Below are positions 1-56,741 of a stretch of DNA of 56,741 nt, piece after piece. Every line of letters starts with the position of its first letter. Within the stretch, counting starts at the first letter, position 1. The notes beneath the pieces are model-generated. The model ran no database searches. It saw only the letters and a program-made list of their open reading frames with translations, and had not been told where the DNA came from. The translations under genes were made by a program, and so were the position numbers. The stretch comes from Phycisphaerales bacterium (GTDB taxonomy: Bacteria > Planctomycetota > Phycisphaerae > Phycisphaerales > SM1A02), in contig SIAB01000002.1 of NCBI GenBank assembly GCA_009692015.1, positions 1 to 56,741 of the forward strand, in the 5' to 3' direction.

Positions 1-2
1 GA

Positions 3-443
3 TTCGGAACAGAACCTCCCGTTTCAATCGACCAGACAGACGATTTTGACGACTTCACTCTCAAGCTCAAACGCTGGGCGATTGTGCAGAACCGAATTCT
101 CGCCCAACCAATCGATTGGAGCGTCCGCGTCGTCCATACCGAGCCCTCTCGCGTCTCGACGAGCAATGTCGGGCTGGTCTGCCACGCAGTCGACGCAGCG
201 GGCAACGACATGGGCAGCCCCTTCTTCGTTGAAATGGTTGGAACCGAGCCTGACAGCCTCCAACTCTCCAACGACAAGGCGGCGCTGTACCAACTCGCCG
301 GCACGATCGATCCACGCATCGAGTTTTCCGCCGAGCACGCCGCGGGTGGTCCCTGGTACCGCGATGGAACCGCCGTGGCTCCTTACTGCGCTTCGCGCTG
401 GATCGTCAACGGCACGCAGCTGACTGAAATCTCGGGGCAGTGA
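3..443 (+). CDS. hypothetical protein, 5'-truncated by window edge
   Basis: Open frame from position 3 (FGTEPPVSIDQTDDFDDFTLKLKRWAIVQNRIL...) to TGA at 443; no recognised family. Confidence 0.6.
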   Translation, partial: FGTEPPVSIDQTDDFDDFTLKLKRWAIVQNRILAQPIDWSVRVVHTEPSRVSTSNVGLVCHAVDAAGNDMGSPFFVEMVGTEPDSLQLSNDKAALYQLAGTIDPRIEFSAEHAAGGPWYRDGTAVAPYCASRWIVNGTQLTEISGQ

Positions 444-697
444 TGGATCCCGACGATCATGTCTGCCTCTGCTTTCGCGTGAGCCTGCGAAAACTCAACG
501 CTTTTCTCGACTGCGAACGCCCCCGCGTGGCAAGCCAACTCTCCGAGTGTTTCGGCGCCGGGACCGGTTGCCACTGGTGCGTCCCGTTCCTCGAGCGCCT
601 GCATGCCCAGTGGCAGGCTGGTCAATCTCCGAGTCTCGATGAGTCCCCGGGCGACTATGCCTCGCGCCGCGAGACCTATCGAAAGGAAAGCGAATAG
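443..697 (+). CDS. BFD-like [2Fe-2S]-binding protein
   Basis: 85-aa ORF with CLCFRVS...GAGTGCHWCVPFLE, the CxC...CxxC pattern of bacterioferritin-associated-ferredoxin-like domains; adjacent to feoAB. Confidence 0.65.
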   Translation: MDPDDHVCLCFRVSLRKLNAFLDCERPRVASQLSECFGAGTGCHWCVPFLERLHAQWQAGQSPSLDESPGDYASRRETYRKESE

Positions 698-714
698 GGT
701 TCCGAGTGGTCAAG

Positions 715-743
715 TTGATTGTGAGACTGAGTCTCAATACCAT
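715..743 (+). promoter_or_regulatory. putative feoA promoter: -35 TTGATT (715-720), 17-nt spacer, -10 TACCAT (738-743)
   Basis: Sigma70-like hexamers flank the Fur-like dyad; -10 ends 6 nt before the feoA ATG. Confidence 0.5.
722..736. promoter_or_regulatory. Fur-like operator (7-1-7 inverted repeat TGAGACT-G-AGTCTCA)
   Basis: Perfect 7-1-7 dyad, 13 nt upstream of feoA; iron-uptake context. Confidence 0.7.
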
Positions 744-749
744 CCCCCG

Positions 750-1010
750 ATGGCAAAGAGCCCGCTGAAAATACCACTCACTCAACTTGGTCGCGGTCAG
801 CGCGCGACCGTTGAATGCTCGGCACTCGATGCCCTGCCAAGCGAACATCGCTGCCTGCTCGCCGCGATGGGGCTCGGTGAGAAATGCGAGGTTCGTGTCT
901 GCCGAGCGGGTACTCCGTGCATCATTCAGATCGATCAGACCCGACTCGGTCTTCCGCGAGACATCGCCGAGCGAATCATGGTGACCCCACTCGAGCCCAA
1001 CGGATCGTGA
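750..1010 (+). CDS. feoA: FeoA family ferrous iron transport protein
   Basis: MAKSPLKIPLTQLGRGQRATVECSAL...AAMGLGEKCEVRVCRAG...ARRIM-type FeoA core; directly upstream of feoB with a GTGA overlap. Confidence 0.85.
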   Translation: MAKSPLKIPLTQLGRGQRATVECSALDALPSEHRCLLAAMGLGEKCEVRVCRAGTPCIIQIDQTRLGLPRDIAERIMVTPLEPNGS

Positions 1011-2962
1011 CGCCGCGCATCGCACTGCTGGGGAATCCCAACACTGGGAAGAGCACTCTCTTCAATCGACTCTGCGGCATGCGAACCAAGACCGCAAATT
1101 TCCCGGGCAGCACGGTGGCGCATCAAGTCGGCCGTTGCATCACGAAGACTGGACAGGAGTTCGATCTGATCGACTTGCCTGGGATTTACAGTTTGCTTCT
1201 GGAACTGCCCGAGAGCAGACTCTGTTCGGAGTGTCTTGAGGGACGAATCGGTGATGGTCGACCCGACGGAGCGCTGGTCGTTCTCGATGCCAACAATCTC
1301 ACCCGCAACTTGCAGTTCGCGGCCAGTGCCCTGCGCCGTGGACTTCCAACGGTGATCGCCATCAACATGGCAGACCTTGCAGAGCGCCGTGGTCTGGTCA
1401 TCGATGAACACGCCGCCTCGGAGGTGCTTGGTGTTCCGGTCATCGCGACCTCCGCACGAACTGGCCAGGGGATGGATCGGCTGCTCGACGCGTTGACGAA
1501 GACCGCCTTGCAGTCGCGCGTTCCAAAGCCACCGCAACCCTATCCAGCAACAGAGCCGGGGTCGACCACGAGCGCCCTCTGGGCGGCGGAGACCTTTTCA
1601 CAAATTGCCGCGCATCCTGCGCGAACCGACAGTGCGGAGATGACGATTCACGACCGACTCGACGCGGCGTTCACGCATCCGCTGCTGGGGATCCTCTGCT
1701 TTGCCTTCATGATGGCCCTGCTCTTTGCCTCGATTTACTGGCTGGCACAGTTTCCGATGGATGCGGTGGACTCGATCTTCGCGTGGGTCGGGAGCGCGGT
1801 CGCGGCGGCGATCCCGGCGGGCACTTTGCAAGACTTGCTGGTGAATGGAATCGTCGGTGGCGTCTCGGCGACGGTCGTCTTTCTGCCACAGATCGTGCTG
1901 CTCTTTTTCCTGCTCGCACTTCTTGAAGACTCGGGATATCTGGCACGCGCCGCCTTCGCCGTCGATCGCACCATGCGCCGATTTGGTTTGCCCGGGCAAG
2001 CGTTCATGCCGCTCCTCTCATCCCATGCCTGCGCGTTGCCAGGAATCATGGCCACGCGGTTGATTCCAGATCAACGCGATCGGCTCGCCACGATCTTCAT
2101 TGCACCATTCATGAGTTGCAGCGCGCGCGTTCCTGTGTACGCACTCCTGACTGGCATCTTGTTTGCGGGAAGACCACTTGCAGCTGGAATGGCTTTCACC
2201 GCCTGCTATCTGCTGGGAGCGTTGGCAGGACTCGCAACCGCCGCACTCCTGCGCAAGACAATTCTGCGCGGACCGACCGCCCCGATGATGCTCGAACTTC
2301 CCGACTATCGGCTCCCGAGCGTTCCTGCAGCGTTCAAGATTGCCGTCGACCGTGGACTCATCTTTCTCAAGAATGCCGGGAGCGTCATTCTCGCCATCGC
2401 CATCGTCATGTGGTGGCTCAGCGCGTATCCAAAGTCGCCGAGCAGTGCCGAATGCGCGAGCCTCGAAGCGCGCGCTGTCGAAGTACAGGTCGCTGATCCA
2501 GAGGCCGCGGAAGCGTTGCGAGCGCAAGCATCGCGCATCGACGAGAGGGAACAGCAGGCGGGTTCCTTCGCTGGGCAACTCGGAGGGTTGTTCGAGCCTG
2601 CCTTCGCGCCCATTGGGCTTGATCGCCAACTCACGGTCGCGGTGCTCACGAGTTTTCTGGCTCGCGAGGTCTTCACGACCACAGTCTTCGTGCTCACCGG
2701 CGCTGGTCACGACGCGGACGGTGAAGATTCTGGCACGCTTGAGAGGGTCCGCACCGCAACCCGCGATGGCGGGCTCCCACTCTTCACACTGCCAACCTCG
2801 GCTTCGCTCTTGGTTTTCTTCGTTCTCGCCATGCAGTGCCTGCCGACCCTGGTTGTTGTCGCCCGGGAGACCGGCTCGTGGAAGTGGGCCGTGATGCAGT
2901 TCGTGTACATGACCGCTGTCGCATACGGCGCAGCATTCCTCACCTATCGTCTGATGACATGA
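1007..2962 (+). CDS. feoB: ferrous iron transport protein B
   Basis: G-protein motif GNPNTGKSTLFNRL, DLPGIYSL, followed by FeoB membrane domain (FLPQIVLLFFLLALLEDSGYLARAAFAVDRTMRRFGLPGQAFMPLLSSHACALPGIMATR). Confidence 0.95.
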   Translation: MTPRIALLGNPNTGKSTLFNRLCGMRTKTANFPGSTVAHQVGRCITKTGQEFDLIDLPGIYSLLLELPESRLCSECLEGRIGDGRPDGALVVLDANNLTRNLQFAASALRRGLPTVIAINMADLAERRGLVIDEHAASEVLGVPVIATSARTGQGMDRLLDALTKTALQSRVPKPPQPYPATEPGSTTSALWAAETFSQIAAHPARTDSAEMTIHDRLDAAFTHPLLGILCFAFMMALLFASIYWLAQFPMDAVDSIFAWVGSAVAAAIPAGTLQDLLVNGIVGGVSATVVFLPQIVLLFFLLALLEDSGYLARAAFAVDRTMRRFGLPGQAFMPLLSSHACALPGIMATRLIPDQRDRLATIFIAPFMSCSARVPVYALLTGILFAGRPLAAGMAFTACYLLGALAGLATAALLRKTILRGPTAPMMLELPDYRLPSVPAAFKIAVDRGLIFLKNAGSVILAIAIVMWWLSAYPKSPSSAECASLEARAVEVQVADPEAAEALRAQASRIDEREQQAGSFAGQLGGLFEPAFAPIGLDRQLTVAVLTSFLAREVFTTTVFVLTGAGHDADGEDSGTLERVRTATRDGGLPLFTLPTSASLLVFFVLAMQCLPTLVVVARETGSWKWAVMQFVYMTAVAYGAAFLTYRLMT

Positions 2963-3165
2963 ATTCGTTTCCCATCGATGACTGGCAATTCTGGGTCGCG
3001 ACAGCGATCGTCATCACCGCGCTTTGGTTTGTGGTTCGTCCTTTCATTCCGAGCCAGCGCGCGCGCGCCGCCTGCCCGAATTGCCCATCGAAGAGCGCGA
3101 GCGCTTTACCTCCGAGCCGCCGCGCCGAATTGACCATGGAAGGCAGCAAGATTCGCACCCCCTGA
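2959..3165 (+). CDS. small FeoB-associated membrane protein with CPNC motif
   Basis: ATGA overlap with feoB; one TM helix followed by RAACPNCPSK. Confidence 0.55.
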   Translation: MNSFPIDDWQFWVATAIVITALWFVVRPFIPSQRARAACPNCPSKSASALPPSRRAELTMEGSKIRTP

Positions 3166-3182
3166 TCCACGGCGGGCTGCTG

Positions 3183-3974
3183 TCAGAACCGCTTGTGAAC
3201 AGGTCGCTGTTCGGGTGGACGATGTCCCAGAATCGCTCGGACAATCGCCAGGTCCGCTGTGGTTGTGACCTTGATGTTTCGTGGATCCCCATCGACCACC
3301 AGCACGGGTTCCCCGAGACGCTCAACCAGCATCGCATCGTCCGTCGCGCCGGTGAGATCGGGTTGCGCATACGCGCGGCGAAGAAGTTCTGCAGCAAATA
3401 TCTGCGGCGTCTGAATCGCCATCAAGCGGGTGCGATCCACTGTGGCTTCCACCCGGCGACCACGAACCGCATCGCGACCAGCATCGCCGAGGATGGCATC
3501 CGCGACTGCGTCATCTGGAGCCGCGAGAAATGTCTCCGCGCTCACCCGTTTGAGGGTTGAATGAACTGGATCGCCCGGGACAACCGCCGCCGCGACCTTG
3601 GCGGCATCGAACACACGAGTCAGAAGTGCGTCTGTTGTTCCGGGTCGCGCGGCATCATGCACGGCGATATGCGTGCAATCTTCCGGCACGGCTGCGAGGG
3701 CGTTCTGAACACTTTCCCAGCGCTCGCTGCGTCCGCCGGCAACGATGACCACGCCATGGAATCCGAGCTGCGCTCCATAGCGCGACCGAAACTCATCGAG
3801 TGCGTCGGGTGGCGCTGCCACGATGATCGACCCGACCTCTTCGCGCTTGGTGAAGAGTTCGACGGTGCGCAGCAGCAGCGGCCGTCCCCCGAGGTCTTGC
3901 CCCAGTTTATCGCCACCAAATCGAGTGCCCGCTCCCGCGGCTGGAATGATGACCGCCACTTTGAAATCGCTCAT
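3183..3974 (-). CDS. ispD: 2-C-methyl-D-erythritol 4-phosphate cytidylyltransferase
   Basis: [48 protein letters not shown] motifs of IspD. Confidence 0.93.
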
Positions 3975-5863
3975 GGAATCCTCTCCCTGTGTTGGGTCGA
4001 CATACCCCGCAAACTGCGGGCAATCGACTGTTCGTGCATCGAAACGCTGGCGCGATCGAGCGCTTCTTTGGCGGCGTGGAATGCGTCAGCGTCAACATCC
4101 TGGGGTGTGGCGCGGGCACGCTCAATCATTTCCTGCAGTTTCGTGATCAGTTCCGCGAGCGACTGGACATAGGCAGGCGCCAGATCGCTTCTGGTGCGAT
4201 CAAGTGCCTCGCTGATCCACTTGATGTCCAGCGCCGCATTCACGGCGAGGTCAACCACGCGGTGGTGATGCATATCCGCGCGCGCATGGGTGACGCTCTC
4301 GCGCTCCATTCGATCGACCTCATCTGGAGTGAGACCAAAGGAGGGCACCACTTGCACAACGGCGCGGCAGCCACTGCGGCGCTCACCTGCGGTGACCTGA
4401 AGCACGCCATTGGCATCGACCAGAAACTCCACTTCAATTTGGGGTATGCCCGCCGGCATCGGAGGAATACCGCGCAGTTCGAATCGCGCCAGCGATCGGC
4501 AATCCGCGACCATCTCGCGCTCGCCCTGCAGCACATGGACCTTCACATTGGTTTGATTGTCAACGCTGGTCGAAAACATTTCGCGAGCCCGCGCTGGGAT
4601 CGACGCGTTGCGGGTGAGCAACTTGGCAACGGCACCGCCAACTGTTTCGATCCCCAGTGAGAGTGGAATGACATCGAGCAAGAGCACATCGCGGCGAGTG
4701 CCTTGCAGTACGGCTGCTTGGGTCGCCGCACCAAGTGCGACCACGCAGTCCGGGTCAAGCGCCGTGTAGGGATCGAGCCCGAAGAATTCGCCAACCCGCG
4801 CCCGCACCAGTGGAATTCGCGTGGATCCTCCGACCAGAATAACGCGATCGATCGCCACCTTGCTCGCATCGCCCATCGCCCTTTCGCAGGCCGCGATCGT
4901 GCGATCAACCCACGGGATCGCGATCGATTCAAACTCTTCGCGGGTCACGGACCGCTTGAGGCGGATTCCATCGCCGAGATCCAAATCAACATCGACGCGA
5001 TCGCGCTCTGAGAGTGCGACCTTGGTCGCCTGCGCAAACTCGCGCAGTGCCTGACGCGTCGCGGGGGTGAGGCTGTCCATGGCACGATCGCCAGTCGACC
5101 CGCACCCAGCACTTCGCAGCAAGTGCTCGGCGAGCGCGCGATCGAGATCGTCGCCGCCAAGATGAGTGTCGCCCGCCGTGGCAATCACCCGAAAGAGAAT
5201 TCCATCACCCGCGCGCTCTTCCGGAATGACCTGCAGGATCGAGATGTCGAAAGTTCCGCCGCCGAAGTCGTAGACCGCAATCGTCTCTGCCACGCCCGTG
5301 CGTCCGATTCCATAGGCGAGCGCGGCGGCGGTCGGCTCATTCACGATGCGCACGGGATCGAGCCCCGCGAGTCGCGCTGCATCGCGCGTGGCCTGCCGTT
5401 GACCGTCATCAAAGTATGCCGGCACAGTGATGACGGCGCGTTGCACGGTGCAACCGAGTTGCGCCTCGGCCCTCTGACGAAGCTCAGCGAGAATCACGGC
5501 GGCGACCTCTTGTGGCAGAATGGTCGCGCCCTCGGATCCAATAGCTGCCAGCCCGCGCGGACCCGCCACGACTTCGAATTGCAGCCCATCAGCCATGCCC
5601 TGCGACTCTGCGAATGAGCGCCCCATCAAGCGCTTGGCACTGAAGACTGTTTCGCGAGGGAAATTGACTGCGGAACGAACTGCCTCAAAGCCAACAGCGA
5701 CGGGCTGTCCCGCGAGAAATCGAACAACCGAGGGCAACATTCGCTCGCCCGACGCACTCGCCAGGATTCGCGGACCCGCCTCATCGCAGAATGCCACAAG
5801 CGAATTGGTTGTTCCAAGATCTATTCCAACGATCGGATCTGGGTTCACTGCTGTGTCGGACAT
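3971..5863 (-). CDS. Hsp70 family chaperone (DnaK/HscA-like)
   Basis: [66 protein letters not shown]. Confidence 0.93.
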
Positions 5864-5875
5864 CCGACAACGATT

Positions 5876-6502
5876 CTAGGGAGCAACAGTTGCGCCCGTT
5901 GATCGCGCGCTCGGCGAATTCCTGCCGACCCGCACATGGTCGGCCGCTCGGTGGGTCAGGACCTCTCTCAGTTTCTCGAGTCCGCGATGGCGCCGCACTC
6001 CGAAGCAGTCTTCGGTACACCCAAACGCACGGCCACTCTCGTGGCGACGGAGGTTCTCAGAGCAGAGCGCGCGCATGACCTCCTGTTGGTGCGGCGGCAG
6101 TCGGTCGATCGCGTCGTTGAGTTGCGCAGAGTCAAACTGTGGTTCCTCGCAGTGGGCGGGGTCGCTGCCACGCTTTGTCCCTTCGGATGAGTCGATCGCG
6201 CCACGATCTGTGGCACGATTCCTCAACAGCCGGTGGTGCTCGTCATCCACGAGCGTGCGAATGACGCGCTTACGAACGCAGTGCACGAGATATGCCGGGC
6301 GCAGCATGATTTCCCGCGTGACCGACGAGGAGGGGGCGCGCACGAGCCAGCGCGTGAAGAGCTCCTGCACCGCATCCTCAATCGCTTGCATCGGATAGCG
6401 ACGGCGCAAGAGATTCACGATGAGTTCTCGGTGCTCTCGGTATGCGGTTTCGAGTCGTCGACCCCACTGCTCGTCGGCGGCATCACGATGACTTTCTGTC
6501 AT
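5876..6502 (-). CDS. ECF-like RNA polymerase sigma factor (region 4 apparently double-frameshifted)
   Basis: Region 2-like AIEDAVQELFTRWLVRAP...LRPAYLVHCVRKRVIRTLVDDEHH; region 4 LPPHQQEVMRAL...LEKLREVL; strong SD AGGAGG before ATG. Confidence 0.7.
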   Translation of the reverse strand: MTESHRDAADEQWGRRLETAYREHRELIVNLLRRRYPMQAIEDAVQELFTRWLVRAPSSSVTREIMLRPAYLVHCVRKRVIRTLVDDEHHRLLRNRATDRGAIDSSEGTKRGSDPAHCEEPQFDSAQLNDAIDRLPPHQQEVMRALCSENLRRHESGRAFGCTEDCFGVRRHRGLEKLREVLTHRAADHVRVGRNSPSARSTGATVAP

Positions 6503-6587
6503 TGAAGCCTCCTGAAAATAAGTTGCGTGGACGATATGCCACCTCGAACCGCACGCCGAAAATGAACGCTGTTTTTCTGTGACGGCG

Positions 6588-6615
6588 ACTTATGCACCGA
6601 CCGTGCACCAGTCAA
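6588..6615 (-). promoter_or_regulatory. putative promoter of ECF-like sigma gene with inverted repeat in spacer
   Basis: Minus strand TTGACT - 16 nt - ATAAGT; spacer contains TGCAC-CGACC-GTGCA (plus-strand 6593-6607). Confidence 0.35.
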
Positions 6616-6655
6616 TCGCAATTCCATCCCGTCTCCGTCGATCGCCTCGCCCCGC

Positions 6656-7144
6656 CTACCTCGGTTGCTCCCCCGCCTCGGGCAGTCGATCGAGCACCTG
6701 CTGAAACCGAACATCAGCAATCTTGACCAAGTAATCGGTCACCGCCACAACAGTCGGGTTCTCCCCGGGCAGGACGAATTGTTGCCGCACGCTCGTTCCC
6801 GAAACCGCGATGTCGGCGCAGGGCGCACCCTTCTCGCAGCCACCCGCTGGCGGATTCTCGGCCAGCCAGCCCCCCTCCTCTGCGAACTTCACGATCACGG
6901 CGCACTGCTGGGGCGAGAGATCGGTCTGCCAACTGGTCTTGAGATTGAGAGCATCGCGACCACCGCCGTATGCGAAGGTGCCATCCTCCACTGTGAAGTA
7001 CTGATACTGCGCAGTCATAGGCGCGCGCAACCAGATGACCAGGGCGATCTCACACGCTCCGGGCTTCCCCATATGGGTTGGAAGGGTGTTGCACGATCCA
7101 CACAGCATCGCCAAGGCCAAGCTGAGCGAACGAAACCAGATCAC
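6656..7144 (-). CDS. hypothetical lipoprotein
   Basis: Signal peptide plus lipobox-like LAMLCGSC; paralogous to the upstream gene. Confidence 0.55.
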   Translation of the reverse strand: MIWFRSLSLALAMLCGSCNTLPTHMGKPGACEIALVIWLRAPMTAQYQYFTVEDGTFAYGGGRDALNLKTSWQTDLSPQQCAVIVKFAEEGGWLAENPPAGGCEKGAPCADIAVSGTSVRQQFVLPGENPTVVAVTDYLVKIADVRFQQVLDRLPEAGEQPR

Positions 7145-7794
7145 TGCGCGGCACTCGTCGCGGGCGGCGATGAAAATGGCGGAGCTTTTTCAAATCCGTC
7201 GTAGGGATTGGGACCGAAGTCATAGCGATGGGGAAGATTTCGGTCTGGGCCGCGATCCGTTGCCCAGGCGAGGTCGCACAAGCTGCGCACCAGGGCGACC
7301 GCCTTGGGATCCGGAATATCGGAGGTCTTGAATCTGCGTACAAACCACCAGTCGGTGCCCTCGGCGTGAAAGAACAAGATGTACACAACTTCGTCATGGG
7401 CGGGTTGAACTGAACCGGGCCAGACATCCACGCTTGACTTGGCGGGATCGATCCATCCTGCGTCCACTGCCAGATGCCAAAGTCCATCAACCTGTCGTTG
7501 GTAAAGCCAGCGCGTCGTCGCTGGTCTGGTGAGAAATGTGAGACTGTCTCCGTAATCACTATGCAGGCTGCCATCACTCAGAAGTGTGAACTTGCCTTGG
7601 CGGGCGTGGGCCTGCGGCAAATCCTTCGCTGCGCTGCCGGTGAGGATGGTGACATCGATTGAGAGATCCGCCGGGGTCGGTGCAGTTTGAATCTTGGCCG
7701 TGCGAACATCGGTGCATCCCACAACAACCAATGGACCCATCGTCGCCAGTGTCCCAAGTGAAAGTTGAGCGATCCTTCGCCACCTGCCAATCAT
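7141..7794 (-). CDS. hypothetical lipoprotein
   Basis: Signal peptide plus VVVGC lipobox; overlaps the paralogous downstream gene by 4 nt. Confidence 0.6.
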   Translation of the reverse strand: MIGRWRRIAQLSLGTLATMGPLVVVGCTDVRTAKIQTAPTPADLSIDVTILTGSAAKDLPQAHARQGKFTLLSDGSLHSDYGDSLTFLTRPATTRWLYQRQVDGLWHLAVDAGWIDPAKSSVDVWPGSVQPAHDEVVYILFFHAEGTDWWFVRRFKTSDIPDPKAVALVRSLCDLAWATDRGPDRNLPHRYDFGPNPYDGFEKAPPFSSPPATSAAQ

Positions 7795-7838
7795 GCGCGC
7801 AGCCTAGCACGGCGTGGGGTTGGGTAGTCTTGCGATGC

Positions 7839-9890
7839 ATGCGAACGAGTGCGAATTGGATCAACGACTACCTCTCGGCACCCGCGACGGCCGAGGTGCA
7901 AGCGACGCTCTTCACTTCGGTTGGTTTTCCATGTGAGTCTTCCCAGAAGCTGCCAGGCGGCGACTTCGTCCAGGAGGTCGAAACCACGAGTAATCGCGGG
8001 GATTGCCTGTCGCATCTCGGACTGGCCCGCGAGATCGCAGCGGCGAGCGACCGCACGATGCGGATGCCCACCATCAACGCGCCGCGCTGCGGGTCAGCGG
8101 CGACAACTGTCATTTCGGTTTCGAATCACGAACCCCTGCGCTGTTCGCGATACACCGCGCGGGTCGTGCAAGGCATTCGCGTCGCGCCGAGCCCGCCCTG
8201 GCTGCAGGAACGGCTCCGCGCGATCGGCCAAGTCCCGCGAAACAATGTGGTGGACTGCACGAACTTTGTCCTCTTTGAATATGGCCAACCCACCCATGTC
8301 TTTGATCTTGCGACGCTTCAGGGCGGCGCGATTCAGGTTCGCAGCGCGGTTGCTGGCGAGGAGTTCTTGCCAATTGGCGAGGGGGCACAACCAGTCAAAC
8401 TCGCCGGCGGCGAATTGGTAATCGCCGACGCATCGCGCCCAATTGCTCTTGCTGGTGTGAAGGGCGGCGCGCAGACAGCCATCTCCGACAAGACGACGGA
8501 TGTTGTCATCGAAGCGGCCGCATTCGATCCGAGCGCGGTTCGGCTGACCAGCCGAAGCCTGCGAATTTCAAGTGATTCGAGTTTTCGGTTCGAGCGTGGT
8601 GTGCACCCCGCTGAGGTGGACGAAGCAGCTGAGCGGCTCGTCTCGCTCATTCTCGAAACCGCAGGAGGAAGGGCGCTCGCCGGGTCTGCCACCGCCGGTC
8701 CCCCGCTCCCGCCGATCGCGCGCGTGTCGCTGCGACTCGAGCGCCTTGAGGCGATTGCTGGATTTACGATTCCCACCACTGAGGTGCTGCAGATTCTCTC
8801 GGCGCTCGGCTTCGAACCAAAGCGGATCGGCGCGCAAATCGATTGCACGGTCCCACCGCGAAGAATGGATGTCACCCGCGAGATCGACCTCATCGAAGAA
8901 GTTGTTCGACTTGCAGGTTTCGATCGCATTCCGATGGTCGATCGGGTGAGCATCCGTCCTGTTGATTCGCAACCTGCGGTGGGCGCAGTGCGACACGCCA
9001 AGAATTGCCTAGTGGGACTTGGGTTTGTCGAGGTTGTCAGCCCGACGCTCGTATCACAACGGGCTGCTGCTCCGTTCTTGGATGCTCCATTCACCGCACT
9101 TCGCATCGAGGACGAGCGGGCAGTCGGCGAGCCGATTCTTCGCCCCTCTCTGCTTGCAACGCTGCTTCAGACGCTCAAACTGAATCAGGACAGAGGGACG
9201 CGCGCGCTGCGACTCTTTGAGCATGCCGCCGCATTCTGGCTTGGCCCCGAGGGTCACCATGAAGAACGGATGATCGCACTCTTGGTCGCAGAACCGGGTG
9301 ATGCCGAGACGCTCTATCGACTCTGCCGCGGATCAGTCGAGCGGTTGGGCCGCGAAATCTGCGGGCGCCACGCTGCCATTTCCATCGCCCCCTCGGTGGC
9401 CGCCGATACGAATGCGCGCGCTTCCCAGGCGCTCGATCCGGTTGGATGCATCCGCGTGGATTCGATCGTCGTGGGCGTGATTGGTTTGATCAATGCCAAG
9501 ACGCTCGCATCTGCTGGTCTCGAAGGACCGATTGCTGCGGCTGAACTCAATTGGGAGCGCCTGGCCAGCTCGTACCCGCCGACTCCCCGCGCGCCGCAGT
9601 TGCTCAACAGTCCGCTGCTTGACCGCGATCTCTCGCTGACCGTCGCAGAGTCGGTCCCGTGGGCGCAGGTCGAAGCGACCGTTCGCGAGGCGGCGCTGCC
9701 TGATCTCGAATCCATTTCGTTTCTGGGAACTTTTCGAGGAAAGCAGACCGGCGCAGATCGCAAGTCCGTCACACTGCGACTGACCTTTCGCGCCGCGGAT
9801 CGAACGCTCAAGCGGGAAGAGGTTGAGCCGCACATCGCTCGGCTCAACGCGCTCTTCACCAGCAGACTCAGCGCGGAGATTCGAACATGA
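7839..9890 (+). CDS. pheT: phenylalanine--tRNA ligase beta subunit (no EMAP-II-like tRNA-binding domain seen)
   Basis: N-term MRTSANWINDYL, B3/B4 and B5 domains, C-terminal FDX-ACB domain; the upstream part of the 743-aa ORF is rejected. Confidence 0.92.
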   Translation: MRTSANWINDYLSAPATAEVQATLFTSVGFPCESSQKLPGGDFVQEVETTSNRGDCLSHLGLAREIAAASDRTMRMPTINAPRCGSAATTVISVSNHEPLRCSRYTARVVQGIRVAPSPPWLQERLRAIGQVPRNNVVDCTNFVLFEYGQPTHVFDLATLQGGAIQVRSAVAGEEFLPIGEGAQPVKLAGGELVIADASRPIALAGVKGGAQTAISDKTTDVVIEAAAFDPSAVRLTSRSLRISSDSSFRFERGVHPAEVDEAAERLVSLILETAGGRALAGSATAGPPLPPIARVSLRLERLEAIAGFTIPTTEVLQILSALGFEPKRIGAQIDCTVPPRRMDVTREIDLIEEVVRLAGFDRIPMVDRVSIRPVDSQPAVGAVRHAKNCLVGLGFVEVVSPTLVSQRAAAPFLDAPFTALRIEDERAVGEPILRPSLLATLLQTLKLNQDRGTRALRLFEHAAAFWLGPEGHHEERMIALLVAEPGDAETLYRLCRGSVERLGREICGRHAAISIAPSVAADTNARASQALDPVGCIRVDSIVVGVIGLINAKTLASAGLEGPIAAAELNWERLASSYPPTPRAPQLLNSPLLDRDLSLTVAESVPWAQVEATVREAALPDLESISFLGTFRGKQTGADRKSVTLRLTFRAADRTLKREEVEPHIARLNALFTSRLSAEIRT

Positions 9891-10495
9891 GCACGGGGCG
9901 CCTCGCCGACCTGACCCTCGACGCATTCACCTTGGCGCTCGCTGCAAAGGAGCCAGTCCCTGGGGGTGGCGCGGCGTCAGCGTGTCTTCTGGCACAGGCT
10001 GCAGCACTGGGATCGATGGTGATCGAATACTCGGTCGACAAACCAAAGTTTGCTGTCCATCGCTCGCGCCTCGAACATCTCGCCCAGTTTCTTGGGCAGG
10101 CGCGCAGCGAAGCGCTCGACCTCGCCGACCGAGACGCATCCGCTTACTGCGCGCTCAACGCGATGTGGAAGATTCCAGCCGCGGAGCGCGCGACCCGCGC
10201 CGACTGGCAGAGCACCGTGACCGAAGCGATCGCCGCACCAAGTGCGATCGCCGACCTCGCGATGGGAGTTCTGGCCGCACTCGGGTCGATGTCGTCGATC
10301 ACTTCGGCGCAGCTGGCGAGTGATTTGAACATCGCCAAGCGCTTCGCGCACACGGCACTCGAGTGTGCCCTGCTCAATGTCGAAGTCAACTTGCCCGCGC
10401 TTTCTGAGGGGACCGCCCGCGCCGCTGGCGAACGATTTCTCGACTCCCGCCGCCGCGAAGGTGCAACGCTCCTGCGATTGCCGCGAGAAGGCTGA
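9887..10495 (+). CDS. cyclodeaminase/cyclohydrolase family protein
   Basis: PVPGGGAASACLLAQAAALGSMV...LARRFAHTALECALLNVEVNLPAL-like FTCD C-terminal domain pattern. Confidence 0.8.
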   Translation: MSTGRLADLTLDAFTLALAAKEPVPGGGAASACLLAQAAALGSMVIEYSVDKPKFAVHRSRLEHLAQFLGQARSEALDLADRDASAYCALNAMWKIPAAERATRADWQSTVTEAIAAPSAIADLAMGVLAALGSMSSITSAQLASDLNIAKRFAHTALECALLNVEVNLPALSEGTARAAGERFLDSRRREGATLLRLPREG

Positions 10496-10509
10496 CGGAG
10501 CGCGCGCCG

Positions 10510-11427
10510 ATGGGTCTGGCACTCCTGTTCTTGATCGGTGGGATCACCGCTGCAACCGCCTTCATCATTGGAATTGTCATCGACGCGCGCCACCCATCGC
10601 GGGCCACAACTGGCTGGGCGCTGGCCCGCGGAATTCCCATCGATCCTGCGGCGATGGGATTGGAGGCGAGCGCCGAGCTGTGGGGAAGACAGCAATCGGC
10701 CTGGCGCGTGCGCGGCAAAGCTTGCGAGAGTGGAATCGTCACCATCATCGTGCATGGTTGGCGGCGGTCACGAATTGATTCGCTGCGGCGGATCCGCCCT
10801 TGGTTGGATGCCAGCGAGTCCGTGTGGCTCATCGATCTCGCTGGTCATGGGGACTCCCCGGCTGGACCCTCCTCGCTCGGCACATCTGATGTTGCCGATC
10901 TCGTGGCACTTGCCAACGAGATCCTTGCTCAGGGGGCGCAAAGCGCTGGCACCCCCAGCCGCATCCTGCTGGTGGGTCACTCGCTGGGGGCAAGCATCGC
11001 CCTGCGCGCTGCGGCGCGAATCACCCCAGCATCGCTCGGGGGGGTTGTCGCCTTTGCCCCATACGAATCCCTCGCCGAACCACTTCGCAATCGACTCGCG
11101 GCGCGCGCGCTTCCAGCGCAACCTTTCGCATCAATCGCTGCGGCTGGGCTGCATGCAATCTGTGGCAGCGAATCAAGCACGACCGAGGCGATGACCACGC
11201 TGACAGCGGCGGGTGTGCCACTACTCGTTGTCGCCGCGCGGCAGGATGGCGTGGTCTCTCTCGCCCATGTGCGTGCGATGTGCATGCGGGCGGGTGTGGA
11301 GATCACGGTTGATGACACCGCACAACACGACGATCTCGGGACTGGACTCACCGCGAACGACGACAACCCAACCGCGGTCGCCGCGGCGGCGTTCTTGCAA
11401 CGGGTGAACAATCCACTACTTCGTTGA
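10510..11427 (+). CDS. alpha/beta hydrolase
   Basis: IIVHGW, LIDLAGHGDS, ILLVGHSLGAS nucleophile elbow. Confidence 0.85.
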   Translation: MGLALLFLIGGITAATAFIIGIVIDARHPSRATTGWALARGIPIDPAAMGLEASAELWGRQQSAWRVRGKACESGIVTIIVHGWRRSRIDSLRRIRPWLDASESVWLIDLAGHGDSPAGPSSLGTSDVADLVALANEILAQGAQSAGTPSRILLVGHSLGASIALRAAARITPASLGGVVAFAPYESLAEPLRNRLAARALPAQPFASIAAAGLHAICGSESSTTEAMTTLTAAGVPLLVVAARQDGVVSLAHVRAMCMRAGVEITVDDTAQHDDLGTGLTANDDNPTAVAAAAFLQRVNNPLLR

Positions 11428-13236
11428 CGGAATGACCGGCAGCCAGCGAAACCGAGCGCTCAACGACTTGGGTTCGCTTCGAATGTCCCACACCAGGGGA
11501 CCGACATAGCGGCTCAGCGCGGCATGGTCGAGTTTCTGCAGGGGAAGCAGCGTTGCAGGACCAAACTGGAAGGGTGTGACGACATCGAGCTCGTCCTCAT
11601 CTTCGGTCGCGTCGGGATCGACCACCAAATCTTCCGGCAGCTCGGATTGCAGTTCCGCGAGTGCCTTCTGGTTGCTTTCGATGAACGTCGGCATATCGGT
11701 GTAACCCCACCCGACAACTGCTCCGCCGTTCAGGGCGGCGAGTGCGCTTCGATAGATCGGATCTTCGCTCAGGGACTTCCCGGTGGCATCGCTCGCTGAT
11801 CGCAGAGCTTGCTCGACTGCTTGTGGCGCGCCGAACACAAGCGCTCCACCACCCAAACCAAACTCCGTCTCGAGCGATTCGCCCCCGTAGACAATGTTCC
11901 CTTGAAAGTCGCGCGGCATGAGGCCCGTTTGAGGAAGGATGGTGGCGAGGAGCGCGTTGGTCGCCTTCTCATCGGTGCATCGAATCGCGGTGACCGCACG
12001 GGTTTCCCCAGCGCCGTCCGATGACTTGCGTGAAAGGGTTGAAACTTCGGGTCCCAGGCATGAAAACACCTTGGTGAGCCCAGGACCATACTGCTCAAGC
12101 AGTGGCGCGATGGCATCGGACTGATACTCGGGAAGTGATTCAACAACTCCCTCGATCATCGACATAATGTTTCCGAATCGGATATTGAACCGCTGATAGG
12201 TCACCGCCTCATCGCCGAGCAGTGCCGCAGGCGCTTCGATCGGCGTGGACTCCGAGAACAGGTCGATCAAGCCAATCTTTTCACCCAGCACATATGCGGT
12301 GAGTGAAGTATCGATGAACGCACTGCTCTCTTCGCCGCGCATGGTCAGCGCCAGCGCGCGAACATCGCCGAAGAGTTCCTTGAGGATCACCGGCACACTT
12401 GCCATGGGTCCCGCGAACATCGGCGCCACGAGTTCCTCAAGCGGCGCGAAGATCAACGTGGCCGACAGATCCTGCTCGCCCACGATTCCAGTCATCCCAC
12501 GCCAGTCTTCGGTGTCGGCGACGCACTCCACTTGCTTTCCGCTCGCCGCAGCAATCGCATCCTCGAGCGCCGGAATGTTGCTCGCCGCGAAGAACTGGGA
12601 TCCCACGCGAATAAAAAAGAGCGCCTCGGGCATCTGGGTGATCCCGCCGAGTGCATCCATCCCCCGTGGCGGCCGACGGCGCGGCGGCTGCGGATCTTGC
12701 GGATCATCACTTTCGGCCGGCTGCGGCAACTCAACGCGCGTGGCCTTGATGCCACCCTGAATCTCGACCTGTTCGAATGGCCGCGCGGCATCCTTCTCGA
12801 GTTCTCGAATCAGCCCATCGAAGACCTTGCCGGCCGCATCGGCTCGCTCGCCATAGTCTGCCCAGAGCAAGAGACCGACTTCCGGCGCGTCGAGTTCTTC
12901 GTTTCGCTCGACGAAGAGTGAGAGCCCAAGAGGACCCGGCCACGGAACACTCTCGACATCGATTCCGAGCGCTTGAAGTTCCGCGGATCGTTTGCGTTCC
13001 GACTCCTTGCGCGCCGCGGAAACTTCGGCGGCGATTTCGGGGGCGCTCAACATTTGCCCAAGCGGTCCGGCCATAAAACGCGTGGCAGTTGCGTCGAGGT
13101 CCTTGGCGGCGATGACCAGCGCGCTCCCCTTGGGTGCCATCGTCTCGAACTTGATCGAATCCGCCCGCGCGGCACCAACCCATGACTGCGAACAAATCAC
13201 GCCCACCAGGGCGTGCCGAATTGTGCTTGAAATCAT
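11416..13236 (-). CDS. exported hypothetical protein (about 600 aa)
   Basis: Signal peptide MISSTIRHALVGVICSQSWVGAARA; SD AAGGAG upstream; long intact ORF. Confidence 0.7.
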   Translation of the reverse strand: MISSTIRHALVGVICSQSWVGAARADSIKFETMAPKGSALVIAAKDLDATATRFMAGPLGQMLSAPEIAAEVSAARKESERKRSAELQALGIDVESVPWPGPLGLSLFVERNEELDAPEVGLLLWADYGERADAAGKVFDGLIRELEKDAARPFEQVEIQGGIKATRVELPQPAESDDPQDPQPPRRRPPRGMDALGGITQMPEALFFIRVGSQFFAASNIPALEDAIAAASGKQVECVADTEDWRGMTGIVGEQDLSATLIFAPLEELVAPMFAGPMASVPVILKELFGDVRALALTMRGEESSAFIDTSLTAYVLGEKIGLIDLFSESTPIEAPAALLGDEAVTYQRFNIRFGNIMSMIEGVVESLPEYQSDAIAPLLEQYGPGLTKVFSCLGPEVSTLSRKSSDGAGETRAVTAIRCTDEKATNALLATILPQTGLMPRDFQGNIVYGGESLETEFGLGGGALVFGAPQAVEQALRSASDATGKSLSEDPIYRSALAALNGGAVVGWGYTDMPTFIESNQKALAELQSELPEDLVVDPDATEDEDELDVVTPFQFGPATLLPLQKLDHAALSRYVGPLVWDIRSEPKSLSARFRWLPVIPSTK

Positions 13237-13267
13237 CGCTCGCTCCTTCATAAAAAGTGTTCCGACA

Positions 13268-14251
13268 TCACCCGCCGCTGGCATCCTTCAACTGTGGAGG
13301 AGCCTGAAAGTCTTTGCGCGGTGGTGGCTTGAGATAGTTGTTGCCTGAGTTTGGATTGTTGCGGTCGAAGGCAAATGCCTCGCGATTTCGCACGAAATCC
13401 TTCACATAGCGGGCTGGGATCGCAAAGCCCAGCGACTCGCCGCCACGAATCCCCATGTTGGTGATGCCGACGATTTCGCCGCGGGTATTGAAGAGCGGTC
13501 CACCAGAATTTCCTGGATTGATTGCCGTGTCGGTCTGGATGTATGTCAAGCCGTCAAAGTTGCGCGATGTTGTGGAAACAACGCCTTGGGTCATGGTGCG
13601 CTCCAGACCGAGTGGATTGCCAATCGCAAAGACCGGCTGCCCGATCTCCAGACCATCCTGCATCACGATCGGAGCGCAGTCAAAGGGCTTGCCCTCGGGA
13701 TGCTTGATGCGGATCAGCGCCAGATCGATGTGATTGTTCACCGCGATGAGTTCGACATCTTCGATTTCGATCCGCTTGAGCGTGCCATCTGTTTGCGGTA
13801 ACCAAATGGTTGTTCGCAGATTCGTCTCGCCCTGCACCACATGCGCGTTGGTGATCGCATAACCCTCGGGGTTGATGATGACTCCAGAACCCAGACCCGC
13901 CGGTGTCGAAACCTTGATCACTGCAGAACCAATGATCTTGGCATGCTCGCGCGCCGACAGTTCGGGCAGGTTGGACGCGGTTGAAAAGAGCGTGTCCTCG
14001 GTGCGCTTGATCTGCGAGATTCCCTGCGCGTTCTGCACCTCGGCGACATCCGTCATCTCAAACACCAGAACATCAGGACCGACATCGAGCCAAACCCGAT
14101 GGTCGCTTCGCTTGATCACCGTTCCCTCCATACGATGTCCACTCTTGAGGATGATGACATCAGCCTGAGCTGGACTGGCGGTGTCGTCTCCGGGCGCGAG
14201 CGGCGAAAATCCTGCGAGGAGCGCGAGAGATAGAACAAGTTGGGTGGACAT
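13268..14251 (-). CDS. trypsin-like (HtrA/DegP-like) serine protease
   Basis: GSGVIINPEGYAITNAHVV, HIDLALIRI, INPGNSGGPLFN catalytic motifs; start chosen at MSTQLVLSLALLAG. Confidence 0.88.
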   Translation of the reverse strand: MSTQLVLSLALLAGFSPLAPGDDTASPAQADVIILKSGHRMEGTVIKRSDHRVWLDVGPDVLVFEMTDVAEVQNAQGISQIKRTEDTLFSTASNLPELSAREHAKIIGSAVIKVSTPAGLGSGVIINPEGYAITNAHVVQGETNLRTTIWLPQTDGTLKRIEIEDVELIAVNNHIDLALIRIKHPEGKPFDCAPIVMQDGLEIGQPVFAIGNPLGLERTMTQGVVSTTSRNFDGLTYIQTDTAINPGNSGGPLFNTRGEIVGITNMGIRGGESLGFAIPARYVKDFVRNREAFAFDRNNPNSGNNYLKPPPRKDFQAPPQLKDASGG

Positions 14252-14278
14252 CAAACGGTCTCCAATGGGTGAAGGCGT

Positions 14279-14285
14279 TACTATA
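14279..14285. promoter_or_regulatory. overlapping divergent -10 elements (TACTAT on +, TATAGT on -)
   Basis: TACTATA between divergent htrA-like (-) and FG-GAP (+) genes. Confidence 0.4.
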
Positions 14286-14314
14286 ACTCGCAATTGCAAC
14301 CCACGAGAACCCTC

Positions 14315-16708
14315 ATGCGAAACAAACACTTCCACTCTGCCCCGCTCGCCCTCCTCGCGATTCTGCTCGCCTCGTCGCCTCGCGCGCTTGCGCAGAGCTC
14401 CGCCACCGGCGGCAATCAGATCAGCGACCACTTCGGCTTCGATGGGGTTGATGCCATCAAGGTTGACAAGAAGGGCGGTCCGCTCACGGTCGCCGACCTC
14501 GATTCGGATGGACGCAACGATCTCATCGCCATCAACAATCGCAACAGTCGCATCGACCTGCTCTACCAAAAGGTTGGTGCCAAGGCGACCGACGAGGTTC
14601 CGCCAACCTCCAGCATCAACGAGATTCCGCAGCATTGGCGCTTTCGACGGGTCGAAGTTCCCGTCTCCGAAGAGGTCGGCGCCGTGCTTCCATTCGATTT
14701 CGATGGCGACAAGCGAATGGATCTCATCCTCTCGACTGCGACTGGAAAGATCGTGTTCATGCGGCAGTCGGCCCCTGGCGTCTTCGAAGTTGTTCGCAAG
14801 CACACGGTCAAGGGGCTCAGCCCGCAGCGCGACGCGCTCTTAATCTCGAATCTCCTGGGAGATGACAAGCCAGAACTGGTTGGGATCGCCAATGGCCGCA
14901 TTCATGTCTGGTCTTTTTCAGGATCTGACCTTGGGACTCCCGTTGAGATCGCGTCCGGTGGCGGCAACCTCGTTGCGGCGCTCGCAGGCGATCTTGAGGG
15001 CGATGGCACGAACGACCTGATCGGAATACTGCCCGACGATCCTGCGCCAATTCGAGCGTGGTTTGGATCGAAGCAAGATGGCGTCGCGGCGCTCGGTCCG
15101 CAAACACGGTTCGAGATGCCACCGCTGCGCGATGCAGACATCGTCTCGATTCCCGGACAGAAGGGCTCTGCCCTGGCGGTCGTCGAGAAGCCATCCAAAC
15201 GGGTCGCGCTTCTGCGAGTTGCCGACGAGCCGATCACCGAGGGTGGTGACCGCGAGGCCAGTTTGCAAACCTGGGCCTTCACCGACACGGCCAATCGAAA
15301 CCGCGACACCGCGATCGCGGACATCAATGGAGATGGACTCCCAGATCTCTTGGCAACGAATACCGAAGCGAATGCTGTCTCCATCTTTCAACAGGTGCCC
15401 GGCCGCGGCTTTGTGGGCATGCAGAACTCGCCCGCATATAGCGATCTCGACTTCGTCGTTGCCGGCGATGTGGATGGCAACGGACGAGCGGAGGTCTTCG
15501 TGAGCAGCGAAAAGGAGGGTGTGGTTGGTCGGACGACATTCGTCAATGACGGACTCGAGTTTCCGCAGACCATGCCGCTGAGCGGCGGCAATGTTCCGAC
15601 GGCTTTGGGATTGGTCAATCTCGACGGTCGCAATTGGGTCGCAGTCATCGGCAAGGATGGCCGCAACTACTCAATCGAATTGCAGCCAGCTGATGGATCC
15701 ACCGCTGGAAAAGTTTCGATCCCACTCGGCGCTCTGAGCCGCGCTCCAGACACGATCATGGCGCTCGACGCAGATCAAGATGGTCTGACCGATCTCTTGT
15801 TGTTCACCCCAGACAAGCCGATGACCATGCTGCGCCACGAAACACCAAAGGATGGCGATGCGAAGGACGCGCCACCATCGTTCAAGACGCTCGAGAGCAA
15901 GGATATGGCGCAGTTCGGTCTCGCCCAAGCGGCGAATGCCAAGAACACAGCGCGCGCCGATATCGATGGCGATGGACGCGCCGAACTCCTCGTCGCCGAT
16001 CGCAATTTTGTTCGCGCACTTCGCTTCGATTCCAAGACTGGCTGGCAAGTGGTCGAGCAGATCAACGCCCCGCGCGGTGACACCAAGTTCAGTTCGATCA
16101 CGCTGCACGCCGAGAAGATCGCTGTAGGCGATCGCGAGAATGGCAAGGTCATTATCTTTGCACAAGACCCAACGACGAAAAAGTGGAAGCAGTCCGATGA
16201 GTTCGATGTGAAGGGATTCAAGTTCAATTCCCTCGCCGCTGGGTCATTCACCGGTGGGAAGGACCAAGGATTGCTGTTGATTGGCGATGACGGATTCGGC
16301 GTGATGCGCTTCAGCGGATCGCGAGAGAAACTGGAAGAACTCTCGTCCTGGCGCACCGAGGACATCCGTCAGTTCCCGCACGAGCTCGGGGTGGGAGATC
16401 TCAATCAGGATGGCATGACCGACCTGGTGGTACTTGATGCCGGAAAGCAAATGCTCGATGTGCTGGGGATCAGCACCACCAACACCCTCCTGCCGGCCGT
16501 GAGTTTTCGAGTCTTCGAGAGTCGACTCTTCTCCGGCGGCGAACCCAAGGAGTATGAGCCAAGCCAAGCAATCGTCGCAGATGTCACGGGCGACGGCGCG
16601 GACGACCTCATCCTCATGTGCCACGATCGAATCCTGCTCTATCCGCAAATGACCAAGAAGTCGGCGACAGCAACGGCGGCGACAGAAGTTGCCCCCGCGC
16701 ACAAGTAG
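14315..16708 (+). CDS. FG-GAP/VCBS repeat exported protein
   Basis: Signal peptide; repeated DxDxDGxxDL motifs (ADLDSDGRNDLIA, ADINGDGLPDLLA, ADIDGDGRAELLV, GDLNQDGMTDLVV, ADVTGDGADDLIL). Confidence 0.85.
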   Translation: MRNKHFHSAPLALLAILLASSPRALAQSSATGGNQISDHFGFDGVDAIKVDKKGGPLTVADLDSDGRNDLIAINNRNSRIDLLYQKVGAKATDEVPPTSSINEIPQHWRFRRVEVPVSEEVGAVLPFDFDGDKRMDLILSTATGKIVFMRQSAPGVFEVVRKHTVKGLSPQRDALLISNLLGDDKPELVGIANGRIHVWSFSGSDLGTPVEIASGGGNLVAALAGDLEGDGTNDLIGILPDDPAPIRAWFGSKQDGVAALGPQTRFEMPPLRDADIVSIPGQKGSALAVVEKPSKRVALLRVADEPITEGGDREASLQTWAFTDTANRNRDTAIADINGDGLPDLLATNTEANAVSIFQQVPGRGFVGMQNSPAYSDLDFVVAGDVDGNGRAEVFVSSEKEGVVGRTTFVNDGLEFPQTMPLSGGNVPTALGLVNLDGRNWVAVIGKDGRNYSIELQPADGSTAGKVSIPLGALSRAPDTIMALDADQDGLTDLLLFTPDKPMTMLRHETPKDGDAKDAPPSFKTLESKDMAQFGLAQAANAKNTARADIDGDGRAELLVADRNFVRALRFDSKTGWQVVEQINAPRGDTKFSSITLHAEKIAVGDRENGKVIIFAQDPTTKKWKQSDEFDVKGFKFNSLAAGSFTGGKDQGLLLIGDDGFGVMRFSGSREKLEELSSWRTEDIRQFPHELGVGDLNQDGMTDLVVLDAGKQMLDVLGISTTNTLLPAVSFRVFESRLFSGGEPKEYEPSQAIVADVTGDGADDLILMCHDRILLYPQMTKKSATATAATEVAPAHK

Positions 16709-16719
16709 CGGATGATCGT

Positions 16720-18045
16720 GTGACCGATCCCGTGACCACGCCTTCTGGTATCGATCACAGCACCGAAGCGCTTGAAAAGTTGCTCGACATCTCGAAGCGC
16801 TTGGGTGCATCTTCGGATTTACCGGTCGTGCTGGGGGTCATCATCGACGCCCTGCGCGATCTCTTGAACGCCGAGCGCGCCACCGTTCTCACCTACGAAC
16901 CGAAGTCCAATGAACTCGCGATGCATGTCGCCCACGGCGTTTCAGGGGATTCCGGCGCGAGCGTCGTTCGCTTTTCGGCGACGACTGGAATCGCCGGCGC
17001 TTGTGCCACAACGCGCACGATGATCAATATCCCCGATGCGTACGCCGATGCCCGGTTCAATCGAGAAATCGACCTGCGCACGGGTTTTTGCACCAAGTCG
17101 ATTCTGGCGATTCCGCTGATCGATGACGCGGGCGAACTCGTAGGCGTCGCGCAGGTTCTCAACACGGGGCATGGTGAATTCACACGATTGGATGAACAGA
17201 TCGCCAGCGGTATCGCAGCGCACGCCGCGATTGCGCTGCGCAGGGCGCGATTGATTCAGGACCAGATCGAAAAACTCAGACTTCAAGAGGAGATGTCAGT
17301 GGCGCGCGAGATGCAGCAGGCCTCATTTCCCTCCGCGCTGCCGGTCCATACCCACTACGACCTCGCGGCCTTCAGCACCCCCGCCGAGGCCTGTGGTGGC
17401 GACGCCTTCGATTGCTTCCCGCTGCGTGCCAACACGATCGCGCGCGCGGGGGAGACCCCCGATTACCTGGTGTTCCTCATTGCCGATGCCACCGGTCACG
17501 GTGTTGGCCCAGCGCTTTCGTCGATTCAGGTGCGCGGAATGCTTCGTGTTGCAGCCCGATTGGGACAACCGCTCGGCGCGATCGCCCGCGAGATCAACGC
17601 GCAGGCGGTGCAGGACCTCCCGGCCGGTCACTTTGTGACTGCGTGGATGGGCATTTTGGATCTCGCGACCCATTCCATCGAGTGCTTCAGTGCCGGACAG
17701 GGTCCGATCTTTGTCTACCGCCGCGCCGAGGATCGCTTTGAGGAGATCGAGAGCGACGCCCCGCCGCTTGGGATCATGGTTGACGGGTTCGATCAGGAAG
17801 GGACCCGCCGAATCGAATTGAATGTCGGCGACATCGTGATGCTCATCACCGATGGCTACTACGAGGCGGTCGATCCCAAACTCAACATGTGGGGCGAGCC
17901 GGGTGTTCAGGCGGTGGTTCGTCGCATGCGCGATGAACCGCTTGATGCCGTGCGTCGAGAGTTGGACCGCGCCGTGCTCGGCTTTGCGCAAGCAGATTCG
18001 ACGATCGATGACCGCACCGCCATCTTGTTGAAGCGGCTTTCGTGA
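16720..18045 (+). CDS. GAF domain plus SpoIIE/PP2C-type serine phosphatase
   Basis: GAF-like N-term; REMQQASFPSALP linker; GGDAFDCF, DATGHGVGPALSS, SAGQGPIFVYR, LITDGYYEA phosphatase motifs. Confidence 0.88.
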   Translation: MTDPVTTPSGIDHSTEALEKLLDISKRLGASSDLPVVLGVIIDALRDLLNAERATVLTYEPKSNELAMHVAHGVSGDSGASVVRFSATTGIAGACATTRTMINIPDAYADARFNREIDLRTGFCTKSILAIPLIDDAGELVGVAQVLNTGHGEFTRLDEQIASGIAAHAAIALRRARLIQDQIEKLRLQEEMSVAREMQQASFPSALPVHTHYDLAAFSTPAEACGGDAFDCFPLRANTIARAGETPDYLVFLIADATGHGVGPALSSIQVRGMLRVAARLGQPLGAIAREINAQAVQDLPAGHFVTAWMGILDLATHSIECFSAGQGPIFVYRRAEDRFEEIESDAPPLGIMVDGFDQEGTRRIELNVGDIVMLITDGYYEAVDPKLNMWGEPGVQAVVRRMRDEPLDAVRRELDRAVLGFAQADSTIDDRTAILLKRLS

Positions 18046-18109
18046 CTGCCAGATCCCACCATTGCCGCGCCCACCCACTGCCCGACCGGTCGCTCTATTC
18101 TGGGGGCAC

Positions 18110-18871
18110 ATGACGCTTCGCGTTGTCATCATCGGAACGGGAAGCGCGCTCTCGACGCGCCACTTTGGATCGAGCGCGGTCATCGTGAGCGGGAGCTCGC
18201 CGATCCTCATCGATTGCCCCGACTCGGTGCTGCGAGCACTCGCGCAGGGATCGCAATCGTCTGGCGTCACGATCGATCCACTCTGCATCCAAGACATTCT
18301 GATCACCCACTTGCACGGCGACCATGCCAACGGACTTGAGGCGATGGGATGGCTTCATTGGATCGCCAGACAGGGAACACGCGCCGCGGATTCGCGAGGA
18401 GCGCCGCGAATCCACGCCATCGCCCCGGTCGCTGCGAGATTGTGGGAGAGGCTGGCGCCAGCGATGGATCAGAACGGAAGCGCGACGCTCGCGGATTACT
18501 TTTCAGTGAAGATCATCGATCCGAGCACACCCGCGATCGTGGCTGGACTGCAGGTCGAAGTGCGACCTGCCGAACACCTCATTCCAGGATGTGGCTTTCG
18601 AATCTCGCAAGGCGGTGCCACGCTGGGTTGGAGCGGTGACACGCGGTTCGATCCTGCTCATATCGATTGGCTTTCATCTGCCGACTTGATCGTGCACGAG
18701 ACGACCGAGTCTCGAGTTCATACCCCCATCGCCTGCTTGAACGCGCTTGCCCCGGCTCTGCGGCGCAAGATGCGGCTCATCCACATGGAAGATCTGTTCG
18801 ATCAGGCCGTGACCGACATCGCAGCGCTGCACGAGGGCGAAGTGCTCGAGGTTTCCGGCACCCCACGCTGA
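18110..18871 (+). CDS. metallo-beta-lactamase-fold hydrolase (RNase Z-like)
   Basis: THLHGDHANG, HLIPGCGFRI, GWSGDTRF, HETT. Confidence 0.88.
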   Translation: MTLRVVIIGTGSALSTRHFGSSAVIVSGSSPILIDCPDSVLRALAQGSQSSGVTIDPLCIQDILITHLHGDHANGLEAMGWLHWIARQGTRAADSRGAPRIHAIAPVAARLWERLAPAMDQNGSATLADYFSVKIIDPSTPAIVAGLQVEVRPAEHLIPGCGFRISQGGATLGWSGDTRFDPAHIDWLSSADLIVHETTESRVHTPIACLNALAPALRRKMRLIHMEDLFDQAVTDIAALHEGEVLEVSGTPR

Positions 18872-20001
18872 TCGAGCGGCTGATAGGTGAGACCGTGCGG
18901 TCCCCTGTAATCCGCATGCGGTCGAATCAACTTGTTCGCAGCGAGTTGTTCGATGCAGTGCCCGGTCCAACCAGCCATGCGGCTCGCGGCGAACATGCAG
19001 GTGAAGAGATCGAGATCGAGACCGAGCGCGTAGTAGGTGGTCGCGGAGTAGAAGTCGACATTGGGGAAAATCCCCTTCTCGACAATGTTGGGCTGGGCCA
19101 GCACGATTTCCTCGATGCGCCGCGTCATTTCGTAGAGTGGAAGATTGCCGGTGTCGGCCGCAACTTGCTTGGCAAATGTCTTGAGGTATGTCGCGCGGGG
19201 GTCGTACGCCTTGTAGACGCGGTGACCGAATCCCATAATCCGTTCCTTGCGAGCCAACTTGCTGGCGATGTATCCATCCACCTTCGAAATGTCGCCAATC
19301 TCAACCAGCATCTCCATCACTTCTTGATTGGCACCGCCGTGCAGCGGGCCCTTGAGTGTGCCCACGGCGGTCGTCGCGGCGGAGTACATGTCGCTCTGCG
19401 TGGAGATCGTCACCCGCGCGGCGAAGGTCGAGGCATTGAGACCATGATCGGCGTGCAGAACAAGGCAGACATCGAGCGCGCGGGCCATCGGCGCAGTCGG
19501 CTTGGCACCCGTCAACATCCAGAGAAAGTTTGCGGCCAGCGAGAGCGAACAATCGGGTTCGATGAAGGACTTCCCCTTGCGGTATCGATCAAAGAGGGCC
19601 ACCAGTGTCGCTGTCTTGGCGACCAAACGAATCGACTTGCGCTCGTTGGCGGCCAGCGATGGGTCATCGGCTTCTGTGTCGAAGTGGGCGAGGGCGGAGA
19701 CCAGCGTGCGCAGTGCATCCATCGGCGCAGCCGTGCGGGGAATGGCACGAACGACATCCAGCAGGCGACGGTCCACGCAATACTCGCTCTGCAGTTGTCT
19801 GGTGAATGCCGAGAGTTCCTGCGCCGTCGGCAGATGGCCATGCCACAAGAGCCATGTTGTTTCTTCGAAGGTCGAATAGCGAGCGAGTGAATCGATGTCG
19901 TATCCGACATACTCGAGCACGCCCTTCACGCCATCGATGAACGAGAGCGTGGTCTCTGCTGCGATTGTGTTCCCGAGACCTTTGTCAACAATAAGTGGCA
20001 T
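18802..20001 (-). CDS. gltA: citrate synthase
   Basis: LHADHGLNASTFAARV, GPLHGGANQEVMEML, GFGHRVYKAYDPRA, NVDFYSA. Confidence 0.95.
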   Translation of the reverse strand: MPLIVDKGLGNTIAAETTLSFIDGVKGVLEYVGYDIDSLARYSTFEETTWLLWHGHLPTAQELSAFTRQLQSEYCVDRRLLDVVRAIPRTAAPMDALRTLVSALAHFDTEADDPSLAANERKSIRLVAKTATLVALFDRYRKGKSFIEPDCSLSLAANFLWMLTGAKPTAPMARALDVCLVLHADHGLNASTFAARVTISTQSDMYSAATTAVGTLKGPLHGGANQEVMEMLVEIGDISKVDGYIASKLARKERIMGFGHRVYKAYDPRATYLKTFAKQVAADTGNLPLYEMTRRIEEIVLAQPNIVEKGIFPNVDFYSATTYYALGLDLDLFTCMFAASRMAGWTGHCIEQLAANKLIRPHADYRGPHGLTYQPLDQRGVPETSSTSPSCSAAMSVTA

Positions 20002-20009
20002 AAAACTCC

Positions 20010-20016
20010 TATCCTA
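20010..20016. promoter_or_regulatory. overlapping divergent -10-like elements (TATCCT on +, TAGGAT on -)
   Basis: 25-bp intergenic between gltA (-) and rhomboid (+); spacing to starts 11 and 9 nt. Confidence 0.4.
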
Positions 20017-20026
20017 GGGGTGCAAG

Positions 20027-21154
20027 ATGCTACCGCTTGGAACCGATCGAGTCACGAAAAAAACTCCGATTACAACGATTGCGATCGTCGCTCTCAACAT
20101 TGTTGTCTTCTTGTTTGTCTCGCTGGGTCTTCAACGCGATTCTGCGGCGGCAGAGGCGGTGTTGGGTCTGGGAGTCTTTCACCCGGGGATGATGACCGTG
20201 CTCACCCATCCGTGGACGCTCGTGACCTATGCATTTCTTCATGATTCCACGGGATTGAGCCATGTGGCGTTCAACATGCTCTTCCTCTGGATCTTCGGCA
20301 CGGCGGTTGAGGACCGCCTCGGTTCGATCGGTTTCGCCCTCTTCTATCTCGCCGCAGCCATCGTGGCGGCCCTCGGTCAGTGGATCATCGATCCTGCGCC
20401 CATGATTGGTGCCAGCGGAGCGGTCGCGGCGTCGACCGGGGCGTTTGCCGCACTCTGCCCAAGGGCTCGCGTGCGCGTTCTCTTCTTCTTCAGCATCATC
20501 GAGATTCCCGGAATTGTCCTGGTGATCATCTTTGCCGGGATCGATCTCATTGGGCAGATTGGCTCAAAGGTCTCCGAGATCGGCGGGATCGCCTACAGCG
20601 CGCACCTCTTTGGGTATCTCTTTGGGATCTCGACCATGGTTGCGCTCTTGGGACTGCGCGTGCTGCCGCGCACCGAATTCGACCTCTTCTTCTTGATGAA
20701 GCAGTGGAACCGCAGGCGGGCGATGCGCGCGGCGATGAGCCAGAGCAGTCCGTGGAGGAAGGATGCCTCGCGCGTCGCGGTCGATCCAGCGGTCGGATCC
20801 GCGCCCACGGGACCGACGAAACCCGCATCGGGCGAAGATCAGTCCACGCCGCGACCACTCAGCGAGAGCGATGCCAAACGCGCGCTCGATGATGCAACCG
20901 GTCGCTGGTCGCGCGGCGATGCCCGCGGCGCCGCATCGGCATGGGAGCGATTCGCAGCGCGCTGTCCAACACACTCCGAAGCCTGCGGCGCGCTCCTCCT
21001 CGCAGCGGTGACCCACGCCCGAAAACTGAACGCGCCGGCGCGCGCGCGCGAGATTCTGCAGGTACTGGCGACGCGCCAGCCCGCACCGAGCGCGGATGTG
21101 TTGGAGCAGGTGAAGACGCTCTTGAGCGAACTCGACGGGACAAGTTTGGCGTGA
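20027..21154 (+). CDS. rhomboid family intramembrane serine protease
   Basis: SHVAFNMLFLWIFG, GASGAVAASTGAF catalytic Ser motif, SAHLFGYLFG catalytic His motif. Confidence 0.9.
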   Translation: MLPLGTDRVTKKTPITTIAIVALNIVVFLFVSLGLQRDSAAAEAVLGLGVFHPGMMTVLTHPWTLVTYAFLHDSTGLSHVAFNMLFLWIFGTAVEDRLGSIGFALFYLAAAIVAALGQWIIDPAPMIGASGAVAASTGAFAALCPRARVRVLFFFSIIEIPGIVLVIIFAGIDLIGQIGSKVSEIGGIAYSAHLFGYLFGISTMVALLGLRVLPRTEFDLFFLMKQWNRRRAMRAAMSQSSPWRKDASRVAVDPAVGSAPTGPTKPASGEDQSTPRPLSESDAKRALDDATGRWSRGDARGAASAWERFAARCPTHSEACGALLLAAVTHARKLNAPARAREILQVLATRQPAPSADVLEQVKTLLSELDGTSLA

Positions 21155-21789
21155 CTTTCCTCGTGAAAATCTGCGGTATTCGCGAGTGCGAGATGGCGCG
21201 GGTCTGCGTCGAAGCGGGAGCGACTGCGGTCGGGGTGGTGTTGTCGCCGGGCAGCCCGCGCACGACGACCCTGGCGACCGCGCTGGAAATCCAGTCGACG
21301 CTCCCGGGTGGCGTTGCGTGCATCGCGGTGGTTCGCGATGTCTCGCTGGGCGATCCAAGCCTGGCAATGTGGACCGGCAGCATTCAGTTTCATGGCAGGG
21401 AGAATGCGTTGCAGATTGCTCAGATTGTGGGGGCGAATCCGCAGCGCGCAGCGCAGCGATCGATCATCAAGGCAGTCTCTGGGAGCCCCTCCGAGATACT
21501 CGCCTGGGACTTCGATCCAACGATCGATGCCATCCTGGTCGATGGCCAAGCGCCAGGCAGCGGCACAGCACACGACGATGCGTGGCTTCACATTCTTGCG
21601 ACGCTCCGTCCGCGCATGCAGAAGCCGCTCATTCTTGCGGGAGGACTCACCCCCGAGAGCGTCGCGCGCGCGATCGAGATCGTCCGTCCGAGCGGTGTTG
21701 ATGTCTCAAGCGGCGTTGAGAGCGCGCGCGGCGTCAAGGACGCCGGGCTTGTCCGGGCATTCGTGACCGCGGCTCTTGACGCCCACGCT

Positions 21790-21813
<24 letters not shown>
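21151..21813 (+). CDS. trpF: phosphoribosylanthranilate isomerase
   Basis: VKICGIR, GVVLSPGSPR, QFHG, LILAGGLTPESV, GVDVSSGVE; GTG start overlapping the upstream stop. Confidence 0.9.
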
Positions 21814-26159
<4,346 letters not shown>

Positions 26160-26163
<4 letters not shown>

Positions 26164-28568
26164 GGTGTCACCGGTTCCTTGGCTTGGGCGAGACGCGCCG
26201 TTGCCGCCGCGCGCACGCGTTCGCCGGTGCGACGGATGAGCAGGGGCTTCACAGAAAAAGCGTAGATCATTCCCAGCACGGCGATGATGCATCCGGCGAG
26301 TTGCGTCACCACGCCGTTACTGTTGCCGACGCCCAGCACGGTGTAGTTCAAGCCCATCGAACCGCGGTCCTGCGCCGAGGGTTGTTCTGGTGGATCCCAC
26401 TGCGCCTGGAAGTACCAGAGCCCCTTGTGTTCGATCGGACTATTGACGCTCACGGGGGTTGGCGGACCCCACGATCCATCCGCGTCGCCGAGCCCGAGTT
26501 CACGAAATCGAACCAGACTCTTGTAGTCGCGAATCGTGCCACCCTCGCCGGTGTATCCACCCTCGTAGCTGGTGAGCACAAACTCTTCGAGGGCCACCTC
26601 GGTGTGGAGCGAACGGCGTTGCCGAGAAAACAGCAGTTCAATCTGGCGACCATCCGCGAGCGTCACAGCGACAGGGTGATAGGGGTGACGGCGAAGTGCG
26701 AAGCGAACATCATCGACCGCGTAGGGGCTGAACTCCATCCACTGCGTCGTCGCTCCTGGAACGACGACTTGCACCTGGGCAAAAAGCTCGCGCGCGTCGC
26801 GGATGCGCTGTTCTTCGGGCACAATCATCGGACGTGTTTCCACCACGGCGCGGGGCACAAACGATGTGACGGTGAGCGAGAGTCCAGCAGGCAGCTCGAT
26901 CGGCTGATCCACGACCACGGGCTGAACCGTTGCCTGCTTGTCTCCGATTGCAGTGATCAACCGCAGTTGTTCCTCGGCCGGTCCGACGGCGAGTGTCAGG
27001 ATCGCGCGTCCCCCACCGGGTTGATACTCCATCTGCACCGATGGATCCGGAGGAATCGGCGACCCATGGCTACCTGCATCTTGTGGCACATCCCGGGTGA
27101 GCGAAGGATCGTCAAAGACCCATCGACGAATTGTTGTTGTCGGCGTCTTGATGTCAACGATGAGCACACTTGCCGTGCGGGCGCCAATCGGCAAGTCATC
27201 CTGGGCAGCGATCACGCGAAATCCATACCCCGAGTCAGCCGCGCCGACGGGAAGAAACGAATTGACCCCCCCGCCCTCTGGAACTCGCACCCGCTCGACC
27301 AGATCTATTCCAGCGGCTGGGATCACGAAATGAACCTGCGCGGCGCCCTGCAACTTCGCCAACTGCTCCTCGCTGGTCACGGCAACCATGCGAATCAGCC
27401 CAGCATCACCGCTGGATCGTTCAGGATCGAATGCCCGCAAGTGATACGAGGTTTGCGCCCCCTCACTTCCGCGCACTTCAATCGACGCGAAGGGATTGAA
27501 TGGGGCCTGCGCGCCGCCCACCGTCAACCGCGACTTTGTCTGTGCGTAGCGCAGGTATCCGTTCACTGAAAATGTCACATCGGGGCAGGGATCATTTGCC
27601 TCGGTCGCAGGAACAGAAACATGAATCGGATCGATGGGCAGACTCTGCAGGCTGGGCGACTCAAACACATCGCTGTGCGATCCAATGCAATCGTTGTAGA
27701 GAGGAACACCGACAACCTTGCGCTCAACCCACACCGATGATCCCCTGGGACGAACATAGAGCGCCCAGGCCTTGGCAAGATCGTTGCGAAGATAAAAGTA
27801 TCGCTGCCCCTCGTACTCAAGCGACGCGATCAGACGCGGCTCGACCAGCGCGCTCCCCGTTTCCTTGATCGCCCGCTTCATCGGCTGGGCTGGATCCTTG
27901 GTGAAGATGATGTCTTCGGTGTACTCGGGATGATTGGCGATCATCTGGCGCATGAAACGCTTCGCCCCGCTGGTCACCAGCAACTTCACGCTGTAGGCAC
28001 GCGAACCGGCATCACTCCCCGATCGCAATTCCCAGGCGGGATCAATTTCGGCGACTTCGACCGTCACGGCGCTGGCACCCGATCCAATCGTTGCCGATCC
28101 CCCGAGCGCCGCGAGCAACTCAATCCGCTCGCTGCTTCCTTCGAGGGCCAGCACAACCTTGCGACGGGCGACTGGTGCATCACCCTCCACCTTGCTCTGA
28201 AAGTAAATGAAGCTGCCAACGATAAGCACGATCACGCCGGTATGGATCGTCCAAACACCGAGATTCACGACGCGCAGTGGGATGCGCCGCAGGGTGGTGA
28301 CGATGAGTGTCAAGGCGATGAGCCCGACGAGTGTGGTAAATGGCCACCAGTGAAACCACTCAAACTCGGTCATTTCAAAGGCGCGCCACTGGCGCATTTG
28401 CTGATGCACCCAGGCGTCGGGATGGAAGAGATTCGGATGCACCGGATAAAGGATCCCAGCGCTGCCAACCGACATATAGATGAAGAGCAGGACCAGAAGC
28501 ACGATGCCAAAGCGCACCGCACTGAACAGGTCATACACCGCTCGGCCAAGTGAAATCAACAGCGTCAT
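26160..28568 (-). CDS. ResB-like cytochrome c biogenesis protein (System II)
   Basis: N-terminal TM pairs (LFSAVRFGIVLLVLLFIYMSVGSAGILYP), large periplasmic domain, C-terminal TM; operonic with CcsA-like. Confidence 0.82.
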
Positions 28569-28613
28569 CGCCTCGTCATCCTAGGGTCATTTGATTCTGT
28601 AGGATGCGTTGCT

Positions 28614-29351
28614 ATGCCAAACATCGCTCTCAACAACCGCCGCCGACTCTTCGCAGGAACCGCACTCTTTTTCAGCGCACTCTTGGTAGCCATCTCGGTG
28701 CCACTCTTCGCCCACGAGAGTGCTAAGCAAGAGAGCGCCAAGCCCGCCGCGCCGGTTGCAGCGGCGCCATGCGCAGCGCCTGTCTTTGTGGCGATGACAA
28801 CCACCAAGGGAACGCTTTATCTCGAACTCAATGCCGAGAAGGCCCCGATCACGGTTGCCAACTTTGTGGCCTACGCCAAGGATGGTTACTACAACGGCAC
28901 CATCTTTCACCGCGTCATCAAATCGTTCATGATCCAAGGCGGCGGTCATACCGCTGACATGGCGGAAAAGACCCACAAAGCACCGATCAAGAATGAATGG
29001 ACCAATTGTCTCACCAATGACCGTGGCGCGATTGCCATGGCTCGCACGAATGAACCGGACAGCGCGGCTGCGCAGTTCTTCATCAATACCGTCGACAACA
29101 AGATGCTCGATGTGCCGCGCGGTGGCGCGGCCTACGCGGTGTTCGGAAAGGTCGTCACGGGGATGGATGTGGTCGACGCGATTGCCGCCGTTGCGGTCGG
29201 ACAGTCCAAGGGCATGGGTGATGTTCCAAAGGAAACCATCACCATCACCAAGGTTGAGGTCCTTTCTGGACCACCAGCTGCGGACGCACCCACACTGCTC
29301 GTTCCAGCAGCACCTGCGGTTCCTGCGCCCGCAACAAGCCCCACACCGTAA
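28614..29351 (+). CDS. exported cyclophilin-type peptidyl-prolyl isomerase
   Basis: TTKGTLYLELNAEKAPITVANFV, YYNGTIFHRVIKSFMIQGGG, NDRGAIAMART, SAAAQFFINTVDN. Confidence 0.93.
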   Translation: MPNIALNNRRRLFAGTALFFSALLVAISVPLFAHESAKQESAKPAAPVAAAPCAAPVFVAMTTTKGTLYLELNAEKAPITVANFVAYAKDGYYNGTIFHRVIKSFMIQGGGHTADMAEKTHKAPIKNEWTNCLTNDRGAIAMARTNEPDSAAAQFFINTVDNKMLDVPRGGAAYAVFGKVVTGMDVVDAIAAVAVGQSKGMGDVPKETITITKVEVLSGPPAADAPTLLVPAAPAVPAPATSPTP

Positions 29352-30916
29352 TGGTCGCGGTGACTTCACTGCATCCGCTCTTGCATCGCTTGGGGATCGC
29401 GACGCACCCGCTGGTGACCGCTCCCGACGCTGCGAACAAGTCGCTCCTGGCATCGATCAATCCTGCCACGGGCGCAGCGATTGCCGCCGTGCGCCTGCAG
29501 TCGACGCAAGACTTGGACGCGACGATCGCCAGGTCATCTGCGGTCTTCGCCCACTGGCGCAACCTTCCCGCTCCACAACGCGGCGAAATCGTGCGCCGAA
29601 TTGGCAACGAGTTTCGGGTGCTGAAGGAACCGCTCGGCGAACTCGTCTCGCTTGAGATGGGAAAGATCCGGACCGAGGGACTCGGCGAAGTGCAGGAAGC
29701 GGTCGACATCGCCGACTTTGCGGTGGGTCTCTCTCGGCAACTCTACGGAAATGCGATGCACTCGGAGCGCAGCCGACATCGGATGTATGAGCAGTGGCAT
29801 CCACTGGGTCCAATTGGAATCATTTCTGCCTTCAACTTCCCCTGCGCTGTCTGGGCCTGGAATGCATTTGTGGCCGCCGCCTGCGGCGATACTTGCTTGT
29901 GGAAGCCGAGCCTGATGACTCCCCTCGTGGCAATCGCCTCAAACGAGGTCGCTCGACGGGTGATGCGCGAACAGGATCTCTTTCGACCCACGGGTCTCGA
30001 CCCGGCGGATGTTTTCACACTCATCATCGGCTCGGACGACCAAGTCGGTGAGCCGCTGCTGGCAGATCGGCGCATCCCACTGGTCAGCGCCACAGGATCG
30101 TGCCGCATGGGCCGCCGCGTCGCCCAAGTTGTCGGCGCCCGACTAGGGCGAACCCTGCTCGAACTCGGCGGCAACAATGCGATCATCGTGCACGGCGATG
30201 CAGATCTCGATCTTGTCACCCGCGCCGTTCTCTTTGGCGCTGTGGGAACCGCCGGACAACGATGCACGAGCACCCGTCGACTGCTCGTCCACGAAACCAT
30301 CGTGGATCAGGTGATTGCCCGACTCGCCAAGGCCTATCAGTCGATTCCGATCGGTGATCCGCTCGAGGCGAAGACTCTGATGGGACCGCTCATCGACGCG
30401 CGATCCGTCGCGGCTATGCGCACCGCGATCGAGCAGGCGGTGGCCCAGGGTTGCACGGTGATCTGCGGTGGCACGGCTGGCATCGATCGCCAAGCACAGC
30501 GATCGGGATTCTTTGTAGAGCCCACGATTCTGCGGGTTCCAAAGGGTCAGGTTCCGGCGATCACCCGCGAGGAAACCTTTGCGCCGATCCTGTATGTCTT
30601 CTCCGTGCGCTCGCTCGACGACGCCTTGCAGATTCAGAATGGAGTCGACCAAGGACTCTCAAGCGCCATCTTCACCGACAGTGTGCGATCCGCCGAGCAG
30701 TTCCTTTCGGCATCGGGCAGCGACTGCGGTATTGCGAATGTCAACATCGGCACAAGCGGAGCCGAAATCGGCGGAGCCTTCGGCGGCGAGAAGGACACTG
30801 GAGGCGGACGCGAATCTGGCTCGGACTCCTGGAAGGCATACATGCGTCGACAAACTTGCACGATCAACTGGGGTGGCGAACTGCCACTCGCTCAAGGCAT
30901 CCGCTTCGGAGACTGA
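29351..30916 (+). CDS. aldehyde dehydrogenase, ALDH7/alpha-aminoadipic-semialdehyde-DH-like
   Basis: [48 protein letters not shown]-term. Confidence 0.88.
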
Positions 30917-30917
30917 G

Positions 30918-31580
30918 ATGCCACTCGACCGCGACCAACTCGCCAAACGGGCTGCACAAGAATTGCGCGATGGTTTTTATGTCAACCTTGGCATCGGCAT
31001 CCCAACACTCGTGGCAAACTACGTGCCCGATGGCATGACCGTCTGGTTGCAATCCGAAAATGGATTGCTCGGAATGGGTGCATTCCCGACCGAAGAGGCG
31101 GTCGATGCCGACCTCATCAATGCCGGGAAGCAGACGGTCACGGGTGTGCCCGGGCACTCATTCTTTTCGAGCGCCGACAGTTTCGGCATGATTCGCGGCG
31201 GTCACATCGACCTGGCAATTCTGGGGGCGATGGAAGTTTCGCAAGAGGGCGACCTCGCCAATTGGATGATTCCCGGAAAGCTCATCAAGGGAATGGGTGG
31301 AGCGATGGACTTGGTCGCCGGAGTCAAACGCCGCGTGATCGTCATGGAGCATTCCAACAAGAAGGGTGCGTCCAAGGTGATTCCAGAGTGCACCCTGCCA
31401 CTGACCGGCAAGCGATGCGTCGATATGCTCATCACCGATCTCTGTGTCATGCAAATGGATACCCAGACCCGACATTTCGTGCTGACCGAAATCGCGCCGG
31501 GCATTTCAGTCGATGAGATCCGCGCCCGAACGACCGCCGCGTTTGCGGTGGCACCAGTCGTGACTGTGATCGAGACCTGA
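30918..31580 (+). CDS. scoB: 3-oxoacid CoA-transferase subunit B
   Basis: [59 protein letters not shown]. Confidence 0.92.
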
Positions 31581-31581
31581 G

Positions 31582-32916
31582 ATGATCGCAGTCGCAGCCA
31601 TCTGCATCGCGCTGGCATCCGCTCAATCGATCGACCTCTTCAACGGCAAAGATCTTTCTGGATGGGTGAATGTCAATTGCGAGGCGAGCACCTGGACCGT
31701 GCATCCCGGCGACCCAAGCGATCCCACGCCATTCATCCTCTGCTCGGGCGTGCCCACCGGAGTTCTGCGCACGGCGCAGATGTACGAGAACTTCACCCTC
31801 GACCTCGATTGGATGCACCAAGAAGAGCCTGGAAATGCGGGGCTTTTCATCTGGAGCGATGGGCTGCCAGCCAAGGGGGTTCCCTTCACTCGATCGGTGG
31901 AAGTTCAAATCATGCTCACCCCCGATGTCAGCAATGAGCAGGGACAACTGCTCTACACCGGTCAAGGAGACATCTTTCCGATTCATGGTGCGGTGATGAC
32001 CCCGGCGCGGCCCCATCCCGCGGGCTGGAGTCGCTGCCTGCCCTCGGCGCGAATGACCAAGGGCAAGGGTCAGTGGAATCATTACCGGGTCACTGCGAAC
32101 CAGGGCAGCATCACCCTGGCGGTGAATGGAACCGAAGTCTCAAGTGGCACAAACATTACTCCGCGCAAGGGATTCATCTGTCTCGAGAGTGAAGGAACGC
32201 CGATTCGTTTTCGAAACATCCGCCTGACCCCACTGCCCGACTCGAAACCCTCCATCGCGGCGGGTCAGTGCGCCAGGGCAGATGAGGGATTCACATCACT
32301 GCTGACGGCCGGACTCCCCCAGTGGCAGGATTCGCCTGAGAATCAAGGCCACTGGACGCTCGAGGAGGGCGTCCTGTCGTACGACGGAAAGGGAGGCGAT
32401 CTGTGGAGCAAGGCATCCTTTGCGAACTTCGAACTCATCGCGGATTGGAAGTGGGTTGGGGAGTCCCAAGGCAAGTTCACCCGACCCCAACTCGGGCCCG
32501 ACGGCCGCGATGCGAAGGATGCGAGTGGCGCAACCATCACCGCCGAAATCGACGAGTGGGACAGCGGGATTTTTCTGCGCGGCAACTCGAAGAGTCAGAT
32601 CAACATCTGGAACTGGCCCGTCGGAAGTGGCGAAGTCTGGGGATACCGCACCGACGAGTCGATGACTGCCGAGGTTCGCGCCGCATGCACGCCACGCGTT
32701 CGCGCCGACGCGCCAATCGGATCGTGGAATCGATTTCGAATTGAAATGGATGGCGAAACACTGGCGGTTGAACTCAACAATCAATCGGTGATCGGGCGCG
32801 CCCTGCTTCCCGGAGTTCCCGCGTCAGGCACGCTCGCGCTGCAGACCCACGGCTCTGCGATCGCCTTCACAAACATTTTCATCCGACCGATCGAAGTAAA
32901 CAGACCGAACAAATAG
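31582..32916 (+). CDS. protein with two DUF1080 (3-keto-disaccharide hydrolase) domains
   Basis: SIDLFNGKDLSGWVNV...; second copy FTSLLTAGLPQWQDS...WTLEEGVLSYDGKGGDLWSKASFANFEL. Confidence 0.85.
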   Translation: MIAVAAICIALASAQSIDLFNGKDLSGWVNVNCEASTWTVHPGDPSDPTPFILCSGVPTGVLRTAQMYENFTLDLDWMHQEEPGNAGLFIWSDGLPAKGVPFTRSVEVQIMLTPDVSNEQGQLLYTGQGDIFPIHGAVMTPARPHPAGWSRCLPSARMTKGKGQWNHYRVTANQGSITLAVNGTEVSSGTNITPRKGFICLESEGTPIRFRNIRLTPLPDSKPSIAAGQCARADEGFTSLLTAGLPQWQDSPENQGHWTLEEGVLSYDGKGGDLWSKASFANFELIADWKWVGESQGKFTRPQLGPDGRDAKDASGATITAEIDEWDSGIFLRGNSKSQINIWNWPVGSGEVWGYRTDESMTAEVRAACTPRVRADAPIGSWNRFRIEMDGETLAVELNNQSVIGRALLPGVPASGTLALQTHGSAIAFTNIFIRPIEVNRPNK

Positions 32917-32938
32917 GCGCCGCCCTGCTGCGCCTATT
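32912..32938. terminator. bidirectional hairpin AATAGGCGC/GCGCCTATT between convergent genes
   Basis: 9-bp perfect stem, 9-nt loop, in the convergent junction. Confidence 0.6.
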
Positions 32939-33830
32939 CTTCGATGACTTCCTTGAGCCGATGCTTCATCTGCGACTTGAGTCGCGCCAGAATCGAAGAG
33001 TGCATCTGGCTGACCCGGCTCTCTGAAAGATCGAGCGTCGCCCCGATTTCCTTCATCGTCAACTCTTCGTAGTAATAGAGAATCACAATCAATCGCTCGG
33101 ACCGCGTGAGTCCGCGGGTGAGGAGCACTTGTAAGTCTTGCCGCTGCAACGCTTGGAAGGCGTCCATGTCACTGGCATCGTTTGGCACATCGATTTCACG
33201 GGCCTCGCCCGATGAATCCGCGTCCATCCACTTCTTGTTGAGGCTGACGATGCCAACCGGGCGCGAATCGCGGTTGATTTTCTCGAACTCATCTGCGCTG
33301 ACTCCCAGTTCGGTCAAGAGTTCCGCATCCGTCGCTGGGCGACCCTTGACCATCTCAATCTGCTTGCGCACGCGATCCATCCGCGAAGTGCGGGATCGCA
33401 CGAGTCTGGGCACCCAATCGAGGTGCCGCAACTCATCGAAGATCGCGCCGCGAACCCGCTGCGGGCAGTAGGTCTCAAACTTGATCCCGCGCGAGGGATC
33501 GTAGGAATCGATGGCATCCATCAATCCAAAGACTCCCGCCGAAATGAGGTCATCGACATCCACTTCGGATGGCAATCGCGCCCGCATGCGTTCCGCGGTG
33601 TAACGAACCAGCGCGTGGTACATCAACATCAAGTCATTGCGAACTTCGCTGCGCTCGTCGGCGCGACTGGAATCGTTGCGCAGCGCTCCATATCGCTTCC
33701 ACAAAACTTCCGCCGTCACTTTGACCGGCGTCACCTGTTTCGTTGAAGTTGGCGTTTTCTTCGGCAGAACAGCGCGAACTGGTCCCCGAGTCGTCCGACG
33801 CGATTCAAACTTTGATTTTACTTTCGTCAT
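32934..33830 (-). CDS. FliA/WhiG-family RNA polymerase sigma factor
   Basis: LWKRY...VDVDDLISAGVFGLMDAIDSYDPSRGIKFETYCPQRVRGAIFDELR, LTMKEIGATLDLSESRVSQMHSSILARLK. Confidence 0.92.
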   Translation of the reverse strand: MTKVKSKFESRRTTRGPVRAVLPKKTPTSTKQVTPVKVTAEVLWKRYGALRNDSSRADERSEVRNDLMLMYHALVRYTAERMRARLPSEVDVDDLISAGVFGLMDAIDSYDPSRGIKFETYCPQRVRGAIFDELRHLDWVPRLVRSRTSRMDRVRKQIEMVKGRPATDAELLTELGVSADEFEKINRDSRPVGIVSLNKKWMDADSSGEAREIDVPNDASDMDAFQALQRQDLQVLLTRGLTRSERLIVILYYYEELTMKEIGATLDLSESRVSQMHSSILARLKSQMKHRLKEVIEE

Positions 33831-33919
33831 CTGGGTCTCTCCTTGACCTGTTCGAACTCATCAACCGCAACATCCATATCGCAGTGATGTCTTCACCGAT
33901 CCTTGGTGAAGATGCGGAT

Positions 33920-33949
33920 ACTATACAACACGATTTTGGAAGTTGTAAA
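33920..33949 (-). promoter_or_regulatory. sigma70-like promoter of the FliA/WhiG-type sigma gene
   Basis: Minus strand TTTACA - 18 nt - TATAGT; overlapped by inverted repeat TACAAC...GTTGTA (33924-33947). Confidence 0.55.
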
Positions 33950-34141
33950 ACGGGATTGCCAATTTTTGATCCGGGCGCTCGAAATGCGAGGGTCCACTTT
34001 GAACCCAAGTTGACCCGCGGCGAGGCAATCGCCACGATCGATCGTGGGCTCCGCGCACCACCACCACAAGATGATGGGCAGCGCCGTGGCGAGATAACTT
34101 GAGCGACGGATCCCAAGAAACTGCGTAGAATCTTTTCGAGA

Positions 34142-35338
34142 GTGATCAGTCACACCGATTCTCCCCGCCTCTCGGTGCTCCGAGGGACAGCATTGCTCCA
34201 GAGGTCAGCCGTCGCGCTCACCCTCGCCCTCTGCGCCGGCGCCCTTGGGCAAGAATCGCTCCAACTTTCAGCCGATGATGCGTGGGTGACCCCGGCGGAT
34301 GCCGATCCAAACAGCCCCGCGAGCCAACTCCATCAGGCGAAACTCGCACTTGCGCGCGGGGATGCGTCACGCGCGTTCAACCTGGCCACGGGATGGCTCG
34401 ACCGTTTTCCAGCCGATCCGCTGCGGGCGCATGCCCTGCTCTTGCGGGGCGATGCGATTCTGGCGCAAGGCGATGAGTACAAGGCGCTCTACGACTATGA
34501 GGAACTCGTCCGGCTCTATCCGCAGAGCGATGTGTTCGTCATTGCGTTGCAGCGGGAGTACGAGATTGCCAAGGCCTATTCGAATGGGCTGCGCAGGAAG
34601 TTCTTTGGAACCTTTCGATGGATCAACGCAGACGACGAAGCAGTCGAGTTTTTCATTCGGATCCAGGAACGATTGCCAGGAAGTGAGCTGGCGGAGAAGG
34701 CGGGAATGGAGCTCGCCGACTTCTATTTCCGCACCGCGGAGATGCGGATGGCGGCCGATGCGTACGACCTCTTTGTCCAGAACTACCCACGGTCGCCACA
34801 GGTCATAAAGGCACGATTACGGCTGATTTACTCGCTTTGTGCGGCCTACAAGGGGCCGCTCTACGACGCGCGCGGACTCTTTGAGGCGAGCGAGCGACTC
34901 AAGGAACTTCAGGCTCTCGACCCCATCACGGCGCAGAAGGTTGGAGCCGATGCCCTGCTGGTTCGGATCTATGAGTCCGAGGCATCCAAGTTGCTTTCGG
35001 AGGCGGGTTGGTACGAGTACATGAACGACCCGATTTCGGGCGAGGTTTTTGTGCGCGCGCTGGTTGCGAAGTATCCAAAGTCAATCGCCGCACTCTTGGC
35101 GCTCAAGCACATCCCACAACTCTTCGCGAAACTGCCGCCCGAAGTTCAGAAGGGCTGCCCCGATTATCCTGCGCTGCGCAAGTCCCTGCTCGGTCTTGAG
35201 TGGAGGGCGAACGACGCGACTTCGGCGGTTGTGGAACCCCCGGCTGTGAATGCGCCTCCAGTTGGTGAGCCACACAGTGACACACTTCCAGGCGTGCCGT
35301 CGCCAGCCCCGGCACTCGTGCCAGCGGGTGCACCATGA
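34142..35338 (+). CDS. BamD-like tetratricopeptide outer-membrane assembly protein
   Basis: Signal peptide; repeated ALLLRGDAILAQGDEYKALYDYEELVRLYPQS and FQNYPRSPQVIKARL-type TPRs; next to LptE-like gene. Confidence 0.7.
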   Translation: MISHTDSPRLSVLRGTALLQRSAVALTLALCAGALGQESLQLSADDAWVTPADADPNSPASQLHQAKLALARGDASRAFNLATGWLDRFPADPLRAHALLLRGDAILAQGDEYKALYDYEELVRLYPQSDVFVIALQREYEIAKAYSNGLRRKFFGTFRWINADDEAVEFFIRIQERLPGSELAEKAGMELADFYFRTAEMRMAADAYDLFVQNYPRSPQVIKARLRLIYSLCAAYKGPLYDARGLFEASERLKELQALDPITAQKVGADALLVRIYESEASKLLSEAGWYEYMNDPISGEVFVRALVAKYPKSIAALLALKHIPQLFAKLPPEVQKGCPDYPALRKSLLGLEWRANDATSAVVEPPAVNAPPVGEPHSDTLPGVPSPAPALVPAGAP

Positions 35339-35868
35339 ACGACTCGCACCTCTCACGCGCATTCGCGCTCCTGCTCTCTTTCACGCTTCTGGGAGTGAGC
35401 GGCTGTGCATCGGATTCCTCAGATGGCTATCGAAGTGGAGCGCTTTACTCGACGAAGTACCGCAGTGTGGCGATACCAATATTCAAGAATTCCAGCCAAG
35501 ATCGAGCAATTCCCTTCCAACTCGCCGATGCGCTGGTCAAGGAAGTTGAATCAACCACCCCCTTCAAGATCACGGGCGAGGGGCGCGCCGACACCGTTCT
35601 CCGAGGCACGATCTCGCGGGTTGACCTGCAGATGCTCTCCCAGAGCGTGGCCACCGGGCTCACCGAGGAAATGGCGATCAAAGTCACGGTCGATTATGAG
35701 TGGATCGACATGCGCACGGGAAAACCCATCATTTCGAGGTCGGGGATGCAGTCGAGTGCCATCTTTGTCGCCAGCCTTCCCAACAATCAGCCGATTGATT
35801 TGGGGAGATTCGCGGTCGCGCAGCAGTTGGCGCGGGATATAGTCGCAAGTCTGCAGGGTGACTGGTAG
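35335..35868 (+). CDS. LptE-like lipoprotein
   Basis: LGVSGC lipobox; YRSVAIPIFKNSSQDRAIPFQLADALVKEVESTTPFKIT LptE-like pattern. Confidence 0.75.
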   Translation: MNDSHLSRAFALLLSFTLLGVSGCASDSSDGYRSGALYSTKYRSVAIPIFKNSSQDRAIPFQLADALVKEVESTTPFKITGEGRADTVLRGTISRVDLQMLSQSVATGLTEEMAIKVTVDYEWIDMRTGKPIISRSGMQSSAIFVASLPNNQPIDLGRFAVAQQLARDIVASLQGDW

Positions 35869-35891
35869 TTGAAACTTGACGAGGAGATTCG

Positions 35892-37994
35892 ATGGTTTTT
35901 TGGAATGACGAGGCAACGATTGGTTCGCAAGTGATGGCAAGCGAGGGTGGTGGTCCGCCGACTGATCGCAACTCGGGCGGCAAGCCCACTGGCGATGGAC
36001 CGCCGAGCGATCCCTCTCGCGCCACGCCGCCAAAGATGCGCCGACAGTTCATGACCTGGATTCTGCTCTTGGCTTTGATCGCTGTGATCTGGACGGTGCT
36101 GACGAGCACTTCACAGCGTGGCGAGACGATCCCAACACCGCAGGAGTTTTTCGTCCTCGCCAAGGAGGGATACTTCGAGCCTGCCTCGGTCGTCATTAGC
36201 GATGACAAGTTGACCGCGACGCTGTCGAAAGCGCTCCCGGGAGCAACAGAACGGTCGGGTCAAAAGGGCGGTCAAGCATGGGTGCGCATCATTCCGGGCG
36301 ATTACGACTGGATTCGCTCGCAGCTGACAGCCTCGGGCGTGAAGTGGCAGGAGCAGGTCGGCCAGAGCGTCTTCGTGCAGTTGCTCTTGACCCTGGTACC
36401 AACACTTCTCATTCTCGCGGTGCTTTGGTTCTTGATCGCTCGGGGAATGCGCAATGCCTCGGGTGGCGGTCCCGGGGGAATGCTCGGTTCGTTCGGCAAG
36501 AGTCGTCACCGGGTAACCAACAAGGAGAATGTCAAGATCACATTCGCCGATGTGGCCGGCGTCGAGGAAGCCAAGGAAGAAGTTCAGGAAATCGTCGAGT
36601 TTCTGAAGAACCCCAAGCGCTTCAGCAAGTTGGGGGGACGAATCCCCCGTGGCGTTCTGCTCTCGGGGCAGCCTGGATGCGGCAAGACCCTGCTTGCCAA
36701 GGCGATCGCTGGCGAAGCGGATGTCCCCTTCTTCTCCATCTCTGGATCGGACTTCGTCGAAATGTTCGTTGGCGTGGGCGCAAGCCGGGTGCGCGATCTC
36801 TTCAAGCAGGCCAAGGACAACTCGCCTTGCATCATCTTCCTGGATGAGATCGATGCCGTCGGCCGCCGACGCGGCGGCGGTTTTTCCTCGGGCGGCCACG
36901 ACGAACGCGAGCAAACACTCAACGCCATCCTTGTTGAAATGGATGGATTCGAGGCCAATGACCAGATCATCGTGATCGCGGCGACGAATCGTCCTGATGT
37001 GCTCGATCCGGCGCTCACCCGTCCCGGTCGTTTCGATCGCCAAGTCACTGTGCCCCTGCCCGACCTGCGCGGTCGAAGACAGATTCTTGCTGTGCATGCC
37101 CGCAAGGTGAAGATGAGCCCCGATGTCGATCTCGAGCGGGTGGCCCGCGGAACGCCCATGTTTTCTGGCGCGGATCTCGCGGCGCTCATCAATGAAGCCG
37201 CGATCATTGCCACGATGGCGGAGAAGGACTTCGTCGAGCTGAGCGATCTCGAAGAGGCCCGGGACAAGGTTCGATGGGGGCGAGCCAACAAGAGTCGCAA
37301 GATCGAACAGGAAGAACGGGTGGCGACGGCCTATCACGAGGCCGGGCATGCAGTCCTGCAGGTGCTGCTGGCCGATGCAGACCCCCTGCACAAGGTCACG
37401 ATCATTCCGCGCGGTCAGGCGATGGGCGCGACATTCACCCTCCCTGAGAAGGATCGCTATGGGTATTCGCGCCGACATCTGCTGGCCACGATGCGCGTTC
37501 TCTGTGGCGGGCGCATCGCAGAGCAGCGCAAGACTTCGGACATTTCGAGCGGCGCCTCGATGGATATTCGAATGGTTACCTCGTATGCCCGCACCATGGT
37601 CTTGCAGTGGGGAATGTCCGATCGACTCGGATTTGTGAATTACGCATCGGCAGATGACCGCGAATCGTTCATCCCCGACAAGGACTACTCACCCGAAACA
37701 GCGCGGGTGATCGACGAAGAAGTTCGCCAACTCATCGATGCGGCCTACGCAGAAGCGACCCAGATGATCAACGACAACTGGACGAAGATTGCCGCAGTGG
37801 CTGAATCGCTGCTCAGCGTTGAAACGCTCTCGAAAGATGAAGTGGATCGCATCATGCGCGGCGAGGTGATCGACCGACCATCCGTTTCTGAACTCTTGCA
37901 GCGCGAGATTCCAAAGCCTGCGATCCCAGCAGTTCCACCGCAGTCCGGCGCACAAGAAGATCTTCCGCCCGACGCGCTAGCGAACCCGGCGTAG
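35892..37994 (+). CDS. ftsH: ATP-dependent zinc metalloprotease FtsH
   Basis: [44 protein letters not shown] zinc site. Confidence 0.96.
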
Positions 37995-38271
37995 CGGGAC
38001 GGTGAAAAACTCTGCAGAACACCGGATCGGACTTGTGGGTTCCGGCTGGCTTCCGAGCACAACCATCGCTCCCACCAGCAGATTCTGCCCGTACCCGGGG
38101 GGTACAACACGAGAAGGACTCTTGCACAAGTCTGAGCCGCTGGGCTCCAAGTTTCCCTCACTGCGGTAGAAAACGACTGTTGAACCGCACTATCTCACCG
38201 CAGCGATGGGATTTATGTCGCAAGATCGCACTTGCGCCATCGCCGCGGAACTCGCAATTCCGATGGCTCCC
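37995..38271. ncRNA. candidate structured non-coding RNA (unknown family, strand undetermined)
   Basis: 277-nt convergent intergenic with an 8-bp closing stem (38030-38037/38125-38132) and stems 38134-38147, 38161-38167/38197-38203, 38219-38224/38231-38236, 38203-38209/38237-38243, 38246-38250/38258-38262. Confidence 0.35.
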
Positions 38272-39612
38272 TCACTCCGGCAGCATCCGCTTGGATCTCA
38301 GGATGTGGTGATAGTGCTGTGCGAATCGGTGCGCCTCATCTCGAATTGCCTGGCAGAGCTTGAGCGCCGGATTCGTCCGCGCGAGTCTCAGTGGCTGGGC
38401 AACTCCATGGCGATAGATGAGTTCTTCCTTCTTCGCCAGCCCAATCACAAGCGGCGGCTTGACGCTCAGGGTCATGAACGCATCATGCGCTGCGCTCAGT
38501 TGCCCAACTCCACCATCGATGAGGATGAGGTCGGGATACAACTCCTGCCCCGCGCCCGCATCGCGATACCGCCGCGAGACCACTTCGCGAATCGCCATAA
38601 AATCATCATTGGTTGCCGTGTGAATTCGATAGCGACGGTATCCATCCTTGAATGGCCGACCATCGATGAAACAGACCTTGCTCCCCACGGTTTCATCGCC
38701 AGCAAGATGCGCAATGTCGATTGCCTCGAGGCAGCGAATGGGCGTCTCTGACCCCAGGGCCTTCTGCAGCGCTGCCAACCCCGCCAGCGGACTCTGGATG
38801 AACGATGTCACTTCGGGTTGCCAATCGAACTCCCCCACACTACCGCGCCGTTCCCGCTCGTCGAGTCGCTCGATCGAGCGAACCTGATCGCGCAGGATCG
38901 CGGCGCGCTCGAAGTTCCTCGAGTCTGATGCACCCTCCATCTCAGCGCGCATCTCGCGCAGCATCACGCTGCGCTTGCTCGAAAGGCAGCGAAGAAACCG
39001 ATCGATGTCTTCTCTGTATCGCACTGGGGTCACGCGGTTGGCGCAGGGGGCAGTGCACTGACCAATCGAATGCAACAAGCAGGGCCGGAAGGTCCGATTG
39101 TGCGGATCATCGGATCGAATGGTGAGTTCGCAGGTGCGATACTGAAAGACCCGTTGAAGTATTTGGATCGCATGGCGAAGCGAACCGCCACTCACAAATG
39201 GACCAAAGAGGCGCGCGCCACGAAATCGTTCCTCCTGCGGATCACGGGTGACGAAGACGCCAGGAAATTCATCGCGCATCGTGACCGCGAGATAGGGAAA
39301 GCTCTTGCCGTCGAGGAGTGCCTCGTTGAAGCGCGGCTGCAGGTCCTTCACGAGGCGAGCCTCCATCAGGAGCGCTTCCCATTCACTCTCGCAGGGGATG
39401 ACCTCGATCTCCTGAATGAGCGCGATCAGGGGCTGCTTTCGCTCTCCGAGGTCGGTGCTCGGCAGGAAGTACGAACTCACCCGATCGGGCAGGCAGATCG
39501 CCTTGCCGACATAAAGAACCCGATCTTGTCCATCTTTCATGAGATACACGCCGGGCACCGACGGCAGGTCCCGTGCCCTCTTCAGCAGTCGCTCAATCAA
39601 ATTCCCGTCCAT
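38272..39612 (-). CDS. uvrC: UvrC-like excinuclease subunit lacking a C-terminal HhH domain
   Basis: PSVPGVYLMKDGQDRVLYVGKA (GIY-YIG), UVR motif, DLILIDGGVGQLSAA; stops right after RDEAHRFAQHYHHILRSKRMLPE. Confidence 0.88.
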   Translation of the reverse strand: MDGNLIERLLKRARDLPSVPGVYLMKDGQDRVLYVGKAICLPDRVSSYFLPSTDLGERKQPLIALIQEIEVIPCESEWEALLMEARLVKDLQPRFNEALLDGKSFPYLAVTMRDEFPGVFVTRDPQEERFRGARLFGPFVSGGSLRHAIQILQRVFQYRTCELTIRSDDPHNRTFRPCLLHSIGQCTAPCANRVTPVRYREDIDRFLRCLSSKRSVMLREMRAEMEGASDSRNFERAAILRDQVRSIERLDERERRGSVGEFDWQPEVTSFIQSPLAGLAALQKALGSETPIRCLEAIDIAHLAGDETVGSKVCFIDGRPFKDGYRRYRIHTATNDDFMAIREVVSRRYRDAGAGQELYPDLILIDGGVGQLSAAHDAFMTLSVKPPLVIGLAKKEELIYRHGVAQPLRLARTNPALKLCQAIRDEAHRFAQHYHHILRSKRMLPE

Positions 39613-39702
39613 TTTCGGTAATCGTAGTGAACCGCCACCATTTGACCGATATACTTTGTCCTGTCGTTTTCGATCTTCACACTTTTATCAGGAGTCTCAA
39701 TT

Positions 39703-40002
39703 ATGAAGCGTTTCACACTCATCGTCGGTAGTGCTCTCCTCCTCTCACTCGCTGCTTGCAACACCAACAAGGACACTGCTGCTCCTGGTGCGGTCAGTGG
39801 CAAGGCATGTTGCGCCACCAAGGCCGCAGCTGCATGCTGCAAGGAAAACAAGGCAGCGACTTGCGACAAGGCCGCTGCACCAGCCGCCGACGCCGCAGCA
39901 TCGCCAGGCGCTGTCAGCGGAGTCAAGACTGATTGTGGAGTCAAGAGTGGCTGCAGCAAGTCAGCAACCGGTTGCCCAATGTCCGGCAAGACCAACGGCT
40001 GA
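39703..40002 (+). CDS. small cysteine-rich lipoprotein
   Basis: MKRFTLIVGSALLLSLAAC lipobox; 9 Cys in 99 aa; SD AGGAG 8 nt before ATG; followed by terminator. Confidence 0.7.
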   Translation: MKRFTLIVGSALLLSLAACNTNKDTAAPGAVSGKACCATKAAAACCKENKAATCDKAAAPAADAAASPGAVSGVKTDCGVKSGCSKSATGCPMSGKTNG

Positions 40003-40032
40003 TTCGAGTCTCGAAACGCTTGAATGAATAAG

Positions 40033-40068
40033 CCGCAGAGCCCGACCAAATCGGGTTCTGCGGTTTTT
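40033..40068 (+). terminator. Rho-independent terminator
   Basis: CCGCAGAGCCCGA-ccaaa-TCGGGTTCTGCGG followed by TTTTT. Confidence 0.88.
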
Positions 40069-40147
40069 CGTGGCGCTGCCGCTTGGCATAGCCAGGCTGC
40101 GGCTGACACTTCGCAGTTGAATTGCGATTCGCTACTATTGAATTGTC

Positions 40148-41503
40148 GTGGAAAGCGCCTTCCTACTTCGTGGCGGTCGGGTCATCGACCCAGCGCGCGG
40201 ATTTGATTCCACTGCGGACGTCTTGATTTCTGGGGGACTCGTCGCTGCGATCTCCACGACTCCCCGTGAACTGACAGCGCCGCCCGGCGCGACAACCATC
40301 GACTGCGAGGGTCGACTCGTAGTTCCAGGCTTGATCGACCCGCATGTGCATCTGCGCGAGCCGGGGTCCGAGGACAAGGAGACCATCGCCACAGGCGCAG
40401 CGGCTGCGATCGCCGGTGGATTCACCAGCGTCTGTTGCATGCCGAACACCACCCCTGCCATCGATCTGCCGAGCACGGTTGAGTTCATTCAGATGCGTGC
40501 GCGCGCGAGCCAGAAGGCACGGGTATTCGTGGCCGGCGCCGCAACCGTCGGTCGCGCGGGAGAACAACTCGCACCAATGGGCGCAATGGCGCAGGTCGGT
40601 GCCGTGGCATTCACGGATGACGGCGATTGCATCGCCAGTGCTGGAATGATGGGCAAAGTGCTGGCGGTCTGTGCTTCGCTCGACCGAGTGTTCATGCAGC
40701 ACTGCCAGGAACCAACGCTCACGGTGGGTGGCGTGATGAATGCCGGGGTGGTGAGCGCGCGGCTGGGGCTCGGCGGATGGCCGGCCGTTGCCGAAGAAGT
40801 GATAATTGAGCGCGACATCCGCTTGAATCGCGGACATCAATGTCGCTATCACATTCAGCATCTCACCACGGCTGGAAGTGTCGAGATCGTGCGTCGCGCG
40901 CGCGCCGAACAGCAACCAGTGACGGCCGAGGCATCCCCGCATCACCTGCTCCTGACAGAGGACATGTGTGCGGGCTACAACACGCTGGCCAAGGTCAATC
41001 CTCCGCTGCGAACAGACGCTGACATTCACGCGATCATCGAAGGCATCGTGGATGGAACGATCACGGTGCTCGCCACGGACCACGCGCCGCACACTGCTTC
41101 GGAGAAGGCACGCGACTTCACCGCGGCCCCTTTCGGAGTGATCGGCCTCGAGTGTGCACTTGCCCTCTATGCCAAGGCTCTGGTCGAGAGTGATGCCATC
41201 ACCTGGGCTCGCCTCATCGCGCTCTTGACGATCGAGCCGGCGCGGCTCTTGGGGATCGACGCACTGGGACATGGACGGCTGGACCGCGGATTACCCGCGG
41301 ATATCACGGTGATTGATCCCAGCGCGGCATGGAAGATCGATTCGAAGTCGTTCCATTCCAAGAGTCGCAATTGCCCCTTCGATGGCTGGCAAGTCCGGGG
41401 GCGCGCGACTGATGTTTTCGTTGGCGGGCGGCACATTCTTGTCGCAGGAGCGCTCCCCAGCCCTTCGACTGAGGCGGCTTGCGCAAACTCAAATGCCCTT
41501 TGA
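40148..41503 (+). CDS. pyrC: dihydroorotase
   Basis: VVPGLIDPHVHLREPG, GGFTSVCCMPNT, ATDHAPH; GTG start. Confidence 0.92.
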   Translation: MESAFLLRGGRVIDPARGFDSTADVLISGGLVAAISTTPRELTAPPGATTIDCEGRLVVPGLIDPHVHLREPGSEDKETIATGAAAAIAGGFTSVCCMPNTTPAIDLPSTVEFIQMRARASQKARVFVAGAATVGRAGEQLAPMGAMAQVGAVAFTDDGDCIASAGMMGKVLAVCASLDRVFMQHCQEPTLTVGGVMNAGVVSARLGLGGWPAVAEEVIIERDIRLNRGHQCRYHIQHLTTAGSVEIVRRARAEQQPVTAEASPHHLLLTEDMCAGYNTLAKVNPPLRTDADIHAIIEGIVDGTITVLATDHAPHTASEKARDFTAAPFGVIGLECALALYAKALVESDAITWARLIALLTIEPARLLGIDALGHGRLDRGLPADITVIDPSAAWKIDSKSFHSKSRNCPFDGWQVRGRATDVFVGGRHILVAGALPSPSTEAACANSNAL

Positions 41504-42887
41504 TCTCGCAGCACTCTTGGACCAGCACCGCGGTGCTGGTGCGACGATCTTCAATGAACATGTCAATCCAAAGTGGGGACAAGCACTCAAGCTCATCGGC
41601 TACGACCGCGCCTATGTCCGCGCCGAGGGTGCGTACCTCTGGGACGCGCACGGGAATCGATACCTCGATCTGATCGGTGGTTACGCGGTTTGCAATGTGG
41701 GCCGCAACCATCCTGTGGTTCGCAAGGCGCTCATCGATTATCTCGAATCGAACGCTCCCTCGATGGTGCAGTTCGAGACGCCCGTGCTTGCTGGGGCTCT
41801 TGCCAAAGAGCTGAAGAAACGCGTTGGCCGCGATCTCGACCGCGTGTTCTTCACGAATTCTGGAACAGAGGGGATCGAGGCCGCCATCAAGTTTGCGCGC
41901 TGCGCGACGAAACGCCCGGTGATGCTTTCCGAGCATAGTGCGTTCCACGGACTCTCAACGGGCGCGCTGGCCATGAATGGCTGCGCGAGTTTTCGCGAGG
42001 GATTCGAGCCGTTTCCTAGCGAGTTTCGCGCGGTGCCATTTGGTGATCTCGCCGCACTCGAGCGTGAACTTGCCCGCGGCGATGTGGCAGGATTTGTGGT
42101 TGAACCGATTGCCGGCAAGGGTGTGCACTTTCACGCCGCTGGGTTCCTCGCCGAGGCCTCGCAACTCTGCCACAAGCACGGTGCCCTCTTCATCGTCGAC
42201 GAAGTGCAGACGGGTGTTGGCCGAACGGGAACTTTCCTGGCGATCGACCAAGAGGGTGCCGTCGAGGCAGACATGGTGGTCATGAGCAAGGCACTCTCGG
42301 GCGGGTATGTACCGGTTGGCGCGGTGCTTTGCCGCACGGACATTTGGGAGAAAGTTTTCTCGCGCCTCGACCGGGCGATCGTTCATTCATCGACCTTTCA
42401 TATGGGAGGGCTGGCGATGGTTGCTGGGCTGGCGGTTCTCTCCGTCTATGACGAGGAACGACTCGCTGAGCGCGCCATCGAGTCTGGCGCGCAGTTGCGA
42501 GTTGCTTTGGAGTCGATGATGGCCCGCTTCGAATTGATGGGTGCAGTGCGGCAGCGCGGACTGATGTTGGGGATCGAATTTCACAAGCCGAGGAGTCTCG
42601 CCCTCGGGGTGGCGTGGCGAATGGTTCACGCCCTCGATGCGAATCTCTTCACGCAGGCGATCACCATGCCCTTGATGGCAGAGCATCGCATTCTTTCGCA
42701 AGTGGCGGGTCATGCGATGCCGGTGCTCAAATTGACCCCGCCATTGGCGCTTTCGTCCGACGACGGTGCGTACTTTCTCAGCGCATTTGAGCAGACGATG
42801 ATTGGACTCCACCGCTTCCCGGGGCCTGGGTGGGCCGTGCTGCGGCGTATGGCAGGCAATGCACTTGGCACCCCGTCACGGGTGTGA
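41493..42887 (+). CDS. class III PLP-dependent aminotransferase
   Basis: LIGGYAVCNVGRNHP, FFTNSGTEGIEAAIKFAR, LFIVDEVQTGVGRTG, VMSKALSGGYVPVGAV (PLP Lys). Confidence 0.88.
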   Translation: MPFDLAALLDQHRGAGATIFNEHVNPKWGQALKLIGYDRAYVRAEGAYLWDAHGNRYLDLIGGYAVCNVGRNHPVVRKALIDYLESNAPSMVQFETPVLAGALAKELKKRVGRDLDRVFFTNSGTEGIEAAIKFARCATKRPVMLSEHSAFHGLSTGALAMNGCASFREGFEPFPSEFRAVPFGDLAALERELARGDVAGFVVEPIAGKGVHFHAAGFLAEASQLCHKHGALFIVDEVQTGVGRTGTFLAIDQEGAVEADMVVMSKALSGGYVPVGAVLCRTDIWEKVFSRLDRAIVHSSTFHMGGLAMVAGLAVLSVYDEERLAERAIESGAQLRVALESMMARFELMGAVRQRGLMLGIEFHKPRSLALGVAWRMVHALDANLFTQAITMPLMAEHRILSQVAGHAMPVLKLTPPLALSSDDGAYFLSAFEQTMIGLHRFPGPGWAVLRRMAGNALGTPSRV

Positions 42888-42908
42888 TCGCCACGACTTT
42901 GGACGCAT

Positions 42909-45689
42909 ATGGCAGACCAGACTGAAGACGAGCGCGGCGCGACGGGTGGTTGGCGCACCGCGGCTCTCGCTTGGTGTGCAGAGCTGATCACGGGCTCGCC
43001 GCTGAAAGTACTGCTGGCCGCGGTTCTTCTTTCTGCAGTGAGCGCGTGGTATGCGGCTTCGAATCTGACGCTCGATGCCAACACCGATTCGCTCATCAGC
43101 CCCGACCGGGAATTCATGCGCAGCTACCAGGAATTCATGGATGAATTCGGCGATCTCGAGTATCTCGTTGTCGCCGTCGATTCAATGGGCGATCCCGCTG
43201 CGGCCAAGGCGGCGATCGATGCCCTCTGCGTCAAGCTTCGTGCCCTTCCAAACATTGCTGGAATCCATGGCTCGATCGAGCCAGATGAGCAGTGGCGACT
43301 CGCACCGCGGGCGATGTCGACCGATGAACTGCGCGAACTCGCAGGTGCGTCGGATGGGATAGCCGCGCTGGGGATCTCGCAGGATTCCCCGCCGAATGCA
43401 AGCGCGTTGGTCGCCACAGCGACGGAACGACTCGCGCGCCTTCTGCGGGAAGGAGGTGGCATGAACGCTGCAGATCGCGAGCGACTCGGTGCGGGCGCCG
43501 CGTTCCTCCTGCGGTGCATCAGCGCACAACCCAACGATGACTTCGATCTCGCAGGAGAGCGCCAGCGTGAATATCTGGTCTCGTCGAGCGGATCGATGTA
43601 CTTCATCACCATCTTGCCGCGCAAGGACTTCGGATCACTCGCAACGATCGAGCCGATCCTCGCTGACATTCGCGGTGTGATCGCGGCGGTCGCGCGCGAC
43701 CATCCCCGTGTGGAGATTGGACTCACAGGGAAACCCGTTCTGCAAGCGGATGAACTTCGGACCACGAACGACGACATGACCCGCGGAACTCTGGTGGCAG
43801 GCGCGCTGGTTGCCCTCATGACCATGTGGACCGTTGGCAGCATCATTCGTCCCCTGCTCGCTTCGGTGATGCTTCTGCTGGCATTCGCCTGCACATACGG
43901 AGCTGCCGCGCTGTTGATCGGACGACTGAACTTGCTGAGTCTGGTGTTCATGCTCGTACTGGTCAGCGCCGGGGTGGACTATGGCATCCACATGATCGCC
44001 CGCTACACCGAGTTTCGTCAGCGACTTCCAACCATTCCGGCGATGCGTGCTGCCGTTGTTGTGAACACGATTCCAACATGGGTCGGCGCGCTCACCAGTG
44101 CTGCGGTCTTCTTTCTGGCTCTCGGCACAGAATTTGGCGGACTGCGCGAACTTGGAATCATCGCAGGAACGGGGCTGATCGCCTGCGCGCTCGCGTTGAC
44201 CATCGCCCTGCCCGCACTCATCGTGGTCGTGGATGGGTGGCGTGAACGACGATGGATTCGCCGTGGCGTGCCCGCCGACTCGATCGATCATGCCGCAGAG
44301 CACGCGGGAAGATTCATGCCCGTCGATCGCGCCGGAATCGTCGGGCGGCCCTTTGGCTCGACCGCGCCCAAGCGCGACAAGCCGATCCTGTTGATCAGCG
44401 CCATTGTTTCGCTCGCGCTGTGCGCGGTCATTCCACTCTTGCACTTCGAGACCAATTTGCTTCGGCTGCAGGCCGATGGGCTCGATTCGATCGAGTGGGA
44501 ACACCGCATTCTTGACGACTCGGTGAGCGCATCGTGGTTCGGTGCGGTGATCTGTCGAAGCGATGATGAGATCAAACGGGTCACCGACCGCGCCAATGCT
44601 GAACCACTGATCGCAGAGGTGCAGAGCGTGCTCGATCTGGTGAAGCCCGACACTGCCGAGCGCGCTGCACTTCGCGAGTCGATCGCCGGGGCGATCGCTC
44701 TGGGGTCGAACCCGACACCACAGACCCAGGGCGCCCCCCCGCAGACACTAACCGCGCCGGGCGTCGCGCTCGCCAGCGCGCGACTTCATGAATTGATCGC
44801 CCTCGCTTCGCTCACCCAGTCGAGCCAAGAACTCGCGCCGCTGCGCACCATCTCCAGCGCGCTCACTTCGCTTGCAGCGCAGCTCGAGAATCCCGCAGCG
44901 CGCGAGGCTGCCGAAATCCGGGCCGACACCGCGGTCACCCGCACGCGCGCCGCACTGGTGCAAATCGGAGTCGGCGCGCGATCCACCCTTCGCGAGAGTC
45001 TTCCGGACGCGCTGCGCGATCGACTTGTCTCGCCGCGGGGCGGGATGCTGGTCTCCATCTTTCCCAAGGAGGACCTCTGGGAGTTTGCACCACTCGCGGA
45101 TTTCGTGGCCGCGCTGCGGGCAATCGATCCCAGTGCGACCGGTGTACCCATGACTGTCTATGAGTCGGTGATCGATATGCGCGATGCATTTGTGGTGATG
45201 TCGACTTGGTCGCTGGTGGTCATCGCCATCCTGGTGCTCATCGACCTGCGCTCATTCGTGGCAACGGGTGCTTGCCTGGTGTGCCTGGTGGTTGGCATGG
45301 GATGGACGCTCGGGCTCCTCGCGCTCATCGGCGTCTCGCTCAACCTCGCTAATTTTTTCGGCGTGCCCATGCTCCTTGGATTCGGGATCGACAGTTCGGT
45401 TCATGTGATGCACCGCGCCCGCGAGGGTGGTGGCGCGCGTTCGTTCGGATGGACAACGCGTGCGGTGGTACTCAGCGCCGTGACAACTGGGGTTGGCTTT
45501 GGCACGCTGCTCTTTGCAGCGCACCGCGGACTTCAAAGTCTGGGCTGGGTCATGTTGATCGGTAGCACTGCCTGCCTCGTCAGTTCGGTCGTATTGCTCC
45601 CCGCAGCGCTGCGGACATTTCCCCGGCTGTTGGGGCGACCCCCACAAACTCGCCACAATTCGGCTATTTCTGGTTCGGGTTCACCTTGA
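42909..45689 (+). CDS. RND/MMPL-family transporter
   Basis: About 926 aa, two repeats of large extracytoplasmic loop plus TM bundle; DANTDSLISPDREFMRSYQEFMDEFGDLEYLVV; GVDYGIHMIARY / GIDSSVHVMHRA. Confidence 0.8.
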   Translation: MADQTEDERGATGGWRTAALAWCAELITGSPLKVLLAAVLLSAVSAWYAASNLTLDANTDSLISPDREFMRSYQEFMDEFGDLEYLVVAVDSMGDPAAAKAAIDALCVKLRALPNIAGIHGSIEPDEQWRLAPRAMSTDELRELAGASDGIAALGISQDSPPNASALVATATERLARLLREGGGMNAADRERLGAGAAFLLRCISAQPNDDFDLAGERQREYLVSSSGSMYFITILPRKDFGSLATIEPILADIRGVIAAVARDHPRVEIGLTGKPVLQADELRTTNDDMTRGTLVAGALVALMTMWTVGSIIRPLLASVMLLLAFACTYGAAALLIGRLNLLSLVFMLVLVSAGVDYGIHMIARYTEFRQRLPTIPAMRAAVVVNTIPTWVGALTSAAVFFLALGTEFGGLRELGIIAGTGLIACALALTIALPALIVVVDGWRERRWIRRGVPADSIDHAAEHAGRFMPVDRAGIVGRPFGSTAPKRDKPILLISAIVSLALCAVIPLLHFETNLLRLQADGLDSIEWEHRILDDSVSASWFGAVICRSDDEIKRVTDRANAEPLIAEVQSVLDLVKPDTAERAALRESIAGAIALGSNPTPQTQGAPPQTLTAPGVALASARLHELIALASLTQSSQELAPLRTISSALTSLAAQLENPAAREAAEIRADTAVTRTRAALVQIGVGARSTLRESLPDALRDRLVSPRGGMLVSIFPKEDLWEFAPLADFVAALRAIDPSATGVPMTVYESVIDMRDAFVVMSTWSLVVIAILVLIDLRSFVATGACLVCLVVGMGWTLGLLALIGVSLNLANFFGVPMLLGFGIDSSVHVMHRAREGGGARSFGWTTRAVVLSAVTTGVGFGTLLFAAHRGLQSLGWVMLIGSTACLVSSVVLLPAALRTFPRLLGRPPQTRHNSAISGSGSP

Positions 45690-45993
45690 CGATGTAGCCC
45701 AAGCTGCGGATCGCAGACTCTGCCTTCGCCGCGGACTCAGGACTCGTGGCCGTCACAACCGCGCTGTGATTCTCAAGCGAGACTTCAACATTGGTCACGC
45801 CTGCCACGGCGAGGACATCTGTTCTGATCGCCGCAACGCAGCCACCGCAGTGCATGCCTTGGACCTCCAAGGCCACCGTGGTCACGCTGGGTGTCGCGGC
45901 TCGCGAGTCACATGCGGCGAGCCAGGCGAGCGATCCCATGAGGAGTGCGCCTGCGCACCACCGCGCCAACTCTCGCCCACGGCGACGCATCAT
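45664..45993 (-). CDS. heavy-metal-associated (HMA) domain lipoprotein
   Basis: LAWLAAC lipobox; VQGMHCGGCVAAI metal-binding motif. Confidence 0.85.
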   Translation of the reverse strand: MMRRRGRELARWCAGALLMGSLAWLAACDSRAATPSVTTVALEVQGMHCGGCVAAIRTDVLAVAGVTNVEVSLENHSAVVTATSPESAAKAESAIRSLGYIVKVNPNQK

Positions 45994-47027
45994 CGCGTCA
46001 CTGCTCCAAGTGATTCGAACTCGTGTTCAAGTTTCGCGCGGGCTTCTGCCAATGGCATGTTGAACTTCGCTCCCGCTGCGAGCACATGCCCACCCCCGCC
46101 AAATCGCGCCGCAAAGCTGTTGACATCGAATTCGGCGACGCCCTCTGAATTGTTCTTGCTTCGGAAGCTCGCCTTGGTCACGCCAGCCTCAGCCTCGGTG
46201 AGAACCACTGACATCTTGATCGACCCGATCGTCAGCGGCACGTTGACGAGCCCACCAACATCCTCTGATTTCGCGCCAGAATTCTGGCAGTCGTCGAATG
46301 AGACCGTCATCAGCGCGATTCGACCCTCCAGGAAATAGGAGAGCGAACTCAGCGCCCGGGCCATCGCAGCGAGGCGCACCGGTCGCCCATTCTCTTCGAG
46401 CAGTTGGTAGAGGGCGATCTTGTCAACACCGCATTCCAAGAGCCGAGAAGCAAGCGCAAAGACGCGCCCATCAGCGCTGGCGAATCGAAACCAACCGGTA
46501 TCGGTAGCCAAGCCGACGAAGAGAGCCTCGGCGATCGAATACTTGCAGGGCGATCCCGCTACGACCAGTGGAACTCCCAACAGATCGATCAACTGCACAA
46601 CGAGTTGCGTCGCCGAGGCCATCGAACAGTCGACCACCCGTTGATCGGCAATTGCGTCTCCGCGGGCGTGGTGATCGAGACCGACGATCCGTCCAACCAT
46701 TGACCGTAGATATTCCTGGAGCGGTTCGAGCTGACTCCATGCCCCGGTGTCAACGATCACAACCAAATCGCTCTGGGCACTTGGCATCGTCTGGGGAGCA
46801 AGCAACACTTCGCCCGGCTGCGCCAGCGCCAGAATGTTTGGATCAACAACCCCTGAAAAGAAGGCGTCCACGCGTTTGCCGCTCGAACGCAGCGCCCGAG
46901 CGAGTGCCAGAACCGATCCCGCTGCATCGCCATCTGGTTTGGCATGACTCACAATTGTCAGGTGCTTTGCAGCCCGAAGTCGGGCGGCGACTGCTGGGAG
47001 ATCGGAGTTCGAGCAGTAGGCGCTCAT
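45990..47027 (-). CDS. nrnA: DHH/DHHA1 phosphoesterase, NrnA-like
   Basis: SHAKPDGDAAGS, DTGAW, LDHHARGD, FGGGGHVLAAG. Confidence 0.88.
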   Translation of the reverse strand: MSAYCSNSDLPAVAARLRAAKHLTIVSHAKPDGDAAGSVLALARALRSSGKRVDAFFSGVVDPNILALAQPGEVLLAPQTMPSAQSDLVVIVDTGAWSQLEPLQEYLRSMVGRIVGLDHHARGDAIADQRVVDCSMASATQLVVQLIDLLGVPLVVAGSPCKYSIAEALFVGLATDTGWFRFASADGRVFALASRLLECGVDKIALYQLLEENGRPVRLAAMARALSSLSYFLEGRIALMTVSFDDCQNSGAKSEDVGGLVNVPLTIGSIKMSVVLTEAEAGVTKASFRSKNNSEGVAEFDVNSFAARFGGGGHVLAAGAKFNMPLAEARAKLEHEFESLGAVTR

Positions 47028-47902
47028 GCCACCACCTGAGCGCAATCCCGGGCAATCTGGGCAATCAGCACTTCCGTGGAATCGAATCGCATCATTCCAC
47101 GTAGCCAGCGGTGAAAGAAAATCGAAATGGGTTGGCCGTACATGTCGCTGTCGTGTGGCATCTGAAGGATATGAACCTCAAGGGTACGCGGGCAGTCACC
47201 GAATGTCGGATTCGAGCCCAGGCTTGCGGCTCCCTTGAATAGTCGTCCCTGCGCATCTTCGACACCAACCGCATAAATGCCATCGGCGGGCAGGACCACA
47301 TCGCAGTGGGCAACATTGGCAGTTGGATAGCCAAGCTCGCGACCCCGCCGTTGCCCAGCAACGACCCTCCCTGTCACGCGGTGCGGACGACCCAGCACCC
47401 GGCTCGCATCCGCCACGCGCCCCTGTGCGAGGAGCCAGCGAACCATCGAGCTGCGCGCCGAAACCAAGGTGCCATCCTGCAGAGCGACATCAACTTCCTT
47501 GGCGACAACGGTCCTGAACTTTTCGCGCTCGCCGATCGCTCGCAAGGTGTTCACATCACCGCGGCGACCACGACCAAAGCGAAAGTCCGCCCCCTCGACA
47601 ACGGTTGTGATGCTGAACTTGGTCTTCAAGAACGCCACAAACTCCTCAGGCGTCAATCGCAGCAGCGCCTCGGTTGTTTCGAGCGACTCCACGCGGCTCA
47701 CTCCCGCGGCGATCAACAATTTCTCGCGCTCTGCGTTGCTCGTCAATCGGGGGGGTGCATCGTTGCGCGTCAGGGTCGCGGGGTGGGTGTCGAATGTCAC
47801 CGCCACCACTTCACTTGCGGGCGAAATTTCGCGCGCGCAGCCAATAAGTCCTTGATGTCCAAGATGGACTCCATCGAAATTTCCAATAATGAGGGTTGCC
47901 AT
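47024..47902 (-). CDS. ribF: bifunctional riboflavin kinase/FAD synthetase
   Basis: IIGNFDGVHLGHQ, VEGADFRFGRGRRGD, GRELGYPTANV, LEVHIL. Confidence 0.92.
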   Translation of the reverse strand: MATLIIGNFDGVHLGHQGLIGCAREISPASEVVAVTFDTHPATLTRNDAPPRLTSNAEREKLLIAAGVSRVESLETTEALLRLTPEEFVAFLKTKFSITTVVEGADFRFGRGRRGDVNTLRAIGEREKFRTVVAKEVDVALQDGTLVSARSSMVRWLLAQGRVADASRVLGRPHRVTGRVVAGQRRGRELGYPTANVAHCDVVLPADGIYAVGVEDAQGRLFKGAASLGSNPTFGDCPRTLEVHILQMPHDSDMYGQPISIFFHRWLRGMMRFDSTEVLIAQIARDCAQVVA

Positions 47903-47949
47903 GCTTGCTTTCGGACACCTCGACTGCGCCGAGCGGGTAGTTTTACGGG

Positions 47950-50904
47950 ATGACCTCCATGCGATCAACCGGCGCCAGCGGCCAGAGCTCAGTTACCGAG
48001 GGACTGCTCGAGGAGCTCTCCGCCGAGTTTCGTGCCACGGCCTCCGAAGTCGTGCCGTGGTTTCTCGAAAACATGCCCACGATGTACTTCCAAGACACGA
48101 CGCACGATGCCCAGCGCGAGCATCTTCGATCGATCCTTGCTGCCCGTGCCTCGGGACGGCCGGTCGATGTGATGCTCAAGGGCACGGACGGCAACTCGAT
48201 CACTGCGATTCGTGGCGGGAATCGCCCCGGCGTTCTCGCGGACATCGTTCGGGATCTTCCGATGGATGCATCGCTGCGTGCCGCCAAAATCCACACTTCG
48301 AAGGATGGTTCGATCGTGATCGATACTTTCGAGTTTGGCGAGCAGGAACCCTTTGATCCAGCAAACCCAGCGCAGGCCAGCGCGGCCGAGGCGGCATTGG
48401 AATACGCCCGTCGCGATCAGCCGGGAATCTCCGCCGACGATATGCGCCGGTTTCTTTCGGGATTCTCGGCGCGGAACTTGCTGACCCTGACCCCCCTGCG
48501 GATCTGCCGTCACTTCGAGCTCTTTCGCAAGATTACTGGCACGGACCGGCCGATCGTGGGGCTCGAGCCCGAGTCCGATCCCTCCATGAGCCGGATCACG
48601 ATTGCCATCTCGAATGCACGAACCAGAACGACGCTCGAGCGAGCAGCGCGCATGCTCACCCGTCACGGCATCAGCATTACCCGCGCGCACATGGATGTCG
48701 TCCAAGATGCTCCGCACGGCTCGGTGACCATCATTGGATTCATCGCCCAGTGGACCGATCGCAAGCCGATTCGATCAACCGACCCGCGCTGGGCGACCGT
48801 CGAGAATGAACTGCTGCGAACAAAGTGGCTTGACTTCCGCGCCATCGATTTGCTGGTTCGTCGCCCCGAGTTCACCCTCATCGAAGGGGAACTCATCGGC
48901 GCTTTCGCCGATCTGATTCGGCACATGCTTGTTCCGACCGATCCGCTGGCCTTCAGTCGCGACCGCGTGACGGCGGCGCTGGAGGGTCGCGTGGGACTGA
49001 CGCGCCCCATCCTCGAACTCTTTACCGCGCGTTTCAATCCAGAGAATCCGCTCTCCGACATGGCCTACGAGTCGCAGGCCGCCGCGCTCGCGGTACAAAT
49101 CACCGGACTCACAGACACCGACGACGCTGCCGCAGTTTTTGGCGCGTTCCTGCAAGCCGTGCGCGCCGTGCGCCGAACGAACTTCTATGTCCCGGGGCGA
49201 TTCTCCTTCGCCGTGCGGCTCGATCCCGCACTTTTGGTCGGACCCACGCGACCCGAAACGCCCTTTGGCGTTTTCTTTGTGAACGGCCGGGGATTTCATG
49301 GATTCCATGTCCGTTTCAAGGAGATCGCCCGCGGCGGCCTGCGCGTGGTCAAGCCTGCCAGCGCCATCCTCTTCGAGCGCGAATCGGAACGGCTCTTCGA
49401 TGAGGTGTATGCCCTGGCGTTCGCCCAACAACTCAAGAACAAAGACATCCCCGAGGGCGGTGCGAAGGCGGCGATCGTGCTCGAACCACCAGCTGAAACC
49501 AATCGATGCGTGAAGGCATTCGTGGATGGCATCCTCGACCTCATCACCCCTGATCCAGCCACCCGCGCGCGCGTGGTCGATCGTCTCGGTCGCGATGAGT
49601 TCATCTTCCTCGGACCAGACGAGAACATCACCCCGATGCATATCGAATGGATCGTCTCGCATGCCGCTGCCCGCAAGTACCCACTTGCGAACGCCTTTAT
49701 GAGCTCGAAGCCAAACGGCGGCATCAATCACAAGGAGTATGGCGTCACCAGTGAGGGAGTGAATGTCTTTCTTCGCATTGCCCTGCTCGCCCAAGGGATC
49801 GACCCAACCAAGCAGCGCTTCACCGTCAAGATCACTGGCGGTCCAGATGGCGATGTGGCAGGCAACATGATGTGCATTCTGCACCGCGACTACGGCGCGC
49901 ATGCCTGCATCGTTGGTGTTGCTGACGGCAGTGGCGTGGGCGAGGATCCAGAAGGGCTTGATCACGCCGAACTTCAGCGACTCTTCCACGCTGGGCTGGC
50001 GATGAGCCACTTCAATCCCAAGTGCCTCTCTGCGAAGGGACGCATCGTCAAGGCAGACACACCAGCCGGGGTTCAGTTGCGCAACTCGCTGCACAATCGA
50101 CTGGCGACCGATGCATTCATCCCAGGCGGCGGAAGACCGGCGACGATCAACGATCGCAATTGGAGAGACTTCCTGCTTCCAAACGGCAAGCCATCGAGTC
50201 CCTTGATCGTTGAGGGAGCGAATCTCTTTCTCACCCCCGAGGCGCGGGTGGAACTCGCCAAGGTCGGCACACTGATCATCAAGGATTCCAGCGCAAACAA
50301 GTGCGGCGTGATGTGCTCCAGCTTTGAGATCGCCGAGAGCATGCTGCTGAATGAAGAGCAGTTCCTGAAGATCAAGCCGCAGTTTGTGGCCCAGGTCTTG
50401 GAGAAATTGCGCGACGCGGCCCGCCAAGAGGCAGTGATCCTGCTCGCCGAGGGGCGGCGCCACCCGTCGATTCCGCTTCCAGAATTATCGACGCGACTTT
50501 CACGGGCAATCAATGCCGCGGCCGATGCGATTCAACCTGCGGTTTCGAGTTGGAAAAGCGCGCACCCTGAACTCTTCCGCGCAGTCATTCTGCATCACCT
50601 GCCGGCTGCCTTGACAGCGGCTGTCTCGGAGCGAATTTTCAAGGAACTCCCTGCTCCGTATCTCGAGTGGGTTGTGGCAAAGGGCGTTGCGAGCCGAATC
50701 GTCTACCGCGAAGGGATCGACTTCTTTGCAACGATGGATGGGAGCGCGATCGCCCAGATTTCTCTGGAATACCTGCTGAAGGAACGCGACATTCAAGCTC
50801 TAATCAGCGAGGTGCGGGCGAGCAAACTGCCACATAGCGAACGGATCGCGGCACTCTTGGAACGCGCTGGAACCCGGGCGGCACTTCTGGAGGGTGAGAC
50901 ATGA
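47950..50904 (+). CDS. NAD-specific glutamate dehydrogenase (large type)
   Basis: FKEIARGGLRVV, KNKDIPEGGAKAAIVL, GGPDGDVAGNMM, PLIVEGANLFLTPEAR. Confidence 0.88.
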   Translation: MTSMRSTGASGQSSVTEGLLEELSAEFRATASEVVPWFLENMPTMYFQDTTHDAQREHLRSILAARASGRPVDVMLKGTDGNSITAIRGGNRPGVLADIVRDLPMDASLRAAKIHTSKDGSIVIDTFEFGEQEPFDPANPAQASAAEAALEYARRDQPGISADDMRRFLSGFSARNLLTLTPLRICRHFELFRKITGTDRPIVGLEPESDPSMSRITIAISNARTRTTLERAARMLTRHGISITRAHMDVVQDAPHGSVTIIGFIAQWTDRKPIRSTDPRWATVENELLRTKWLDFRAIDLLVRRPEFTLIEGELIGAFADLIRHMLVPTDPLAFSRDRVTAALEGRVGLTRPILELFTARFNPENPLSDMAYESQAAALAVQITGLTDTDDAAAVFGAFLQAVRAVRRTNFYVPGRFSFAVRLDPALLVGPTRPETPFGVFFVNGRGFHGFHVRFKEIARGGLRVVKPASAILFERESERLFDEVYALAFAQQLKNKDIPEGGAKAAIVLEPPAETNRCVKAFVDGILDLITPDPATRARVVDRLGRDEFIFLGPDENITPMHIEWIVSHAAARKYPLANAFMSSKPNGGINHKEYGVTSEGVNVFLRIALLAQGIDPTKQRFTVKITGGPDGDVAGNMMCILHRDYGAHACIVGVADGSGVGEDPEGLDHAELQRLFHAGLAMSHFNPKCLSAKGRIVKADTPAGVQLRNSLHNRLATDAFIPGGGRPATINDRNWRDFLLPNGKPSSPLIVEGANLFLTPEARVELAKVGTLIIKDSSANKCGVMCSSFEIAESMLLNEEQFLKIKPQFVAQVLEKLRDAARQEAVILLAEGRRHPSIPLPELSTRLSRAINAAADAIQPAVSSWKSAHPELFRAVILHHLPAALTAAVSERIFKELPAPYLEWVVAKGVASRIVYREGIDFFATMDGSAIAQISLEYLLKERDIQALISEVRASKLPHSERIAALLERAGTRAALLEGET

Positions 50905-52661
50905 AGCGATACTTTGCAGCACTTGTCGTCGTCTGGATTGGACTCGCACCACTGGCTCAGGCGCAAGACACTGACGCCGGGGTCGATCCAAACATTCCCC
51001 AAGAGCGGATGATGAACACCAAGATCGAGTCGGTGGTGCTCTACCAAGGTCGCGCCGCAATCACCCGAACTGAAAGGGCATCGTTCACCCCTGGACTCTG
51101 GAAACTTCGCTTCGACAATCTGCCGGCGACCATTCAGTCCGACACGCTCGAAGCCAAGAGCAGCGCGGGACGAATCCTTTCAGTCGACTTCTTCTCCCGT
51201 CCGGTGCCCGACGCAGCATCCACTCCCGAGGCCGTGGCGATCGACGGAGAGATTCGTCGAATCACCCAAGACCTCGCGGCAGCGGCAGACCAACTCGCCG
51301 GCTTCCAGAGCGAGATCAAGGTCGTTGAATCGGTCGGGGTTCGAACCGGGACCGATGCCACGAAAGACGCCGGCACGACGAAATTGGATCTGGCGAGCCT
51401 CGACGCGCAACTCACTTGGATGGCGGCACAGCGGGCGCGCATCTTTGCTTCGAGCCGAACGGCCAATGAACGAATCGAACTCCTCAACAAGGACCTGCGT
51501 GCAGCACAACAGAGGCGCAGTGCCATCGGCGGTCAAGGCAGCACCATTCAGTTCGCAGAAGTATTGCTGGCCATGACGACCGATGAGAGCATCGACATTC
51601 GATTGTCCTATCTCGTGACCGATGCGAGTTGGGAGCCGGTCTATGCCCTGCGCGCCGCGCCGGATCGCGGATCGATGGGCATCGAATTCGATGCGCTCGT
51701 TGTTCAGAGTTCAGGCGAGGATTGGAAGGGTGTGCGACTCTCTCTCTCGACGGCGCGGCCATCACGGGCCGCGAATCCAGGTGCGGTCAAGCCCTGGTTC
51801 GTGAATGTCTTTGTGCCGATGGACCGGGCTCGATCCGCGGGCGAGTTAGCGCCTGCGCTCTATGTCACAGCCGCCCCCGCAAGCGAGGCCATGGACAAGG
51901 TTGGATTTGAGGCGGAGCGGGCTGATGCTGAGGTCGCCTTGGGCGAGAAGCGAAAGTCGCTTGCCAAAGAATTGAGCGGAGATGCCGTCGTCGGTGGAAC
52001 CGGTCCCAGCGTGACATACACCATCGCACTCCCCTTCGATGCAGAGAGCGACAGTCAGGTTCGCCGCCGGGCGCGCATCGCATCGTTTGAGGCTCCAGCA
52101 AAGTTCGCCTATCAAGTGCAACCCGTCGCGAGCGATGGGGCCTTTCTGCGCGCCACGCTGAAGAACACGAGTGCGTTTCAATTGCTGCCTGGAAGGGCAT
52201 CGGTGTTTGTTGGATCGGACTATGTCGGCGCGTCGCCCTTTCTTGGCGCGGCACCGAATCAGGAATTTGCGGCATTCTTCGGCGCGGATCCGGCGATCTC
52301 TGCCCGCCGCGAACTCGTGCAGCGCGCCGATCGTCAGTCTGGGCTCTTTGGGGGAGGACTCGACACCTTGAGTGATTACCGCGTCACGATTTCCAACGGC
52401 ACGGGCCGGTCTGTCCTCGTCGAACTTTTCGATCGCCGTCCAGTCAGTCGAAGCGATAAGGTCGAAGTGACGGTTCCGAACAACAGCGCCCCGCTCTCGA
52501 CCAATGCGGATTATGTAGCGACACAACTGCCGCAGGGAATTCTGCGCTGGGATCTGGCGATCGCCCCGACTCCGACGGGCAGTGATGGCACCACCATCAC
52601 TTGGACCGTGGTGGTCAGCCGATCCAAAGATATTGAAATCACGCCGCTTCCGGCCGAGTAA
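50901..52661 (+). CDS. exported DUF4139 / mucoidy-inhibitor MuiA-like protein
   Basis: Signal peptide; IESVVLYQGRAAITRTERASFTPGLWKLRFDNLP; DVRLSYLVTDASWEPVYALRA-type pattern. Confidence 0.78.
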   Translation: MKRYFAALVVVWIGLAPLAQAQDTDAGVDPNIPQERMMNTKIESVVLYQGRAAITRTERASFTPGLWKLRFDNLPATIQSDTLEAKSSAGRILSVDFFSRPVPDAASTPEAVAIDGEIRRITQDLAAAADQLAGFQSEIKVVESVGVRTGTDATKDAGTTKLDLASLDAQLTWMAAQRARIFASSRTANERIELLNKDLRAAQQRRSAIGGQGSTIQFAEVLLAMTTDESIDIRLSYLVTDASWEPVYALRAAPDRGSMGIEFDALVVQSSGEDWKGVRLSLSTARPSRAANPGAVKPWFVNVFVPMDRARSAGELAPALYVTAAPASEAMDKVGFEAERADAEVALGEKRKSLAKELSGDAVVGGTGPSVTYTIALPFDAESDSQVRRRARIASFEAPAKFAYQVQPVASDGAFLRATLKNTSAFQLLPGRASVFVGSDYVGASPFLGAAPNQEFAAFFGADPAISARRELVQRADRQSGLFGGGLDTLSDYRVTISNGTGRSVLVELFDRRPVSRSDKVEVTVPNNSAPLSTNADYVATQLPQGILRWDLAIAPTPTGSDGTTITWTVVVSRSKDIEITPLPAE

Positions 52662-53654
52662 TCAGGTCCACCACGGTTTCGCCGGCGGCTCTGCGATAAT
52701 CGCCTCTTTGAGAAAGCGAACCGCGCGACGGAATCCCTCGTCGACACTCAGCAGCGCATCTTCGTGCTCGATCGAAAGCACATGGTCGTACCCCTGACGG
52801 CGGAGCATCGACACGAATGGCTTCCAGAATTCATACCCGTGACCATCGCCACAGGTTCTAAAGTTCCATGAACGCGAATTCAGGGCGCCGTACGGTCGGG
52901 CATCGAGATATCCGTTGCGCGGTCCCTCGTGGCGGTCGAGTTCTGTGTCCTTGGCGTGCACATAGAAGAGAAGACCGGCTTCACCGAGCATCTGCGCGCT
53001 GAGAATGGGATCAATCCCCTGCCAGAAAAAGTGCGAGGGATCGAGATTCGCGCCCAGAATCGGCTTGCCCTTGATCCCCGACGCCGCCATGGCGCGCTGC
53101 GAAAGTTCGATGATGGTCGCCGGGTTGTAGGCACAGAATCCTGGATGCCCCTCCCACGCTGTGCGAACTCCATGCTTCTTGCAGAGTTTCGCTTGCGCCG
53201 ACCAATAGGGCACCAGCACTTGTTCCCATTGATAGCGAAGGATTTCGCTGAAGTCATTGGGCCAGGGACAGGTCACCCAGTTTGGAGTCTTGTCGCCTTT
53301 GGAACCACCTGGGCAACCCGAAAAAGTAATGACGATGTCTGTTCCAAGTTTCGGTGCCAACTTGACCGCCGCGACATACGCGTCGTGATGAATCCGCGCC
53401 AGCGCGCGATCGGGATGAACAGGATTGCCGTGCACGGCGAGAGCGGAAAGTTCGAGCCCGTGATCCTTCAAGAGCGACTTGATTCGCGCCTGCTGGCGAC
53501 GATCTGCGAGCACACGCGATGGCTCAAAGAATGGCTTCCCGGGGTATCCACCCACTGGAAGTTCGATCGCCCCGAGTCCCTGCTCGGCACAAACCCGCAC
53601 AACTTCTTCCAGTGTGCGCCCTGAAAAGAGTGCGGACATCAAGCCAAGTTTCAT
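52662..53654 (-). CDS. sugar phosphate isomerase/epimerase (xylose-isomerase-like TIM barrel)
   Basis: LGLMSALFSGRTLEEVVRVCAEQGLGAIEL; LGANLDPSHFFWQGIDP; HAKDTE; LSIEHED. Confidence 0.87.
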   Translation of the reverse strand: MKLGLMSALFSGRTLEEVVRVCAEQGLGAIELPVGGYPGKPFFEPSRVLADRRQQARIKSLLKDHGLELSALAVHGNPVHPDRALARIHHDAYVAAVKLAPKLGTDIVITFSGCPGGSKGDKTPNWVTCPWPNDFSEILRYQWEQVLVPYWSAQAKLCKKHGVRTAWEGHPGFCAYNPATIIELSQRAMAASGIKGKPILGANLDPSHFFWQGIDPILSAQMLGEAGLLFYVHAKDTELDRHEGPRNGYLDARPYGALNSRSWNFRTCGDGHGYEFWKPFVSMLRRQGYDHVLSIEHEDALLSVDEGFRRAVRFLKEAIIAEPPAKPWWT

Positions 53655-53691
53655 AATGAGCTGAGGCTATCTCGTAGACTCGATGCTGGAA

Positions 53692-55134
53692 ATGCCCACC
53701 CCTTCGAGCCGAGTCTCCAGAGTCCTAGTCACCCTCCTTGGGGCCATGGTCGTCGCCGCTCTTTTCGGCGCCTTCACCGCCGATGATCCACCTGCTTTGC
53801 CACCCCAGGGTGCGCCAGCCGCGGCTCCAGAAGCGGCAAAGGCCCGCCGCGTGCACCTCCTGATCAATCGCAAGGATGAGGCTGGCGGCGTGGTTGTCTA
53901 CGAAGACGAAAAGCAGATCTCAATCGAGCGGGAGGGCAAGCGCCGCGACTTCCAGAAGGATGACCTGCTCGACATCATTCAACTGCTCGATGTGACAATC
54001 CCGACGCAGGCGGTTGTTTTTCGCCGCGACGGGAGCTCCATTCAAGTCTCTCTACTCGCCGATGATTTCGATGCCGTGCGATACGCCGTCGGCCGGTCAC
54101 AGCGGACGATCCCCCGTGCCGAGGTTTATCGCGTTGGTCTGGTGCGGACATTCGAGGAACGATTGCGGGCGCTAAAGGAATCCATCCACCCCGACGACAT
54201 GGCGCGACGACTCGCGCTGTGCGACTGGCTGATGAGCGAGCGCAAGTACACCGAGGCGCGCGCGGAACTGCTGCCGCTGGTGGCTGATTCCAAACTCCCA
54301 GAGGCGGTCGCGCTCCTCGCCCGAGCGGACGCGCAGCTCGCGCTGATGGCGGCCAAGAAGCCACAAGGTGGTGACGCGTCGGGAAAGACACCCGAGACCG
54401 AATCGCCGCCAGACGCGCGCCCCCTGCCAACGCGACTGCTCACCGCTGCCGAAGTCAACCTCATCCGTGTCTACGAAATCGATTTCGACAATCCACCGCG
54501 GGTCATCATCGAGCCGAGCGACGCGCGGGCCCTCTTTGAAGAGTTCAGCGCGAGCCCACGGGTGCCCCCTGACGCTGCGGGGCGCAATGCCATGCTCGAG
54601 GGGGATCCGATGCAAATTGTTCGACTCGCCTTTGAACTCAAGGCGCGCAATTTCTATCCAAAGATTCGGGTCACCAGCGAGCCAGCGACGCTGGTGAAGT
54701 ACCGCGGAGCCGTTCATGACGGATGGCTCCTTGCCAACTGCGCGACGAGTCGCTGCCACGGCGGAGCCGATGCTGGAAAGTTTTTTCTGTCGAATGGTGA
54801 GCGCAGCGATGAACGGGTGCGGTACACCAACCTCCTCAACCTGCTGCTTGGAAGTTCGCAGGACCTCCCGCTGGTCAACTTTTCCGACCCCAACCGATCG
54901 ATACTCGTCCAGTATGCGCTTCCAACTGACGAGGCTGAGATTCCCCATCCCGCGGTGAAGGGTTGGAAGCCGGTCTTTGGGCGCAAACTTGCTCCTGAGA
55001 AGTTGCGCGCGACGCTGCAATGGATTGCTTCGATGTATCAACCAAGACCGATCTACCCCATCGACTACCAACCGCCCGATCTGCGAGCACCGCAGCCAGG
55101 CACTCCGGGGGACTCCCAGGAACCAACCCGTTAG
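53692..55134 (+). CDS. exported hypothetical protein with CATSRCH (CX4CH) motif
   Basis: Signal-anchor-like N-term; LANCATSRCHGGADAGKFFLSNG; start could alternatively be the in-frame ATG at 53683. Confidence 0.65.
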   Translation: MPTPSSRVSRVLVTLLGAMVVAALFGAFTADDPPALPPQGAPAAAPEAAKARRVHLLINRKDEAGGVVVYEDEKQISIEREGKRRDFQKDDLLDIIQLLDVTIPTQAVVFRRDGSSIQVSLLADDFDAVRYAVGRSQRTIPRAEVYRVGLVRTFEERLRALKESIHPDDMARRLALCDWLMSERKYTEARAELLPLVADSKLPEAVALLARADAQLALMAAKKPQGGDASGKTPETESPPDARPLPTRLLTAAEVNLIRVYEIDFDNPPRVIIEPSDARALFEEFSASPRVPPDAAGRNAMLEGDPMQIVRLAFELKARNFYPKIRVTSEPATLVKYRGAVHDGWLLANCATSRCHGGADAGKFFLSNGERSDERVRYTNLLNLLLGSSQDLPLVNFSDPNRSILVQYALPTDEAEIPHPAVKGWKPVFGRKLAPEKLRATLQWIASMYQPRPIYPIDYQPPDLRAPQPGTPGDSQEPTR

Positions 55135-55185
55135 TGCAGCGCGCGCGCCTTGGGGTAGCCTCACGGATCAACCACGAAATCACCC

Positions 55186-56741
55186 ATGCGCCGCTCCATT
55201 CTTTCCATCGTTCTCCCGATCTGCACGCCGTTCATACTCGTTGCTTGTGAGGATCCCAAGGTCGCCCTGCGCGACCAAACTGAGTTGAAGATTCGCCAGG
55301 CTGGTGAAGCGCTCGCCGTCGCCGCCCACCGGGCCAGCCTCGACCGCGTTGCCGCTGCCGAGTCACTGCGCTCCGCATCGGCCGGACTCGCGGGATTGAA
55401 CGGGGCGACTGCCACGCAAGGACAGGTCGCGGCCAGCCTCATGACCACAGCCTCGACCCAGGCGGGAATCCTCGAGATTGGCAGGGCCGATCAACTCGAG
55501 AGTGCCAATCGAACGAGCCGCATGCTCGCGAGCGGACTTCTCAATGCGCTCGATGGCTTGGAGGCATTCGTCGCGTCGGAGAGTGACTCGGGACTCTCGG
55601 AGGAATCAGAGCAGCTCAGTCCAACACTTTCCGAAGCAACCGCGGCGCAGAGCGAACAGACCACGCAGCTTGAGAGTCTCTCGGACGAGGTTGCAACCCT
55701 GCGCACTGCGAACGAGCAGGCGCTCGGTGAAGCCCAGAATCTTGCGGCAGAGGCCGAAGAGATCCGGCAGCGCGGATTGAAAGCGGCGCGCGGTGAGATC
55801 ACCCGTATCGCCGAAGAGGCTGGTCAGAAGCGCGATGAGGCGCGTGCCAAGAGAACATTCGCCTCACAAGCCGAAGTTTCGGCAGCGCACTTGGCATCAC
55901 GGCAGCGGATCCAGGCCAACGCAGCTGACGATGCAAACAATCGCGTCAAGGTCATTCAAGGCGTGCGCGCTGCGCTCGATCAGTTCTCGAACACGGCGAA
56001 TGCCAACGCCACGCAGGCGCGGGAGATCGGCGAGGCGCTGCGCGCATCGATACTCACACTCACAACTTCTGCCAACCCAGGTGAGAGCGCCGAGTTGACC
56101 GGCTGCTACGAGCGCGCCTTCGCCGACTTTGATTCCGCCAGTTCATCGGCCGGGCGAAGTGGATCTGGTGGTGGCGCGCGATTTGAGATCGCCGCTGTGC
56201 GCGCCCGTGCGCTGCTGCTGCGGGGTGAGGGAGAGTTTCAGCAAGCAGTCCTTCTCCATTCCATCGCAACGAGCCCGAGTTTCGCGCCGTCGCAGAGGGA
56301 GTTCTCGACACAAGCAAAGGACTTGCTTGCCAAGGCCCAAGCTTCGACGCAGGAGGCGCTCGATACCTACAGCACACTCGCAGAATCATTGGCAAATGGC
56401 TCGGGTGACAACGCCTCCAAGCAAGCACTCGCGGCGAGTATCGACCGCGCGCTGAAATCGATTCATCTGCCCAGTTTCGATGGGCCCGCAACTTCGGCAG
56501 CGGCCGGTTCAACGGCAACGCCACAGGCGGATCCTGTTGACGAGTCTGCGGCAGCGCCCGCTGAAGTCGCAGCGCAACAAGCGGGTGCAGGCGATGGTCC
56601 ACCATTCGGCAGCGTCGAGGACCTCGCTGCATTCTTGGGAGACTCAAGGCGCGATCCTGAAATGACGCTGGGACTGGACGCGCTCCTGATCGCCACAACT
56701 CCCGAGGGTGACTCGCTCGCGGCGACCGCCTTTGGAGCCGA
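55186..56741 (+). CDS. coiled-coil lipoprotein, 3'-truncated by window edge
   Basis: Read directly: MRRSILSIVLPICTPFILVACEDPKVALRDQTELKIRQAGEALAV...; open to the last base; absent from the supplied ORF list because no stop falls in the window. Confidence 0.7.
   Translation, partial: MRRSILSIVLPICTPFILVACEDPKVALRDQTELKIRQAGEALAVAAHRASLDRVAAAESLRSASAGLAGLNGATATQGQVAASLMTTASTQAGILEIGRADQLESANRTSRMLASGLLNALDGLEAFVASESDSGLSEESEQLSPTLSEATAAQSEQTTQLESLSDEVATLRTANEQALGEAQNLAAEAEEIRQRGLKAARGEITRIAEEAGQKRDEARAKRTFASQAEVSAAHLASRQRIQANAADDANNRVKVIQGVRAALDQFSNTANANATQAREIGEALRASILTLTTSANPGESAELTGCYERAFADFDSASSSAGRSGSGGGARFEIAAVRARALLLRGEGEFQQAVLLHSIATSPSFAPSQREFSTQAKDLLAKAQASTQEALDTYSTLAESLANGSGDNASKQALAASIDRALKSIHLPSFDGPATSAAAGSTATPQADPVDESAAAPAEVAAQQAGAGDGPPFGSVEDLAAFLGDSRRDPEMTLGLDALLIATTPEGDSLAATAFGA

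Follow-up and report, generated by a model that had tools for sequence, protein, structure and literature searches.

The window analysed here, a 56,741-nucleotide stretch that forms contig C32 of a 1.744-Mb MAG (98 contigs, 86% complete), carries feoA, pheT, gltA, eno, uvrC, pyrC and a number of other genes whose start codons are closely preceded by a TA-led hexamer (Table 1). An earlier note on this DNA had listed 17 such hexamers and had read them as -10 elements of leaderless transcription units. Sixteen of the 17 are TAnnnT, with the sequence and spacing that it gave, and the remaining one, GATATT upstream of the RdgC-like gene, does not fit this pattern; the start of that gene is ambiguous, with the EM model described below favouring a GTG codon at 22965 preceded by a Shine-Dalgarno (SD) sequence. 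Two neighbouring genes, gltA and the rhomboid gene, are divergently transcribed, and their hexamers are the two strands of a single symmetric heptamer.

Table 1. Hexamers upstream of start codons in the window. Spacing is the distance from hexamer to start codon; P is the EM probability of the leaderless class.
Gene or feature	Sequence	Coordinates	Strand	Spacing and start codon	P	Remarks
feoA	TACCAT	738..743	+	6 nt before ATG 750		86-aa ORF confirmed
HscA-like hsp70	TAGAAT	5873..5878	-	9 nt before ATG 5863	0.92	
lipoprotein	TAGGCT	7801..7806	-	6 nt before ATG 7794	0.99	
pheT	TAGTCT	7825..7830	+	8 nt before ATG 7839	1.00	PheT domains found
MBL hydrolase	TATTCT	18096..18101	+	8 nt before ATG 18110		
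rhomboid/gltA shared bidirectional -10 (candidate)	TATCCTA (TAnnnTA)	20010..20016	both			25-bp intergenic region
gltA	TAGGAT	in shared 20010..20016	-	9 nt before ATG 20001		
rhomboid	TATCCT	in shared 20010..20016	+	11 nt before ATG 20027		
RdgC-like	GATATT	23056..23061	-	9 nt, as listed in the earlier note		not TAnnnT
eno	TATCTT	23122..23127	+	6 nt before ATG 23134		conserved in congener G108
ResB-like	TAGGAT	28578..28583	-	9 nt before ATG 28568		
cyclophilin	TAGGAT	28600..28605	+	8 nt before ATG 28614	0.73	
BamD-like	TAGAAT	34126..34131	+	10 nt before GTG 34142	0.68	
uvrC	TACGAT	39621..39626	-	8 nt before ATG 39612	0.84	
pyrC	TACTAT	40133..40138	+	9 nt before GTG 40148	0.99	
GDH	TAGTTT	47938..47943	+	6 nt before ATG 47950		
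sugar isomerase	TAGCCT	53664..53669	-	9 nt before ATG 53654		
53692 gene	TAGACT	53675..53680	+	11 nt before ATG	0.78	

Searching named genomes with GDH gave 70-81% identity to MAGs named Phycisphaerales from Lake Baikal and to other Planctomycetota. The MAG is probably one of the compact freshwater Phycisphaerae (Nemodlikiaceae), lake bacteria reported by Andrei et al. 2019 (PMC6461901) to combine small genomes with intergenic spacers of median length 43.5 nt. Its anti-SD sequence is unreadable because the MAG lacks a 16S gene. A scan of viral contigs for FeoB and a search of plasmids gave no match.

The genome-wide tests covered 1,743,582 of the 1,744,059 bases of the MAG. Genes were called with a custom gene finder from coding potential and a start-codon prior only, so that the choice of starts was blind to upstream sequence, and this yielded 1443 genes with 90% of the DNA coding. 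TAnnnT at a spacing of 6-11 nt precedes 154 of 665 genes that are first in their unit (23.2%), compared with 19.9±4.2 in 200 dinucleotide shuffles (z 31.9), and the genome-wide comparison with composition-matched shuffles at -6 to -11 that the earlier note had proposed thus came out as a clear enrichment. Spacing 6 alone accounts for 61 genes against 3.5±1.9 in the shuffles. With the motif-blind starts, spacings 0-5 are nearly empty and the peak falls at 6, as would be expected if the A of ATG were position +1; the 6-11 nt range of the earlier note is to be corrected in that the dominant spacing is exactly 6. Among the 64 patterns of the form XYnnnZ, TAnnnT ranks at the top with 6.9x enrichment, followed by a pattern with 1.7x. 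Annotation-free counts of TAnnnT-Nk-ATG are also position-specific, rising from 38 at k=5 to 182 at k=6 and falling through 134 (k=7), 85 and then 89 to about 54 at k=12-15. When 150 kb of E. coli K-12 was counted in the same way, no peak appeared, with 48 at k=6 versus 29-65 at other spacings.

The anatomy of the upstream regions was described by an EM mixture of three classes (no signal, -10, and SD). The hexamer of the -10 class reads T-A-(G/C)-n-(C/A)-T, with GC before it and a pyrimidine after it, and its first, second and sixth positions (T, A and T) are conserved at 0.93, 0.98 and 0.99 in a PWM that is that of a sigma-70 -10 element. Its spacings are 6 (39%), 7 (20%), 8 (10%), 9 (16%), 10 (8%) and 11 (5%), so the distribution has a second shoulder at 9-11; these longer spacings could mean leaders of 3-5 nt or a TSS lying further from the -10. 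Start codons in this class are ATG (0.82) and GTG (0.18), with TTG at 0.00. GC occupies positions -2,-1 relative to the hexamer in 64 of 269 cases, about 24 being expected. An extended -10 (TGn) was considered and rejected, TG being found at -3,-2 in only 20 of the 269. Where the spacing is at least 7, A is depleted at positions -3 to -1 before the start codon (11% versus 21% in SD genes, p 6e-7), as it should be if the first purine well suited to initiation has to be the A of the ATG. The -35 elements had been described as mostly weak; in fact they are undetectable at any position or spacer. Information content between -40 and -9 relative to the hexamer is at most 0.04 bit per position, TTG at spacers of 16-18 does not rise above baseline even where 90 bp or more is free upstream of the gene, and TTGACA at 16-18 bp likewise gives no signal. 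A defective region 4 of the sigma factor was considered as the cause of the missing -35, and this idea was dropped because RpoD, which keeps regions 1.2, 2, 3 and 4, has a normal region 4.

When starts were left free, the EM mixture assigned 52% of divergent first genes and 22% of same-strand genes with an upstream gap of at least 60 bp to the leaderless class, compared with 11% of operon-internal genes, 88% of which carry an SD; these class shares depend on the model, and the motif-blind lower bound is the 23% of unit-first genes given above. The -10 and SD signals tend not to occur at the same gene (odds ratio 0.43, p 0.004). Since SD dominates the operon-internal genes, the data support the coexistence of two initiation modes, leaderless and SD-led, as the earlier note had suggested from single genes of the window. 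The 11% of operon-internal matches possibly represent internal promoters or wrong gene calls.

Conservation was assessed against G108, a genome of the same genus with 71% mean protein identity, of which 400 kb was sampled. Its profile is alike, TAnnnT preceding 26.6% of unit-first genes and the annotation-free count at k=6 reaching 48 versus about 14. For 30 leaderless calls the equivalent start could be mapped in the ortholog; TAnnnT at 6-11 nt is kept in 29 of these orthologs, and the spacing is identical in 23; among non-leaderless genes the ortholog has TAnnnT at 6-11 nt in only 3 of 82, and TAnnnT located further upstream is conserved in 5 of 21. Genes of the window follow the same trend: in a congener the hexamer of pyrC is identical and the start codon is ATG in place of GTG, and the sugar isomerase ortholog has a TAnnnT at similar spacing. 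The GDH hexamer, its 6-nt spacing and the ATG are kept in all 7 of the named relatives, where the DNA further upstream has diverged; the conserved block, GGGTAGTTTTACGGGATG, shows few changes among the seven. The rhomboid gene in other genera of the family (L152-L154) is preceded by different TAnnnT hexamers, with a 6-nt spacing throughout.

Hexamers are found on both sides in 72 of the 222 divergent pairs. TA reads the same on both strands, which allows two -10 elements to overlap, either as TAnnnTA or as AnnnTAnnnT. Overlapping or abutting hexamers occur at offset -1 (TAnnnTA) in six pairs and at offset +4 (AnnnTAnnnT) in nine, and none of the divergent pairs shares hexamers at offsets 0-3 or 5-9, an exclusivity that is in part to be expected by chance since offsets -1 and +4 need the fewest extra bases. 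With a freer choice of starts, the numbers rise to 9 and 10 pairs, respectively, and control motifs give 0-3. The intergenic gaps of the pairs with shared hexamers are 17-27 bp long; the smallest, C96:15537-15553 (GGGGT-TATGCTA-GGCGC), is 17 bp, in theory the shortest gap that two leaderless genes can have between them. If both TSSs lie 6 nt from the hexamer, the two offsets give TSS separations of 18 and 23 bp; in E. coli bidirectional promoters, 18 bp is the commonest TSS separation and 23 bp another common one (PMC12825309; PMC10268837). The core TATCCTA between gltA and the rhomboid gene (20001/20027) is kept in three congeners (L147, L149 and G108), and all 4 shared sites of the 400-kb G108 sample match sites of the present genome (G000) in sequence; orthology of their flanking genes is supported by the ortholog comparison with G108 described above. 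In 15-19 divergent pairs, gltA/rhomboid among them, two leaderless genes seem to draw on one and the same element.

Taken together, the hexamers are very probably -10 elements belonging to minimal sigma-70 promoters in which no -35 can be detected and which would give leaderless or near-leaderless mRNAs. RNA polymerase would begin transcription with the initial nucleotide of the start codon (ATG or GTG), or 1-5 nt ahead of it, and the resulting mRNA, with no leader or nearly none, would be translated without an SD; this mode would serve about half of the divergently transcribed first genes, most operon genes relying on SD. Sequence statistics and conservation establish the position, orientation and conservation of the hexamers, the class of gene that they precede, the absence of a -35 and the shared geometry; we infer the exact TSSs, transcription from them, and the loading and translation of leaderless mRNA by ribosomes. 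The leaderless reading of the earlier note is favoured by the spacing limit, the gene class, the PWM, the depletion of A, the conservation and the divergent geometry alike.

Three fixed bases in six recur often and intergenic DNA is AT-richer, so a permissive TAnnnT might have been met by chance and the matches of the window picked by hand; this explanation is refuted by the distance from the shuffles (z 32), the annotation-free position-specific peak, the flat E. coli profile and the conservation of 29 of 30 sites, and we give it practically no weight. TAnnnT also occupies the usual position of a ribosome-binding site (RBS), and non-canonical AT-rich RBSs have been reported in about 10% of bacterial genomes (PMC9581028), so the hexamer might instead recruit ribosomes without an SD, as a Bacteroidetes-like AT-rich RBS or an S1 site on a leadered mRNA whose promoter lies further upstream. 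The sharp cut-off at spacing 6, in place of a broad RBS range, and the strong bias towards unit-first and divergent genes, with SD at internal genes, make this very unlikely; moreover, the conserved T-A-T positions fit sigma contacts with a -10, divergent pairs use one double-stranded element on both strands, for which an RNA element would have no need, and many divergent gaps of 17-27 bp are too small for an upstream promoter and a leader.

A closer alternative to strict leaderlessness is that transcription starts 6-7 nt after the hexamer throughout, so that spacings of 8-11 would give leaders of 1-5 nt and only genes at spacings 6-7 would be strictly leaderless. The spacing shoulder at 9-10 speaks for such short leaders, which we regard as possible but rather doubtful, given that the depletion of A at -3 to -1 argues for initiation at the start codon itself and that the spacing is often conserved and does not drift; the truth may be mixed. 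As to the shared elements, the overlap of divergent -10s might be an accident of genome compaction, each site being used in one direction: by the symmetry of TA, completing TAnnnTA costs only one extra base, and steric clash would allow one polymerase to be bound at a time (PMC12825309). Against this stands the frequency of the TAnnnTA-completing A, which is 22% at divergent gaps below 45 bp versus 3.3% elsewhere, where no divergent gene is close (Fisher p 4e-5). The shared core also recurs at the matching sites of the congener, and a gap of 17-27 bp leaves little space for another promoter; accident is therefore improbable. Returning to the reading of the hexamers as -10-only promoters, we lean towards a broader model in which such leaderless promoters are a main mode of gene start in compact freshwater Phycisphaerae, divergent pairs (19 candidates) are driven by a single symmetric -10 of 7-10 bp with start codons down to 17 bp apart, and the expression of the two genes of a pair is mutually exclusive in polymerase binding.

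The actinobacterial -10 element is TAnnnT, with a weak -35. Leaderless genes led by TANNNT or with an adjacent -10 are already known (Zheng et al. 2011, PMC3160421; Zhong et al. 2025, PMC12340547). As in Deinococcus-Thermus (PMC12340547) and the TA-led genes (PMC3160421), TANNNT in the present genome lies within a few bp of the start codon, with its centre about 12 bp upstream; it is enriched over background, occurs at about 20-30% of genes and alongside an SD mode, and takes a GC-rich TAnnnT form whose middle positions are poorly conserved. It differs from Deinococcus-Thermus in belonging to the Planctomycetota, in having no average -35 signal whatever, in the GC before and the pyrimidine after the hexamer, and in the shared bidirectional -10s. 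Leaderless and SD-led genes also stand side by side in Mycobacterium and Streptomyces (e.g. PMC3898074), which are an unrelated lineage. For Deinococcus, experiments have demonstrated expression, and the actinobacterial transcripts rest on mapped TSSs, whereas the leaderless genes described here are predicted from sequence evidence. The bidirectional promoters of E. coli and Salmonella, as presented in the two papers that cite Warman et al. 2021 (PMC10268837, PMC12825309), have the same symmetric, overlapping -10s on opposite strands and the same 18- and 23-bp geometry. Unlike those of the enterics as presented there, where mRNAs usually carry leaders and the other of the two RNAs is in many cases non-coding, both products here are predicted to be leaderless coding mRNAs; since the predicted start codons are the TSSs, the entire intergenic region of 17-27 bp would be promoter.

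SD use is known to be low in Planctomycetota, with one species covered in PMC5397173, and from that one species the Planctomycetes have been flagged as a possible leaderless case. The Nemodlikiaceae (PMC6461901) resemble the present genome in belonging to the Phycisphaerae and in their small genome and short spacers, and the paper that describes them nowhere uses the word promoter; a leaderless -10 mode offers a mechanism for such spacers. In the literature searched, we found neither mapped TSSs nor a study of promoters for this group, and no divergent leaderless pair sharing one -10, which is not proof of priority because subscription journals lay mostly outside the search. Leaderless genes have been described before, as have bidirectional promoters, and it is their combination, down to the 17-bp minimum, that looks new. 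The several lines of evidence make a strong case from sequence for systematic leaderless transcription in Planctomycetota. Such promoters would explain how two of them fit in intergenic regions of about 20-40 bp and would tie streamlining to the mode of initiation, leaderless initiation being, if the model is true, a route to genome streamlining. The analysis also supplies a list of minimal candidate bidirectional leaderless promoters and a warning that in such genomes start prediction from RBS models will go wrong at many genes.

The breadth of the signal was estimated by an annotation-free scan for TASNMTY-N5-ATG against its N3 control. By this measure, the signal is near-universal within the family and patchy across the phylum: N5 exceeds N3 in 45 of 61 family genomes at p<1e-4 and in 51 of 61 at p<0.01, and an excess was found in 73 of 236 genomes and 29 of 86 families of the phylum. 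Several well-sampled families of the phylum have no TASNMTY-N5-ATG excess, which is weak evidence of absence because the pattern had been fitted to the present genome and background is high in AT-rich ones. A scan of the phylum for the exact 17-bp pattern showed no enrichment, so that a wide distribution of bidirectional leaderless promoters of this form is not supported. Scaling of the number of leaderless genes with genome size in the family was likewise rejected, the absolute excess being flat (rho 0.01); the density of the excess is higher in the small genomes of the family (rho -0.67 among low-background genomes).

Genome-wide, the spacing between the predicted -10 hexamer (TAnnnT) and the start codon shows a dip at 8 nt and a second shoulder at 9-10 nt, both in G000, the metagenome-assembled genome that includes the window, and in its same-genus relative G108. 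The dinucleotide GC immediately precedes the hexamer in 64 of 269 cases genome-wide, 2.7-fold above expectation, and resembles the GCTAnnnT of alphaproteobacterial housekeeping promoters. Among same-family genomes, the count of leaderless matches with exact 6-nt spacing is constant across genome sizes, suggesting a fixed core gene set that uses the leaderless mode. The leaderless model also fits ~11% of operon-internal genes (gap <20) in G000, 30 of them with exact 6-nt spacing, and these matches represent candidate internal promoters.

The GDH start block GGGTAGTTTTACGGGATG (window 47935-47952), comprising hexamer, spacer, and start, is almost unchanged across seven relatives, with the DNA upstream of it having diverged. 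This conservation exceeds the needs of a bare -10 element, and the block possibly serves as a regulatory site as well.

Some divergent genes in G000, including a pair in the window, are separated by 17-27 bp and have in common a single symmetric -10 element, TAnnnTA or AnnnTAnnnT.

Intergenic regions with a predicted shared -10 element in G000
Contig	Positions
Window (gltA/rhomboid)	20002-20026
C96	15537-15553
C10	18367-18384
C28	7015-7036
C17	11706-11731
C7	5720-5745

The MBL-fold hydrolase gene (window 18110-18871) has a convergent 70-bp overlap with the 3' end of the opposite-strand gltA.
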